A stretch of 39,748 nt of DNA from a virus: the IMG/VR virus record IMGVR_UViG_3300008339_000146, positions 1-39,748 of that record; one strand, given 5' to 3'. Under the pieces are notes generated by a model. The model did not search any database, was not told the DNA's origin, and saw only the letters and a program-made list of their open reading frames with translations. Of this stretch, positions 1 to 39,748 are shown one piece after another. The translations under genes and the position numbers were made by a program. Numbering within the stretch: the stretch's first letter is position 1; every line of letters starts with the position of its first letter.

Positions 1-691
1 GAGCCTGCATCATGGCTTGCTCTTCAGGTGAAGGCTGTTGTTCGCCATCGGCTTGTTGAGCCTGTATCATGGCTTGCTCTTCAGGTGAAGGCTGTTGTTC
101 GCCATCGGCTTGTTGAGCCTGCTCCTCATCTTCATCTTGCATAGAATCTTCTATATCTAAGAATGCGTCGTCCGCCATTGCCTTCTTAAGCTTTATCCAT
201 TTGTCTTTAAGCTGCTTTAATGAAAAGTCGTAGTCCTGCTGTGAATCTTGATAATTAGATTGAGCAGCTCTTGCGCCAAATTTATCCAATTCTTCTTTGC
301 CATAATCTAGCTCTTGCTTGCCATCTGACTCTTTATCTATTCTTAACTTATCTTTTTTCTTTATCGACTTTTTGCTATTTTTTTCTATTTGTTTAAGCTT
401 AATATAATAATCTTTATCCTCGCTAAGATGATCCATAGCTATTTCTTTGGCAATTTTTTTATTCTTAGTATGCTCGCGCTCCACTTTTGTACCTTGTCTT
501 ATAGCTCTGCTACTAAAATCTTTTTCTGTTTTTTTGTCTGCTAGTCCACCCTTAAGTTCATCTTTCTTGAGAGATTTTCCTGCTTTAGAATAAGCTATAG
601 CAACTGCCTGTTTTTGTGGCTTACCAGCTTCAACTTCTGTTTTTATATTTTCAGCAATAACTTCTTTGCTTGATCCTTGCTTAAGCGGCAT
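1..691 (-). CDS. Probable virion protein with tandem C-terminal repeats (3' end outside window)
   Basis: The frame is open from an ATG at 691 to the window edge, so the C-terminus is missing. The N-terminus ([20 protein letters not shown], then [19 protein letters not shown]) is a short lysine-rich motif that I know from the start of many phage structural-region proteins of unknown function. The middle is highly charged and helical (K/E/D rich, about residues 45-150). From about residue 190 it becomes acidic and Q-rich and carries a 19-residue repeat ([17 protein letters not shown] plus two residues), present twice and possibly continuing past base 1. It follows the neck-like gene with a 9-nt gap and is probably co-transcribed with it. 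A virion or assembly role is inferred from position only. Confidence 0.6.
2..115 (-). repeat. 57-bp tandem repeat inside a coding sequence
   Basis: Two head-to-tail 57-bp units (2-58 and 59-115) differ at only one base, near their starts (GCATC versus GTATC). A third unit begins at 116 and diverges after about 7 bases. The unit is a multiple of three and encodes 19 residues, so copy changes keep the frame. More copies may lie beyond the window edge. Confidence 0.9.
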
Positions 692-700
692 ACTTGTCCT

Positions 701-1537
701 CTAAAAGAAATCGATATTCCATCTTTTCTGATAATAACCTTTAATTGCGTCTTTTTGCATTTGTATAAGATCACCAAGATCTTTTATTCTTGCAGCTAAA
801 AATTGAGGTCCTGGAGTGCCTACTGACTGGCTTACTCCATCGATACTTACACCCACTGAGGTGTGCGGAAATATAAGCGGGCCGATAAAAGTTAGTATCT
901 TATAAGCTGCTAAATTCTCTATTAGTTCAATTATAGCTGCGGGAACCTTGTCTTTCTCAAATCCTGCCTGATATTTTACCCTCACAGCTCCTGGAAAGTT
1001 ATCTAGGCCGATAGCTCTTAGTGCATGAAACTGTGTACCAGAAAAAGCAGATAGTAAAAAACCAGATAAGCTAGTTCCAAATGCTGGAACAAGTTGCATG
1101 ACGCCTTCTTGTGGCATAAGATGAACATGCTCCATTGGAAACTGAACAAAGCCTAGATTTGTTTGATCATTAGAGAAGCTTAGCTGTACTTCCTCTATTG
1201 ATATAACATTCGGATGATTTAACTTAAGATAATTATAGTTCCAATTAAACTCATGCCTATTGTAGTCATGTTTCTCTTCGAATGTTACCGGCGTTATGTA
1301 TAAGTCCAGTTCATGTTCTATCTGAGATATCGCACTATCTATATAGTGCTTTATGGTGTCGTCTGAGATTGATTCATTAGTGAGCGCAGAGGTTAGCGGT
1401 ATTCCAAATAGTGCTCGCTTCCTGAGATTTTCTGGAGTTGGAAGCGGCATATATCTTTCAAATGTTCCACTAGTATCTTGACCGTCTTTTGCCCATAACG
1501 GATAAAGTCCTACTCGTGGTGTTCTTGACATTGGCAT
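701..1537 (-). CDS. Putative head-tail connector/neck protein
   Basis: 278 aa, soluble, no signal peptide. I do not recognise an exact family. A helical segment around residues 57-80 (SDDTIKHYIDSAISQIEHEL) followed by beta-rich sequence, then a C-terminal helical part (residues ~200-220), resembles the head-tail connector (gp6-like) proteins of siphoviruses and myoviruses, where such a segment marks the start of the adaptor fold. Start: ATG at 1537 overlaps the stop of the upstream gene (TAATG), with GGTGG 6 nt upstream; an ATG two codons in is also possible. It lies between unknown probable virion genes, which fits a neck role. The function is inferred. Confidence 0.5.
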   Translation of the reverse strand: MPMSRTPRVGLYPLWAKDGQDTSGTFERYMPLPTPENLRKRALFGIPLTSALTNESISDDTIKHYIDSAISQIEHELDLYITPVTFEEKHDYNRHEFNWNYNYLKLNHPNVISIEEVQLSFSNDQTNLGFVQFPMEHVHLMPQEGVMQLVPAFGTSLSGFLLSAFSGTQFHALRAIGLDNFPGAVRVKYQAGFEKDKVPAAIIELIENLAAYKILTFIGPLIFPHTSVGVSIDGVSQSVGTPGPQFLAARIKDLGDLIQMQKDAIKGYYQKRWNIDFF

Positions 1538-2847
1538 TAATTACCACCGTTTTTTTTGATGCCCTGTACATGCTTTAATCTAGAAAGCTGCTCAGGTGCA
1601 AGTCTCTCTACTATTTTTTGCTGCAACTCTTTCACAAATTCTGGATTGGCTTGGCTTATCTTTAAGGCTGGATCTACTTTAGTGTTAACGTTAGTGCCTC
1701 TTCCTTCATCCTCTTTTATTCCGCCAGCGGACTGTGCAGCGCCTTCTTTTATAGACTTGGTTCCCTGTACAGAAGAAGCGTCGTCGTGTCCTTGAAAACT
1801 AAATAAATCATCTGCGCTTTCGCCAGAACTCATGCCTGCCGTTGCTACTTGTGCTTCGGCCTCTTGCCTTTTTTCATTTCTTAGTTTATTATTTTCTTTC
1901 GCTATCTGACTTACGCGATCTACTGCTTCAATTTTTTTCTGACTATGTTGAGGATTATTTCTAGCAAAATCATGCTTAAACTTAATTATTAATTTTGTTT
2001 TTTCTTTTGGGTCGGTTATGTGTGCTATACTTTTATTATATTCTTCTAGTGCTTGATCTAGGTCTCCTCCTACCTCAGACATTATTTTATTTTTATTTGA
2101 GCTTAAGTGGAGTACAGGATTTTCTGACGGATCTGATAACAGGCCCGTTTTATGCTGATGATTAGATAGCCAACCAGTGGCGGCCTCTTTAAGATTTTGC
2201 AACATAGCAGAAGATGGCTCGCTAGGCTTTATTCCTCTTGAAATTATTTGATCATGTGTTAATATATCGTGAGCTCCAGCAAGTCTTTCTGCTTCTCTTG
2301 GACTATAGCCCTGACTTATAAATTTCTTTATAGCTTCTACATGATGAGGTGCGTAACTACTTTTAGCTGACCATTCTGATCTACTTCCAGATGCAGCGGC
2401 AGTAGGCTTTTCAGCTACTGGCTGTTGAGTAGTGGGGTCAGCTTGCACTTTTTCCTGCTTAGGAGGAGCTTTCTGCTGTTGCTGTTGCTGTGATTGCCAC
2501 TCACGAATAGCGCGCTCTTGCGCTGTGTCTTCTTCATCTGATTGCGAATAAGAAGGCTCTTCTTCATCATATTGCTCAGTGTTATCTTCATCTTCTGGAT
2601 CTCTATCATAGGACTGCGGCGCATCTTCATCTGAGAACTCATCGTCATATTGCTCTGGATTATCCAGACCGCCGCCTATTTGTCGCTCCCATAAACTTTG
2701 ACCGTAATCTGAATCTTCATCGTCATCATACACTGCTTTAACAAAACGTTCTTCTATAGCATGAAAAAGTTCTGGATTGTTCTTAAATAGCTCGCTATTG
2801 TCTTTAATTTTTTTTGAAATTGATCTTAATAGTTGCTCTATATTCAT
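1537..2847 (-). CDS. Acidic low-complexity probable structural protein
   Basis: 436 aa of unknown function. The N-terminal 40 residues are helical (MNIEQLLRSISKKIKD). Residues ~40-115 are very acidic (D/E/S/Y/Q rich), followed by a Q run (QQQQQQ near 120). A recognisable island at ~165-190 (HHVEAIKKFISQGYSPREAERLAG) is a short motif found in several phage head-region proteins. The remainder is helical and charged. The layout (acidic, disordered, helical) is compatible with a head-internal or scaffold-type protein, but I cannot assign one. It follows the 373-aa gene after one base (TAA-C-ATG), so the two are translationally coupled. Confidence 0.55.
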   Translation of the reverse strand: MNIEQLLRSISKKIKDNSELFKNNPELFHAIEERFVKAVYDDDEDSDYGQSLWERQIGGGLDNPEQYDDEFSDEDAPQSYDRDPEDEDNTEQYDEEEPSYSQSDEEDTAQERAIREWQSQQQQQQKAPPKQEKVQADPTTQQPVAEKPTAAASGSRSEWSAKSSYAPHHVEAIKKFISQGYSPREAERLAGAHDILTHDQIISRGIKPSEPSSAMLQNLKEAATGWLSNHQHKTGLLSDPSENPVLHLSSNKNKIMSEVGGDLDQALEEYNKSIAHITDPKEKTKLIIKFKHDFARNNPQHSQKKIEAVDRVSQIAKENNKLRNEKRQEAEAQVATAGMSSGESADDLFSFQGHDDASSVQGTKSIKEGAAQSAGGIKEDEGRGTNVNTKVDPALKISQANPEFVKELQQKIVERLAPEQLSRLKHVQGIKKNGGN

Positions 2848-2848
2848 G

Positions 2849-3970
2849 TTATGGCTTTTTGGCTTTTATTTCTGCAAGCCTTCGCATTGCATCTTCTTTT
2901 CCAAGTTTTTTATCAGCTGAACTGGACGTTATCACCGGCGGTTTTTCCATCCTGTCCCAGTCACTGCGATTGCTGTCTTTACCTATTACCGGGGGTATCT
3001 CTGCGTTGAACTTTACATTACTTAAATCCTGTGATGCCGCAGTTTGAGTTGATTGCTGTGGTCTAGAAGTAACACCCATTCTTGCCAGGTGACTGTCTGT
3101 ATCTAGCGGAGACACTTGTGCATGTGCTGGACTAGACTTGCCTTTTCCAGCAGGTCTTTCTTGGTATGAATCAAGGAAGTCCATCATTTGATTTGCCTCA
3201 AAATCACGCATTGAGTTTTCATAGTTAGCATGATGCGCCCCAGATAGGTCAGCGTTTGACATTCCGTAATATGAGAATATCGGCGCGCTATCAAACGGAT
3301 GCGGCTCGTAGTAGCCTTTTGATTTATGATCGTGATCTATATCGATATGCTTTCCATTTATGTGTGTCTCTTCAAGAGGCCAAGCGCCTTTATGTCCGTG
3401 ACCATGAACTTCCTCAGCATAACTAAAATGAGGCGCTTGAGATAAGTAGTCGTATGTAGAATGTTCTCTCGCTAAACCTTTTGTAGCAGTGGAGTAGTGC
3501 TCTTGCTTGTATGGGTTATCTATGCTTGATATTCCGCTCTTGTTCTGAAACTGATTTCTTTCCCAGGGCTTTGGATCAACCCAGTCTGCCTTTAGTGCTC
3601 CATTAGTGTGGTCTATGCTGCCGTCATTTATCATCTTATCTGTTAGATGAAGCATTTTCATAATTTGACGCATGTGCTGACCGGCAAGTTTTTTATTACC
3701 AGATTTTAATGCAGCAGAATATCTAGTAGCATGATGAGATAGAGCACCATGCATCATATCTGCAAGTATTGGCGTTTGTCTTATATTTTTAGCAAAATCT
3801 AAAACTGCAGTATTGGGTTTTTTTGTGCCTTTTTGCTTTGCCATTTTTTGCAGAGACTCAACTACATAGTCATATAGTTTTTGATCTGCCAATGACTCTA
3901 TAAAGGAATTCAGCCCGTTATTAGCTGCTGTTTTTCTCAATAAGATTTGTTTAAAATTAGCTATTCTCAT
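2849..3970 (-). CDS. Hypothetical His-rich phage protein
   Basis: 373 aa, family not recognised. The N-terminal third is basic and helical (residues 1-130, with HMRQIMKMLHLTDKMI). The centre is rich in His, Asp and Tyr (HGHGHKG, IDIDHDHKSKGYYEPHPF around residues 190-225), which could bind metal, although no known motif is complete. The C-terminal ~90 residues are Ser/Pro/Lys rich and probably disordered. It shares general composition, but no alignable sequence that I can see, with the His-rich paralogs at 38540-39748. It is flanked by probable virion genes; the 108-aa gene lies 8 nt upstream. Confidence 0.5.
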   Translation of the reverse strand: MRIANFKQILLRKTAANNGLNSFIESLADQKLYDYVVESLQKMAKQKGTKKPNTAVLDFAKNIRQTPILADMMHGALSHHATRYSAALKSGNKKLAGQHMRQIMKMLHLTDKMINDGSIDHTNGALKADWVDPKPWERNQFQNKSGISSIDNPYKQEHYSTATKGLAREHSTYDYLSQAPHFSYAEEVHGHGHKGAWPLEETHINGKHIDIDHDHKSKGYYEPHPFDSAPIFSYYGMSNADLSGAHHANYENSMRDFEANQMMDFLDSYQERPAGKGKSSPAHAQVSPLDTDSHLARMGVTSRPQQSTQTAASQDLSNVKFNAEIPPVIGKDSNRSDWDRMEKPPVITSSSADKKLGKEDAMRRLAEIKAKKP

Positions 3971-3978
3971 GACATCTC

Positions 3979-4305
3979 CTAGATCTCAAGAAGCTCAGCT
4001 CTCACGGGGTTTGCACTTGCTCTGATATATTTAGCTTGACATAGAACGTAGTGATCTCCAGCAAGAACTTTCACAGCAGGAGACGTGGTTGCTGTAACTG
4101 CCGCGCCAGATGTGTCATCGCTAAACGCTACATAAGTATCAGCGGAAACCTGGATCCTCAGGATATTTCCTTGACCTACTTCTACCCAGCTAGAGGACAG
4201 ATTTGCAGAAATAACTTTACCTGGAATTAGAAGAGCCTGAAGTGCTTGTGCTACATCGACTGTACTTAGGGTAACTAGTTTTCTTACTTTGCTTAGAGAT
4301 GACAT
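3979..4305 (-). CDS. Small beta-rich probable virion protein
   Basis: 108 aa. The sequence alternates short hydrophobic and polar stretches (VISANLSSSWVEVGQG, LRIQVSADTYVAFSDDTSGAA, KVLAGDHYVLCQAKYIRASA), typical of a compact beta-sandwich such as a capsid decoration or small tail protein. The family is not recognised. It has a good ribosome site (TAGGAG before ATG) and is the first gene after the promoter element at 4338-4344, so it probably heads the transcript that continues through the 373-, 436- and 278-aa genes. A decoration or virion role is inferred. Confidence 0.5.
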   Translation of the reverse strand: MSSLSKVRKLVTLSTVDVAQALQALLIPGKVISANLSSSWVEVGQGNILRIQVSADTYVAFSDDTSGAAVTATTSPAVKVLAGDHYVLCQAKYIRASANPVRAELLEI

Positions 4306-4337
4306 CGTGACTCCTATATGGCCAATAATACTAGATT

Positions 4338-4344
4338 ATTATAC
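4338..4344 (-). promoter_or_regulatory. GTATAAT -10 element upstream of the 108-aa gene
   Basis: The minus strand reads CTGGTATAATAAT. The TGG before TATAAT makes a classical extended -10 (TGnTATAAT). The start codon is 32 nt downstream behind a Shine-Dalgarno sequence. No convincing -35 box at 16-18 nt. Confidence 0.6.
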
Positions 4345-4363
4345 CAGAATAAAGAGCCAGAGA

Positions 4364-5992
4364 CTAGAGTCTATATTTGCCATTTATAGCATTTATAAGC
4401 TGACGTTGGCCATTAGAATAGACTAGGCATGATGAGTTGAGCCAAGAACTCGGACCTATATTGTAGCCTAATTTTAATTTTGAACTTGTACCAACCTGCC
4501 AAGCACCGCGAAGTATCTCAGGTGAGTGGCTGTGCCCTGTGACCGAATTTCCATAAGCAAATTCCATAGACTGAAGCCCACCCCTGGCGCCATTGGCCCC
4601 CTTGTCTCCATGGGCACCTAGCTGTATTTCTGCTATGCGTAAATCTTGATCTCGCTTTAACCACTTGATTTTATTGATGCATTTAGGATCTAAATTGGCC
4701 ATTACTTCTATGCCATAGCGCAATGGATCTTCGCTTGTAGTAACGTAATGCAGCGCAAGCTCTAGAAAAGACTTATAGTTATACGGATCATTTTTAAAAT
4801 CGCCACGCTGAAGAAATCTGTCTAGAAATTCATCATGATTAGATTTTACGACAACCACCTCATCTGCAAGCATAGTTAGATACTCTAGATCACGTGCTAC
4901 AATATTCAATTCTTCGCGCAGATTAAGTTGACCTAGTTCAGCACGTTTTGCCTTAGTGTCAATATTGTGAGCCTCATGGTGATTAATTGACTTGCCATCA
5001 AAAAGATCATGCATAACTAGTCGCTTTGGCTTAAGCGTTCTGCAGACGTCATCCCATACAATTTTAGTCATAGGACATGTGCTGCCTGAGTGCCAGTCGC
5101 CTAGAACAAAAGCCTCTGGTCTAACTTTTTTTGTTGCGCCAGATGGCGAATACTCTACTCCAAGATCGATAAGTTTGCCATTATTGTCACATTGAAATTG
5201 CCTAAAATGATACTCATCTGAGTCGCCTATCTCTACTATTAGACCACCCATCACATGATCATAGGCGGCAATATATGCAGTACGATTAGACATATAGTTT
5301 GCAGATGTATAGTCAGGCACAGTTACAGCGCCTGTCGTCATGAGAAAGTGAGGCAATTTAGTATTAGATACAGGGCTAGACTTTAGTCGCTGCTTGGGCG
5401 ATGCATATACAAAACTGCCCTCACGCTGCCCTATTCGACCTAGACCGATTATAGGATCAATGTGCTTGGCAGCTAGCTTAATTGTAGAAAGAAATATATT
5501 TGAGTTTAACTCTGTATCTTCTAAAACAATAGCTTCATTAGTTAATCGCTTATCTACTCTGCCAAGCGATCCTCTGTCTAGATTAGAAGCAGGATCAGAG
5601 GCTATGAGTATTAGCAATGCTGCATCATTTTTTTTACAATAAGACTTAACAGATTTATACATCTTATTATCAAGCTCACAGCCTGTAACAGCTGTTGTGA
5701 TAACAAATTTTTTGTTGTTTGCTACAGTTGATCGTAATTTATCTAGCTGTTGCTCGGTCATTAAATCTTCAATGTAAACATCTAGAAAACACCTAGGATA
5801 CTTCCTACGAGCCTCTTCATCAAGATTAGACAGAGATCCGTAATGATGCTTGAGCATGTCTTTTGTATATTCTGTATTAGAAGTAAAGTCTTCTACACTA
5901 AGATCACAGCGCATCTTCTTACGAAGAGTCGCATAATCTCGCAGCATAGTCTTCTTCTTATCTGAGACGTTGTTTTGCTTATTAGTTGTCAT
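4364..5992 (-). CDS. A1-like metallophosphoesterase (putative DNase)
   Basis: 542 aa. The C-terminal half has the order of metal-binding motifs of the calcineurin/Mre11-type phosphoesterase superfamily: LGDWHSG (~296), DLFDGKS, KSNHDEF (~383), GAHGDKG (~455) and GHSHSP (~484). The ending (VGTSSKLKLGYNIGPSSWLN) and the length of 542 aa resemble the T5 pre-early A1 protein (about 556 aa), which is needed for host DNA breakdown; I recall this similarity and have not aligned it. The N-terminal half is a separate alpha/beta region. ATG at 5992 overlaps the DUF3310 gene by 11 nt, with AGGA upstream. The likely role is degradation of host or competitor DNA. It differs from the second phosphoesterase at 20460, which is gp47-like. 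Confidence 0.7.
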   Translation of the reverse strand: MTTNKQNNVSDKKKTMLRDYATLRKKMRCDLSVEDFTSNTEYTKDMLKHHYGSLSNLDEEARRKYPRCFLDVYIEDLMTEQQLDKLRSTVANNKKFVITTAVTGCELDNKMYKSVKSYCKKNDAALLILIASDPASNLDRGSLGRVDKRLTNEAIVLEDTELNSNIFLSTIKLAAKHIDPIIGLGRIGQREGSFVYASPKQRLKSSPVSNTKLPHFLMTTGAVTVPDYTSANYMSNRTAYIAAYDHVMGGLIVEIGDSDEYHFRQFQCDNNGKLIDLGVEYSPSGATKKVRPEAFVLGDWHSGSTCPMTKIVWDDVCRTLKPKRLVMHDLFDGKSINHHEAHNIDTKAKRAELGQLNLREELNIVARDLEYLTMLADEVVVVKSNHDEFLDRFLQRGDFKNDPYNYKSFLELALHYVTTSEDPLRYGIEVMANLDPKCINKIKWLKRDQDLRIAEIQLGAHGDKGANGARGGLQSMEFAYGNSVTGHSHSPEILRGAWQVGTSSKLKLGYNIGPSSWLNSSCLVYSNGQRQLINAINGKYRL

Positions 5993-6374
5993 TAAGGCAT
6001 TCCTTTAATATATATCTATTTATGTACCAGATTGCTTTTTGCAAATCTTCTTTTGTTCTTGTCGGATCTTTTTTACCTGCACGTGAAATATACTTTAGAG
6101 CATTAGCGAGCCTAAAGTCTAATTGCCAGTCTTCAATAACGTCAATTGGCTCTATGGTTGCAAAATTGTAGTGCTTAGGCTTATTGATTACATCTTCTTT
6201 TTTGGCAGTGCTGCTAGTCTGTCTGAGTTTAGCAAATCTAGTTGAATCCTCTTCAAGATAGGTTTCTTGTGGAAGATTTCTTATGATCGCGCAATTACTG
6301 CACATACTGTCATTTTTAGAATATATATCTATGTGTGTATTCATGCCACATTTAGTGCAAGGCCAAACGCTCAT
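5982..6374 (-). CDS. DUF3310 protein with N-terminal zinc ribbon
   Basis: 130 aa. Residues 6-28 form a CxxC-x15-CxxC zinc ribbon (C6, C9, C25, C28). Residues ~65-125 match DUF3310 (INKPKHY, then IEPIDVIEDW, ANALKYISRAGKK, DLQKAIWYINRYI), a small phage and bacterial domain sometimes loosely annotated as nucleotide-kinase-like; its activity is not established. It overlaps the upstream gene by ATGA (6374-6371) and the downstream A1-like gene by 11 nt, so the three are translationally coupled. Confidence 0.8.
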   Translation of the reverse strand: MSVWPCTKCGMNTHIDIYSKNDSMCSNCAIIRNLPQETYLEEDSTRFAKLRQTSSTAKKEDVINKPKHYNFATIEPIDVIEDWQLDFRLANALKYISRAGKKDPTRTKEDLQKAIWYINRYILKECLNDN

Positions 6375-6817
6375 CGATCCTCCCAGAGTTTCTTATATAT
6401 CTTATCGCTTCTAGGCTGTCTTTTACCGCTGAATGTTTCCAACGGTTCTTTTACTACGAATATAGCACTCTCTAATTCTTCAGAGTCTTTAGTAGAAGAC
6501 TGCAACGCCAAATAAACATTTAGATAATGTGCACCCATAGCTTCATTGCCATAAACTACACCTTTATCTGCAGTTATAGCAAAGCATGGTCCTACAATAA
6601 CATTCGACACAATTTTAGTTATATCATGAGATACCTGAGCGACTATGCTTGGTGTTAAATCTGATCTAAAATTTAAATGTAGTACTGTTTTTTCGTACTC
6701 AGCAAGAACTACTGGCCTTGCATCATCTAAGTAATATATTTCGGCAAGATTATCTACCATCTCGGCATAATATCTTCCGTCTATTGCTAGTTGTTTTAGA
6801 ATTTTTTTAAGTGACAA
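6371..6817 (-). CDS. Hypothetical phage protein (TTG start)
   Basis: 148 aa, not recognised. An N-terminal helix (SLKKILKQLAIDGRYYAEMV) is followed by alternating strands. The start codon is TTG at 6817 with AGGA 6 nt upstream; no ATG or GTG fits better. The ribosome site lies in the 3' arm of the inverted repeat 6822-6845, whose 5' arm overlaps the -10 element, so translation could depend on which promoter made the RNA (see findings). The gene ends in an ATGA overlap with the DUF3310 gene. Confidence 0.6.
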   Translation of the reverse strand: MSLKKILKQLAIDGRYYAEMVDNLAEIYYLDDARPVVLAEYEKTVLHLNFRSDLTPSIVAQVSHDITKIVSNVIVGPCFAITADKGVVYGNEAMGAHYLNVYLALQSSTKDSEELESAIFVVKEPLETFSGKRQPRSDKIYKKLWEDR

Positions 6818-6821
6818 TTTT

Positions 6822-6845
6822 AATCCTATTTTTTATAATAGGATT
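6822..6845 (-). promoter_or_regulatory. Inverted repeat hiding the ribosome site in read-through RNA
   Basis: Perfect 8-bp arms AATCCTAT (6822-6829) and ATAGGATT (6838-6845) with an 8-nt loop. On the minus strand the 3' arm contains AGGA, the Shine-Dalgarno of the TTG start at 6817. The 5' arm overlaps the -10 element at 6843-6848, so RNA from the local promoter lacks it while read-through RNA could fold. Confidence 0.6.
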
Positions 6846-6849
6846 ATAC
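6843..6849 (-). promoter_or_regulatory. GTATAAT -10 element upstream of the 148-aa gene
   Basis: The minus strand reads ATCGTATAATCC. The start codon is 25 nt downstream. A start site about 7 nt after the element falls near 6836, inside the loop of the inverted repeat. Confidence 0.6.
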
Positions 6850-6868
6850 GATGATTTATATTAATGAG

Positions 6869-7729
6869 TTATGGTACTTTAGGGAGTTTTGTCTGAATAG
6901 TATCTGGTGTAGTTGGTACACTTGGAGATTCAGTTAATTTACTTTTTTTTCTTTTTGGCGTTTCTTCTCCGTGATTATTTTCGCCGTCAGTAAAGCTATT
7001 GAGTGTAAACGTATGAGATATCCAGGGTTTTCCATCTACATGATAGATATCTTGATCATTTGGGTCAACTTGTCCATGTGGAGAGTGGTGTATAGTTACT
7101 TTGTCTGGGTGCGAGAAGTCTACCTGATAATCTTCACTTATGCCCTCTTTTATATACCTATTTAAACTATCTAATTTATTTTGCCTGTCATTAATCTGTG
7201 ATGGATCTAGTAGTGAGCGTGATTTCGGACTCAGACTTTCTTCAAGTAGCTCTTTATGATAATTGTTTGTAAATTTTTTCTGTAGATTAACTATATGTCG
7301 AGCTCTAAGAACGTGCTTCCTGGTTTCTTTATCATCGCGCTTAATTTTTTTAGTATTTGAGGTTAAGAAAAAACGTTCAGGGTCTTTATTTACTGCGTTT
7401 ATAAGATTTGCATATATTTTACGCTGATTTGGAGTTACTTCCCTTCCTCCTCTTTTTTTAATTGTGTTATTTACACCTAAAAAAAATGTACCAAGTGTTT
7501 CTTTAATTTCTTGACTTATTCTTTCTTGATCTGCTTTGTTAGAGTGCCAATCGTACGCGCCTAAGCTATGATTCCATATTGGTGTGTATGGGCCGTTCGG
7601 ATGCTTATCGTTCTTACTTACTGGAGGTTTAGCTTTTATTAAAAAATCTATGTAGTCTTCTCTAGAGATATGTAGTTTCTCAAGAGTTGAGTCTATATTT
7701 TTATGAAGGATCCAGTTGTTCCAATTCAT
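6869..7729 (-). CDS. Hypothetical protein with NWIL N-terminal tag
   Basis: 286 aa from the ATG at 7729. An upstream in-frame TTG at 7762 would add 11 residues, but the ATG forms an ATGA overlap with the preceding gene. It also makes the N-terminus (MNWNNWILHKNIDSTLEKL) line up with that of the preceding gene (DWNNWILQKNAEFTLDKL). The rest is charged and lysine-rich, with a helical region at ~110-190 and a short C-terminal part containing VTIHHSPHGQVDPNDQDIYH. I recognise no enzyme domain. The shared tag suggests that both products go to the same place, perhaps the capsid. Confidence 0.6.
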   Translation of the reverse strand: MNWNNWILHKNIDSTLEKLHISREDYIDFLIKAKPPVSKNDKHPNGPYTPIWNHSLGAYDWHSNKADQERISQEIKETLGTFFLGVNNTIKKRGGREVTPNQRKIYANLINAVNKDPERFFLTSNTKKIKRDDKETRKHVLRARHIVNLQKKFTNNYHKELLEESLSPKSRSLLDPSQINDRQNKLDSLNRYIKEGISEDYQVDFSHPDKVTIHHSPHGQVDPNDQDIYHVDGKPWISHTFTLNSFTDGENNHGEETPKRKKSKLTESPSVPTTPDTIQTKLPKVP

Positions 7730-8250
7730 GGCTGAGTTGTCTTTGCTGCTATTGGCTGCCAATTATTGTTACTTAGCGAGTGAGTTGGTTCAGGCATCTT
7801 GCTGCCATAAGGAATCACGTGGGCCTTTATTGTTTTTTGACCACTGTTAAGTGCTTTCCACGCTCTATGCGAACCATCAGCTATATGATAACCACCATCT
7901 GCTTGACCCATTACTACGATAGGATACTTTAGATCTGACGCTTCAGACCTTGTGTTAAACGCTGGTGAGTTTATGGGTTCATCTGCTTTAAATCCAGTGT
8001 GATTCTGAAACAAATGACTTAAATGAGATAAATCAAAATCTTGCGCTGGATGATTCGACTGCGCGTGAGACACTAGCTGACCAACGTTCCAGCCTTTACC
8101 AGATTCATTATCTCCGTATACTTGATTTTTCCAGTCTATTTTGGCTAACTGATTAACTGTTTTAATATAGTCATTTTTAGATAAGCCTAGTTTATCTAGG
8201 GTAAATTCAGCATTTTTTTGAAGTATCCAGTTGTTCCAGTCGGTGCGCAT
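7726..8250 (-). CDS. ParB/sulfiredoxin-like fold protein with NWIL N-terminal tag
   Basis: 174 aa. Residues 1-30 carry the tag shared with the downstream gene (DWNNWILQKNAEFTLDKL). The C-terminal part has the ParB/Srx signature: a hydrophobic strand (YPIVVMGQ), then YHIADGSHRAWKALNSG at ~121-137 and a strand (IKAHVIPYGS). In ParB the equivalent G-x-H/R loop binds CTP; in other members it binds ATP or DNA. Here the substrate is unknown. The gene starts just after the capsid-gene terminator with a weak ribosome site (GAAGAA) and no promoter of its own, so it probably depends on read-through. Confidence 0.65.
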   Translation of the reverse strand: MRTDWNNWILQKNAEFTLDKLGLSKNDYIKTVNQLAKIDWKNQVYGDNESGKGWNVGQLVSHAQSNHPAQDFDLSHLSHLFQNHTGFKADEPINSPAFNTRSEASDLKYPIVVMGQADGGYHIADGSHRAWKALNSGQKTIKAHVIPYGSKMPEPTHSLSNNNWQPIAAKTTQP

Positions 8251-8264
8251 ACTTTTTCTTCAAT

Positions 8265-8291
8265 AAAAAGGCGACCGAAGTCGCCTTTTTT
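8265..8291 (-). terminator. Intrinsic terminator of the capsid operon (bidirectional)
   Basis: The minus strand reads GGCGAC-TTCG-GTCGCC followed by TTTTT: a 6-bp GC-rich stem with a stable C(UUCG)G tetraloop, starting 29 nt past the capsid stop codon. The plus strand also has a T6 tract after the stem, so it can work in both directions. Confidence 0.93.
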
Positions 8292-8313
8292 AAATTAAGC
8301 TTTTAGTCTAAAA

Positions 8314-9762
8314 CTATTTGCCTACGTTTCTGAACAAGCAGTTGAATCGTGGAGTGTACACGAAAAGTGCTCCGTAAAGAACAATCGCGAACTCAAGTGC
8401 AGTCGTAACGATCGCAAAGTTGATTTTAGAAAGAGGAGCAAGTTGCTTGAAGCGCATACATTCAGAAGACATGTCAAGTAGGAAAGCTTCGCCAAGACCA
8501 GCGCCTTTAGCACCAGAATCAGTTATGACTCCAGCGGACTTGTAATTTCCGATGAAAGCTTCAGAACCAGCAGCAGCACCAGCAGCACGACGATAAACTT
8601 TATAGAATTTAGCGCCCGATACAACAGCTACATCAATCTGAGCAGATCCATTAGATTGAACAGTGATAGTGCCAGAAGTTGCTGGAGATCCTTCTCCGTG
8701 ATCATTAACTGCAGTCACTGAGTAAACAAAATCTTCACCGCTAGTTAAAGATCCAACTGGGTTTGATGGAGCAACAGGGGCTGCTACAGAAGTTGGAGCA
8801 GCTGGAGCACCAGCGATACCTACTGAACGAACTCGTCCACGCGGACGTAGGAAAAGATTCGGTTTGAACTCGATGCTACCAGCAGAAGTAGTCATCTTGC
8901 TTACATCGTAACCTACTGTTTGATTGCTCAAACCTGGGTTAGATCTAAATTGAGGATAGAATTGTTTAATAAAAGAACTTAGAGCAAGTGGCTCAATATG
9001 AAGATCGCTTGGAGATCCAAAGTTCTCAAGAGCAATAACTGCTAGATCTTCTAGATCGTCCTGAGTAAGAACTGCACCAGCAAGATCTTTAGCGATAGAA
9101 CGAGATTCGCCCCATCCTTCGAATTCTTTTGATTTTTGTTGAGTATCTTCGTCACCTTTTAAAAGCTGCTGAAGAAGACCGTTCATGGCAATTGAATTTG
9201 CTGGAAGATCTGAAAGCGCACCGTCTTGAGCACCTGTAGCTGCATTAGCAAAGTGAGCATGACCCCAGTACATTTCGCGCTCAACACTCTTAAGAAGGTG
9301 CATTGTTCCTTCTTTTGCTTGTTGCGCAACAACATCACCAACAGTTGAACGAACCAATGTCATCTGGTGACTTACCTTACGGCGAGTACCAAAGAACACG
9401 ATCCTTTGACCATCTCTGATGTATGTTGAATCTTCTTCACGTGGTGCTCCACCTTCTCCGATATATGGAGATGAGTCAGAGCCGACGCCGATTAAACGGT
9501 TATATTGCTCGAATAGGTTATAAGCTTTGTCTACTGAAATAGCTGGCCACATTTTCAAGTTCTTCATGTCGAAAGTAACACTCTTAAGAGTACTTTCTAA
9601 TGACTCAGCCTGAAGCACACCGCCATAAACTAGGTCAGTTGGTTTACCCGCACCGCCGTATCCAGCAGTGAGAGCCTTGTTAAGAGCCTCGATTTCTTCA
9701 GAAGATACAATCCCCTGCTCTAGCCCCTGATTGATTTGGTCTACAGTTTCGTTTCTGTACAT
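8314..9762 (-). CDS. Major capsid protein, HK97 fold, with Ig-like insertion
   Basis: 482 aa. The layout is typical of myovirus-type HK97-fold capsid proteins: an N-terminal segment with GVLQAESLESTLKSVTF (~48-64), the IGVGSDSSPYIGEGGAPRE loop, RKVSHQMTLVR, and a C-terminal beta strand region. Residues 1-31 are helical and acidic, like a short pro-segment, ending at AGYGGAG (33-39), a possible cleavage site for the protease at 10969. Residues ~317-422 look like an inserted Ig/FN3-type domain (APTSVAAPVAP, FVYSVTAVNDHGEGSPA, AKFYKVYRRAAG), probably displayed on the capsid surface. The ribosome site is strong (AAGGAG, 7-nt spacing), and a strong terminator follows. It forms the outer shell. Confidence 0.92.
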   Translation of the reverse strand: MYRNETVDQINQGLEQGIVSSEEIEALNKALTAGYGGAGKPTDLVYGGVLQAESLESTLKSVTFDMKNLKMWPAISVDKAYNLFEQYNRLIGVGSDSSPYIGEGGAPREEDSTYIRDGQRIVFFGTRRKVSHQMTLVRSTVGDVVAQQAKEGTMHLLKSVEREMYWGHAHFANAATGAQDGALSDLPANSIAMNGLLQQLLKGDEDTQQKSKEFEGWGESRSIAKDLAGAVLTQDDLEDLAVIALENFGSPSDLHIEPLALSSFIKQFYPQFRSNPGLSNQTVGYDVSKMTTSAGSIEFKPNLFLRPRGRVRSVGIAGAPAAPTSVAAPVAPSNPVGSLTSGEDFVYSVTAVNDHGEGSPATSGTITVQSNGSAQIDVAVVSGAKFYKVYRRAAGAAAGSEAFIGNYKSAGVITDSGAKGAGLGEAFLLDMSSECMRFKQLAPLSKINFAIVTTALEFAIVLYGALFVYTPRFNCLFRNVGK

Positions 9763-9778
9763 TGTCTATCTCCTTAAA

Positions 9779-10459
9779 TTATCTCAGCCCGTATTTACTG
9801 GCAATTTCTACAACTGTTAAATCATTACCTGTTTCAACTTTAAAAATGTCGGCAGAATCTACTTGTGTACCAGACTTTTTAAGTTCAAACAATTTATTAG
9901 CTACCTGCGACTTTGAAAGAGGCGCAATTTCCTCTTGTGACTTATGAAGAGGCGATACTCCTGCTGGAACTCCACGACGTTGAACTGGAGCATCAGCTAT
10001 TGCCTCTACGATATTTACTAATCTAGAAATAGTTTTTTCTAGATCACCAATTTTCGAGTCAACATATGACTTCATGAGATCTTGAGTATCTCTGAGAGAC
10101 TTTTTCATGTCCTCTTTTTTACTCATTTTTTTCTTATCCTCATCTTCGTCCTCATCTTCGTCTTCATCTTCGTCTTCATCTTCAGCTTTATCCATGCAGT
10201 CAGCCTTATCCATATCGTCTTCGGCCTTGTCCATGTCATCATCTCTTTCATCTTCTTCGTCTTCTTCTTCATCTTCGTCTTCGGCTTTTTTGGCTTCTAG
10301 TTTGCCATTTTTAGACTTGTCGGAAATTCCGCTCTTGTCATCGCCTAGAGAAATTTCTGAAGCTGCGAATTTAGATTTCTTAATCTCTTCAATTTCTTCA
10401 AGTGTTTCATCAATTAAAGAAGTGAGAGATTTTACCATTTCTTCGTTAGTGAATTCCAT
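9779..10459 (-). CDS. Acidic capsid scaffold-like protein
   Basis: 226 aa, directly upstream of the capsid gene with an AAGGAG ribosome site. Residues ~55-115 are almost only D/E with short lysine islands and repeated MDKAED units. A coiled-coil-like helix follows (MKKSLRDTQDLMKSYVDSKI, about 113-132, then TISRLVNIVEAIADAPVQRR). The C-terminus (LFELKKSGTQVDSADIFKVE) is a small folded tail. Position, acidity and helicity match phage scaffold or capsid-assembly proteins, and the APVQRR stretch recurs in such genes. The protease at 10969 may digest it. The D/E tract makes deceptive Ser-rich and Phe-rich reading frames on the plus strand. Confidence 0.75.
   Translation of the reverse strand: MEFTNEEMVKSLTSLIDETLEEIEEIKKSKFAASEISLGDDKSGISDKSKNGKLEAKKAEDEDEEEDEEDERDDDMDKAEDDMDKADCMDKAEDEDEDEDEDEDEDEDKKKMSKKEDMKKSLRDTQDLMKSYVDSKIGDLEKTISRLVNIVEAIADAPVQRRGVPAGVSPLHKSQEEIAPLSKSQVANKLFELKKSGTQVDSADIFKVETGNDLTVVEIASKYGLR
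10134..10200 (-). repeat. D/E-coding 6/12-bp microsatellite
   Basis: Near-perfect alternation of GAAGAT, GAAGAC and GAGGAC triplet pairs, encoding a run of about 16 alternating Asp/Glu residues in the scaffold-like protein. A second shorter tract lies at about 10250-10285. In-frame copy changes are likely between relatives. Confidence 0.8.
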
Positions 10460-10490
10460 AGTAGCTTCTCCTTAAATAAACTTCTTTATA

Positions 10491-10841
10491 TTATTGGCCC
10501 ATTCCGTTAAGATCAGCATGACCAGGCAATTCGCCAGCAGGAATAACTACTGTATTGGCATGGCCGCATACGATACGTAGAACCTGAAATTCAGCAATAG
10601 AAGCTGGATCTGTATCGAGCACGATTTTTCCAGGATTGGCTACGCCGATCCCTAAAAAAGGAGACGCTGATGAATCAATTCCCATCATTGGGGATGTTGC
10701 TGGACTTAGCACAGCTGCATCTTCATAAGAAATTTCTATTCCTTCAGCAATAAGAAGATCAGCGCTAGGTCTAGATACTGAAAGACCTCTCTGCTGACAG
10801 TTTCTCTGGATTTTATCCAAAATTTGTACGCTCATAGCCAT
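10491..10841 (-). CDS. Small conserved head-region protein
   Basis: 116 aa. A short helix (SVQILDKIQRNCQQRGL) is followed by a small alpha/beta protein with Gly/Ala/Ser-rich loops and a C-terminal PAGELPGHADLNGMGQ. I do not recognise a family. The ribosome site is strong (AAAGGAG); a second ATG two codons in is less well placed. It is the first gene after the promoter at 10938 and its structured leader, followed by the scaffold-like and capsid genes, so a head-assembly or minor capsid role is likely but not shown. Confidence 0.6.
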   Translation of the reverse strand: MAMSVQILDKIQRNCQQRGLSVSRPSADLLIAEGIEISYEDAAVLSPATSPMMGIDSSASPFLGIGVANPGKIVLDTDPASIAEFQVLRIVCGHANTVVIPAGELPGHADLNGMGQ

Positions 10842-10887
10842 TGTTTGTCTCCTTTACGAGTTCATTAAAAAACTTACATATTACAAT

Positions 10888-10928
10888 GTATCAGATGTTT
10901 AAGCTTAAACAGTCTAAATAGCTGATAC
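10888..10928 (-). promoter_or_regulatory. Nested inverted repeat at the 5' end of the capsid-operon mRNA
   Basis: Outer arms GTATCAG (10888-10894) and CTGATAC (10922-10928) enclose a perfect 16-bp palindrome, TGTTTAAGCTTAAACA (10896-10911). The block starts 10 nt after the -10 element, so it would fold at the very 5' end of the transcript. It could stabilise the mRNA or bind a regulator. Confidence 0.65.
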
Positions 10929-10937
10929 TGTTATAGG

Positions 10938-10944
10938 ATTATAC
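10938..10944 (-). promoter_or_regulatory. GTATAAT -10 element of the capsid operon
   Basis: The minus strand reads TTTAAGTATAATCC in the 127-bp gap before the 116-aa gene. The predicted leader is about 90 nt and carries the nested hairpin; the gene has its own Shine-Dalgarno sequence. The hexamer 17-18 nt upstream (ATCAAT) is not a -35 box. Confidence 0.65.
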
Positions 10945-10968
10945 TTAAATATACTAAGTTATTGATTT

Positions 10969-12534
10969 TTATGACTTTAATGAATTTATTCTATATAAAC
11001 TAAAATTCTGCTTGCATTCTCTGCACTTTACCTGATGCGGCATAAAAACTTGCTCATGCCCGCAATTATCGCAAGAGATATAGTCTAAAGATTTACTCAT
11101 GAGTTTATTTTTTAGTTTTTTTTTACGCTTAACGTCTAGACTCTGAGTTTGAATGACTCCGCCGCCAACCATATCTGTGGGTGCACCAGCTCCGCCGTAG
11201 CCTGCAAGTAGTGCTTTTTTAAGTTTTTTCTTGATCTTATTTCTTTTAACTTCTATATCCGCGGTAGCAGGGTTTTTTTCATCAAAACCATATTCTTTAT
11301 TTGATAGTTTTATATTGTTGTCACCCAGTCTAGAATTATGCTCTCTTGTTGTGTTATTTTTTTGAGATTCTAATTCTTTATGAATTTTTGTGGCATGATC
11401 TTTAACTTCAACCGGAGGTTGCGCAATATAGTGAGCCGCATGACCCATTGCTAAAGAAACTGCCAAGCCTTTTGCTGCTCTAGATACATCGCTCTTGTCC
11501 ATGTCATCAGATTTAGCTATATGCGCATCATATAGTCTTCTTGCCTCGTTTACGTTTATCGATAAACCCTGAGGATGCGGAGTGTTTTTAAGCTTATTAA
11601 TATAGTCTACCATCTGTTGGCGTTGTGGATGATCTTCTGGAATCTTGCCTTTGCTGTGCCATTGTGTCACAAAATCTGGATGCTGGAAACTTTGAGCGGT
11701 ATTGACTGGGGTACTAAGTTTGCTAACGCCAGCAGCTCCGCCTATTAAGCCCATATGATTTATCTTCAATAGTTTGCTAAGTTCATTTATCTTGCGAATA
11801 TTATTTTCAATTTTATTGAAAACTGCATTCTTCATTATTACTTCTGGTTCTGGCAAATCTATGTCTACCTGTATACCAATTTTTGCTGAAAGTTCTTTTA
11901 TTTTTATAATATTGTCGTGTATTGAGTTTGCGGAGGCATGGCGCTGTATATGCCTAAAAGAAGGCACATTAGTTTGTGCAAGATGCATAACTGACTTTAT
12001 AAGTTGCTTGTCTGCTTCCCAGTCTATATTGCTCTTATTTATCTCTAGTGGCTCTACTAGAGTTGCATTGTTTGCTGGTGTAAAAGTAAGTGCTACTGAA
12101 TGTATTTTTGTTCTAGCTAGTCTGGATGGATCACTGACTCCGCGAGCCATTACACCGCCCTCTACAGATGCCTTCATCACTAATGGCGCGTCTTCTCTAT
12201 GTATATTTCTTAATATAGCTGCTGCAGCTTTTGCGTTAGGGTGATCTTCGTTGTTAAAGAGATAGCCCTTGGCATATATAAAAGGAGCCTTTATCTTATC
12301 CCAGTAATATCTATGTCTATCGTTGTCGCAGTCTTCTGACTTTAAAATTTTTTTAGCTTCAGTTACACGGCCAAGAGAATTAAAGAAGCCTTTACCATGA
12401 TTATCGTTGAATCTGCCTCTGCCTTCTAGTAGATCTGCTATATCTGCGCCATCTACGCTAAGAGTTTCGCCCTGAGTATCTTTAAGCTCAGAACCAGCGC
12501 ACATGTCAATCCACATCTTATTATCTTTAGCCAT
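10969..12534 (-). CDS. Prohead (capsid maturation) protease fused to scaffold-like region and zinc ribbon
   Basis: 521 aa. Residues 1-150 match the herpesvirus/T4 gp21-type prohead serine protease: DNHG (H46) as the likely catalytic His, MKASVEGG (S123) as the likely nucleophile, and strands TKIHSVALTFTPANNATLVE. Residues ~165-440 are helical and lysine/glutamate-rich, a scaffold-like extension. KKALLAGYGGAGAPTDM (~440-455) copies the N-terminal motif of the capsid protein. The end (~488-507) is a CxxC-x12-CxxC zinc ribbon. ATG at 12534 has no ribosome site and lies 9 nt from a -10 element, so it is probably leaderless. It trims scaffold, capsid and perhaps other head proteins inside the prohead. 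Confidence 0.82.
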   Translation of the reverse strand: MAKDNKMWIDMCAGSELKDTQGETLSVDGADIADLLEGRGRFNDNHGKGFFNSLGRVTEAKKILKSEDCDNDRHRYYWDKIKAPFIYAKGYLFNNEDHPNAKAAAAILRNIHREDAPLVMKASVEGGVMARGVSDPSRLARTKIHSVALTFTPANNATLVEPLEINKSNIDWEADKQLIKSVMHLAQTNVPSFRHIQRHASANSIHDNIIKIKELSAKIGIQVDIDLPEPEVIMKNAVFNKIENNIRKINELSKLLKINHMGLIGGAAGVSKLSTPVNTAQSFQHPDFVTQWHSKGKIPEDHPQRQQMVDYINKLKNTPHPQGLSINVNEARRLYDAHIAKSDDMDKSDVSRAAKGLAVSLAMGHAAHYIAQPPVEVKDHATKIHKELESQKNNTTREHNSRLGDNNIKLSNKEYGFDEKNPATADIEVKRNKIKKKLKKALLAGYGGAGAPTDMVGGGVIQTQSLDVKRKKKLKNKLMSKSLDYISCDNCGHEQVFMPHQVKCRECKQNFSLYRINSLKS

Positions 12535-12543
12535 ATAGACTAT

Positions 12544-12550
12544 ATTATAC
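12544..12550 (-). promoter_or_regulatory. GTATAAT element 9 nt before the protease start codon
   Basis: The minus strand reads ATAGTATAATATAGTC. The ATG at 12534 follows after 9 nt and no Shine-Dalgarno is present, which predicts a leader of only 2-3 nt. Confidence 0.65.
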
Positions 12551-12567
12551 TATATTAAGTAGTTAGA

Positions 12568-12918
12568 TTATTCGTCTTCTAGATCTTTTATTATCTTCAT
12601 TTGTCGAATTTTTTCAATAGCTTGCTCAGTCATATCTTTAACTGTTTCTATGGAGAGATTGTTCATGTGTGCTATTTCTTTATCTGAAGGTGGCTCATGC
12701 AGGTAGTCCGCTACATAATTAAAAAAACAATAATTAGACATTTGATGATTTATTGACCAAGGACAACCTGGCAGTTTAGATTCTTCATCTTCAGATAATT
12801 CTTTATCACTATTTCTAAGTGCTTTTAATCTTAATACGGCTAGAGGACAAAACTCGCAAGGTAAATTTTCTAGACGTCTTGGGCATCTGGCATCCATTTT
12901 TCTTTTTTTACTCTTCAT
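12568..12918 (-). CDS. Cys-rich helix-turn-helix protein (possible transcription regulator)
   Basis: 116 aa. The N-terminal half has cysteines spaced like a metal site (CPRRLENLPCEFCPLAV, CPWSINHQMSNYCFFNYV). The C-terminal part, residues ~75-110, reads as a sigma-region-4-like helix-turn-helix (SDKEIAHMNNLSIETVKDMT, then EQAIEKIRQM). Similar small Cys/HTH phage proteins exist, and I recall no proven role. The start has no ribosome site; a -10 variant (TCTAAT) lies 6 nt upstream, so it may be leaderless. A role in switching phage promoters is inference. Confidence 0.6.
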   Translation of the reverse strand: MKSKKRKMDARCPRRLENLPCEFCPLAVLRLKALRNSDKELSEDEESKLPGCPWSINHQMSNYCFFNYVADYLHEPPSDKEIAHMNNLSIETVKDMTEQAIEKIRQMKIIKDLEDE

Positions 12919-12924
12919 GCAGTT

Positions 12925-12931
12925 ATTAGAC
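12925..12931 (-). promoter_or_regulatory. GTCTAAT, variant -10 6 nt before a start codon
   Basis: The minus strand reads AAAGTCTAATAACTGC then ATG at 12918. It has one mismatch to the recurrent GTATAAT element, the same 6-nt gap as three other sites, and no Shine-Dalgarno. Confidence 0.4.
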
Positions 12932-12941
12932 TTTTGTAAAA

Positions 12942-13478
12942 TTAATTACTTAAAATCCTCTCCATTATTTTAGAGACGCGCTCTTCCTCTGGTCCATCTA
13001 TAGTGCTATATTTTATACCATATTTATCTAAAAATTGTCTTGTCATGCTATCTACTACTTTTGCTTCATCTTCTGACTGATATCTGCCTCTAGAGTCATA
13101 TTCTTTACCTCTCTCAAGCAGAAAATTAAGATGTGTTACTCCGCGCTCTTTAGCTTTTGCCATAAATTTAAGAGCAGCCTCTTCCATAAAAGAGTCATTG
13201 TTATAGAAATATTCGTATATAGGTGCTAGTATAATAGGAGAATCTGTAACTATATAGTTAACCTTCCCATAGAGTGTGTGCTCAAGCTTGCATTGCTCAC
13301 CAAATATGTTTATCTGATCAAACTGAGTTATATGAGCGCCTTGCCAGGCTAGAATTTTAACATATTCTCTAACAAGCTCGACATCCATGTGTCTTAATTT
13401 CATATTATAATAGAGACCAGCTGCGATAGTGGATTTACCTATGCCACTACCGCCTAACATATTGATGACTACCGTCAT
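12942..13478 (-). CDS. P-loop kinase-like protein, NadR/AAA_28 type
   Basis: 178 aa. Walker A GGSGIGKST at 9-17, then helices, YIVTDSPIILAPIYEYF (Walker-B-like) and a lid region LLERGKEYDSRGRYQSEDEA. This is the pattern of the NadR/Ttd14-like P-loop kinases, called AAA_28 in many phages; the substrate (a nucleoside, nicotinamide riboside or other) cannot be read from the sequence. GAGGG precedes the ATG, which lies 2 nt after the upstream stop. It belongs to a block of nucleotide-handling genes between protease and portal. Confidence 0.75.
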   Translation of the reverse strand: MTVVINMLGGSGIGKSTIAAGLYYNMKLRHMDVELVREYVKILAWQGAHITQFDQINIFGEQCKLEHTLYGKVNYIVTDSPIILAPIYEYFYNNDSFMEEAALKFMAKAKERGVTHLNFLLERGKEYDSRGRYQSEDEAKVVDSMTRQFLDKYGIKYSTIDGPEEERVSKIMERILSN

Positions 13479-13479
13479 C

Positions 13480-14055
13480 TTAACCCTCTTGCTCTGATTT
13501 TTCTTCAGTTACTAGTTGCTTCTTAATAGATAGAACAGTAATATTATGCTTTGCTCCATTAAAATCTGCCTCTACTGTATCATTAATACGTAGCCCTAGC
13601 AATTTTTGACGCAAAACAGGGTTTAGGCATTCACTCATAGGAAACTTAGAACGAAAGATGCCTTGATCTTCTGCTAACTCAGGGGTATGCGATGTAATAG
13701 TAATAACGCTATTTTCTGTAACTAGACCCTCATTATCTATCACGTATCCTTTAATAGTATCTTCTTTGGCGGATGCATTATCAAAATCTACTAGTTTAAG
13801 TTGTTCTGCTTTTTTATCTATCGCATTGCGGTCAAAATTACCAACTTCTAGCATGGCAAGGGTACGATATTGAAAATCATTTAGCATTCCCATAGTAGAC
13901 GACAGATCACCCTGGGTAACTTTAAATTGATCTAGGATATGCTTAATCATTGTCTGAGAAACCTGTAGTGCCATCTGCGTATTCTGAAGTGCAACCTCTA
14001 GTTCTTTAATTTTAGTCTTAACTGAATCCTGTTTATTCAACTTTACACCTTTCAT
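13480..14055 (-). CDS. Gre-like protein: coiled coil plus FKBP-like C-terminal domain
   Basis: 191 aa. Residues ~8-95 form a long helical, coiled-coil-like region with an acidic tip (GNFDRNAIDKK). Residues ~105-185 resemble the C-terminal domain of GreA/GreB: strand pairs ending in LRQKLLGLRINDTVEADFNG and then HNITVLSIKK, comparable to the Gre pattern ALLGKxxGDxVE...YxILxI. If correct, it would bind in the RNA polymerase secondary channel and alter cleavage, pausing or promoter choice. A strong ribosome site (GGAGG) precedes it. The similarity is by eye; a plain coiled-coil protein remains possible. Confidence 0.5.
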   Translation of the reverse strand: MKGVKLNKQDSVKTKIKELEVALQNTQMALQVSQTMIKHILDQFKVTQGDLSSTMGMLNDFQYRTLAMLEVGNFDRNAIDKKAEQLKLVDFDNASAKEDTIKGYVIDNEGLVTENSVITITSHTPELAEDQGIFRSKFPMSECLNPVLRQKLLGLRINDTVEADFNGAKHNITVLSIKKQLVTEEKSEQEG

Positions 14056-14065
14056 AATTCCTCCA

Positions 14066-14512
14066 TTATTTTGTAAAAATAGCTTTTTCTAACATATTTG
14101 CCGCTATATTGTCTAAATCAACTAGATCTTTTTTTCTATTATATTTTTGCTTCCATGCTATGATATCGTCAACGTCTTGGCAGATAATATTCCCATAGTT
14201 TGATTCTACTGCTCTCAAATTAAACTCTTTATTTTTCTTAAATAATAATATATTAACCTTAACGTTGGAATACTTAGTAAATCCTGAGTATGATACATAC
14301 TCGTCGTCTCTTTCGATATCTGAGTAAATATCTGGCCACAGACCTAGCTCTTTAATAATGTTAACATTAGAAGATACAAAATCTATATCGTGTATAGGTC
14401 TATTTGGCAATACACCTTTAAGAATTAGCGCCGCTGATCCGCATAAAAAAATATCTTTATGATTAGCTTGAAGTTGCGTTATCATAAAAGATATGTCTTT
14501 TACATCTTCCAT
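14066..14512 (-). CDS. Nucleotidyltransferase-like protein (Pol beta superfamily)
   Basis: 148 aa. CGSAALILKGVLPNRPIHDI at 24-43 followed by DFV gives the hG[GS]-x-D-x-D signature of minimal nucleotidyltransferases (G25, S26, D42, D44). A third acidic strand may be VKVNILLF. The C-terminal helix contains DDIIAWKQKYNRKKDLVDLD, the pattern seen in nucleotidyltransferase/AbiEii-type proteins. The substrate may be a protein, RNA or small molecule. It follows the kinase gene after 1 nt. A toxin-type role is possible but no antitoxin is evident beside it. Confidence 0.65.
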   Translation of the reverse strand: MEDVKDISFMITQLQANHKDIFLCGSAALILKGVLPNRPIHDIDFVSSNVNIIKELGLWPDIYSDIERDDEYVSYSGFTKYSNVKVNILLFKKNKEFNLRAVESNYGNIICQDVDDIIAWKQKYNRKKDLVDLDNIAANMLEKAIFTK

Positions 14513-14513
14513 G

Positions 14514-15374
14514 TTAGCCTAGCTTTTCTTTAATACGTTTAGCATATATCTTTAGTATCTGAATCTCTTCGTCTGTGAAATCATTAGTCTTTGGTTCATG
14601 AAAAATACTCTCTAGTTGCTGCTCTAGGAAAGATCTAATGTCTTTTTCAAGGATGTTAAAAGCATCGCCTTTCTTCTTGATGATCGGACCTCCGAGTAGA
14701 TCTCGGATAGCATTTGCTCGTTCGAGCTTTTTATCCAGTTGAGTGTGTACCACACGTCGAAGCTCGGGATCTTCTGCACCGCCATCTGATCCTGAATTAC
14801 CTGATCGTAGAGACCCAGACAAGCCAGAGTCTCTGAGATTCTCGCTCTTATTGAGAGATTTGCTGTCTGTGTCTTTAGTTCTTGAATCATTTTGTTGGAC
14901 TTTCTTAAAATCTGTAAGTTGTCTTTTTTCGAATTCATAGGTTTTTGACATATTTTCGTATAGCCTTGTTGCGTGAAAAAACTGTGATTTAGTTAGTGGT
15001 TCATTGTTTGCGACGCATCGCTGCCAGTGTGCATCTTCGTCTTCATCATGCATTAGAATTCTTATAGATTCATTATTAAACTCAATTTGCCTAAGGTACT
15101 CGAAGTCCTCATCGTCTAAGAGTGCTTGTCTGCCAAATATCTCTGGCCAAACTAGTTCGCCATATGGCGAACGATCAAACACAACATCTTTGCCCGCATA
15201 CTTGCTGTACATCTCTAGTATTTCTTCAAGATATGAAGCACCGGCATAACCTGGTTTAAAGTATCTTTTATTAGGCGCTTCCATGTGTACTATCTGGAAA
15301 CCTTGATTTTTATATATTTCAGCAAGTGTAGATTTACCAGATCTGTCAAGACCTTCTAGAATTATCCATGCCAC
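14514..15374 (-). CDS. dNMP (thymidylate-type) kinase-like protein with C-terminal extension
   Basis: 286 aa from a GTG at 15374 behind AAGGA. Residues 5-16 (ILEGLDRSGKST) are the Walker A of thymidylate-kinase-like enzymes; VVFDRSPYGELVW (~63-75) is the DR(S)xxS strand. The kinase core ends near 150. The remaining ~135 residues are a Ser/Asp/Gly-rich linker (~155-195) and a helical tail not usual for the family. It should phosphorylate a deoxynucleoside monophosphate for DNA synthesis; the base is not predictable. The start overlaps the small upstream ORF by 29 nt. Confidence 0.7.
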   Translation of the reverse strand: MAWIILEGLDRSGKSTLAEIYKNQGFQIVHMEAPNKRYFKPGYAGASYLEEILEMYSKYAGKDVVFDRSPYGELVWPEIFGRQALLDDEDFEYLRQIEFNNESIRILMHDEDEDAHWQRCVANNEPLTKSQFFHATRLYENMSKTYEFEKRQLTDFKKVQQNDSRTKDTDSKSLNKSENLRDSGLSGSLRSGNSGSDGGAEDPELRRVVHTQLDKKLERANAIRDLLGGPIIKKKGDAFNILEKDIRSFLEQQLESIFHEPKTNDFTDEEIQILKIYAKRIKEKLG

Positions 15375-15537
15375 CGTATATTCCTTTTTTAAATTTATTT
15401 ACATATCGTTCAGCTTTAGTTAGGGCAAAATATGGGCCATCATCTTCTTCTACGTGACTGACAATATTATTAGGGATTTCCAGCTTGGAAATGACGAACA
15501 TAAGCCTATATAATATTTCGTAATCCTGTACAATCAC
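15346..15537 (-). CDS. Small hypothetical protein, leaderless GTG start
   Basis: 63 aa (MIVQDYEILYRLMFVISKLE, then EEDDGPYFALTKAERYVNKF). It is soluble and not recognised. The start is a GTG at 15537, 6 nt after a GTATAAT element, without a Shine-Dalgarno; an in-frame ATG at 15501 is the alternative. It ends inside the kinase gene with a 29-nt overlap, so it may couple kinase translation to its own. Its placement as the first ORF after a promoter argues for a real gene. Confidence 0.5.
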   Translation of the reverse strand: MIVQDYEILYRLMFVISKLEIPNNIVSHVEEDDGPYFALTKAERYVNKFKKGIYGGMDNSRRS

Positions 15538-15543
15538 AAAAAT

Positions 15544-15550
15544 ATTATAC
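15544..15550 (-). promoter_or_regulatory. GTATAAT element 6 nt before the 63-aa ORF
   Basis: The minus strand reads TTAAGTATAATATTTTT then GTG. It is the likely promoter of the kinase/nucleotidyltransferase block, just downstream of the portal gene. Confidence 0.6.
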
Positions 15551-15577
15551 TTAATATAAAATGACTAAAGATGAAGT

Positions 15578-17419
15578 TTACTTTTCTCTTTGGCCATGCT
15601 GTATAGCGTTATAAGCCGCTTTACCTTTTATTTCAGCCATGTCAGCGTCATGTTTTTCTTTATCTCTAGAGTGTTTTTGCTGTTCTAATTCTGCTTTCTG
15701 CTGTTCCTGCTGCTGTTGAGCTGCTAACTGCTGCTGCTGAGCAGCTGCTTGCTCTTTTTGAGCTTTCTGTTGCATTTTGCCTTGCTCAATCTGCATAAGC
15801 ATCTGCTGCCAGCCCATAAATGAAGGATCGCCGGGAATATACTGGAGTTCTTGTTTTTTTGAAGCGCCTTTATCTCCAAGAAATAGCTCTCGTATTTCGC
15901 CTCTTGTCATGTTCTTTTCCACTACGCCCCAAAATGCAGCGTTCATTGGTAGATCAGCTATCGGATGTTTTATGTGCTTCTTTCTAGCTGCAGATAGAAG
16001 ATCGTTCATAGATTTATGAACAGCCATTTCTGCTTGCAACAATGCTACTTCTGTCTGTGGAGTTTCATCAGTGTAGCCTTCAAATTGAAATTTATATTTT
16101 TTAGGATAGTCTGGGTCTATAGCTGGCAGTATGCTAGAGTTTATAAAATCTTCTAGAAACATAAGCAGCGGATATAGACCTTTTTCTCTAGAGAATTCAA
16201 TCTTAGTTTCATGACCTTGCTGATTTACTGCACGACCGCCAGTAACGAGCAGATCAAGACCTAGTTCCATAGGATCTATCTGGAACTGCGAGCACACGGC
16301 ACGCATAAGATGTGTATTGTAGTTTAAGTACTCCATCTCTTTTGAGCCACCAGCCATGGGAACCCACTGTACGTCTTCTAGGCCAGAGACTATAGGAGTT
16401 CGCCATGCATTTTGTGCGCCGTTTATAAGACTATAGAATTGCCTACGAAATGCAGTCATCTGTGCTTGCGTGACTGTTCCTTTTAGATGTAGTATTCCTT
16501 TTGCTGCTTGACCATGAGTAAAGAAGTTGGAGTTATAGTGCTCCGTATTCATATGGTTAGTTATATTTATTATGGCCATCTCTGTTGGAGAATAGCAGTA
16601 GCCATTGCCGTCTGCAAAATTCTGTGGGCTATAGAGTTTAAATATTAGATCTTCATCTCCAAATACTGCAAGGGGTCTGTTATCATAAGATACTTGTATA
16701 TATTTATAGTAGTCTAGAGGCAGCTCGTTTACCACATAATTTTTTTTAGGGTCATTATCTGACTGCGATTTAAACGTATTCTTAACAGCCTTTATATGAT
16801 CTTCGACTTGTGCTCTTGGTGCATTTGTATTTATGTGATAAATGCTTTCTGCAGGAACTGGTCTGAACCTGTGTAGTGCACCTCTACGTGTTCTTATTTT
16901 CTCAACGGTTACATTTCCAAATGTAAGAGCATCTCTAACGATCATCTTTATGAAATCATTAAATAGCAATCTGTCATCGTCCGGCGTATTTGATATTCTG
17001 CCGCAATTATAGATAAAATCTTCTAAGTTGCTTATTTCTTTTTTTTCATCTGATGAATATTCTTCGGCATGATCTCGTTTAACTATGCGGTAACCAAGAT
17101 CAAATTTTCTTGTTTGAGGCCTAGCAAATCTAGATAGAGTATCTACCCTATTCTGCACAATAGTGGATACTAGCCAGTCTCTCATAGAGACATCTTTTAG
17201 TGTCTTATTGGACAATCTTGAAAGTCTATATCTAAAGATAGTTTGCTGACTTTGTTGGGTAAAAAATGGATCAGCAACTATTGCTTTACGGCCTATCTCT
17301 GGATTATCATCGTCTGAAACTTCATCGCGTTTTTCTGGTACTTGGTCTGCGTCGCCTTTATTTAACAGTTCAATTTCTCTGCGAACGCCATCTCGTATCC
17401 AATTATCCCAAAAGGCCAT
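15578..17419 (-). CDS. Portal protein
   Basis: 613 aa. It matches large phage portals in order: an N-terminal arm, a helical wing with MRDWLVSTIVQNRVDTLSRF, DALTFGNVTVEKIRTRRG, FRPVPAESIYHINTNA, PTEMAIINITNHMNTEHYN, QFQIDPMELGLDL, and then a C-terminal Q/A/E-rich coiled tail (from ~545). It forms the dodecameric DNA gate at the capsid vertex, to which the terminase docks. The ribosome site (CGGAG) and a promoter lie 22 nt or less upstream. The N-terminus (MAFWDNWIRDGVRREIE) weakly resembles the NWIL tag of the genes at 7726 and 6869. Confidence 0.9.
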   Translation of the reverse strand: MAFWDNWIRDGVRREIELLNKGDADQVPEKRDEVSDDDNPEIGRKAIVADPFFTQQSQQTIFRYRLSRLSNKTLKDVSMRDWLVSTIVQNRVDTLSRFARPQTRKFDLGYRIVKRDHAEEYSSDEKKEISNLEDFIYNCGRISNTPDDDRLLFNDFIKMIVRDALTFGNVTVEKIRTRRGALHRFRPVPAESIYHINTNAPRAQVEDHIKAVKNTFKSQSDNDPKKNYVVNELPLDYYKYIQVSYDNRPLAVFGDEDLIFKLYSPQNFADGNGYCYSPTEMAIINITNHMNTEHYNSNFFTHGQAAKGILHLKGTVTQAQMTAFRRQFYSLINGAQNAWRTPIVSGLEDVQWVPMAGGSKEMEYLNYNTHLMRAVCSQFQIDPMELGLDLLVTGGRAVNQQGHETKIEFSREKGLYPLLMFLEDFINSSILPAIDPDYPKKYKFQFEGYTDETPQTEVALLQAEMAVHKSMNDLLSAARKKHIKHPIADLPMNAAFWGVVEKNMTRGEIRELFLGDKGASKKQELQYIPGDPSFMGWQQMLMQIEQGKMQQKAQKEQAAAQQQQLAAQQQQEQQKAELEQQKHSRDKEKHDADMAEIKGKAAYNAIQHGQREK

Positions 17420-17441
17420 ATAGTACTCCGTTTATTGATAT

Positions 17442-17448
17442 ATTATAC
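17442..17448 (-). promoter_or_regulatory. GTATAAT -10 element upstream of portal
   Basis: The minus strand reads CCAAAGTATAATATATC. TTGACT occurs 19 nt upstream, longer than the usual 17-nt spacing, making this the only site with a hint of a -35 box. The ATG is 22 nt downstream, with a Shine-Dalgarno. Confidence 0.6.
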
Positions 17449-17468
17449 TTTGGAATGGGCTCTGACAG

Positions 17469-19394
17469 TCAAAAACCCCATAAAAATCCACCACTTGATC
17501 CAGTCCCGTCATCATCTTCCATGTCATTTAGGCGACCTATTTTGCCTAATTTAGTAGGGTCTGGCTCTTCTGTATTTAGTCTTAAGTTATTTACTGCACA
17601 AAATTCTTCAGCTGAAGGTGTTTTAAAATAAGAACCCTGAGAGTCTACTGTGCTACCCCTATCAGTCTCTATCATGTGCCCCATCACTAGAGTGCCTTTA
17701 CCTAGTAGCATAGTCAATGGATATCGAAGAGCATCTAGCCAATGATCATACTCTGTGTCTGGCATTTCAGTTATAGAACCATCTGCTGAAGTTTTAAAGT
17801 GATAGGTTAAAAACTCATTTATTAGTGGCTCGTTAGTTTCTTTTGCTACGTGAATTTTTGTATCATTAGAGCCAGGTACACGTAGAAGTCTCTTTATTAC
17901 CTGTATTCCAGTATTTATTGATTTATCATTTTCTGAAGAAACCGGTAGTCCAGCTTTCTTCATCTCTGTTACTGCGCCTTGATCTGCGACATCTGGGAAA
18001 TATAGCTGACATCTGTACATAAAGTTATATTTAGTCTTTATGTAATGGATCCATTCAGGCTGAGACACAAAAGTCATGCCGTCAGATCTAACGACATATA
18101 CATTGTCTTTTTTATCTATGAAAAAATATACAACTGTATTTGGGTTAGACCATCCCCAGTCAACGCCTGCATAGCAGGGCAAATTCATTGAATGACATTT
18201 TTTAACGAATATATCATGTGTACATTCACCAGGAAACTCTATACCGGTGAGTGTTTTCCACATGCCATTCCAGTCTTTGACATGCAGCTTCTCATCAAAT
18301 TCCTTATATATAATTCCTTCTACTGAAGGCTTAAGATTCATAAGCTGAGCCAGTGCCCAATCAGTGCCTTCAGATCGTACTTTTTTTATAAGTTCGCCCA
18401 CTGGCTTAAGCATCCAGGACTTAGAACTTTGTTTTTTAGCATCACCTAGACATATAGCCGCGGCTGGACACTGTAGGCATTTCTCGCCCGGCATAACATG
18501 CATCGTGTATTCGCGCTGTTTTTTAGGATCTTTTATCTTGAAGGTGTCTTCACTTACAACCTCCATATTGTCTTGTATATGATATGAAGGTGTAGGTTTT
18601 GTACCAGATCTTTCGTCTGGGCATCGTTCGGTAAACTCCCAAGCAGTCCAGCGCCTAACGTGTCGACCAGCAGAATCCGCGTCTTCCATCATTCTGTTCA
18701 TCAATCCATATCTAGACTTTCTGGTTGATATCCCTACTCTTAGTGCTTTCTTCTCACCTTTAGTATCTAGCATACCGCTAATTTCTTTAAATGCCTTTAA
18801 ACCTTCACCTGATACGGTGTCGATCTCATCAGTTACTACTAATGGTACGTGAGGACCGTTACATGCCTTAAGAGTGCAGGGCAGAACTTCTAGTGTAACA
18901 GTTTTTCCACTAAGTAAAAATGCAGATTTCTCCATGTTAAGTTTCTGCAAAACTCGTTCTTCTTGCGGTAAATGCTTATCTTCTAATATAGGGCGTATTT
19001 TGCTACTTAACATAAAATTAGTTTGATACTCATAGCATCGTTTTGCCTGTGCAATAACAGCGCCAACATGACAAACGTCTCGCTCATCATGAAGCATTAC
19101 TAAAAGCTCTGCTATGGCCATTCCAAGTGTTTTACCTGATCCTCGACCAGCAACATATAGCAGCTCCTCTATCTCCAGAGGATTATTCTTATTTACACAT
19201 ATATCGTAAACTTCCCATATGATATCTAGTGGATTTGTATCTGCATATCTCGATACTGTGACGTCGGGTAAATATAGACCAAAAAATACTTGTATAAATT
19301 TAGCCAACTCTTCTTTAGTCTTGCATTTATTAAAGAAAAGCTTTTTCCTAGTTTTTAACGGAATTTTCTCTAAATTTATATCTTTTTTAGTCAC
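17469..19394 (-). CDS. Terminase large subunit
   Basis: 641 aa. ATPase: Walker A GRGSGKT at 83-89, Walker B PLVVTDEID around 184. The RNase H-like nuclease has acidic motifs YAGVDWGW (~408), FPDVADQGA and EYDHWLDALRYP. A Cys cluster between the domains (KCLQCPAAAICLGDAK) suggests a metal-binding insert. It cuts concatemeric DNA and pumps it through the portal. The start is GTG at 19394, overlapping the small-terminase stop as GTGA, with AAGGG upstream. Confidence 0.93.
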   Translation of the reverse strand: MTKKDINLEKIPLKTRKKLFFNKCKTKEELAKFIQVFFGLYLPDVTVSRYADTNPLDIIWEVYDICVNKNNPLEIEELLYVAGRGSGKTLGMAIAELLVMLHDERDVCHVGAVIAQAKRCYEYQTNFMLSSKIRPILEDKHLPQEERVLQKLNMEKSAFLLSGKTVTLEVLPCTLKACNGPHVPLVVTDEIDTVSGEGLKAFKEISGMLDTKGEKKALRVGISTRKSRYGLMNRMMEDADSAGRHVRRWTAWEFTERCPDERSGTKPTPSYHIQDNMEVVSEDTFKIKDPKKQREYTMHVMPGEKCLQCPAAAICLGDAKKQSSKSWMLKPVGELIKKVRSEGTDWALAQLMNLKPSVEGIIYKEFDEKLHVKDWNGMWKTLTGIEFPGECTHDIFVKKCHSMNLPCYAGVDWGWSNPNTVVYFFIDKKDNVYVVRSDGMTFVSQPEWIHYIKTKYNFMYRCQLYFPDVADQGAVTEMKKAGLPVSSENDKSINTGIQVIKRLLRVPGSNDTKIHVAKETNEPLINEFLTYHFKTSADGSITEMPDTEYDHWLDALRYPLTMLLGKGTLVMGHMIETDRGSTVDSQGSYFKTPSAEEFCAVNNLRLNTEEPDPTKLGKIGRLNDMEDDDGTGSSGGFLWGF

Positions 19395-20005
19395 TGATCA
19401 TCGCCCTTATTAAGCAGTGAATCTAGATCTATATCGTCGTCATCTTTCTTTTTATCTAGGGTTTTTGGATTATTCGGAGCAAGGGCATCAAACATAGGAG
19501 ACATTGAGTTGGATTTAGCACTCGGCGTTGCTCCTTGCACTATTTTTCCAAGCGTTTCTGCAACCTCTTTGTATTCTTTTATAGAACTTATTCTAAGAGA
19601 TGGCTTTGGATTATTAGCATCTAGTATGTAGCGTCTCATATCGTCCATGTGTTCTACGCCAGCTACACTTAGCATCGAGGTAAGAAAGTCTACTTGTTCT
19701 ATAACTGATTTTACGACTTTAGCTCGCACTCTATCTCTAAGTGTTCCCTGCATTTTTTCTCTGTCTAGGCCCCATTTTTTAAGTGCAGCAGTTAAAACTA
19801 TTTGACCTACCTCATATTGAGGAAACTGCTGTTGTATCTCGTGGAAAGAGCTGCCTATAAGAAACATCTCATATAGTTTAAGCGCCTCTATATCATCAAT
19901 GGCACCAGCTGTCTTATGTTTACGAAGATACTTTTCTCCCAACTCTATTTCTCTTTGAGTTAAGCCTATTTTTTCATCGTCATTAAAATCACGTTTTAAT
20001 GCCAT
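19391..20005 (-). CDS. Terminase small subunit-like protein
   Basis: 204 aa, directly before and overlapping the large terminase gene. The N-terminal part is helical with a likely HTH (ALKLYEMFLIGSSFHEIQQQ), followed by a coiled region (RVRAKVVKSVIEQVDFLTSM) for oligomerisation and an acidic tail (KKKDDDDIDLDSLLNKGDDQ). This fits a DNA-recognition small terminase; identity rests on position and architecture. The ribosome site is GGAG. Confidence 0.75.
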   Translation of the reverse strand: MALKRDFNDDEKIGLTQREIELGEKYLRKHKTAGAIDDIEALKLYEMFLIGSSFHEIQQQFPQYEVGQIVLTAALKKWGLDREKMQGTLRDRVRAKVVKSVIEQVDFLTSMLSVAGVEHMDDMRRYILDANNPKPSLRISSIKEYKEVAETLGKIVQGATPSAKSNSMSPMFDALAPNNPKTLDKKKDDDDIDLDSLLNKGDDQ

Positions 20006-20430
20006 TACTCTGCTCCGTCTTTCCAGAAGTCTTTAGCTTGATCACCAGAATCTTTAAATAGACTTATTTTAACCGACCAATCTTTTGTAAGATAGTTCTT
20101 AATAAAACGATTACCTATTTCTTCTAGATTATAGCCTAGACCAATCTCGTCGCTTTCTTTTTTATTTTTTATAAATTTCTTAAGTCTAAATGATTCAAAC
20201 AGGCCTATATTTTCGCCACTATTGAATCTATTCAGTAATTCAATATTTTCATATAGTTTATCTGGAATAAGTAGGCTGTAGGTAACTATCTTGTCATTAA
20301 AGTCAATAGATGTCTTAACGTCTTTAACTTCTTCTAAAAGACAATAGCCACCCATAGCGATAGTATCTTTAACATGATCGGTTAATATGTTATTATTAAC
20401 TAACCACTTATGATGATCTACATAATCCAT
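20005..20430 (-). CDS. Hypothetical protein before terminase
   Basis: 141 aa, not recognised. It begins MDYVDHHKWLVNNNILTDHV, has a beta-rich middle (YSLLIPDKLYENIELLNRF) and a basic stretch (RLKKFIKNKK). It has a ribosome site (GAGGA) and is the first gene after the promoter at 20448; it shares one base with the small terminase start. It may act in packaging because of its position, but nothing in the sequence proves this. Confidence 0.5.
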   Translation of the reverse strand: MDYVDHHKWLVNNNILTDHVKDTIAMGGYCLLEEVKDVKTSIDFNDKIVTYSLLIPDKLYENIELLNRFNSGENIGLFESFRLKKFIKNKKESDEIGLGYNLEEIGNRFIKNYLTKDWSVKISLFKDSGDQAKDFWKDGAE

Positions 20431-20447
20431 ATCTTCCTCATCTTATG

Positions 20448-20454
20448 ATTATAC
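20448..20454 (-). promoter_or_regulatory. GTATAAT -10 element upstream of the terminase group
   Basis: The minus strand reads TTTTGGTATAATCATAAG, with TGG forming an extended -10. The start codon is 17 nt downstream with GAGGA. Confidence 0.6.
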
Positions 20455-20459
20455 CAAAA

Positions 20460-21467
20460 TTAATGTAAGTTGTTGATTATCTCTTGAGCCTTACGAATTA
20501 TTAACTGCTTATCTAGACTGCCGCTATATATCTTATCTACATATTCTGACACTATTAATGACGGCGAAGATGCCTGTATCTTTATCCTATTTTGCTTCTC
20601 CGCATCTATTAAGTCTAGTTTTATAACAGTATTTTTGCCTTCTATAGATTTAAGGTGTTTTTTAGATTTAAGATACTGAGTAAGTTCAGCCCTAGGACCA
20701 GTAATTTTCAATAGCCATCTGTTTACAGTGTCTAGCGACTCTACTCCTAGGTAAAGATCTTCTAAATTAAATGTCTCGTCTATTTTAAAAGATACACTTT
20801 TCCATGCGGGAAACGGAGACGGGATGAACTGCTGCTCTAGCGTATTAATATCGAAAAGCAGTAGCCCCTTAACCTCATCCACATCCGTGGCGTTATGCGC
20901 AACTGGTGTTCCAGGGTACACGACTTTTCCAAAGATTTGCCGCTTATGTATATGTCCAGATATGATAATGTCTGCAGAAACTTTGTCAGCGTCGATACCG
21001 CAGTCTTCACGTCTAAATCCATAATCTGCTCCAATAAATGTATTGTGAGTTATGCAGATTTTATTGGTATTTAGCGGAAAATCTGCGAAGTTCTGAACAT
21101 AAGGTACTATCGTTATATTCATTGAGTTTAAGTCAACTCTTGGCTGATCAAACACGATAAAGCGCCCATTACGATTACTAAATGATTGCAGCGCATGATA
21201 TTTGCTGTCTTTCGGCTTATACTGATCGTGATTGCCCAAAACATACCAATACTGACAGGATCCTGTTATCGTGTCTATATGATCATTGAATTCTTTCATG
21301 ATCTCAGATCTAAGAACTGCATGATTATGAAACGTATCTCCAAGATTACATACTATGTCTGGTTTATATTCTATCGCAACAGATTCAATCCATCTTAATA
21401 GCGCGATAGATTGTTCAAAATCATTTATTCTAAGATGTGGATCACCGATGAATAGAATTTTAGTCAT
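20460..21467 (-). CDS. SbcD/Mre11-like nuclease subunit (T4 gp47 type)
   Basis: 335 aa from ATG at 21467 (GGAG 4 nt upstream); a TTG 7 codons earlier is less likely. Motifs in order: FIGDPHLR (D9, H11), NLGDTFHN, YVLGNHDQY, ITHNTF and SGHIHKRQ, the complete Mn-dependent Mre11/SbcD phosphoesterase set. A C-terminal capping region follows. With the gp46-like ATPase at 31807 it should form the end-resecting nuclease that feeds UvsX recombination and replication. The two subunits are about 10 kb apart here rather than adjacent. Confidence 0.88.
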   Translation of the reverse strand: MTKILFIGDPHLRINDFEQSIALLRWIESVAIEYKPDIVCNLGDTFHNHAVLRSEIMKEFNDHIDTITGSCQYWYVLGNHDQYKPKDSKYHALQSFSNRNGRFIVFDQPRVDLNSMNITIVPYVQNFADFPLNTNKICITHNTFIGADYGFRREDCGIDADKVSADIIISGHIHKRQIFGKVVYPGTPVAHNATDVDEVKGLLLFDINTLEQQFIPSPFPAWKSVSFKIDETFNLEDLYLGVESLDTVNRWLLKITGPRAELTQYLKSKKHLKSIEGKNTVIKLDLIDAEKQNRIKIQASSPSLIVSEYVDKIYSGSLDKQLIIRKAQEIINNLH

Positions 21468-21468
21468 G

Positions 21469-21714
21469 CTACTCCAAATATTTATCAAAAAAACAAGATG
21501 ACCATATTAGGGACACATAGGCTTCTGCATGAGGTAGAGTGTTTGGTAATGCGCCATGTCCGTAATAATCCTGTATATCTCTTTTACCTAGTCTAGATAT
21601 TGTGGCGTTTACGCAGTCTTCGACTAGGTTTATAGTTTTAAATTTTTGATAATTTTTACCAAGCGTAAAAGACGTGAATGCTAATATGGCAAGCAGTAGT
21701 ATTCTTAATATAAT
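21469..21714 (-). CDS. Small exported/membrane protein, probable ATT start
   Basis: 81 aa, not found by usual start-codon rules. The frame is open from a stop before 21714 to TAG at 21469 without ATG, GTG or TTG at its N-terminal end. The best start is ATT at 21714, 6 nt after GAGAG. The product begins ILRILLLAILAFTSFTLGK, a clear signal peptide or membrane anchor, followed by a polar domain with two cysteines (LVEDCVNATISRLGKRDI, SLIWSSCFFDKYLE). It overlaps the 97-aa gene by 10 nt and ends 1 nt before the gp47-like ATG, so it fills the gap exactly as a gene should. Function unknown. Confidence 0.55.
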   Translation of the reverse strand: MILRILLLAILAFTSFTLGKNYQKFKTINLVEDCVNATISRLGKRDIQDYYGHGALPNTLPHAEAYVSLIWSSCFFDKYLE

Positions 21715-21998
21715 GTTGATCTCTCTAAATCTAGCTTATATAGTATATCCAATATAATATTATAGTTGCTGGAAAGTACGACGTCGTCATCTGATAAACT
21801 TGTCATAGCAAAAACAGTCATTTTGCCAAATTGAGTGTACATAGTACAATAATTAAAGCCTGATTCTTTTCTAGATGGATAGTAGATCGTGAACATAGAC
21901 TGCATAGATCTTATGCTTATGTAAGCAAAGCAGGGCAATTCTAGCCCTGCTTCTGCAATTTTAGCAATCTTTTCTTCAATCTTTTCAATACTAATCAT
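21705..21998 (-). CDS. Hypothetical small protein after UvsX
   Basis: 97 aa from ATG at 21998, overlapping the end of the RecA-like gene; an ATG 7 codons upstream is further inside that gene. It begins MISIEKIEEKIAKIAEAGLE, then a beta-rich part (PCFAYISIRSMQSMFTIYY, GKMTVFAMTSLSDDDVVLSS) and a C-terminal helix. Not recognised. Coupling to uvsX suggests a recombination or replication accessory, which is inference. Confidence 0.5.
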   Translation of the reverse strand: MISIEKIEEKIAKIAEAGLELPCFAYISIRSMQSMFTIYYPSRKESGFNYCTMYTQFGKMTVFAMTSLSDDDVVLSSNYNIILDILYKLDLERSTLY

Positions 21999-23103
21999 CC
22001 AGCCCTGCAAGATTAACATCTACAGTTTGTAGCTGCTTATTTCTAGATTCTAGCGCGCTATCATCGGCAACTAGGCATGCTTTGTACACCTCGTCTAGAA
22101 TTTTCTTATTAGAGGTAACAAAGAACTTCATATTCGTTTCGCCTTTAACATTTGGATAGTTGGCAAACGCCCAAGACATGTTATTGGCCTTACCTGTCTC
22201 AGCAGAAATCGGATGATAGATTACACCCAAAGACTTACCTAGTTCGTAAATCTCTTCTTCTGTGTTTACTATTCCGCTATCGTAGCGAAGGGTAAATTCC
22301 GCAACGCGGTAGGGGGCCCCTACTCTGTTTTTCTTGCCTTTGACTCGCACTTTGTGACCAACCTGCATTGCTCCGCCTGCGATTGTTGTGCCTTCTTCAA
22401 GACGTCCTGCCTTAGTATCTACTCGTTCTACCTGCAACATATAGTCACAGAAGTGTTTAAGAGAACGACCATCTGGAATAACCCAGGGATTATTCATCTT
22501 TTTGTAGGCGTCCATTTCTTCATAGACCTGCTGAATAAGTAGAGTAGTAATACTGTAAGTGCGAATAATAGGAAGCAGTCCTTTAAGAGCAGAGCCTAGA
22601 TATTTTGCGCCAGATCCGCCCATAGATACATCCGTGGTCTTAGCCTTGATATCTCCTGGATACCTAATTGACTTTACAGAGTCAACCATTAGTCCATTTA
22701 TAGGAGCACCTTCTTGTAGCATTTCAAGAACATCTTTCTCGATCCAGTCAAAGATCTCGACTGGGTCATTGGTCTGCTTAACGAGTAGTCTGTCGAGATC
22801 ACCACCCAGTTTTTGAAACCAGATCGGATTGAAGCTGAACTCAGCATCAACTAGGATCTGGATCGATTCAGGATACTTCTCCTGAAGTTTAATCAATACT
22901 AACTGGGAAAGTAATGATTTGCCTGATGATTCAGGACCGAAGAAGCACACAGCTTTACCTTCTGCAATACCGCCATTGCCTACAGCCCAGTTAAAACTGG
23001 GCGAAGCAAGTTCAATAACTTTATCAGAAGGCTTGTCCATACCGGAGGCAACTTTGGCAAAGTCGCCCTCAAGCCTCTTCATCCATTTATTAACAGATGA
23101 CAT
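21991..23103 (-). CDS. uvsX: RecA/UvsX-like recombinase
   Basis: 370 aa. Walker A GPESSGKS at 56-63; Walker B LMVDSVKSI; the L1/L2 region contains GGSGAKYLGSALKG and TLLIQQVYEEM, as in UvsX/RecA. The C-terminus ends in acidic residues (LAGLDD). It forms filaments on ssDNA and drives strand invasion for recombination-dependent replication. The ribosome site is AAGGAG. Neighbours are the SSB-like and possible mediator genes upstream. Confidence 0.9.
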   Translation of the reverse strand: MSSVNKWMKRLEGDFAKVASGMDKPSDKVIELASPSFNWAVGNGGIAEGKAVCFFGPESSGKSLLSQLVLIKLQEKYPESIQILVDAEFSFNPIWFQKLGGDLDRLLVKQTNDPVEIFDWIEKDVLEMLQEGAPINGLMVDSVKSIRYPGDIKAKTTDVSMGGSGAKYLGSALKGLLPIIRTYSITTLLIQQVYEEMDAYKKMNNPWVIPDGRSLKHFCDYMLQVERVDTKAGRLEEGTTIAGGAMQVGHKVRVKGKKNRVGAPYRVAEFTLRYDSGIVNTEEEIYELGKSLGVIYHPISAETGKANNMSWAFANYPNVKGETNMKFFVTSNKKILDEVYKACLVADDSALESRNKQLQTVDVNLAGLDD

Positions 23104-23112
23104 TGTAGCTCC

Positions 23113-23373
23113 TTAAGAAATTTTACGTAGAGATTTAATGCTACGAGTAACGGGATTTCCTACTTTTGCTAGTTTAAGACCATGCGGAAGACTATCATTG
23201 GATAGGGCTAGACTTCTAGCATCTTTGCGATTAACCACTGCTAGAGCAGAGTCCCCATTCTCAAAGAAAACACGATACTTTTCGCCGTAGCGAAATTGTC
23301 TGCCTTCAAATTGAGAAGTGTAGATCGTCTGTACTTTGTCATTAATACTTGTACTTGTAAACTTAATCTTCAT
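23113..23373 (-). CDS. Hypothetical small basic protein
   Basis: 86 aa. Basic, with a beta-rich core (YGEKYRVFFENGDSALAVVN) and a basic C-terminus (PVTRSIKSLRKIS). A very good ribosome site (AGGAGG) indicates strong translation. It lies between the possible mediator and uvsX. Nucleic-acid binding is plausible from its charge; no family recognised. Confidence 0.5.
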   Translation of the reverse strand: MKIKFTSTSINDKVQTIYTSQFEGRQFRYGEKYRVFFENGDSALAVVNRKDARSLALSNDSLPHGLKLAKVGNPVTRSIKSLRKIS

Positions 23374-23384
23374 ATATCCTCCTA

Positions 23385-23831
23385 TTAAAAACCTTCGAAT
23401 GCAGTTCCCTGCACTTCATTGAATGAAATTTTCTTGACATCGTCGTGAGCACATCTAAATGCCTGATATTTATTCTTAAGAAAAAGAACCATGGCCTCTG
23501 TAGCTGCTAGTTTATCTTTTGCTCTTATGACATCTTCATCTAGATCTACAAACGCTTCACGTATACCATTCGACATCTTTATGCCTTTAGATTTACAATA
23601 ATCTTCTGATTTGTCTAGGTATGCTATGGCTCTGACTTTGTCAAGTTCTGTCTTAGCATCAAGATTTGCTTTTACGGCCTTAGATAACATAGAACTTGTA
23701 ACGTCCATGGCATTAATAAAGTCACGCAGATAATTTGGAGCCATCATCTTATTTAGAGTAGCGATATCTGCTATTTTCTTTGTGTATTCTGCTAGTCTAG
23801 ATACATCTATAGTCTGCAACTCGTTAGACAT
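23385..23831 (-). CDS. Possible UvsY-like recombination mediator
   Basis: 148 aa, all-helical. It sits between the gp32-like SSB and UvsX genes. The size is close to T4 UvsY (137 aa), and the general pattern is similar: an N-terminal helix (LAEYTKKIADIATLNKMM), a middle K/D-rich helix (DKVRAIAYLDKSEDYC), acidic EDVIRAKDKLAATEAM, then KYQAFRCAHDDVKKI. UvsY loads the recombinase on SSB-coated ssDNA. The assignment is by context and weak pattern; a fold search is needed to settle it. Strong ribosome site AAGGAGG. Confidence 0.45.
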   Translation of the reverse strand: MSNELQTIDVSRLAEYTKKIADIATLNKMMAPNYLRDFINAMDVTSSMLSKAVKANLDAKTELDKVRAIAYLDKSEDYCKSKGIKMSNGIREAFVDLDEDVIRAKDKLAATEAMVLFLKNKYQAFRCAHDDVKKISFNEVQGTAFEGF

Positions 23832-23840
23832 AAAACCTCC

Positions 23841-24764
23841 TTAAGAATTAAAGAGGTCATCTGCCATTGCGAGAATATCATCTGTATCGTCGACGTCATC
23901 TGCCTTATCGAGATTTAGTTTTACACCTGAACCTTGAGGTTTAGGTGTATTTGCTTGAGTTGCGCTACTGGTAGCTTCTGCCAAACCAAATCCTTCTACT
24001 AGGAGTTCTGGCATATCTTTAGCCGCGTTAACGACATTAGCTATAAGAATTTCTTTAAGCTCTTCATAGGTAAGTTTCTGATAGAGACTGTTAAGATCAT
24101 AGCCTAGAGAATCATAATTGTGGACAATGCTTTCAGCTAGCGGAGAACGATCGTCTTCATAAACTAAAACACCATGCGCGTTCTTGCCTTTCATCTGATT
24201 CTTAGCTGCATCATAGGTGGTATCAAAACCTTTTCCAGTCTTAGTGATATTAAACCATATACCAGAATCATTAACTTCTGCGTTTAGAGAAGTGGGATCT
24301 TGGTTATAGTCTTTGATGTATTTTTCCATAAGTGAGATAATCTTCTTGTGAGCAGTAGGTTTAAGCTCAAGAACTCCCACTTGACCAGTTTTATCTGCTG
24401 CATTATATGTATAGACTGTCTTAGGTCGCAGATCAGAGATAAACTTATTTAACGCTTCAATTTTAGTCTCATCACAGCCTGGTACATTAAGGGCTACAAC
24501 TTTATTCTTTAGCAACTCAAGGTAATCATAGACTGGACATCGGCCTTCATACGTAGAAGACGAAGCGAATGGTCTGGCTCTTCCAGAAGCAGGATCCACA
24601 AGGCCCCATACCACATTCCATTTACGATAAGGATAGCCATCGGACTCTTTACCAAAAGGAGGCAAGAATCTAAAGATGTTTCCGCCATCTTGGACTTTGT
24701 GTCTAACAGTTTTTTTGAACGATTTTGGATTCAGTGAGTCTAGGTTAATTTTGATATTTGACAT
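23841..24764 (-). CDS. Single-stranded DNA-binding protein, T4 gp32-like
   Basis: 307 aa. An N-terminal basic segment is followed by an OB-fold core with conserved gp32-type blocks (NIFRFLPPFGKESDGYPYRK, STYEGRCPVYDYLELL, VGVLELKPTAHKKI, GIWFNITKTGKGFDT), then a flexible linker (TSSATQANTPKPQG) and a strongly acidic C-terminal tail (DDVDDTDDILAMADDLF) that recruits partners. It covers ssDNA at the fork and in recombination. The ribosome site is AAGGAG; the promoter element lies 59 nt upstream. Confidence 0.85.
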   Translation of the reverse strand: MSNIKINLDSLNPKSFKKTVRHKVQDGGNIFRFLPPFGKESDGYPYRKWNVVWGLVDPASGRARPFASSSTYEGRCPVYDYLELLKNKVVALNVPGCDETKIEALNKFISDLRPKTVYTYNAADKTGQVGVLELKPTAHKKIISLMEKYIKDYNQDPTSLNAEVNDSGIWFNITKTGKGFDTTYDAAKNQMKGKNAHGVLVYEDDRSPLAESIVHNYDSLGYDLNSLYQKLTYEELKEILIANVVNAAKDMPELLVEGFGLAEATSSATQANTPKPQGSGVKLNLDKADDVDDTDDILAMADDLFNS

Positions 24765-24823
24765 GATTTCTCCTTACTAGCACTAGTGCCATAGTTATTA
24801 ACTGCCATTGTTGGCATGAATAT

Positions 24824-24830
24824 ATTATAC
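24824..24830 (-). promoter_or_regulatory. GTATAAT -10 element upstream of the SSB gene
   Basis: The minus strand reads ATCGTGGTATAATATATTC, with TGG forming an extended -10. The TAA stop of the 154-aa gene is part of the element. The predicted leader is about 52 nt. Confidence 0.6.
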
Positions 24831-25289
24831 CACGATATCTTTATTAGATGCAATTTTCTTAGAATTTTTGCCGTCTTTCATGTTAAATCCAAATCTTATA
24901 AGCGTCGATGTGCCGCTTAAATCATCGCTAACATAGTAGATAGTATCTATTCCAGTGCGACGAGTTTGAATTTGCTGTTCAATGGCTTTTTCTACAAAAG
25001 AAAGATTGTTTTCTACGATTACTCGCATAATTAAATCAGCAAACTCTTTATCTGTAGAATATGGCAGGTTATCATATTTTGTAAGATTTACCCTGAAAGG
25101 GTTAAGAGTGTTGTCATACTTAGCAGCAAGAATAGCAACCATATCTCTGATCGATCTAATAGAGGCAATCTTGTCAACTCCGCGTTTTTGTCTTGTAGCA
25201 ATAACCTCTTCTAAAAAAGTAGGTTTGTGAATAACCATCTCATTTGATTTTAAATTTTCTGGTGCCTCACCAACTAAAATATAATGCAT
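24825..25289 (-). CDS. Hypothetical protein between polymerase and SSB
   Basis: 154 aa. It begins MHYILVGEAPENLKSNEMVI, then a helical middle (SIRSIRDMVAILAAKYDN), FADLIMRVIVENNLSFVEKA and a beta C-terminus (TIYYVSDDLSGTSTLIRFGF). Not recognised. The ribosome site (AGGAG) is 7 nt from the polymerase stop. A replication accessory role is possible from context. Confidence 0.5.
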   Translation of the reverse strand: MHYILVGEAPENLKSNEMVIHKPTFLEEVIATRQKRGVDKIASIRSIRDMVAILAAKYDNTLNPFRVNLTKYDNLPYSTDKEFADLIMRVIVENNLSFVEKAIEQQIQTRRTGIDTIYYVSDDLSGTSTLIRFGFNMKDGKNSKKIASNKDIVV

Positions 25290-25297
25290 GTTTTCTC

Positions 25298-28200
25298 CTA
25301 TTTTATTATTTCTATTTCTTTGAGATTTATACTGACAGATTCTTTGAACCCTTCTTTTAGAGTTCCTCTAATGTAGACTACACTATTTTCTGGATAGCGA
25401 AGTGGCTTAGTCTTATTCCAGTCTATACACTCAACATGTGAGTAGCCATCCGATAACACGACATTAAGCATACAGTATTCTTTGCCGCTTTTCTTTGAAA
25501 TGCCTTTTTTTATATGTGAACCTTCATAAAGCATAATCATACCTATATCTTTCTTGTGATCTTTCAATATAAGACCTTCGGCTATCTTTATGTTATTTAT
25601 AATAGGTATGGGATTATTATCTTTATCATGAATTATAAATGGCGCACCTTTTTTGCCAGTGTCTACAAGAGCTGGCCATTTTGTCTTTAAGAAATTTCTA
25701 ACATCCGGATCAGAGAGTAGGTGTTTATTAAATGTAGTGTTAGATTCTTTTTCCATAAAATATATAGAAAGCGGATTAGTGTCTTTTAGTTCTGGCTTCC
25801 AGGCCACTTTGCCTCCACGCAGATTGTTATATCTACTTAATAAATCAAGTCTTTTATCTGCATACGACAGTAATTCTTTATTCATAAGAGAATCTGCCGC
25901 TCTGGCTTTTATAAGAGCCTCAACAACTCCCTTATTTACTTTGCTATGATCTACACGCTTGACGTAGTCTTCTAAGTCAATAAACGGACCTTTACTAACT
26001 AGTTCTTTTACTGCAGATGGACCAACGCCTTTGATTGCAGACATTGGAGCAACTATGTAATTATCTTCAACCTTAAATTGCTGAGAAGGATTTTTCATAG
26101 ACGGTGGCTTAATAGTGTCACCCAAAAGGGAAATAAAGCCGCGCACTTTATCTTCTTTGTCTTCATTGTTTAATACAGATGTCCACCACTCTAGAGGATG
26201 GTTGTGCTTGAGATACATGGTGATATAGCCAAGTTCTGCATAGCAATGTGAGTGAGATCTATTAAATGAATAGCGCGAAAAAGCCTGAATAGTACTACAT
26301 AGCGTATCTGACTGATGCTTATTCCAGCCTCTTTTGTGTGTTGCTGATCTAATTCTGTCAAACGCTGCCATCATAACATCTTGCTTTTTCTTAGAAATCG
26401 CATCACGTATGCGATCAGTTTCTTCAAGTGTATAACCGCATATGTCTACAAGTACCTTCATCACCTGCTCTTGATATACCATGATGCCATAGGTTTCTTC
26501 TAATATAGGTTTTAGATCCGAGTGTATGTATGTTGGCTCTCGCTTGCCCATCCTTACATCCATGTACCACTGAGTAGCAGAAACTCCATCCTCTAGTATT
26601 GCATCCATTGCACCTGGTCTAAGAAGAGCTGTCATAATGCTTAGATGCTCTCGTTTAGTAGGCAAGAACTGCGGTGCAGCATTTTTAACGGTATTAGTGT
26701 TAAATTGAAAAGATGAATCTGTTTTCTTATTGTAAAAATCAACGTAGACACCTTCTAATTCAGGCAATCTATATATTAGGGCAACACCATTACTATCTGT
26801 CTCTAGGTAATTTATATTATCTTTTAGCATGTTAACACAATCAGTTACCATGGCCATAGTATTTAGACCAAGAATATCTGCTTTTACAAGATTGCTTTTC
26901 TCTACCATCTTGGCGTTGTATTGTGTAACATTTATGTAGTCTTCCATGCCGTTATCATACATGCGCATAGTTGGAACTCTGCCATCCTGCAGATTTAGTG
27001 TAGATATAGCAAATGCAGAAGCATGTCTTGACCAGCCTCGCACTACGCCAAGTAATTTATCTACCAGCTGCCTAACGTCCGGATACGAGCTAAAGAAGTT
27101 GCGAAGCATTTCGTTTTCATCATAGTGACCAATATGTTCATCGCCCTCTTTATCTGTGTATCCGTATAGAAAATCCTTCTCCTCAACACCCTGTGGCGAA
27201 TCTGGGATTGTCTTGCATACAGCTTCTATCTCGAAGTCTTTACGATTTCGGCCGTATATAGCCATCATAGCGTCTTTGATAGCATTTTTAGTTTTCATAG
27301 TAGAGAACGTAGATATCTGAGCAAAACCTAAACCATATTTATCTTTAAGATATTTCATAACACGTGGTCTAGCTGTACGAGATATATCCATATCAATATC
27401 TGGCCAAGATCCGGCTCTAATACGAGCATGAGACAGAAAGCGCTCAAAAGGCAGATCACTTTTAACTGGATCCACGTGAATTATTTGCAGATAATAAGAT
27501 ATTAGACAGCCACCTGCAGAACCGCGACCTATAGACTGCAAGAAACCTACATCTCTTGAAAATTGGGAAACATCTTCGTACACTAAGAAATAGGGTATGA
27601 AATTCATTACCTCATTTCGCATTATAACATCTAATTCTTTCTTAAAGCGCTGTATATATATAGGATCATTTACCCAGCGACCATGCTTGTTTATGCGCTC
27701 CATCATTACATAGTATGTCTGCATATTGTAATCATCAGTTTTAGCCTTAATATGATCAGGCACCTCAATCTGAGGCAAGTGGTAGTCTAGCGATATATTG
27801 ACCTCAGAAGCAAGACGTGTTATATCAAGTGTGTGACCAACCCATTCTCTGAATATATCTTCAGATAATTCATCTCCAAGATGTACACTTAGCTCGCGAT
27901 ATACTTGCTCTGTTTTCTTTATGTGATATGACTCATAATAATATGCTTGATTCTTGTGGGCGTTCTTAGATAAACAGTCTTGAACTAGCTTATCCTCTTG
28001 ATCTATGAAGCATGCACCAGTTACAGGTATGCATCTGGCTTTATATTTCTTATAAAGATATAGTAGAAATTGATTGTAGGCTTTACTTAAATTGCCCTCT
28101 AATACAAGAGGATTTTTTGGTATGCTTCTAAAGCCAACCTTGCCATCATAAATTTTAGTTATGTCAATAGGATTTAGTTCTAGTGTTATGTCTAGTTTAT

Positions 28201-29278
28201 CTTTAAGATCTATGTATCGTTTTTCAGCAAGATCTTTGTCGCCTGCAGCTATAGCGTGACCAAGTGGGCCTCTAAGATCTGCAGCACCAAAAACTAAGCC
28301 CTCTCGATACTCTACAATAGTATCTAGTGATACTACCGGAGTTGATATGCCGTTTACGTCTCTAGCATTATCAAATCCTAGGGACGCTAAGCGGACTAGA
28401 TTTTTATAGCCTTGATTAGATATAGCCCAAGCATTTAATGAATATACACTTTCAGTTCGTGTATCAGGTTCATAAGTAAAGTTTATTCCCAGACCTGACA
28501 CTGCTACGGTTTTTTCTTTGTTTCTTATAGAATTAAATAATGATATTCCCGAGCCCTGATCTACAATTGAAATGCCTGGTATGTTATTTTCTGCTGCCCA
28601 CTTATACCAGTCCTCTGGAACAAGCACTCCGTCGATCATGTTATATTGAGAATGAACATGCAGCTGTGCCATCTCATCAAAGGCTGATTGAATTACTATA
28701 TCTTTTGCATTTAGCGAAGGTATATAGACGGTTGTATCTTCATCCATTAGACCAGACACTATCTTATCTAATTTAATAGTGGCAGATATATCCGATAACG
28801 CGTCGTGAGCGTTTATCTCTATGTTGTAGAGATTGGCTAAAGCTTCTAGCTTAAGAGATTTAGAAGCAATTTTGTGTTTAACGTCCGATGCCCTCTTGTA
28901 AACGCAATGTATGTCTATTGAAAATAGTTTAGAAAATTCTTGATTTTTATTCAGCTTAGAAAAAGATGAAGACAAAAAACGTCTATCGAAAGATACGTTA
29001 AATCCGGCGATAGTAAACTTAAGATTAAAGCTAGATATGTACTCTATAAATTTAGAAAACATATCTTCTGATGATTGAAATGTCTTAAGCATGTCTCTAG
29101 AGATACCATGAATATTAAGTGCTTCTTGCTCGACAGTTTCCCAATTTAGTGGCTGGCAAAATTCATTAAATGGTTTCTGGGGTACATTGTTGATGATGGG
29201 TATACAGGCTAATTGTATGATGTCGTTTTTTTTCTCATTAAGACCTGTAGTCTCAACGTCGATCCATAGATAATTCAT
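25298..29278 (-). CDS. DNA polymerase III alpha (DnaE family) with N-terminal proofreading exonuclease
   Basis: 1326 aa from ATG at 29278 behind a perfect AAGGAG; a GTG 21 codons upstream has no ribosome site. Residues 1-180 are a DnaQ-type DEDDh exonuclease: DVETTG (D7, E9), GFNVSFD (D98), HDALSD (H158, D163). The PHP domain starts at LHVHSQYNMIDG (~206). The palm has RGSAGG and PDIDMDI (~626) with the catalytic aspartates; YGIMVYQEQ and FNRSHSHCYAELGY follow; then HhH (IKGVGPSAVKEL) and a C-terminal OB fold. It replicates the phage genome with proofreading in one chain. Such a front-fused exonuclease differs from PolC, where it is inside PHP. No clamp loader lies in the window. Confidence 0.93.
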   Translation of the reverse strand: MNYLWIDVETTGLNEKKNDIIQLACIPIINNVPQKPFNEFCQPLNWETVEQEALNIHGISRDMLKTFQSSEDMFSKFIEYISSFNLKFTIAGFNVSFDRRFLSSSFSKLNKNQEFSKLFSIDIHCVYKRASDVKHKIASKSLKLEALANLYNIEINAHDALSDISATIKLDKIVSGLMDEDTTVYIPSLNAKDIVIQSAFDEMAQLHVHSQYNMIDGVLVPEDWYKWAAENNIPGISIVDQGSGISLFNSIRNKEKTVAVSGLGINFTYEPDTRTESVYSLNAWAISNQGYKNLVRLASLGFDNARDVNGISTPVVSLDTIVEYREGLVFGAADLRGPLGHAIAAGDKDLAEKRYIDLKDKLDITLELNPIDITKIYDGKVGFRSIPKNPLVLEGNLSKAYNQFLLYLYKKYKARCIPVTGACFIDQEDKLVQDCLSKNAHKNQAYYYESYHIKKTEQVYRELSVHLGDELSEDIFREWVGHTLDITRLASEVNISLDYHLPQIEVPDHIKAKTDDYNMQTYYVMMERINKHGRWVNDPIYIQRFKKELDVIMRNEVMNFIPYFLVYEDVSQFSRDVGFLQSIGRGSAGGCLISYYLQIIHVDPVKSDLPFERFLSHARIRAGSWPDIDMDISRTARPRVMKYLKDKYGLGFAQISTFSTMKTKNAIKDAMMAIYGRNRKDFEIEAVCKTIPDSPQGVEEKDFLYGYTDKEGDEHIGHYDENEMLRNFFSSYPDVRQLVDKLLGVVRGWSRHASAFAISTLNLQDGRVPTMRMYDNGMEDYINVTQYNAKMVEKSNLVKADILGLNTMAMVTDCVNMLKDNINYLETDSNGVALIYRLPELEGVYVDFYNKKTDSSFQFNTNTVKNAAPQFLPTKREHLSIMTALLRPGAMDAILEDGVSATQWYMDVRMGKREPTYIHSDLKPILEETYGIMVYQEQVMKVLVDICGYTLEETDRIRDAISKKKQDVMMAAFDRIRSATHKRGWNKHQSDTLCSTIQAFSRYSFNRSHSHCYAELGYITMYLKHNHPLEWWTSVLNNEDKEDKVRGFISLLGDTIKPPSMKNPSQQFKVEDNYIVAPMSAIKGVGPSAVKELVSKGPFIDLEDYVKRVDHSKVNKGVVEALIKARAADSLMNKELLSYADKRLDLLSRYNNLRGGKVAWKPELKDTNPLSIYFMEKESNTTFNKHLLSDPDVRNFLKTKWPALVDTGKKGAPFIIHDKDNNPIPIINNIKIAEGLILKDHKKDIGMIMLYEGSHIKKGISKKSGKEYCMLNVVLSDGYSHVECIDWNKTKPLRYPENSVVYIRGTLKEGFKESVSINLKEIEIIK

Positions 29279-29290
29279 AAGCTCCTTAGG

Positions 29291-29352
29291 CCTCAAAAAA
29301 TAATGAGGGGATTGAGGAATATTCCTGCGATATTTATACACATCGCAGGAAT
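29291..29352 (-). promoter_or_regulatory. Structured leader of the polymerase gene (two hairpins)
   Basis: Perfect 11-bp arms ATTCCTGCGAT (29321-29331) and ATCGCAGGAAT (29342-29352) enclose a 10-nt loop. A second hairpin CCTCA/TGAGG (29291-29295 and 29304-29308) ends 4 nt before the AAGGAG of the polymerase. A TATAAATA sits in the first loop. The first hairpin is not followed by T residues, so it is not a standard terminator. Confidence 0.65.
29333..29339 (-). promoter_or_regulatory. GTATAAA, possible -10 in the polymerase leader
   Basis: The minus strand reads GTGTATAAATATCG within the hairpin loop. It resembles the GTATAAT element with one change. RNA started here would lack the 5' hairpin arm. 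Confidence 0.35.
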
Positions 29353-29365
29353 TGCAGCGGTCTTT

Positions 29366-29704
29366 TTAAAAAGAGAAGCTAAAGTCGATACTTGTAGTAG
29401 TAGTAAGAGATGTATTTAAAGATAGAGAAACTTCGTACTCATATATGTCTTCTGATGCAAGAGCAGCGCGAATACCAGCTAAGTAAGTCTGTAGATGTAG
29501 TCCATTAAGTCTAAGATTTGCGGGCTCAAACGTAGTCTCAATTGTTACTGAGAATTTTTTTTGCCCCTTAGAGGCAGCCGTTTGAAGCGAATTAGTTAAT
29601 GTAGTTAAATTGGCAGCTACAAAGGCTTCACCTTGAGCAAACACATCTGCCATTTGCTGGGTAAAGCCATTTGAACCATCAAGATAATCAGTTTTCAAGC
29701 TCAT
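29366..29704 (-). CDS. Conserved phage protein of unknown function
   Basis: 112 aa. The pattern YLDGSNGFTQQMADVFAQGE, NLRLNGLHLQTYLAGIRAAL and a C-terminal beta strand rich in S/T is one I have seen in replication-region phage proteins without known function. The ATG at 29704 lies inside the end of the 53-aa gene (17-nt overlap); the gene ends 24 nt before the polymerase leader hairpins. Confidence 0.6.
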   Translation of the reverse strand: MSLKTDYLDGSNGFTQQMADVFAQGEAFVAANLTTLTNSLQTAASKGQKKFSVTIETTFEPANLRLNGLHLQTYLAGIRAALASEDIYEYEVSLSLNTSLTTTTSIDFSFSF

Positions 29705-29849
29705 GTGAAACCTCGTTTGGTGTATTTATTTCGTTGAGAACATTATTAATTAGGCTTTTTAGTTTCATAGAAATCTCTGGATCCATGGTTCTAGCGTGAA
29801 GATCGACAAGATTTACTACTACGTAAAGCTGTTCTTGTGATATATTCAT
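29688..29849 (-). CDS. Small hypothetical protein (53 aa)
   Basis: 53 aa (starts MNISQEQLYVVVNLVDLHAR, ends NEVSHELEN). Its ATG shares a base with the stop of the upstream gene (TAATG), AAGGTG lies 5-6 nt upstream, and its end overlaps the next gene by 17 nt. It therefore fills a 144-bp gap with no spare room. Helical and acidic; function unknown. Confidence 0.6.
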   Translation of the reverse strand: MNISQEQLYVVVNLVDLHARTMDPEISMKLKSLINNVLNEINTPNEVSHELEN

Positions 29850-30139
29850 TATTGCACCTTTGTTTTAGTTTTTACTCTAATATTCTCAATATGTTCTAGC
29901 AGAAACTCAATCTTTGCTTTTTCGTATTTAAGTGCACAACTAAAGCCAGCGTTAAGATCTTTTAGTATTTCTTTAGCAGCTTTTAATTCTTGATTTTCTT
30001 CTTTATCATGTAGAATCTGCTTAATTTCAAATTCAATGCCTACAATCTGCTTCTCTGCGTCTTCTTCAGTTAGAGTTCTTGAATTAGCAACCCATGATTC
30101 AGTTAAAACCTTATCCCAACTATTCTTTTTCTTAGCCAT
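29849..30139 (-). CDS. Hypothetical coiled phage protein
   Basis: 96 aa from ATG at 30139. A strong Shine-Dalgarno (GGAGGT) decides this start over an ATG 18 codons upstream inside the resolvase gene. It reads MAKKKNSWDKVLTESWVANS, then long charged helices (EEDAEKQIVGIEFEIKQIL, KAAKEILKDLNAGFSCALKY), suggesting a helical bundle. Not recognised. Confidence 0.6.
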   Translation of the reverse strand: MAKKKNSWDKVLTESWVANSRTLTEEDAEKQIVGIEFEIKQILHDKEENQELKAAKEILKDLNAGFSCALKYEKAKIEFLLEHIENIRVKTKTKVQ

Positions 30140-30776
30140 CCTGACCTCCGTATTCGTATGTACCTTTTGGTATCTTATTCCATTTAATATCATTCACAGG
30201 AGTACTATACTCGATCGTCTTTGCATTAGAGTATATTGAGGCGTGAAATATGGCCATGGCAACGGCATCAACTATATCATATCTAAATTTAATAGGCTTT
30301 CCAGTATTTGAAGAGATAGAATGATTTGGAAACCTGATGTTCCATCTTTTGTGGAGAGATTCTTGAGTCATTAACTTTTTAGCAGGCTCATTGCCCCACT
30401 TATCTTTTTGCTCTTTTGTCGGTCTAACCCTATGGTTTATAAAATTTTTCCAAAGTGATATATTTATGATATCGTACGCTAGTCCTAATTGCCTGCACTT
30501 AAGATGTATCATTGCTCTATACGCACAGTTTAAGTTAGCCCCCTGAGAAGATCTTGAGCTAAAAAAATAATCCTCTACACCAACATGAGATATGCTATTG
30601 TTTTTTATAAGATCTTCTATTTTTGTAAGTAAATCTATGTATTGATCACCAGCATAAGTATGTTGATCTATGTCTATAAATCCCCAACTTATAATTTTCG
30701 CAGAGTTGCTAGATTCATCGTAGTTATATATACAATAGCCAGTTGAATTAGCTGGATCTACTATTAGCACATTCAT
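30132..30776 (-). CDS. RuvC-like Holliday junction resolvase
   Basis: 214 aa. An RNase H-like fold with acidic residues in RuvC order: VDPANSTGYCIY (D7), VGVEDYFFS (E68), and FRYDIVDAVAMA (D167, D170). The SSRSSQGANLNCAYRAMIH stretch corresponds to the RuvC helix after the second acid. It should cut branched DNA during recombination and before packaging. The ATG at 30776 has no Shine-Dalgarno and is 6 nt from a -10 element, so a leaderless start is likely. Confidence 0.82.
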   Translation of the reverse strand: MNVLIVDPANSTGYCIYNYDESSNSAKIISWGFIDIDQHTYAGDQYIDLLTKIEDLIKNNSISHVGVEDYFFSSRSSQGANLNCAYRAMIHLKCRQLGLAYDIINISLWKNFINHRVRPTKEQKDKWGNEPAKKLMTQESLHKRWNIRFPNHSISSNTGKPIKFRYDIVDAVAMAIFHASIYSNAKTIEYSTPVNDIKWNKIPKGTYEYGGQDG

Positions 30777-30782
30777 CTAGTT

Positions 30783-30789
30783 ATTATAC
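30783..30789 (-). promoter_or_regulatory. GTATAAT element 6 nt before the resolvase start
   Basis: The minus strand reads AACTAGTATAATAACTAG then ATG. No Shine-Dalgarno. The stop codon of the 43-aa gene touches the element. Confidence 0.65.
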
Positions 30790-30920
30790 TAGTTAAATAT
30801 GTTCTTAAAACTTAACTTATCGTAGTCCATAGTTATAGTTTTTCGCTGCATCTCATTTAATATCATAAGTACACAGACTAACCTAACAAATGTCACATAT
30901 CTTTCATCTGACCCGCTCAT
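30789..30920 (-). CDS. Small hypothetical protein (43 aa)
   Basis: 43 aa (MSGSDERYVTFVRLVCVLMI, then NEMQRKTITMDYDKLSFKNI). A short hydrophobic segment (residues 8-21) might be a weak membrane or packing helix. The ATG at 30920 lies 1 nt after the stop of the upstream gene, with GAGG 6 nt upstream; the TAG overlaps the resolvase promoter. It fills the 145-bp gap. Function unknown. Confidence 0.55.
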   Translation of the reverse strand: MSGSDERYVTFVRLVCVLMILNEMQRKTITMDYDKLSFKNIFN

Positions 30921-30921
30921 G

Positions 30922-31764
30922 TCAGTCCTCACTATTTACCCTAGGAGTGTTTTTAGTTTTACTTTTTTTTGTAGATTTTTTATATTTTATCTCTCTAATT
31001 ATTTTTTTTCGTTGAGCATGCTGCTTTGGAGTAAGATCTGGAACCGCGTCCTTTCCAAACTGCTTTTGAGCTTCATTTCTGCCAAGAGTTACTTGCATCT
31101 GTTGAGCAACAGCTGGCGATGAAAATGGCTTATGTTTTAGTGGTTGCCCTATGCCGTTGTCACTAGAGGTTACTATATTGTCTTTTTTACTTTTTTTTAC
31201 ACTATTACATTCGCAATCAGAACAATCACAATCTTTTTTCTTTATTGGTTGACAAGAGTCTTTTGCATATGCTTTTTTACCAGGCGTTGGCTCGTAGCCC
31301 TCCCAGCATCTTTTCTCTAAAACTTCAATAGCTTTCTCTAGATTTTGCCTTAAGTTACTAGACTTATCTGCTTGCTGATTAGGTAATGATTTAGCTACTC
31401 CAACTAATTGTTGCTGCGCCTCTTTCATTCGTATATCTTTAATATCTTTATTTTTTGTCTGCTCAGCAGATTTAAGTGGATTTTTAGTAGATTTTGGCTT
31501 TATAGACGGTATTTTTATTTTAGAAGCAAAGGAGTTGTTGCCGGGTTTAGGCAGATAGTTTATAGTTGGCAAAACTGCGCCTCGTACTCTAACGCTTCCT
31601 GCGCCACCTAGTCCACTGTTGAGCATTGACTTATTCAGCGTCTCGTCTAATCTAGATATTTTTTCATCGTAATCTATTGAAATTGTAGATTTTTCCAGAG
31701 ACAGCTCGTCATCAAGCAAGTTCTTCTCTAAAAGTTCTATTCTTTCTATTAGCGATAGTCTCAT
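30922..31764 (-). CDS. Lysine-rich Cys-motif protein, probable virion component
   Basis: 280 aa from ATG at 31764 (GGAG, 6-nt spacing) rather than the GTG 4 codons upstream. The N-terminal helix ends at LNKSMLNSGLGGAG (43-56), resembling the capsid protein N-terminus. The middle is disordered and basic. CWEGYEPTPGKKAYAKDSCQ is a motif I know from other phage virion-associated proteins of unknown function, followed by a Cys-rich stretch (CDCSDCECNS) that may bind metal. The basic C-terminus would suit DNA or capsid interior contact. Confidence 0.6.
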   Translation of the reverse strand: MRLSLIERIELLEKNLLDDELSLEKSTISIDYDEKISRLDETLNKSMLNSGLGGAGSVRVRGAVLPTINYLPKPGNNSFASKIKIPSIKPKSTKNPLKSAEQTKNKDIKDIRMKEAQQQLVGVAKSLPNQQADKSSNLRQNLEKAIEVLEKRCWEGYEPTPGKKAYAKDSCQPIKKKDCDCSDCECNSVKKSKKDNIVTSSDNGIGQPLKHKPFSSPAVAQQMQVTLGRNEAQKQFGKDAVPDLTPKQHAQRKKIIREIKYKKSTKKSKTKNTPRVNSED

Positions 31765-31785
31765 GGTATTCTCCACACTACTGAA

Positions 31786-31792
31786 ATTATAC
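31786..31792 (-). promoter_or_regulatory. GTATAAT -10 element upstream of the 280-aa gene
   Basis: The minus strand reads AATATGGTATAATTTC, with TGG forming an extended -10; a second TATAAT lies 9 nt further upstream. The ATG is 21 nt downstream with GGAG. Confidence 0.65.
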
Positions 31793-31806
31793 CATATTAT
31801 AGGGCC

Positions 31807-33576
31807 TTATTGACTATTTAAACTAGAAATTCCGCCTCTTTTCTCTACTCTAATTACTTGATTAAATAGACTTTTTGACTCTGATGCGTGATCAATGACC
31901 CATATTTGCCTATTTACTGATAATTTCGCCAATATATCTATTATAAGCTCTCTACCTAAAAGGTCTAGGCCATCAAAAGGCTCATCTAGAACTACAGGAT
32001 TTACATCTATGCTATAATGAGAACTAAGCACTTGAATTATTGCAAAATCTACTATTAAAGATAGGGCCCTAAATTCTCCACCAGAAAGTGAGCCTATAGA
32101 TCGCTCTGATCCATCAACAGTAAATGTTTCTGATATCTTTGCTTTGAGACTTTTGTCTTTATTTTCTTTAAAGGTCTTAATTGAATAGCTTGCATTTGGC
32201 CAAACATCAATAATATCTGAGGATATGATCTCATTTATAAGATCCACTATACAATCTATAATGTAGGCAGGTGCACCTGTAGAATCAAAGATGTGCTCAA
32301 CTGCTCCAAGAACTAGTTCTTCGGTGTGCAATTCCTCTAGTTTTACATTGAGAGCAGATACTTTTTTAACTATATCTGTTATCTTGTCATTAATGTCTTC
32401 ATTTTTTTCAATCTGAGACTTTAAATTTGATGTTTCTAACCTTTTCAACGCTATAGAATTCTTATATTCTGCAATTGAATTTTGTGCATCTCTATAATCT
32501 TTATATTCTTCTTGCTTTTTAAGCTTTAACTTCTCTACTAATAGGCGGATTTCTTCTTTCTTAGAAAGAGTTCTATCATGTTTATCTATATTTGATTTTA
32601 TCTCTTCTAGCTGTATCTTAATTTCAGTTTGATGAAGTTCCCATTGTGCTTTAAGTGCTTCAATATCATCAGCTTTAGCAAGTGTTTTGCCTTGTATGTT
32701 TAGTTCTGCGCTACAGGCTGGACATATGGCGTCTGGCTGCTTTGGATTAAACGGTCTAAGTGAAGTCTGCAGTTGATTATAGCGCTTCATATCTTCATTT
32801 CTAGTAGCATTTGCCGCAGCTAGAATTGATAACTTTTCTTGTATTTTATTTTCTGTTTCCGCATACTTAGACAAGTCTGGCTCTTTTACTAGCTCTAATT
32901 GCTTAATCTCTTTAACATAAGCCTGTATATCTTTGTCTAATTGAAGTATGCTTGAATTTATTGAGTCAATGCTAACTAGTGATTGACTATATATATCTAA
33001 ATTAGAATTATAACTATCTATTTTAGATTTTATTATATTCTTATTTTGCTCTAGTTCTTTTAATTTTGACGAAACTGTCTCTTTTGCATCGTTAAATTTG
33101 TTAAGATTCATTATCTTAAGTAAGAAATTTTTTTTATCTGCATCGTTAAGCGTAAGAAAGCGTTCAGCAGAATCTTGTGGATTGTACATTGTGAGGATGA
33201 ACTGTTCGTAGTTAAGTTTTATGTTTATTTCAAACTCTTCCTGAGTCATGTCTACTTTTATATCATCTATATAAAACTCTACGGCTGCTGGTCTAGCTCT
33301 TTTAACCTTAAAGCTTCTATCATTAACACCCACTGTAACACAACAATATCCTTCTTTTGCTCCTTTTCGCAATATTTCAGACTTACTAATTCTTCGTGGA
33401 ATTTTGTCGTATAAAGCAAACGAAATAGCATTAAATATAGCAGACTTTCCTGCTCCATTTGCGCGACTTGTATCATGGTCGTATCCTTCAACTAGGACTA
33501 GTCCCGTTTCGCCAAAAGAAATTTCGGCATTCTGAATAGATAATATATTTTCTATTTCTACTTTTAATAATCTCAT
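31807..33576 (-). CDS. SbcC/Rad50-like ATPase (T4 gp46 type)
   Basis: 589 aa from ATG at 33576, which forms an ATGA overlap with the PDZ gene. Head: Walker A NGAGKSAIFNAISFAL, ABC signature LSGGEFRALSL, Walker B VVLDEPFDGLD. Two long coiled coils flank a zinc hook (CPAC, about residue 285), the Rad50 layout in the short phage size. It works with the gp47-like nuclease at 20460 to resect DNA ends for recombination-dependent replication and to process host DNA. Confidence 0.92.
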   Translation of the reverse strand: MRLLKVEIENILSIQNAEISFGETGLVLVEGYDHDTSRANGAGKSAIFNAISFALYDKIPRRISKSEILRKGAKEGYCCVTVGVNDRSFKVKRARPAAVEFYIDDIKVDMTQEEFEINIKLNYEQFILTMYNPQDSAERFLTLNDADKKNFLLKIMNLNKFNDAKETVSSKLKELEQNKNIIKSKIDSYNSNLDIYSQSLVSIDSINSSILQLDKDIQAYVKEIKQLELVKEPDLSKYAETENKIQEKLSILAAANATRNEDMKRYNQLQTSLRPFNPKQPDAICPACSAELNIQGKTLAKADDIEALKAQWELHQTEIKIQLEEIKSNIDKHDRTLSKKEEIRLLVEKLKLKKQEEYKDYRDAQNSIAEYKNSIALKRLETSNLKSQIEKNEDINDKITDIVKKVSALNVKLEELHTEELVLGAVEHIFDSTGAPAYIIDCIVDLINEIISSDIIDVWPNASYSIKTFKENKDKSLKAKISETFTVDGSERSIGSLSGGEFRALSLIVDFAIIQVLSSHYSIDVNPVVLDEPFDGLDLLGRELIIDILAKLSVNRQIWVIDHASESKSLFNQVIRVEKRGGISSLNSQ

Positions 33577-33998
33577 TCTCTGCAAATCCTGTCAACTACT
33601 GCCTTAAGCTTTAGCGTTTTACCATTTCTTCTTACAATTAAATCTACAGTTTCGCCAAATTTTAAATCCATATCCCAGACGCGAGTTACAAACTCATCTC
33701 CAGGTCTTAGTCCAGCTTTCCATGCAGGTCCATCGTATGCTACATGAGTAACTATTCCAGTTAATCCCATAAACTGAACGCCTATACCCACATAGTAATC
33801 ACATGGAATAGGACCTCTGTTGAACCAAATTTTAACTTTTTCTCCGCCGTCACTATCTTCAGATTTTGAACTTTTACCTTCTTGCCTCTGTTCCTGTTTT
33901 GGTGGCTGAACATTCTTATAGCGAGATAAGACTAGTACTATGTGTAACGTTAGACTTATAGCTAGTGCAACAATAAAAGCTGATATTTTTGTATTCAT
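33573..33998 (-). CDS. Membrane-anchored PDZ-domain protein
   Basis: 141 aa. Residues 5-25 form one transmembrane segment (ISAFIVALAISLTLHIVLVL). A Q/E/S/K-rich linker follows, then a PDZ-like domain from ~68: YYVGIGVQF, GIVTHVAYDGPAWKAGLRPG, DEFVTRVWDMDLKFGETVDL, IVRRNGKTLKLKAVVDR, with the AGLRPGD turn typical of DegS/DegP-like PDZ domains. No protease domain is present. It may recruit a peptide tail to the inner membrane, or interfere with host envelope proteolysis. The ATG has no ribosome site and follows a TATAAA by 6 nt, so it is probably leaderless. Confidence 0.75.
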   Translation of the reverse strand: MNTKISAFIVALAISLTLHIVLVLSRYKNVQPPKQEQRQEGKSSKSEDSDGGEKVKIWFNRGPIPCDYYVGIGVQFMGLTGIVTHVAYDGPAWKAGLRPGDEFVTRVWDMDLKFGETVDLIVRRNGKTLKLKAVVDRICRE

Positions 33999-34004
33999 TG
34001 GGGA

Positions 34005-34011
34005 TTTATAC
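34005..34011 (-). promoter_or_regulatory. GTATAAA element 6 nt before the PDZ gene
   Basis: The minus strand reads CTTAGTATAAATCCCCA then ATG at 33998. No Shine-Dalgarno. The spacing equals that of the resolvase and 63-aa sites. Confidence 0.5.
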
Positions 34012-34367
34012 TAAGATTTCTGCGGCGGTCTAGTTCTAGTTGTAAGTTCACCTTTTTCATTATAGAAAACCCAGCCTTGCTCAAGCATAGTTTCTAGTGA
34101 ATAAGTGCCAGAATCTACCATTTTAGGAACCTCTATCTCCCAGTAGTAGTCTAATTTTCTTTCTTTTAGCACAAGTGAATGATCAGCTAGATGTTTACGA
34201 TTTAATAGCTTATCTACTGTTTCTGTAGTTTTAGCACTTGCAAGAGAAGGCATCTGCCTGTCTGCTCTAGCAAAACACTCGTCGCAAACCACATTATCTG
34301 TAGATTTAGACACATAGCGCTGCGATGATTTGCTGCAAGAGCAGCAGGTGAACGTGTATTTAGGCAT
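34011..34367 (-). CDS. Zinc-ribbon conserved phage protein
   Basis: 118 aa. The N-terminus is a zinc ribbon (FTCCSCSKSSQRYVSK, VVCDECFARADRQMP), like FmdB-type ribbons. The remainder (ETVDKLLNRKHLADH, YYWEIEVPKMVDSGTYSLET, MLEQGWVFYNEKGEL, RTRPPQKS) matches a conserved small phage protein without known function, as I recall. The ATG is in a TAATG overlap with the upstream stop. Confidence 0.65.
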   Translation of the reverse strand: MPKYTFTCCSCSKSSQRYVSKSTDNVVCDECFARADRQMPSLASAKTTETVDKLLNRKHLADHSLVLKERKLDYYWEIEVPKMVDSGTYSLETMLEQGWVFYNEKGELTTRTRPPQKS

Positions 34368-34831
34368 TAGAACTCTAAACCGACGGTTAATCCAATTTGA
34401 CTTTTTTCAGTGGCAATTACGCCAATACTTATATTACCGAGTACTCTTTTTGATACGGCAATTCCAAACTCATATTCATTAATTTTAGCGTCTTGTGCTA
34501 GAACAAGTGCACTGATGTGTAAGCCAGATGTTCTGGTTGTTGTAGTTTTGCTGGATGTTTCTCTGCTAGACGAACCCTCACTAGAAGTATCAGTTATTGA
34601 TCTATCTGTTGTAGTCTCTTCTTCTGTTGTAGTACCATCTGGACTAGTGACTTTGCGTTTAGTTGTAGTCACATTCTTGCGTTCTTCTTTTTTTTCTTTA
34701 TAAACTATAACTTCTTTATCTTTATATTCTGCTATTATCTCTGCGGGCTTAGAAAAACGTCCGGCCATAAATGATATAGCGAATGCTATGACTCCTAATA
34801 GAGCAAATTTTACTCGCTTATCTTTAATCAT
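34367..34831 (-). CDS. Membrane-anchored Thr/Ser/Glu-rich protein
   Basis: 154 aa. Residues 8-25 form a transmembrane anchor (FALLGVIAFAISFMAGRF). A charged segment (EYKDKEVIVYKEKKEERKN) follows, then a Thr/Ser/Lys-rich repetitive stretch with TTEEETTTDRS, and a beta-rich C-terminus (ISIGVIATEKSQIGLTVGLE). Similar anchored low-complexity proteins are common in phages; an inner spanin is one possibility but is unproven. The ribosome site is AGGAG. Confidence 0.5.
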   Translation of the reverse strand: MIKDKRVKFALLGVIAFAISFMAGRFSKPAEIIAEYKDKEVIVYKEKKEERKNVTTTKRKVTSPDGTTTEEETTTDRSITDTSSEGSSSRETSSKTTTTRTSGLHISALVLAQDAKINEYEFGIAVSKRVLGNISIGVIATEKSQIGLTVGLEF

Positions 34832-34832
34832 A

Positions 34833-36506
34833 CTACTCTCCTGCAGTGCTCATCATATCTCTAAAGGCCTGCTTAGACATTGCTAATTGATTTTCAAGCT
34901 GAGAATCGCGAGGAACACAGACTATGCCTCCGCATGTTATTAGTAGCGACGCTACGGACAATGCATTACCTATTGCTACACGAGCTACTTTAGCGGGTTC
35001 AATAATTCCTGCCTCAAAAGGATCAACCACTTCATGTTTGTTAGCATCAAATACTTTACCATTAGAAAGAATTTTTGCTATGTCTTCATGATTTTCTCCA
35101 CAATTTGTCAGCAGTAATTTAAAAGGTTCTCTTAATGCGTTAGACATAATAGACCAAGATGGCCTTGCATCTGATAAAGAATCATCTATGATTTTAGCTA
35201 GCTCTAGCTGAACAAGGCATCCGCCAGGAATTACGCCTTCTGCTATGGCAGATCTTACTGCCTCTACGGCATCTTCTACTCTTGCTTTACGTTCACGCAC
35301 CTTTAAATCAGATACACCGCCTACAAATATTGTAGATATACCGCCTGTAAGTTTGGCTATGTTAGCTCTAACATGCATTTTATCTACCTCTGAAAAACAG
35401 CTTTCTTCTAGTGCCTTAAGCTCAAGGATACGCTGCTCTAGTTGTTCAGAGTCTGGCTGAGCCATAATAAATGTCTCATATGTGTTAGATTTAGCGAAAC
35501 TAAATTGACCAAAATCATCGCTAGTGATATCTTCTACTGTAGATGGATCAAATAGTCTAGCACCAGTATATGCAGCCATGTCTTCTAAGAAGACTGTTCT
35601 AGAGTTCGGTAAGCCAGAGCGAGGAGTCTTAATTGGACAGATGGTTATTCCACCTTTGATATTTTTCACTATTTTATCTAAGACTAGATCAGAAAAATCA
35701 TGTGCTATTATCATGAGCGGCGATCCATAAAGATCAGTGCCTTCAATTGCTTCCTGAACAAATGCAAGTGATTTAAGATCATTTATAGTGCCATTATAAA
35801 GAAAAACATAACCGTTATCCATCTTGCACTGCTGATTGGTTCTGTCATTGATAAACATAGGGCCAAGTTGACCTAAATCTTTTAGGCCAGAAGTTACTAC
35901 ATAACCGTCTATTGTCTCAACTCGCATCTCATCGCCTTGAGCTTCTTCAATTATGATATGCCCATCATCGCCTGCAGACATAACTGCGTCCACAACAACA
36001 TTAGCAATACGAGTATCACCATTAGCTGATATTGTAGCTACACTTCTAAGATTATCTTCGCCTTGAACTGGAACAGCTCTTGTCTTAATATAGGGAACTA
36101 TAACTTCATCGTATAGCTCTTCTAGATCATTAACAATTCGCTGTGGATTATATTTCTTATTGCTTAAGACAAAATCTTGACCATATTGAGTTATAGCGTT
36201 AGCCAGCACAATAGCAGTAGTAGTTCCATCTCCTGCGTCTTTTGCAGTATTGATGCAAATTTCTTTAGCTGCTTCTACAATAATATTATGTTCAGCTTTA
36301 TCAACTCCGAGTGATTTAGCCACAGTAACGCCATCTTTAGTGGCTAACGGTGGTTGGCCATCTCGCTCAATTAATACAGCTCGTCCTCCTGGTCCAAGGG
36401 TTGAGCCGACGATAGTAGCCATGTCTTTAATCGATGATGCAACGATCTTGTTTAATCGTTCTTTGTCTGCAATTATGTCTTTGGCTTTAGATTTTTCATA
36501 GAGCAT
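34833..36506 (-). CDS. groEL: Phage GroEL (group I chaperonin)
   Basis: 557 aa from ATG at 36506 (AAGGTGG upstream). Group I chaperonin signatures: TLGPGGR (36-42), TKDGVTVAKSL (56-66), DAGDGTTTA for ATP binding (90-98), NIAKLTGGISTIFVGG and RKARVEDAVEAVRSAIAEGV with VIPGGC. E. coli GroEL has 548 aa. The C-terminal GGM tail of bacterial GroEL is absent; it ends MMSTAGE. It folds proteins in an ATP-driven chamber, probably phage virion proteins. No GroES or gp31-like gene is in the window. GroEL is known in some jumbo and other large phages. Confidence 0.95.
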   Translation of the reverse strand: MLYEKSKAKDIIADKERLNKIVASSIKDMATIVGSTLGPGGRAVLIERDGQPPLATKDGVTVAKSLGVDKAEHNIIVEAAKEICINTAKDAGDGTTTAIVLANAITQYGQDFVLSNKKYNPQRIVNDLEELYDEVIVPYIKTRAVPVQGEDNLRSVATISANGDTRIANVVVDAVMSAGDDGHIIIEEAQGDEMRVETIDGYVVTSGLKDLGQLGPMFINDRTNQQCKMDNGYVFLYNGTINDLKSLAFVQEAIEGTDLYGSPLMIIAHDFSDLVLDKIVKNIKGGITICPIKTPRSGLPNSRTVFLEDMAAYTGARLFDPSTVEDITSDDFGQFSFAKSNTYETFIMAQPDSEQLEQRILELKALEESCFSEVDKMHVRANIAKLTGGISTIFVGGVSDLKVRERKARVEDAVEAVRSAIAEGVIPGGCLVQLELAKIIDDSLSDARPSWSIMSNALREPFKLLLTNCGENHEDIAKILSNGKVFDANKHEVVDPFEAGIIEPAKVARVAIGNALSVASLLITCGGIVCVPRDSQLENQLAMSKQAFRDMMSTAGE

Positions 36507-36507
36507 A

Positions 36508-37200
36508 CTATTTTCCACCTTCAAATTCTTTAACTATTTTTTTATACTTATTTAGCTTACGTGAATCAATTTCAAAACCATAAAAAGAATGACCTAATTT
36601 AAGACAAGACTGAAGCGCTGCTGCAGTGCCCATGTATGGATCAAAGACTACAGATCCAGGAAGTATATCCGTCATACGTATTAGCAATTCAGCTAAATCT
36701 ACAGGATACGAATCTTCTAGAGAGCCAGTTTCTATCGTCCAAGAATTACCAGGGCAACTCTGGTCATCGTCTATCTTAAGATATTCCCTAATAGGTAATC
36801 TATCTAGTTTCCAGACTTTACCATTACAGAAATAAAGAACATATTCATGAGAATTTACTAGATTTGATTCGCTACGCTTACCAGGCAACCAGGACTTATT
36901 GAGTATGATATTGTCAATATGTTCAAAGCCAGCATCAGTCATTATATTAGCAAGTTCAAATGGTCGACTTTTACACTCATTAGGAGCGTAGCATATGAGG
37001 AACACTATTCCATTTTTTACAGTGTTTGCCTTAAGTCTGTCAGCAAATTGACGCATTATGCTAGCAGAATAACCATCTCGCTTTCGTATAGGCACACGAC
37101 ATATAGTTACCTCTATATTGTTTGGCCATATAGCGTTAGCATCTAGAGGTCCTAGATTAGAAATGCGAATATTCGTAGCAAATAGGCTGTTTATGTCCAT
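36508..37200 (-). CDS. DNA methyltransferase-like protein with degenerate catalytic motif
   Basis: 230 aa. The C-terminal third is a SAM-binding block of beta-class N6A/N4C methyltransferases: DILPGSVVFDPYMGTAAALQ, then GHSFYGFEIDSRKLNKYKKI. Upstream are the usual spacers (HEYVLYFCNGKVWK, NSWTIETGS). The position where DPPY/SPPY belongs (~30-40) reads IEVTICRVPIRKRDGY, without the motif. It may be an inactive homologue that binds DNA or SAM, or a divergent enzyme. The ATG at 37200 has no ribosome site and lies 9 nt from a -10 element, so it is probably leaderless. Confidence 0.75.
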   Translation of the reverse strand: MDINSLFATNIRISNLGPLDANAIWPNNIEVTICRVPIRKRDGYSASIMRQFADRLKANTVKNGIVFLICYAPNECKSRPFELANIMTDAGFEHIDNIILNKSWLPGKRSESNLVNSHEYVLYFCNGKVWKLDRLPIREYLKIDDDQSCPGNSWTIETGSLEDSYPVDLAELLIRMTDILPGSVVFDPYMGTAAALQSCLKLGHSFYGFEIDSRKLNKYKKIVKEFEGGK

Positions 37201-37209
37201 TGTCAGATT

Positions 37210-37216
37210 ATTATAC
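37210..37216 (-). promoter_or_regulatory. GTATAAT element 9 nt before the methyltransferase-like gene
   Basis: The minus strand reads ATAAGTATAATAATCTGACA then ATG. No Shine-Dalgarno, so the predicted leader is 2-3 nt. Confidence 0.65.
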
Positions 37217-37221
37217 TTATA

Positions 37222-37653
37222 TTAATAGCCTCTAGCTTGACGATCAAAATTTTCTTTGTTCTTTGTAACATAGAGTTTTTCAAATATATCACCATCTATA
37301 CCTAGAGCTAGGCCAATATTCATAAAGAAGTGAAACACATCAATATATTCGTAGTAGGTCTCAAGCATTTCTTCTTGTGATCTAAAGCCTTCCAGGGCAT
37401 TCTCAGGATATGTCTTCCATTCTTTAAATGGGAGACGCTCCAGTAGTTCAGCCATCTCTAGATTCATATTGCGCCATTGTCTAGATATGTCGTCAACTCG
37501 TTCTTTGAATGAAGCGCTATCGTAGTCTAAAGCTCTGTCCTTAGAGGCTAAATGCTTTTGTAATAACGCTTGCATTTTAAACATATCTACTATTGGATTT
37601 GATAGTCTAGGGCAGTCTGTGAATAAATCGGCACATTTATTTTCTGGATTCAT
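37222..37653 (-). CDS. Dimeric dUTPase-like (all-alpha NTP pyrophosphatase)
   Basis: 143 aa. The dUTPase_2 pattern is visible: helix 1 MFKMQALLQKHL, NLEMAELLERLPFKEWK with metal-binding acids (E66, E69), ETYYEYIDVFHFFMNIGLAL with E102 and D105, and the ending YVTKNKENFDRQARGY. These enzymes hydrolyse dUTP to dUMP and pyrophosphate, keeping uracil out of DNA and supplying dUMP for dTMP. The ribosome site AGGAG lies 21 nt or less after the promoter. Confidence 0.85.
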   Translation of the reverse strand: MNPENKCADLFTDCPRLSNPIVDMFKMQALLQKHLASKDRALDYDSASFKERVDDISRQWRNMNLEMAELLERLPFKEWKTYPENALEGFRSQEEMLETYYEYIDVFHFFMNIGLALGIDGDIFEKLYVTKNKENFDRQARGY

Positions 37654-37674
37654 GCTTACTCCTATTATGAGGAG

Positions 37675-37681
37675 ATTATAC
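37675..37681 (-). promoter_or_regulatory. GTATAAT -10 element upstream of the dUTPase-like gene
   Basis: The minus strand reads GCTGCTGTATAATCTCC. It is 21 nt before the ATG with AGGAG. The region where a -35 would lie overlaps the hairpin stem described next. Confidence 0.65.
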
Positions 37682-37688
37682 AGCAGCT

Positions 37689-37730
37689 AAAAAAATAGTC
37701 TAGTTAAGATACTAATACAGTACTAGACTA
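37689..37730 (-). terminator. Probable AT-rich intrinsic terminator upstream of dUTPase
   Basis: On the minus strand, perfect 9-bp arms TAGTCTAGT (37730-37722 read as complement) and ACTAGACTA (37704-37696) are followed directly by TTTTTTT (37695-37689). The loop can pair further (TACT/AGTA). It lies in the 140-bp gap downstream of the 85-aa gene. The AT-rich stem suggests partial efficiency. Confidence 0.6.
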
Positions 37731-37749
37731 GTATGGTGGGCAGTCTAGT
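37696..37749. repeat. Three alternating copies of an AGTCTAGT element
   Basis: AGTCTAGT at 37697-37704, its inverse ACTAGACT at 37722-37729, and AGTCTAGT again at 37742-37749. The middle copy can pair with either neighbour, giving two mutually exclusive hairpins; only one precedes the T tract. Confidence 0.75.
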
Positions 37750-37793
37750 GTATTTTACCTAAGACATTAAAAAAAAATTAAAAAAATGAATAA

Positions 37794-38051
37794 TTACAAA
37801 TCTTTAGCTGCTATATCAAACAGTCTCATCATGGTAAGCCAAAGAATCATAGTGTAATAGACATTTGCCTCTATGAAAAGATGTGACTGATAGGATCTTG
37901 TTTCACCAGTGTCGTCCTGAATTGTTATCCAGTCGTCTCCATTTAACGATAATACAACATACTGCTTGTCCTCAGTTATATAAGGAACTAGCGATGATGG
38001 GCTAACTACTATCATCCCTACTTCTATATCAGGTATAGTTAGACTAAACAT
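37794..38051 (-). CDS. Hypothetical small protein (85 aa)
   Basis: 85 aa. A beta-rich N-terminal part (PDIEVGMIVVSPSSLVPY, QYVVLSLNGDDWITIQDDTG) resembles small SH3-like phage proteins, followed by a hydrophobic helix (ANVYYTMILWLTMMRLF). The ribosome site is weak. It lies 1 nt after the endolysin-like stop. If the C-terminal helix spans the membrane it could assist lysis, but it is short for a holin and this is speculation. Confidence 0.45.
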   Translation of the reverse strand: MFSLTIPDIEVGMIVVSPSSLVPYITEDKQYVVLSLNGDDWITIQDDTGETRSYQSHLFIEANVYYTMILWLTMMRLFDIAAKDL

Positions 38052-38052
38052 A

Positions 38053-38508
38053 CTATTCTTTCTCTATGTCTTCTAGAGAAACTTTGATGTCTTTTTTAGA
38101 AGGAGTTTTTGTTGTTTTTTTAGAGCGAAGATCCCATCTGGCTTTTTTACCTCTAGAGTCTACATGTGTGAAGGTATCGTATCTGCCTAGACCATCAAAT
38201 AGCTTTTCAGCACAGTCAGCCACCTCATCCGGCGACATACCCTTAACTGCTATATCCGTAGCAGTGCCTTTCATGTGCTGCGAGTTCTTTTCGCCGCCTA
38301 TGGCAGTATTGTGATCTAGGCATCTGTAGGCTGAATTTATAGATATTGAGCGGCCTATATAGTCTCTAAGTTGTTGTAATCGTTCAATATGATCAAGATC
38401 TATGAGCGTTTCCTGGCACTTGCCACATTTACAATCAAACTCTTTAGCTGAAAAATTAGTAGAGAGTTTACTAGAATCGCCTCTTTTAAATTTTTTTATG
38501 TTGGCCAT
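38053..38508 (-). CDS. Peptidase M15-like endolysin
   Basis: 151 aa. A clear M15_3-type zinc peptidase: FDCKCGKCQETLID, RDYIGRSISINSAYRCLDHN, GGEKNSQHMKGTATDIAVKG (H78, D85) and YDTFTHVDSRGKKARWD (H115, D117). The three zinc ligands are present. It should cut peptide cross-links of peptidoglycan, as endolysin or virion lysin. No signal peptide, so it would need a holin or virion delivery. The basic C-terminus (RSKKTTKTPSKK) may bind the wall. The ribosome site is AGAGGT. Confidence 0.88.
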   Translation of the reverse strand: MANIKKFKRGDSSKLSTNFSAKEFDCKCGKCQETLIDLDHIERLQQLRDYIGRSISINSAYRCLDHNTAIGGEKNSQHMKGTATDIAVKGMSPDEVADCAEKLFDGLGRYDTFTHVDSRGKKARWDLRSKKTTKTPSKKDIKVSLEDIEKE

Positions 38509-38539
38509 AGAATACCTCTAGGCCATATTCTATCATTTA

Positions 38540-39298
38540 CTAGAGCTTATGATATCTCTTAAAAGCGTCCATTGCTCTATTGAAAACACTTTGAGCATGC
38601 TCTTCTTCTTTTTCAATAGTGTCATCTTCATCTTCGAGATCCTGCGCTTTCTCGTAAGCATCCCAGGTATGGTCAACATGCTTATCTAAAACGGGATCTG
38701 TATGCTGTCTATAATCAACCGTGTCTTTTTCATCCACATCTTCCATAGCACCTTTACCAGGATTGACTAAGTCCATCGCTTCAGCATGAACTTTTTTGTT
38801 GTGCTTTCCAAAATTTAAGCCAGTATATTCACTAGGCGTGCCACCTCTTCCATGATAATTTCTTAATATACCTTCAACTGCATCTAGACCACCATGATGG
38901 TCATGTATATCTTTAAGATCTCTAACACCATCTAGATGATGGCCTATCATATCATCAAAATCGCTGCTGGATCTAGGTGTGACATTAAACGCATGACCTA
39001 TATCTATAGATCCCTTGGGAGCTTTTTTTAAAAAGTCAAGAATATCTTCTTGTGGTTGATTGTTAGCTAGCATACTATCTAGTGTTGCTCTATTCTTAGC
39101 TTGTAAATGTTTATTGGGATTAGTGTAGGCTTGCAATCCATCGCACCAGTCATAGTGCATATGAGGAGCTGCTGTATGATGAGCTCCGCAGTTGCAAGCG
39201 CCTTTAGGGACTTGCTTATTTACAAAAGCTTTTCTTAGCAGCTGCCATTGGCCATTGTCTGAGGTTTTAAGTAGTTCTCTGATTATTTTAAAACTCAT
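38540..39298 (-). CDS. His/Asp-rich protein, paralogue of the gene at 39313
   Basis: 252 aa. The N-terminus MSFKIIRELLKTSDNGQWQL is followed by CNCGAHHTAAPHMHYDWC, a His/Cys cluster that might bind metal. Residues ~115-160 (MIGHHLDGVRDLKDIHDHHG, LDAVEGILRNYHGRGG) are almost identical to the neighbour. The C-terminus is acidic and ends NRAMDAFKRYHKL, matching the neighbour's HRAMDTFKKYHRL. The ATG has no ribosome site; TATAAA lies 13 nt upstream. Family and function unknown. Confidence 0.6.
   Translation of the reverse strand: MSFKIIRELLKTSDNGQWQLLRKAFVNKQVPKGACNCGAHHTAAPHMHYDWCDGLQAYTNPNKHLQAKNRATLDSMLANNQPQEDILDFLKKAPKGSIDIGHAFNVTPRSSSDFDDMIGHHLDGVRDLKDIHDHHGGLDAVEGILRNYHGRGGTPSEYTGLNFGKHNKKVHAEAMDLVNPGKGAMEDVDEKDTVDYRQHTDPVLDKHVDHTWDAYEKAQDLEDEDDTIEKEEEHAQSVFNRAMDAFKRYHKL
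38851..38941 (-). repeat. Direct repeat copy 1 (in the 252-aa gene)
   Basis: 91 bp identical to 39657-39747 except for one base (38927 a versus 39733 g). It covers the HHLDGVRDLKD to ILRNYHG coding region. Confidence 0.95.
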
Positions 39299-39312
39299 GT
39301 TAAATCATCTTT

Positions 39313-39748
39313 TTATAGTCTATGATACTTCTTAAAAGTATCCATTGCTCTGTGAATAACTTTGTCTTGATGAGCATCAAATCCTGGATGTCCGGATTTA
39401 AAATCTGGACCAACTTCTTCCATAACATTTGACCAACTATCTGCAACTTCTTTATTTAGACCCTGATCAAAGTGCGGTTCATACTGTATTCTTTTAGATG
39501 GATCGAGTTCTGTACCGTCGTCTTCTTTTATGCTGAATCTCGGATCATGCATCCATTTACCTTTTCCAGGATACATTATATCATTGGATTCTGCAATAAT
39601 CTTCTGATTGTGCTTTCCTAAATGTAAAGGAATATACGTGCTTTCTCCTCCGTGCCCATGATAATTTCTTAATATACCTTCAACTGCATCTAGACCACCA
39701 TGATGGTCATGTATATCTTTAAGATCTCTAACGCCATCTAGATGATGA
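39313..39748 (-). CDS. His/Asp-rich paralogue, 5' end outside window
   Basis: The frame is open to the right edge, so the N-terminus is missing. About 144 residues are visible: HHLDGVRDLKDIHDHHGGLD, AVEGILRNYHGHGGESTYIP, LHLGKHNQK, then a divergent acidic middle and HRAMDTFKKYHRL at the end. An internal ATG at 39576 is not the start because the conserved paralogous sequence continues upstream of it. It arose with the 38540 gene by duplication. Function unknown; its location beside an endolysin and the repeated C-terminal motif hint at a virion protein. Confidence 0.65.
   Translation of the reverse strand, partial: HHLDGVRDLKDIHDHHGGLDAVEGILRNYHGHGGESTYIPLHLGKHNQKIIAESNDIMYPGKGKWMHDPRFSIKEDDGTELDPSKRIQYEPHFDQGLNKEVADSWSNVMEEVGPDFKSGHPGFDAHQDKVIHRAMDTFKKYHRL
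39657..39747 (-). repeat. Direct repeat copy 2 (in the partial paralogue)
   Basis: 91 bp with one mismatch to 38851-38941, offset 806 bp. The flanks diverge quickly, so the identity is confined to this block within the visible sequence. The repeat may continue beyond 39748. Confidence 0.95.

Follow-up and report, generated by a model that had tools for sequence, protein, structure and literature searches.

Several genes in the window (the whole stretch of 39,748 nucleotides analysed here) start within a few nucleotides of a -10-like element and lack a Shine-Dalgarno (SD) sequence, which raises the question of whether their mRNAs are leaderless. The window is part of an uncultured SPO1-related phage of ~166 kb, and its genes are densely packed and co-directional. 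The first-pass annotation had proposed leaderless mRNAs for six genes lying 6 to 9 nt from GTATAAT or a variant of it, and all its coordinates and close spacings proved correct. Hereafter, d is the number of nucleotides between the end of the -10 motif and the start codon. The elements and genes concerned are the following:

12544..12550, minus strand: GTATAAT extended -10 element, 9 nt before the ATG at 12534; 9 nt also in the relative L003
10969..12534, minus strand: prohead-protease-like gene, predicted leaderless (~3-nt leader); aligned start at d=9, no SD
12568..12918, minus strand: gene 12918, sigma region-4-like HTH protein; its GTCTAAT at 6 nt is not conserved
15544..15550, minus strand: GTATAAT, 6 nt before the GTG at 15537; GTG and 6 nt kept in L003 and L024
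15346..15537, minus strand: 63-aa ORF with a GTG start, predicted leaderless; same start in the L003 and L024 orthologues
30783..30789, minus strand: GTATAAT, 6 nt before the ATG at 30776; 6 nt kept in the L108 (G006) orthologue, 58% identical
30132..30776, minus strand: RuvC-like resolvase gene, predicted leaderless; PHROG 159 RuvC-like, E 1.4e-9
34005..34011, minus strand: GTATAAA variant, 6 nt before the ATG at 33998; read from the window sequence only
33573..33998, minus strand: PDZ-domain-like gene, possibly leaderless; Pfam PDZ_2, E 9.2e-6, under the cut-off
37210..37216, minus strand: GTATAAT, 9 nt before the ATG at 37200
36508..37200, minus strand: DNA N6/N4 methyltransferase-like gene, predicted leaderless (~3-nt leader); aligned start at d=9

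The product of 10969..12534 matched a PHROG head maturation protease (E 9.6e-6) and that of 36508..37200 matched Pfam PF01555 (E 1.8e-13). The Pfam RuvC match of 30132..30776 was under the cut-off, and no Pfam or PHROG match was found for the 63-aa ORF.

Comparison with relatives, a set of 109 loci, supported the leaderless assignment for the genes starting at 12534, 15537, 30776 and 37200, left it plausible for 33998 and removed 12918 from the list. The spacing at 15537 was conserved in both diverged orthologues found (85.7% and 68.5% identical in L003 and L024), that at 30776 in one of three only, the gene being SD-led in L084 and its start ambiguous in L121. The starts at 12534 and 37200 recur within a 6-10 nt class; the latter has SD-less orthologues with GTATAAT 10 nt (L061) and 7 nt (L067) upstream, and is SD-led in 8 of 11 orthologue rows. 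For 33998 no diverged orthologue was found, as among the compared loci only the same phage carries the gene. Gene 12918 was rejected because the GTCTAAT 6 nt upstream is absent from every other orthologue listed; this variant was seen at 6 nt once among 338 SD-less starts without GTATAAT.

The same element also stands further upstream, at 17-96 nt, of eight comparison genes, for which an SD had been reported; by eye each has one that is AGGA-, GGAG- or GAGG-like:

20448..20454, minus strand: GTATAAT promoter of the SD-led gene 20430, d=17
17442..17448, minus strand: GTATAAT promoter of the SD-led portal gene (17419), d=22
31786..31792, minus strand: GTATAAT promoter of the SD-led gene 31764, d=21
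37675..37681, minus strand: GTATAAT promoter of the SD-led dUTPase-like gene 37653, d=21
4338..4344, minus strand: GTATAAT promoter of the SD-led gene 4305, d=32
6843..6849, minus strand: GTATAAT promoter of the SD-led gene 6817, d=25
10938..10944, minus strand: GTATAAT promoter of the SD-led gene 10841, d=96
24824..24830, minus strand: GTATAAT promoter of the SD-led gene 24764, d=59; the +6 ATG opens a 25-codon upstream ORF

In the leader of gene 20430, as in the relative L057, an ATG at the predicted +1 opens a 7-codon ORF (a 5'-AUG leader).

The bare number of GTATAAW in the window was not enriched (21 against 18.3 expected; 32 of 100 shuffles reach 21), and bare counting was therefore abandoned as a test in favour of strand, place and spacing. 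GTATAAT occurred on the coding and the other strand in a ratio of 12:1. Eleven of the twelve coding-strand copies lie wholly outside the gene list, in DNA that makes up 3.3% of positions 701-39576, and the remaining copy shares 6 bases with the end of a gene. The other 7-mers of the same composition occurred at most 3 times each on the coding strand outside the gene list.

Spacing was analysed at 312 GTATAAT sites in nine related records. We observed an ATG exactly 6 nt after the motif at 64 sites, whereas the 39 other spacings between 0 and 39 averaged 8.05 (Poisson P ~3e-35); the neighbouring spacings of 5 and 7 nt gave 2 and 11. ATATAAT, CTATAAT, TTATAAT, GTATATT, GTACAAT, GTAAAAT and two letter-shuffled motifs showed no comparable peak, and the excess for GTATAAA was weak (9 of 187 sites). 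Since the raw ATG count at 9 nt was at background (6/312), this spacing was not retained as a class of its own and was kept within the 6-10 nt class. ORFs of at least 60 aa were opened by 40 of the 64 ATGs (median over all 64, 122.5 aa). The ORFs opened by the other 24 were below 60 aa, and two of these ATGs lie at sequences that by eye resemble tRNA genes; ARAGORN made no tRNA call at the tRNA-like site in G002. A terminator-like T-run, judged by eye, directly precedes several d=6 sites.

Start codons were then considered in a set picked solely by alignment between relatives (n=1,167, "homology-supported"). Measured from GTATAAT, 48 of these starts lay at 6 nt (43 of them ATG), 20 at 7-10 nt, 1 at 11-14 nt, 126 at 15-53 nt and one at 0, with none at 11-13 nt. 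None of the 68 close-class starts (6-10 nt) had a strong SD. For d=6 this absence is in part imposed by the -10, which occupies the SD position; what is informative is the 7-10 nt class together with the empty gap at 11-13 nt. By the rule used, a strong or weak SD was present in 112 of the 126 far-class starts and absent from 14. Nine of the 48 d=6 starts scored a weak SD, in every case an AAGG running into the G of the -10 and thus outside the predicted mRNA. Inside the leader, SD-like 4-mers were at chance level at 7-10 nt (1/20, compared to 0.6 in shuffles) and near-constant further away (42/43 at 15-22 nt and 55/57 at 23-35 nt, compared to 21.3 and 25.2). An in-frame, SD-preceded start within the first 30 codons was found for 0/68 close-class and 11/126 leadered genes, and the close-class start codons appear from their sequence to be the authentic ones.

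Extended -10 promoters of sigma-70/SigA have TATAAT preceded by TG at -15/-14 and no -35 box. Upstream of the GTATAAT studied here T-15 and G/A-14 were favoured: T-15 and G-14, counted separately and enriched rather than universal, reached 61% and 47% in the 64 d=6 sites and 52% and 40% in 128 other intergenic sites. No -35 hexamer was detected in either set; the d=6 set showed no more than a slight A/T preference at -21 and -19, besides isolated columns further upstream. Unlike in the sigma-70/SigA promoters, G at -13, which the search motif itself sets, was needed for the spacing peak, and 3 of the 9 phage records (G001, G003 and G007) encode a SigA-like factor ending before region 4.2. Position +6 of the 126 far promoters carried A in 69, G in 29, T in 20 and C in 8; with 98 purines there, transcription should start at +6.

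Taken together, the 6-nt peak, the two-peaked distances with their gap, the SD-less close class and the +1 purine strongly support leaderless transcription, as first proposed. Judging from these patterns, it is very probable that a -35-less extended -10 promoter yields a leaderless mRNA (0-4 nt leader) and that the same promoter, placed further upstream, yields an SD-led one. Such a promoter, with T-R-G-TATAAT favoured, would fire ~7 nt downstream of its last base; a start codon at +1 or at most 4 nt beyond would give a leaderless mRNA without SD, and one further away (leader of at least 8 nt) would nearly always come with an SD. Translation would proceed by direct recognition of the 5'-terminal start codon, by analogy with lambda cI, and the leaderless form would be a compact alternative, well translated by the host. 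Transcription probably relies on the host polymerase and its primary sigma, and the phage SigA-like factor of G001, G003 and G007 may contribute. RNA polymerase beta (PF00562) had no match in ten records.

We then compared the arrangement among orthologues. Predicted leaderless forms were found in 10/28 protease rows (GTATAAT at 6-9 nt, no SD), 8/41 kinase rows, 7/42 portal rows (d=6) and 3/11 methyltransferase rows. A protease tree of 19 rows implied 5 changes between leaderless and SD-led, at least 4 of them forced by well-supported branches, in a quick tree with 6/16 weak inner branches on which the label was not clearly clustered (76/500 shuffles as low). Omitted from this tree were 9 of the 28 rows, in which GTATAAT was missing at 6-10 nt and the rule used found no SD; they include Mx1 and two rows with ATATAAT at 9-10 nt. 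For the kinase and the portal, switching amounted to few events, with 1 and 2 changes. The pattern recurs on two MAG contigs from outside the 109-locus set, with ATG at 6 nt (kinase) and GTG at 7 nt (protease). The trait is not uniform in the family, as G003 and G007 have no leaderless start (0/11 and 0/3 promoter-linked starts), although a variant, GTAGAAT, lies 6 nt before the sigma gene of G003. GTATAAT preceded an ATG by 6 nt at 1/25 sites in SPO1 (100 of 133 kb) and 1/23 in EalM-132 (100 of 146 kb), and 150 of the 170 kb of Mx1 contained no GTATAAT. Portal relatives in genome contigs were found only twice, in Cytophagales and Saprospiraceae MAG bins. SDs are naturally absent from Bacteroidota (PMC6847099), which fits SD-rich phages badly; these assignments may be wrong.

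The +6 ATG could instead reflect an initiator preference of the polymerase for transcripts beginning with AUG, unrelated to translation of the gene. ATG is indeed found at +6 in 11/126 far-class leaders, against a mean of 2.0 at the other offsets from 0 to 11, and the 24 short ORFs, including the two tRNA-like cases, would suit this explanation. Against it, 40 of the 64 ATGs open longer ORFs, 43 of the homology-supported starts are ATGs at 6 nt, the 7-10 nt class is SD-less too with its ATG away from +1, and +1 at far promoters is A or G mostly without TG next; we regard it as most improbable. It is also very improbable that the close GTATAATs are not real promoters and that these genes are read from long-leader upstream transcripts by SD-independent translation, for instance at A-rich unstructured starts. 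The dense co-directional genes would allow this, and an SD is also absent from 338 of the 971 homology-supported starts without an upstream GTATAAT, so SD-less starts do exist in these phages. However, such transcripts leave the exact 6-nt peak, the empty gap and the near-constant SD at promoters at least 15 nt away unexplained, and the T-runs seen by eye before several d=6 sites speak against them.

It had further been suggested that leaderless genes form a subset favoured when ribosomes are altered in infection, and a programme of this kind, responding to changed ribosomes or initiation factors, has been proposed for the Thermus phage phiYS40 (~152 kb). There, most middle and late mRNAs are leaderless (Sevostyanova 2007, as cited in PMC3594737), and a review passage describes raised IF2 and lowered IF3 during infection. 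Besides this precedent, the two G001 genes that match sigma region 2 both begin at GTATAAT-N6-ATG. We found no support for a favoured subset. Many relatives carry these genes in SD-led form, which speaks against a special role when ribosomes are altered; the predicted leaderless class is of mixed function, with portal, protease, Pol III alpha-like, kinase, helicase and sigma genes, and spans structural, replication and transcription genes; and the S21, S1 and IF1 families had no match in the ten records searched. A functional programme is therefore unlikely, and leaderlessness, since orthologues move between the two arrangements, looks interchangeable and compact rather than the tag of a functional class.

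The predicted leaderless genes have known counterparts. According to Zheng 2011 (PMC3160421) and Zhong 2025 (PMC12340547), leaderless genes of Deinococcus-Thermus and Actinobacteria have a -10 box ~6-7 bp before the ORF, coexist with GGAG-led genes without bias to a single pathway, and make up nearly one third of genes in D. radiodurans. The bacterial (TA-led) genes share with ours a -10-like box 6-10 nt before the start and the lack of an SD in the predicted transcript; they differ in the box, TANNNT there compared to TATAAT with G-13 in these phage genomes, and in share, which here is 68 of 1,167 aligned starts. PhiYS40 is reported to have many leaderless mRNAs, as is predicted here, but its leaderlessness goes with a temporal class, whereas here one promoter motif occurs in both arrangements and orthologues switch. 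As a positive control for spacing phiYS40 was set aside: 150 of its 152 kb showed no GTATAAT- or TATAAT-to-ATG peak at 6 nt, which leaves the spacing test uncalibrated on a proven leaderless case. According to Beck 2016 (PMC4965119), the lambda cI mRNA is naturally leaderless with a 5'-terminal AUG, a single gene compared to the genome-wide architecture here, and E. coli 5'-uAUG mRNAs are SD-led yet begin with AUG. The latter arrangement is that of window gene 20430 and of the 11/126 leaders, here predicted from promoter spacing only. The AR9 paper states that phage transcripts are often leaderless, AR9 itself having long leaders, and in another paper hidden mycobacteriophage endonucleases are proposed to be translated from leaderless mRNAs. 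Among the literature matches listed, in a coverage excluding most subscription papers, lineage-wide leaderless genes in SPO1-related phages were unreported. Leaderless genes are thus already known in bacteria and phiYS40, and what is new is a predicted lineage-wide case in an SPO1-related phage family.

A bolder and doubtful proposal is that part of the family carries a self-contained leaderless expression switch, in which the SigA-like factor without region 4.2, possibly with the region-4-like HTH protein (12568-12918; its AlphaFold model, mean pLDDT 67.1, is too uncertain), would read the -35-less GTATAAT, the sigma gene itself being expressed from a leaderless mRNA. If true, phage transcription could start and persist in cells in which SD-dependent initiation is blocked or shut off. 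Leaderless translation has so far mostly been studied in few bacteria and single phage genes, and the single-nucleotide sharpness seen here, beside SD-led genes with the same promoter motif, provides a natural comparison of two initiation modes. It also offers a prediction of transcription starts in uncultured phages and a correction of start-codon calls made by gene finders that expect an SD.

The coordinates of the motif and of the genes for which the first-pass annotation had predicted leaderless mRNAs were correct on rechecking in the window sequence. The genes discussed here, named by start-codon position, are:

12534, prohead-protease-like gene
15537, 63-aa ORF starting with GTG
30776, RuvC-like gene
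33998, PDZ-like gene
37200, methyltransferase-like gene
12918, start of the gene at 12568-12918, minus strand, with the variant GTCTAAT
20430, Shine-Dalgarno (SD)-led gene, 17 nt after GTATAAT

The bare count of GTATAAW in the window was not above chance. GTATAAT was split 12:1 in favour of the coding strand, and 11 of the 12 coding-strand copies lay wholly within the 3.3% of positions 701-39576 outside the gene list, where every other 7-mer of equal composition occurred at most three times on that strand.

Starts were picked purely by aligning ORFs that share no more than 90% identity, so that their choice was independent of the tested signal, with ATG weighted over GTG and TTG. The ORFs came from 109 loci, 13 of 122 having been excluded as sections of the window or of complete records; 1,305 of 2,160 ORFs were given a start, and 1,167 starts, from loci that are mutually non-independent, remained once duplicates and starts too close to a contig end were set aside. 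Within 60 nt, GTATAAT preceded 48 starts at 6 nt, 20 at 7-10 nt, 1 at 11-14 nt, 43 at 15-22 nt, 57 at 23-35 nt, 26 at 36-53 nt and one at 0 nt, with none at 1-5 nt. The single start at 11-14 nt compares with 19 expected from the 15-35 nt rate (P ~1e-7). We refer to the 68 starts at 6-10 nt, predicted leaderless, as the close class and to the 126 leadered starts at 15-53 nt as the far class.

Table. SD of starts by distance from the end of GTATAAT (none/weak/strong)
6 nt: 39/9/0
7-10 nt: 20/0/0
15-22 nt: 2/14/27
23-35 nt: 6/24/27
36-53 nt: 6/11/9

All nine weak SDs at 6 nt were AAGG extending into the -10 element, outside the predicted mRNA. Within the leader, SD-like 4-mers were present for 1 of 20 starts at 7-10 nt, the chance level, and for 42 of 43 at 15-22 nt and 55 of 57 at 23-35 nt, about twice the shuffled level. 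An SD-preceded in-frame start within the first 30 codons was found in 0/68 close, 11/126 far and 67/971 other starts. Close-class start codons were 63 ATG, 5 GTG and no TTG (all 1,167 starts: 1,024 ATG, 86 GTG and 57 TTG).

The spacing was also analyzed in nine related uncultured phage records (G001-G009; 1.01 Mb, both strands), which contain 312 GTATAATs. The distance from motif to ATG was precisely 6 nt for 64 copies, 5 nt for 2 and 7 nt for 11; each of the 39 distances other than 6 nt in the 0-39 nt range was represented by 2-13 copies. An ORF of 60 aa or longer begins at 40 of the 64 ATGs at 6 nt. We did not observe this peak with A, C or T at -13, with GTATATT, GTACAAT or GTAAAAT, or with two letter shuffles, and GTATAAA gave a weak one (9/187). 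ATG stood at 6 nt in 1/25 GTATAATs of SPO1 and 1/23 of Exiguobacterium phage EalM-132 (100 kb covered each), and Mx1 (150 kb covered) contained no GTATAAT.

Of the 126 leadered promoters, 98 have a purine (A or G) at +6 after TATAAT, and 64 have T at the position before. Since the ATG of the 6-nt class occupies this purine position and no start lies at 1-5 nt, the close class would correspond to mRNA leaders of 0-4 nt and, with the same purine as start point, the far class to leaders of at least 8 nt. Apart from the search motif, just three positions passed the information threshold at 128 other intergenic sites: T at -15, G/A at -14 and A/G at +1. The 64 sites with ATG at 6 nt additionally showed A at -6, a pyrimidine at -1, a weak A/T preference at -21 and -19, and single scattered columns at -47, -59 and -60. 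A -35 hexamer was absent from both sets, and the GTATAAT promoter is, as judged from these alignments, of the extended -10 type. In a third arrangement, 11 of the 126 far promoters, including that of 20430, carried an ATG at +6 with the gene's own start further on (against a mean of 2.0 at the other offsets from 0 to 11, P ~8e-6), and 10 of the 11 had a weak or strong SD. The predicted mRNA of 20430 begins with AUG, opening a 7-codon ORF, and ten other far-class leaders likewise begin with AUG; an E. coli study describes mRNAs with a 5' AUG ahead of the gene's own start that can function both ways (PMC4965119).

Conservation of the proposed leaderless starts differed between genes. For 15537, GTG and the 6-nt spacing were retained in both diverged orthologues found (loci L003 and L024). 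The 6-nt spacing of 30776 recurred in an orthologue 58% identical (L108), whereas the L084 orthologue was SD-led and that in L121 had no assignable start. No diverged orthologue of 33998 was found. The leaderless start proposed at 12918 was not sustained, GTCTAAT occurring in no other orthologue listed.

Table. Arrangements among orthologue rows, the window's own phage included
Protease 12534, 28 rows: 10 leaderless (6-9 nt), 8 promoter + SD, 1 SD only, 9 neither
Kinase 15374, 41 rows: 8 leaderless, 30 SD-led, 3 neither
Portal, 42 rows: 7 leaderless, 31 SD-led, 4 neither
Methyltransferase 37200, 11 rows: 3 leaderless, 8 SD-led

Among the nine "neither" protease rows, one was Mx1 and two had ATATAAT at 9-10 nt. 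On quick trees omitting such rows, the protease (19 rows) required 5 label changes, at least 4 of them forced by well-supported branches, a number as low being reached in 76 of 500 shuffles; the portal and kinase required 2 and 1 changes, respectively, over 38 rows each. These changes indicate that leaderless and SD-led arrangements are interchangeable at a single gene. Leaderless starts among promoter-linked starts numbered 8/18 in G001, 7/16 in G002, 8/16 in G004, 7/11 in G005, 5/15 in G006, 1/5 in G008, 2/6 in G009, 0/11 in G003 and 0/3 in G007.

Concerning the reader of this promoter, the RNA polymerase beta family had no match in ten records. G001 encodes a SigA-like factor of 229 aa (L127:1141-1830, minus strand), itself starting at GTATAAT-N6-ATG, which matched Pfam sigma regions 1.2, 2 and 3 and left region 4 unmatched. 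Its alignment stops at residue 345 in a SigA of 390 residues and at residue 565 in E. coli RpoD (613 residues), which we take to be before region 4.2, and by eye no frame directly downstream takes the alignment up again. The G003 and G007 homologues (228 aa, 45% identical) end similarly, and the G003 start lies 6 nt after the variant GTAGAAT. A further G001 gene, whose region-2 match is borderline (25.2 and 23.8 bits, cut-off 24), also starts at GTATAAT-N6-ATG. Sigma families PF04542 and phrog_351 were unmatched in G002, G005, G006 and G009; in G004 a 503-aa frame contains one region-2 match above the Pfam cut-off, and G008 had one short weak match. Since G002, G005 and G006, lacking a match to the sigma families tried, and G004, with its one region-2 match, are all rich in promoter-linked starts, the host primary sigma would be the simplest reader, with a possible additional contribution of the phage factor. 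The 33 aligned family members of the small 12568-12918 protein share four cysteines without exception and an HTH at the C terminus, and 21 of the 33 matched Sigma70_r4 at E <=0.01. This protein may represent the absent region 4.2, with the sigma split in two.

The window, an IMG/VR virus record of 39,748 bases whose principal genes lie on the minus strand, is nearly identical to part of the 165,836-base contig G001, agreeing at 100% along 21,839 bases and at 99.6% across 18,591 aligned bases. Its portal, terminase, major head protein, SbcC-like, Pol III alpha-like, UvsX-like and GroEL-like proteins fit a large tailed phage. Among the matches listed, the major capsid protein was 28-30% identical to SPO1-type phages and the portal protein 26-31% to Myxococcus phage Mx1 and herelleviruses; annotated phages yielded no near-identical match to 15000-37800. 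For the GroEL-like chaperonin gene (34833-36524, minus strand), the first phage match listed was Mx1 (33.6% identity). Two phage contigs of the same architecture (L123 and L124) lie in Cytophagales and Saprospiraceae MAG bins, despite the phages being SD-rich. G002 (L088:1373-1448) and G004 (L085:2339-2416), which have large tRNA clusters, carry a tRNA with a CUA anticodon, labelled tRNA-Pyl by ARAGORN and possibly an amber suppressor. A helicase-like protein of G006 (L107:8574-11042) contains an intein with a LAGLIDADG endonuclease, neither of them seen in the G001 relative.

Bacterial leaderless genes with a -10 element adjoining the ORF are established, according to passages of PMC3160421 and PMC12340547, and phage phiYS40 is reported, in a review, to make most of its middle and late mRNAs without a leader (PMC3594737). 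On the evidence of its sequences, this lineage provides a new example among phages, and an unusually clean one, of such already-known genes, distinguished by one promoter motif common to both arrangements, switching between orthologues and an empty gap in leader length.
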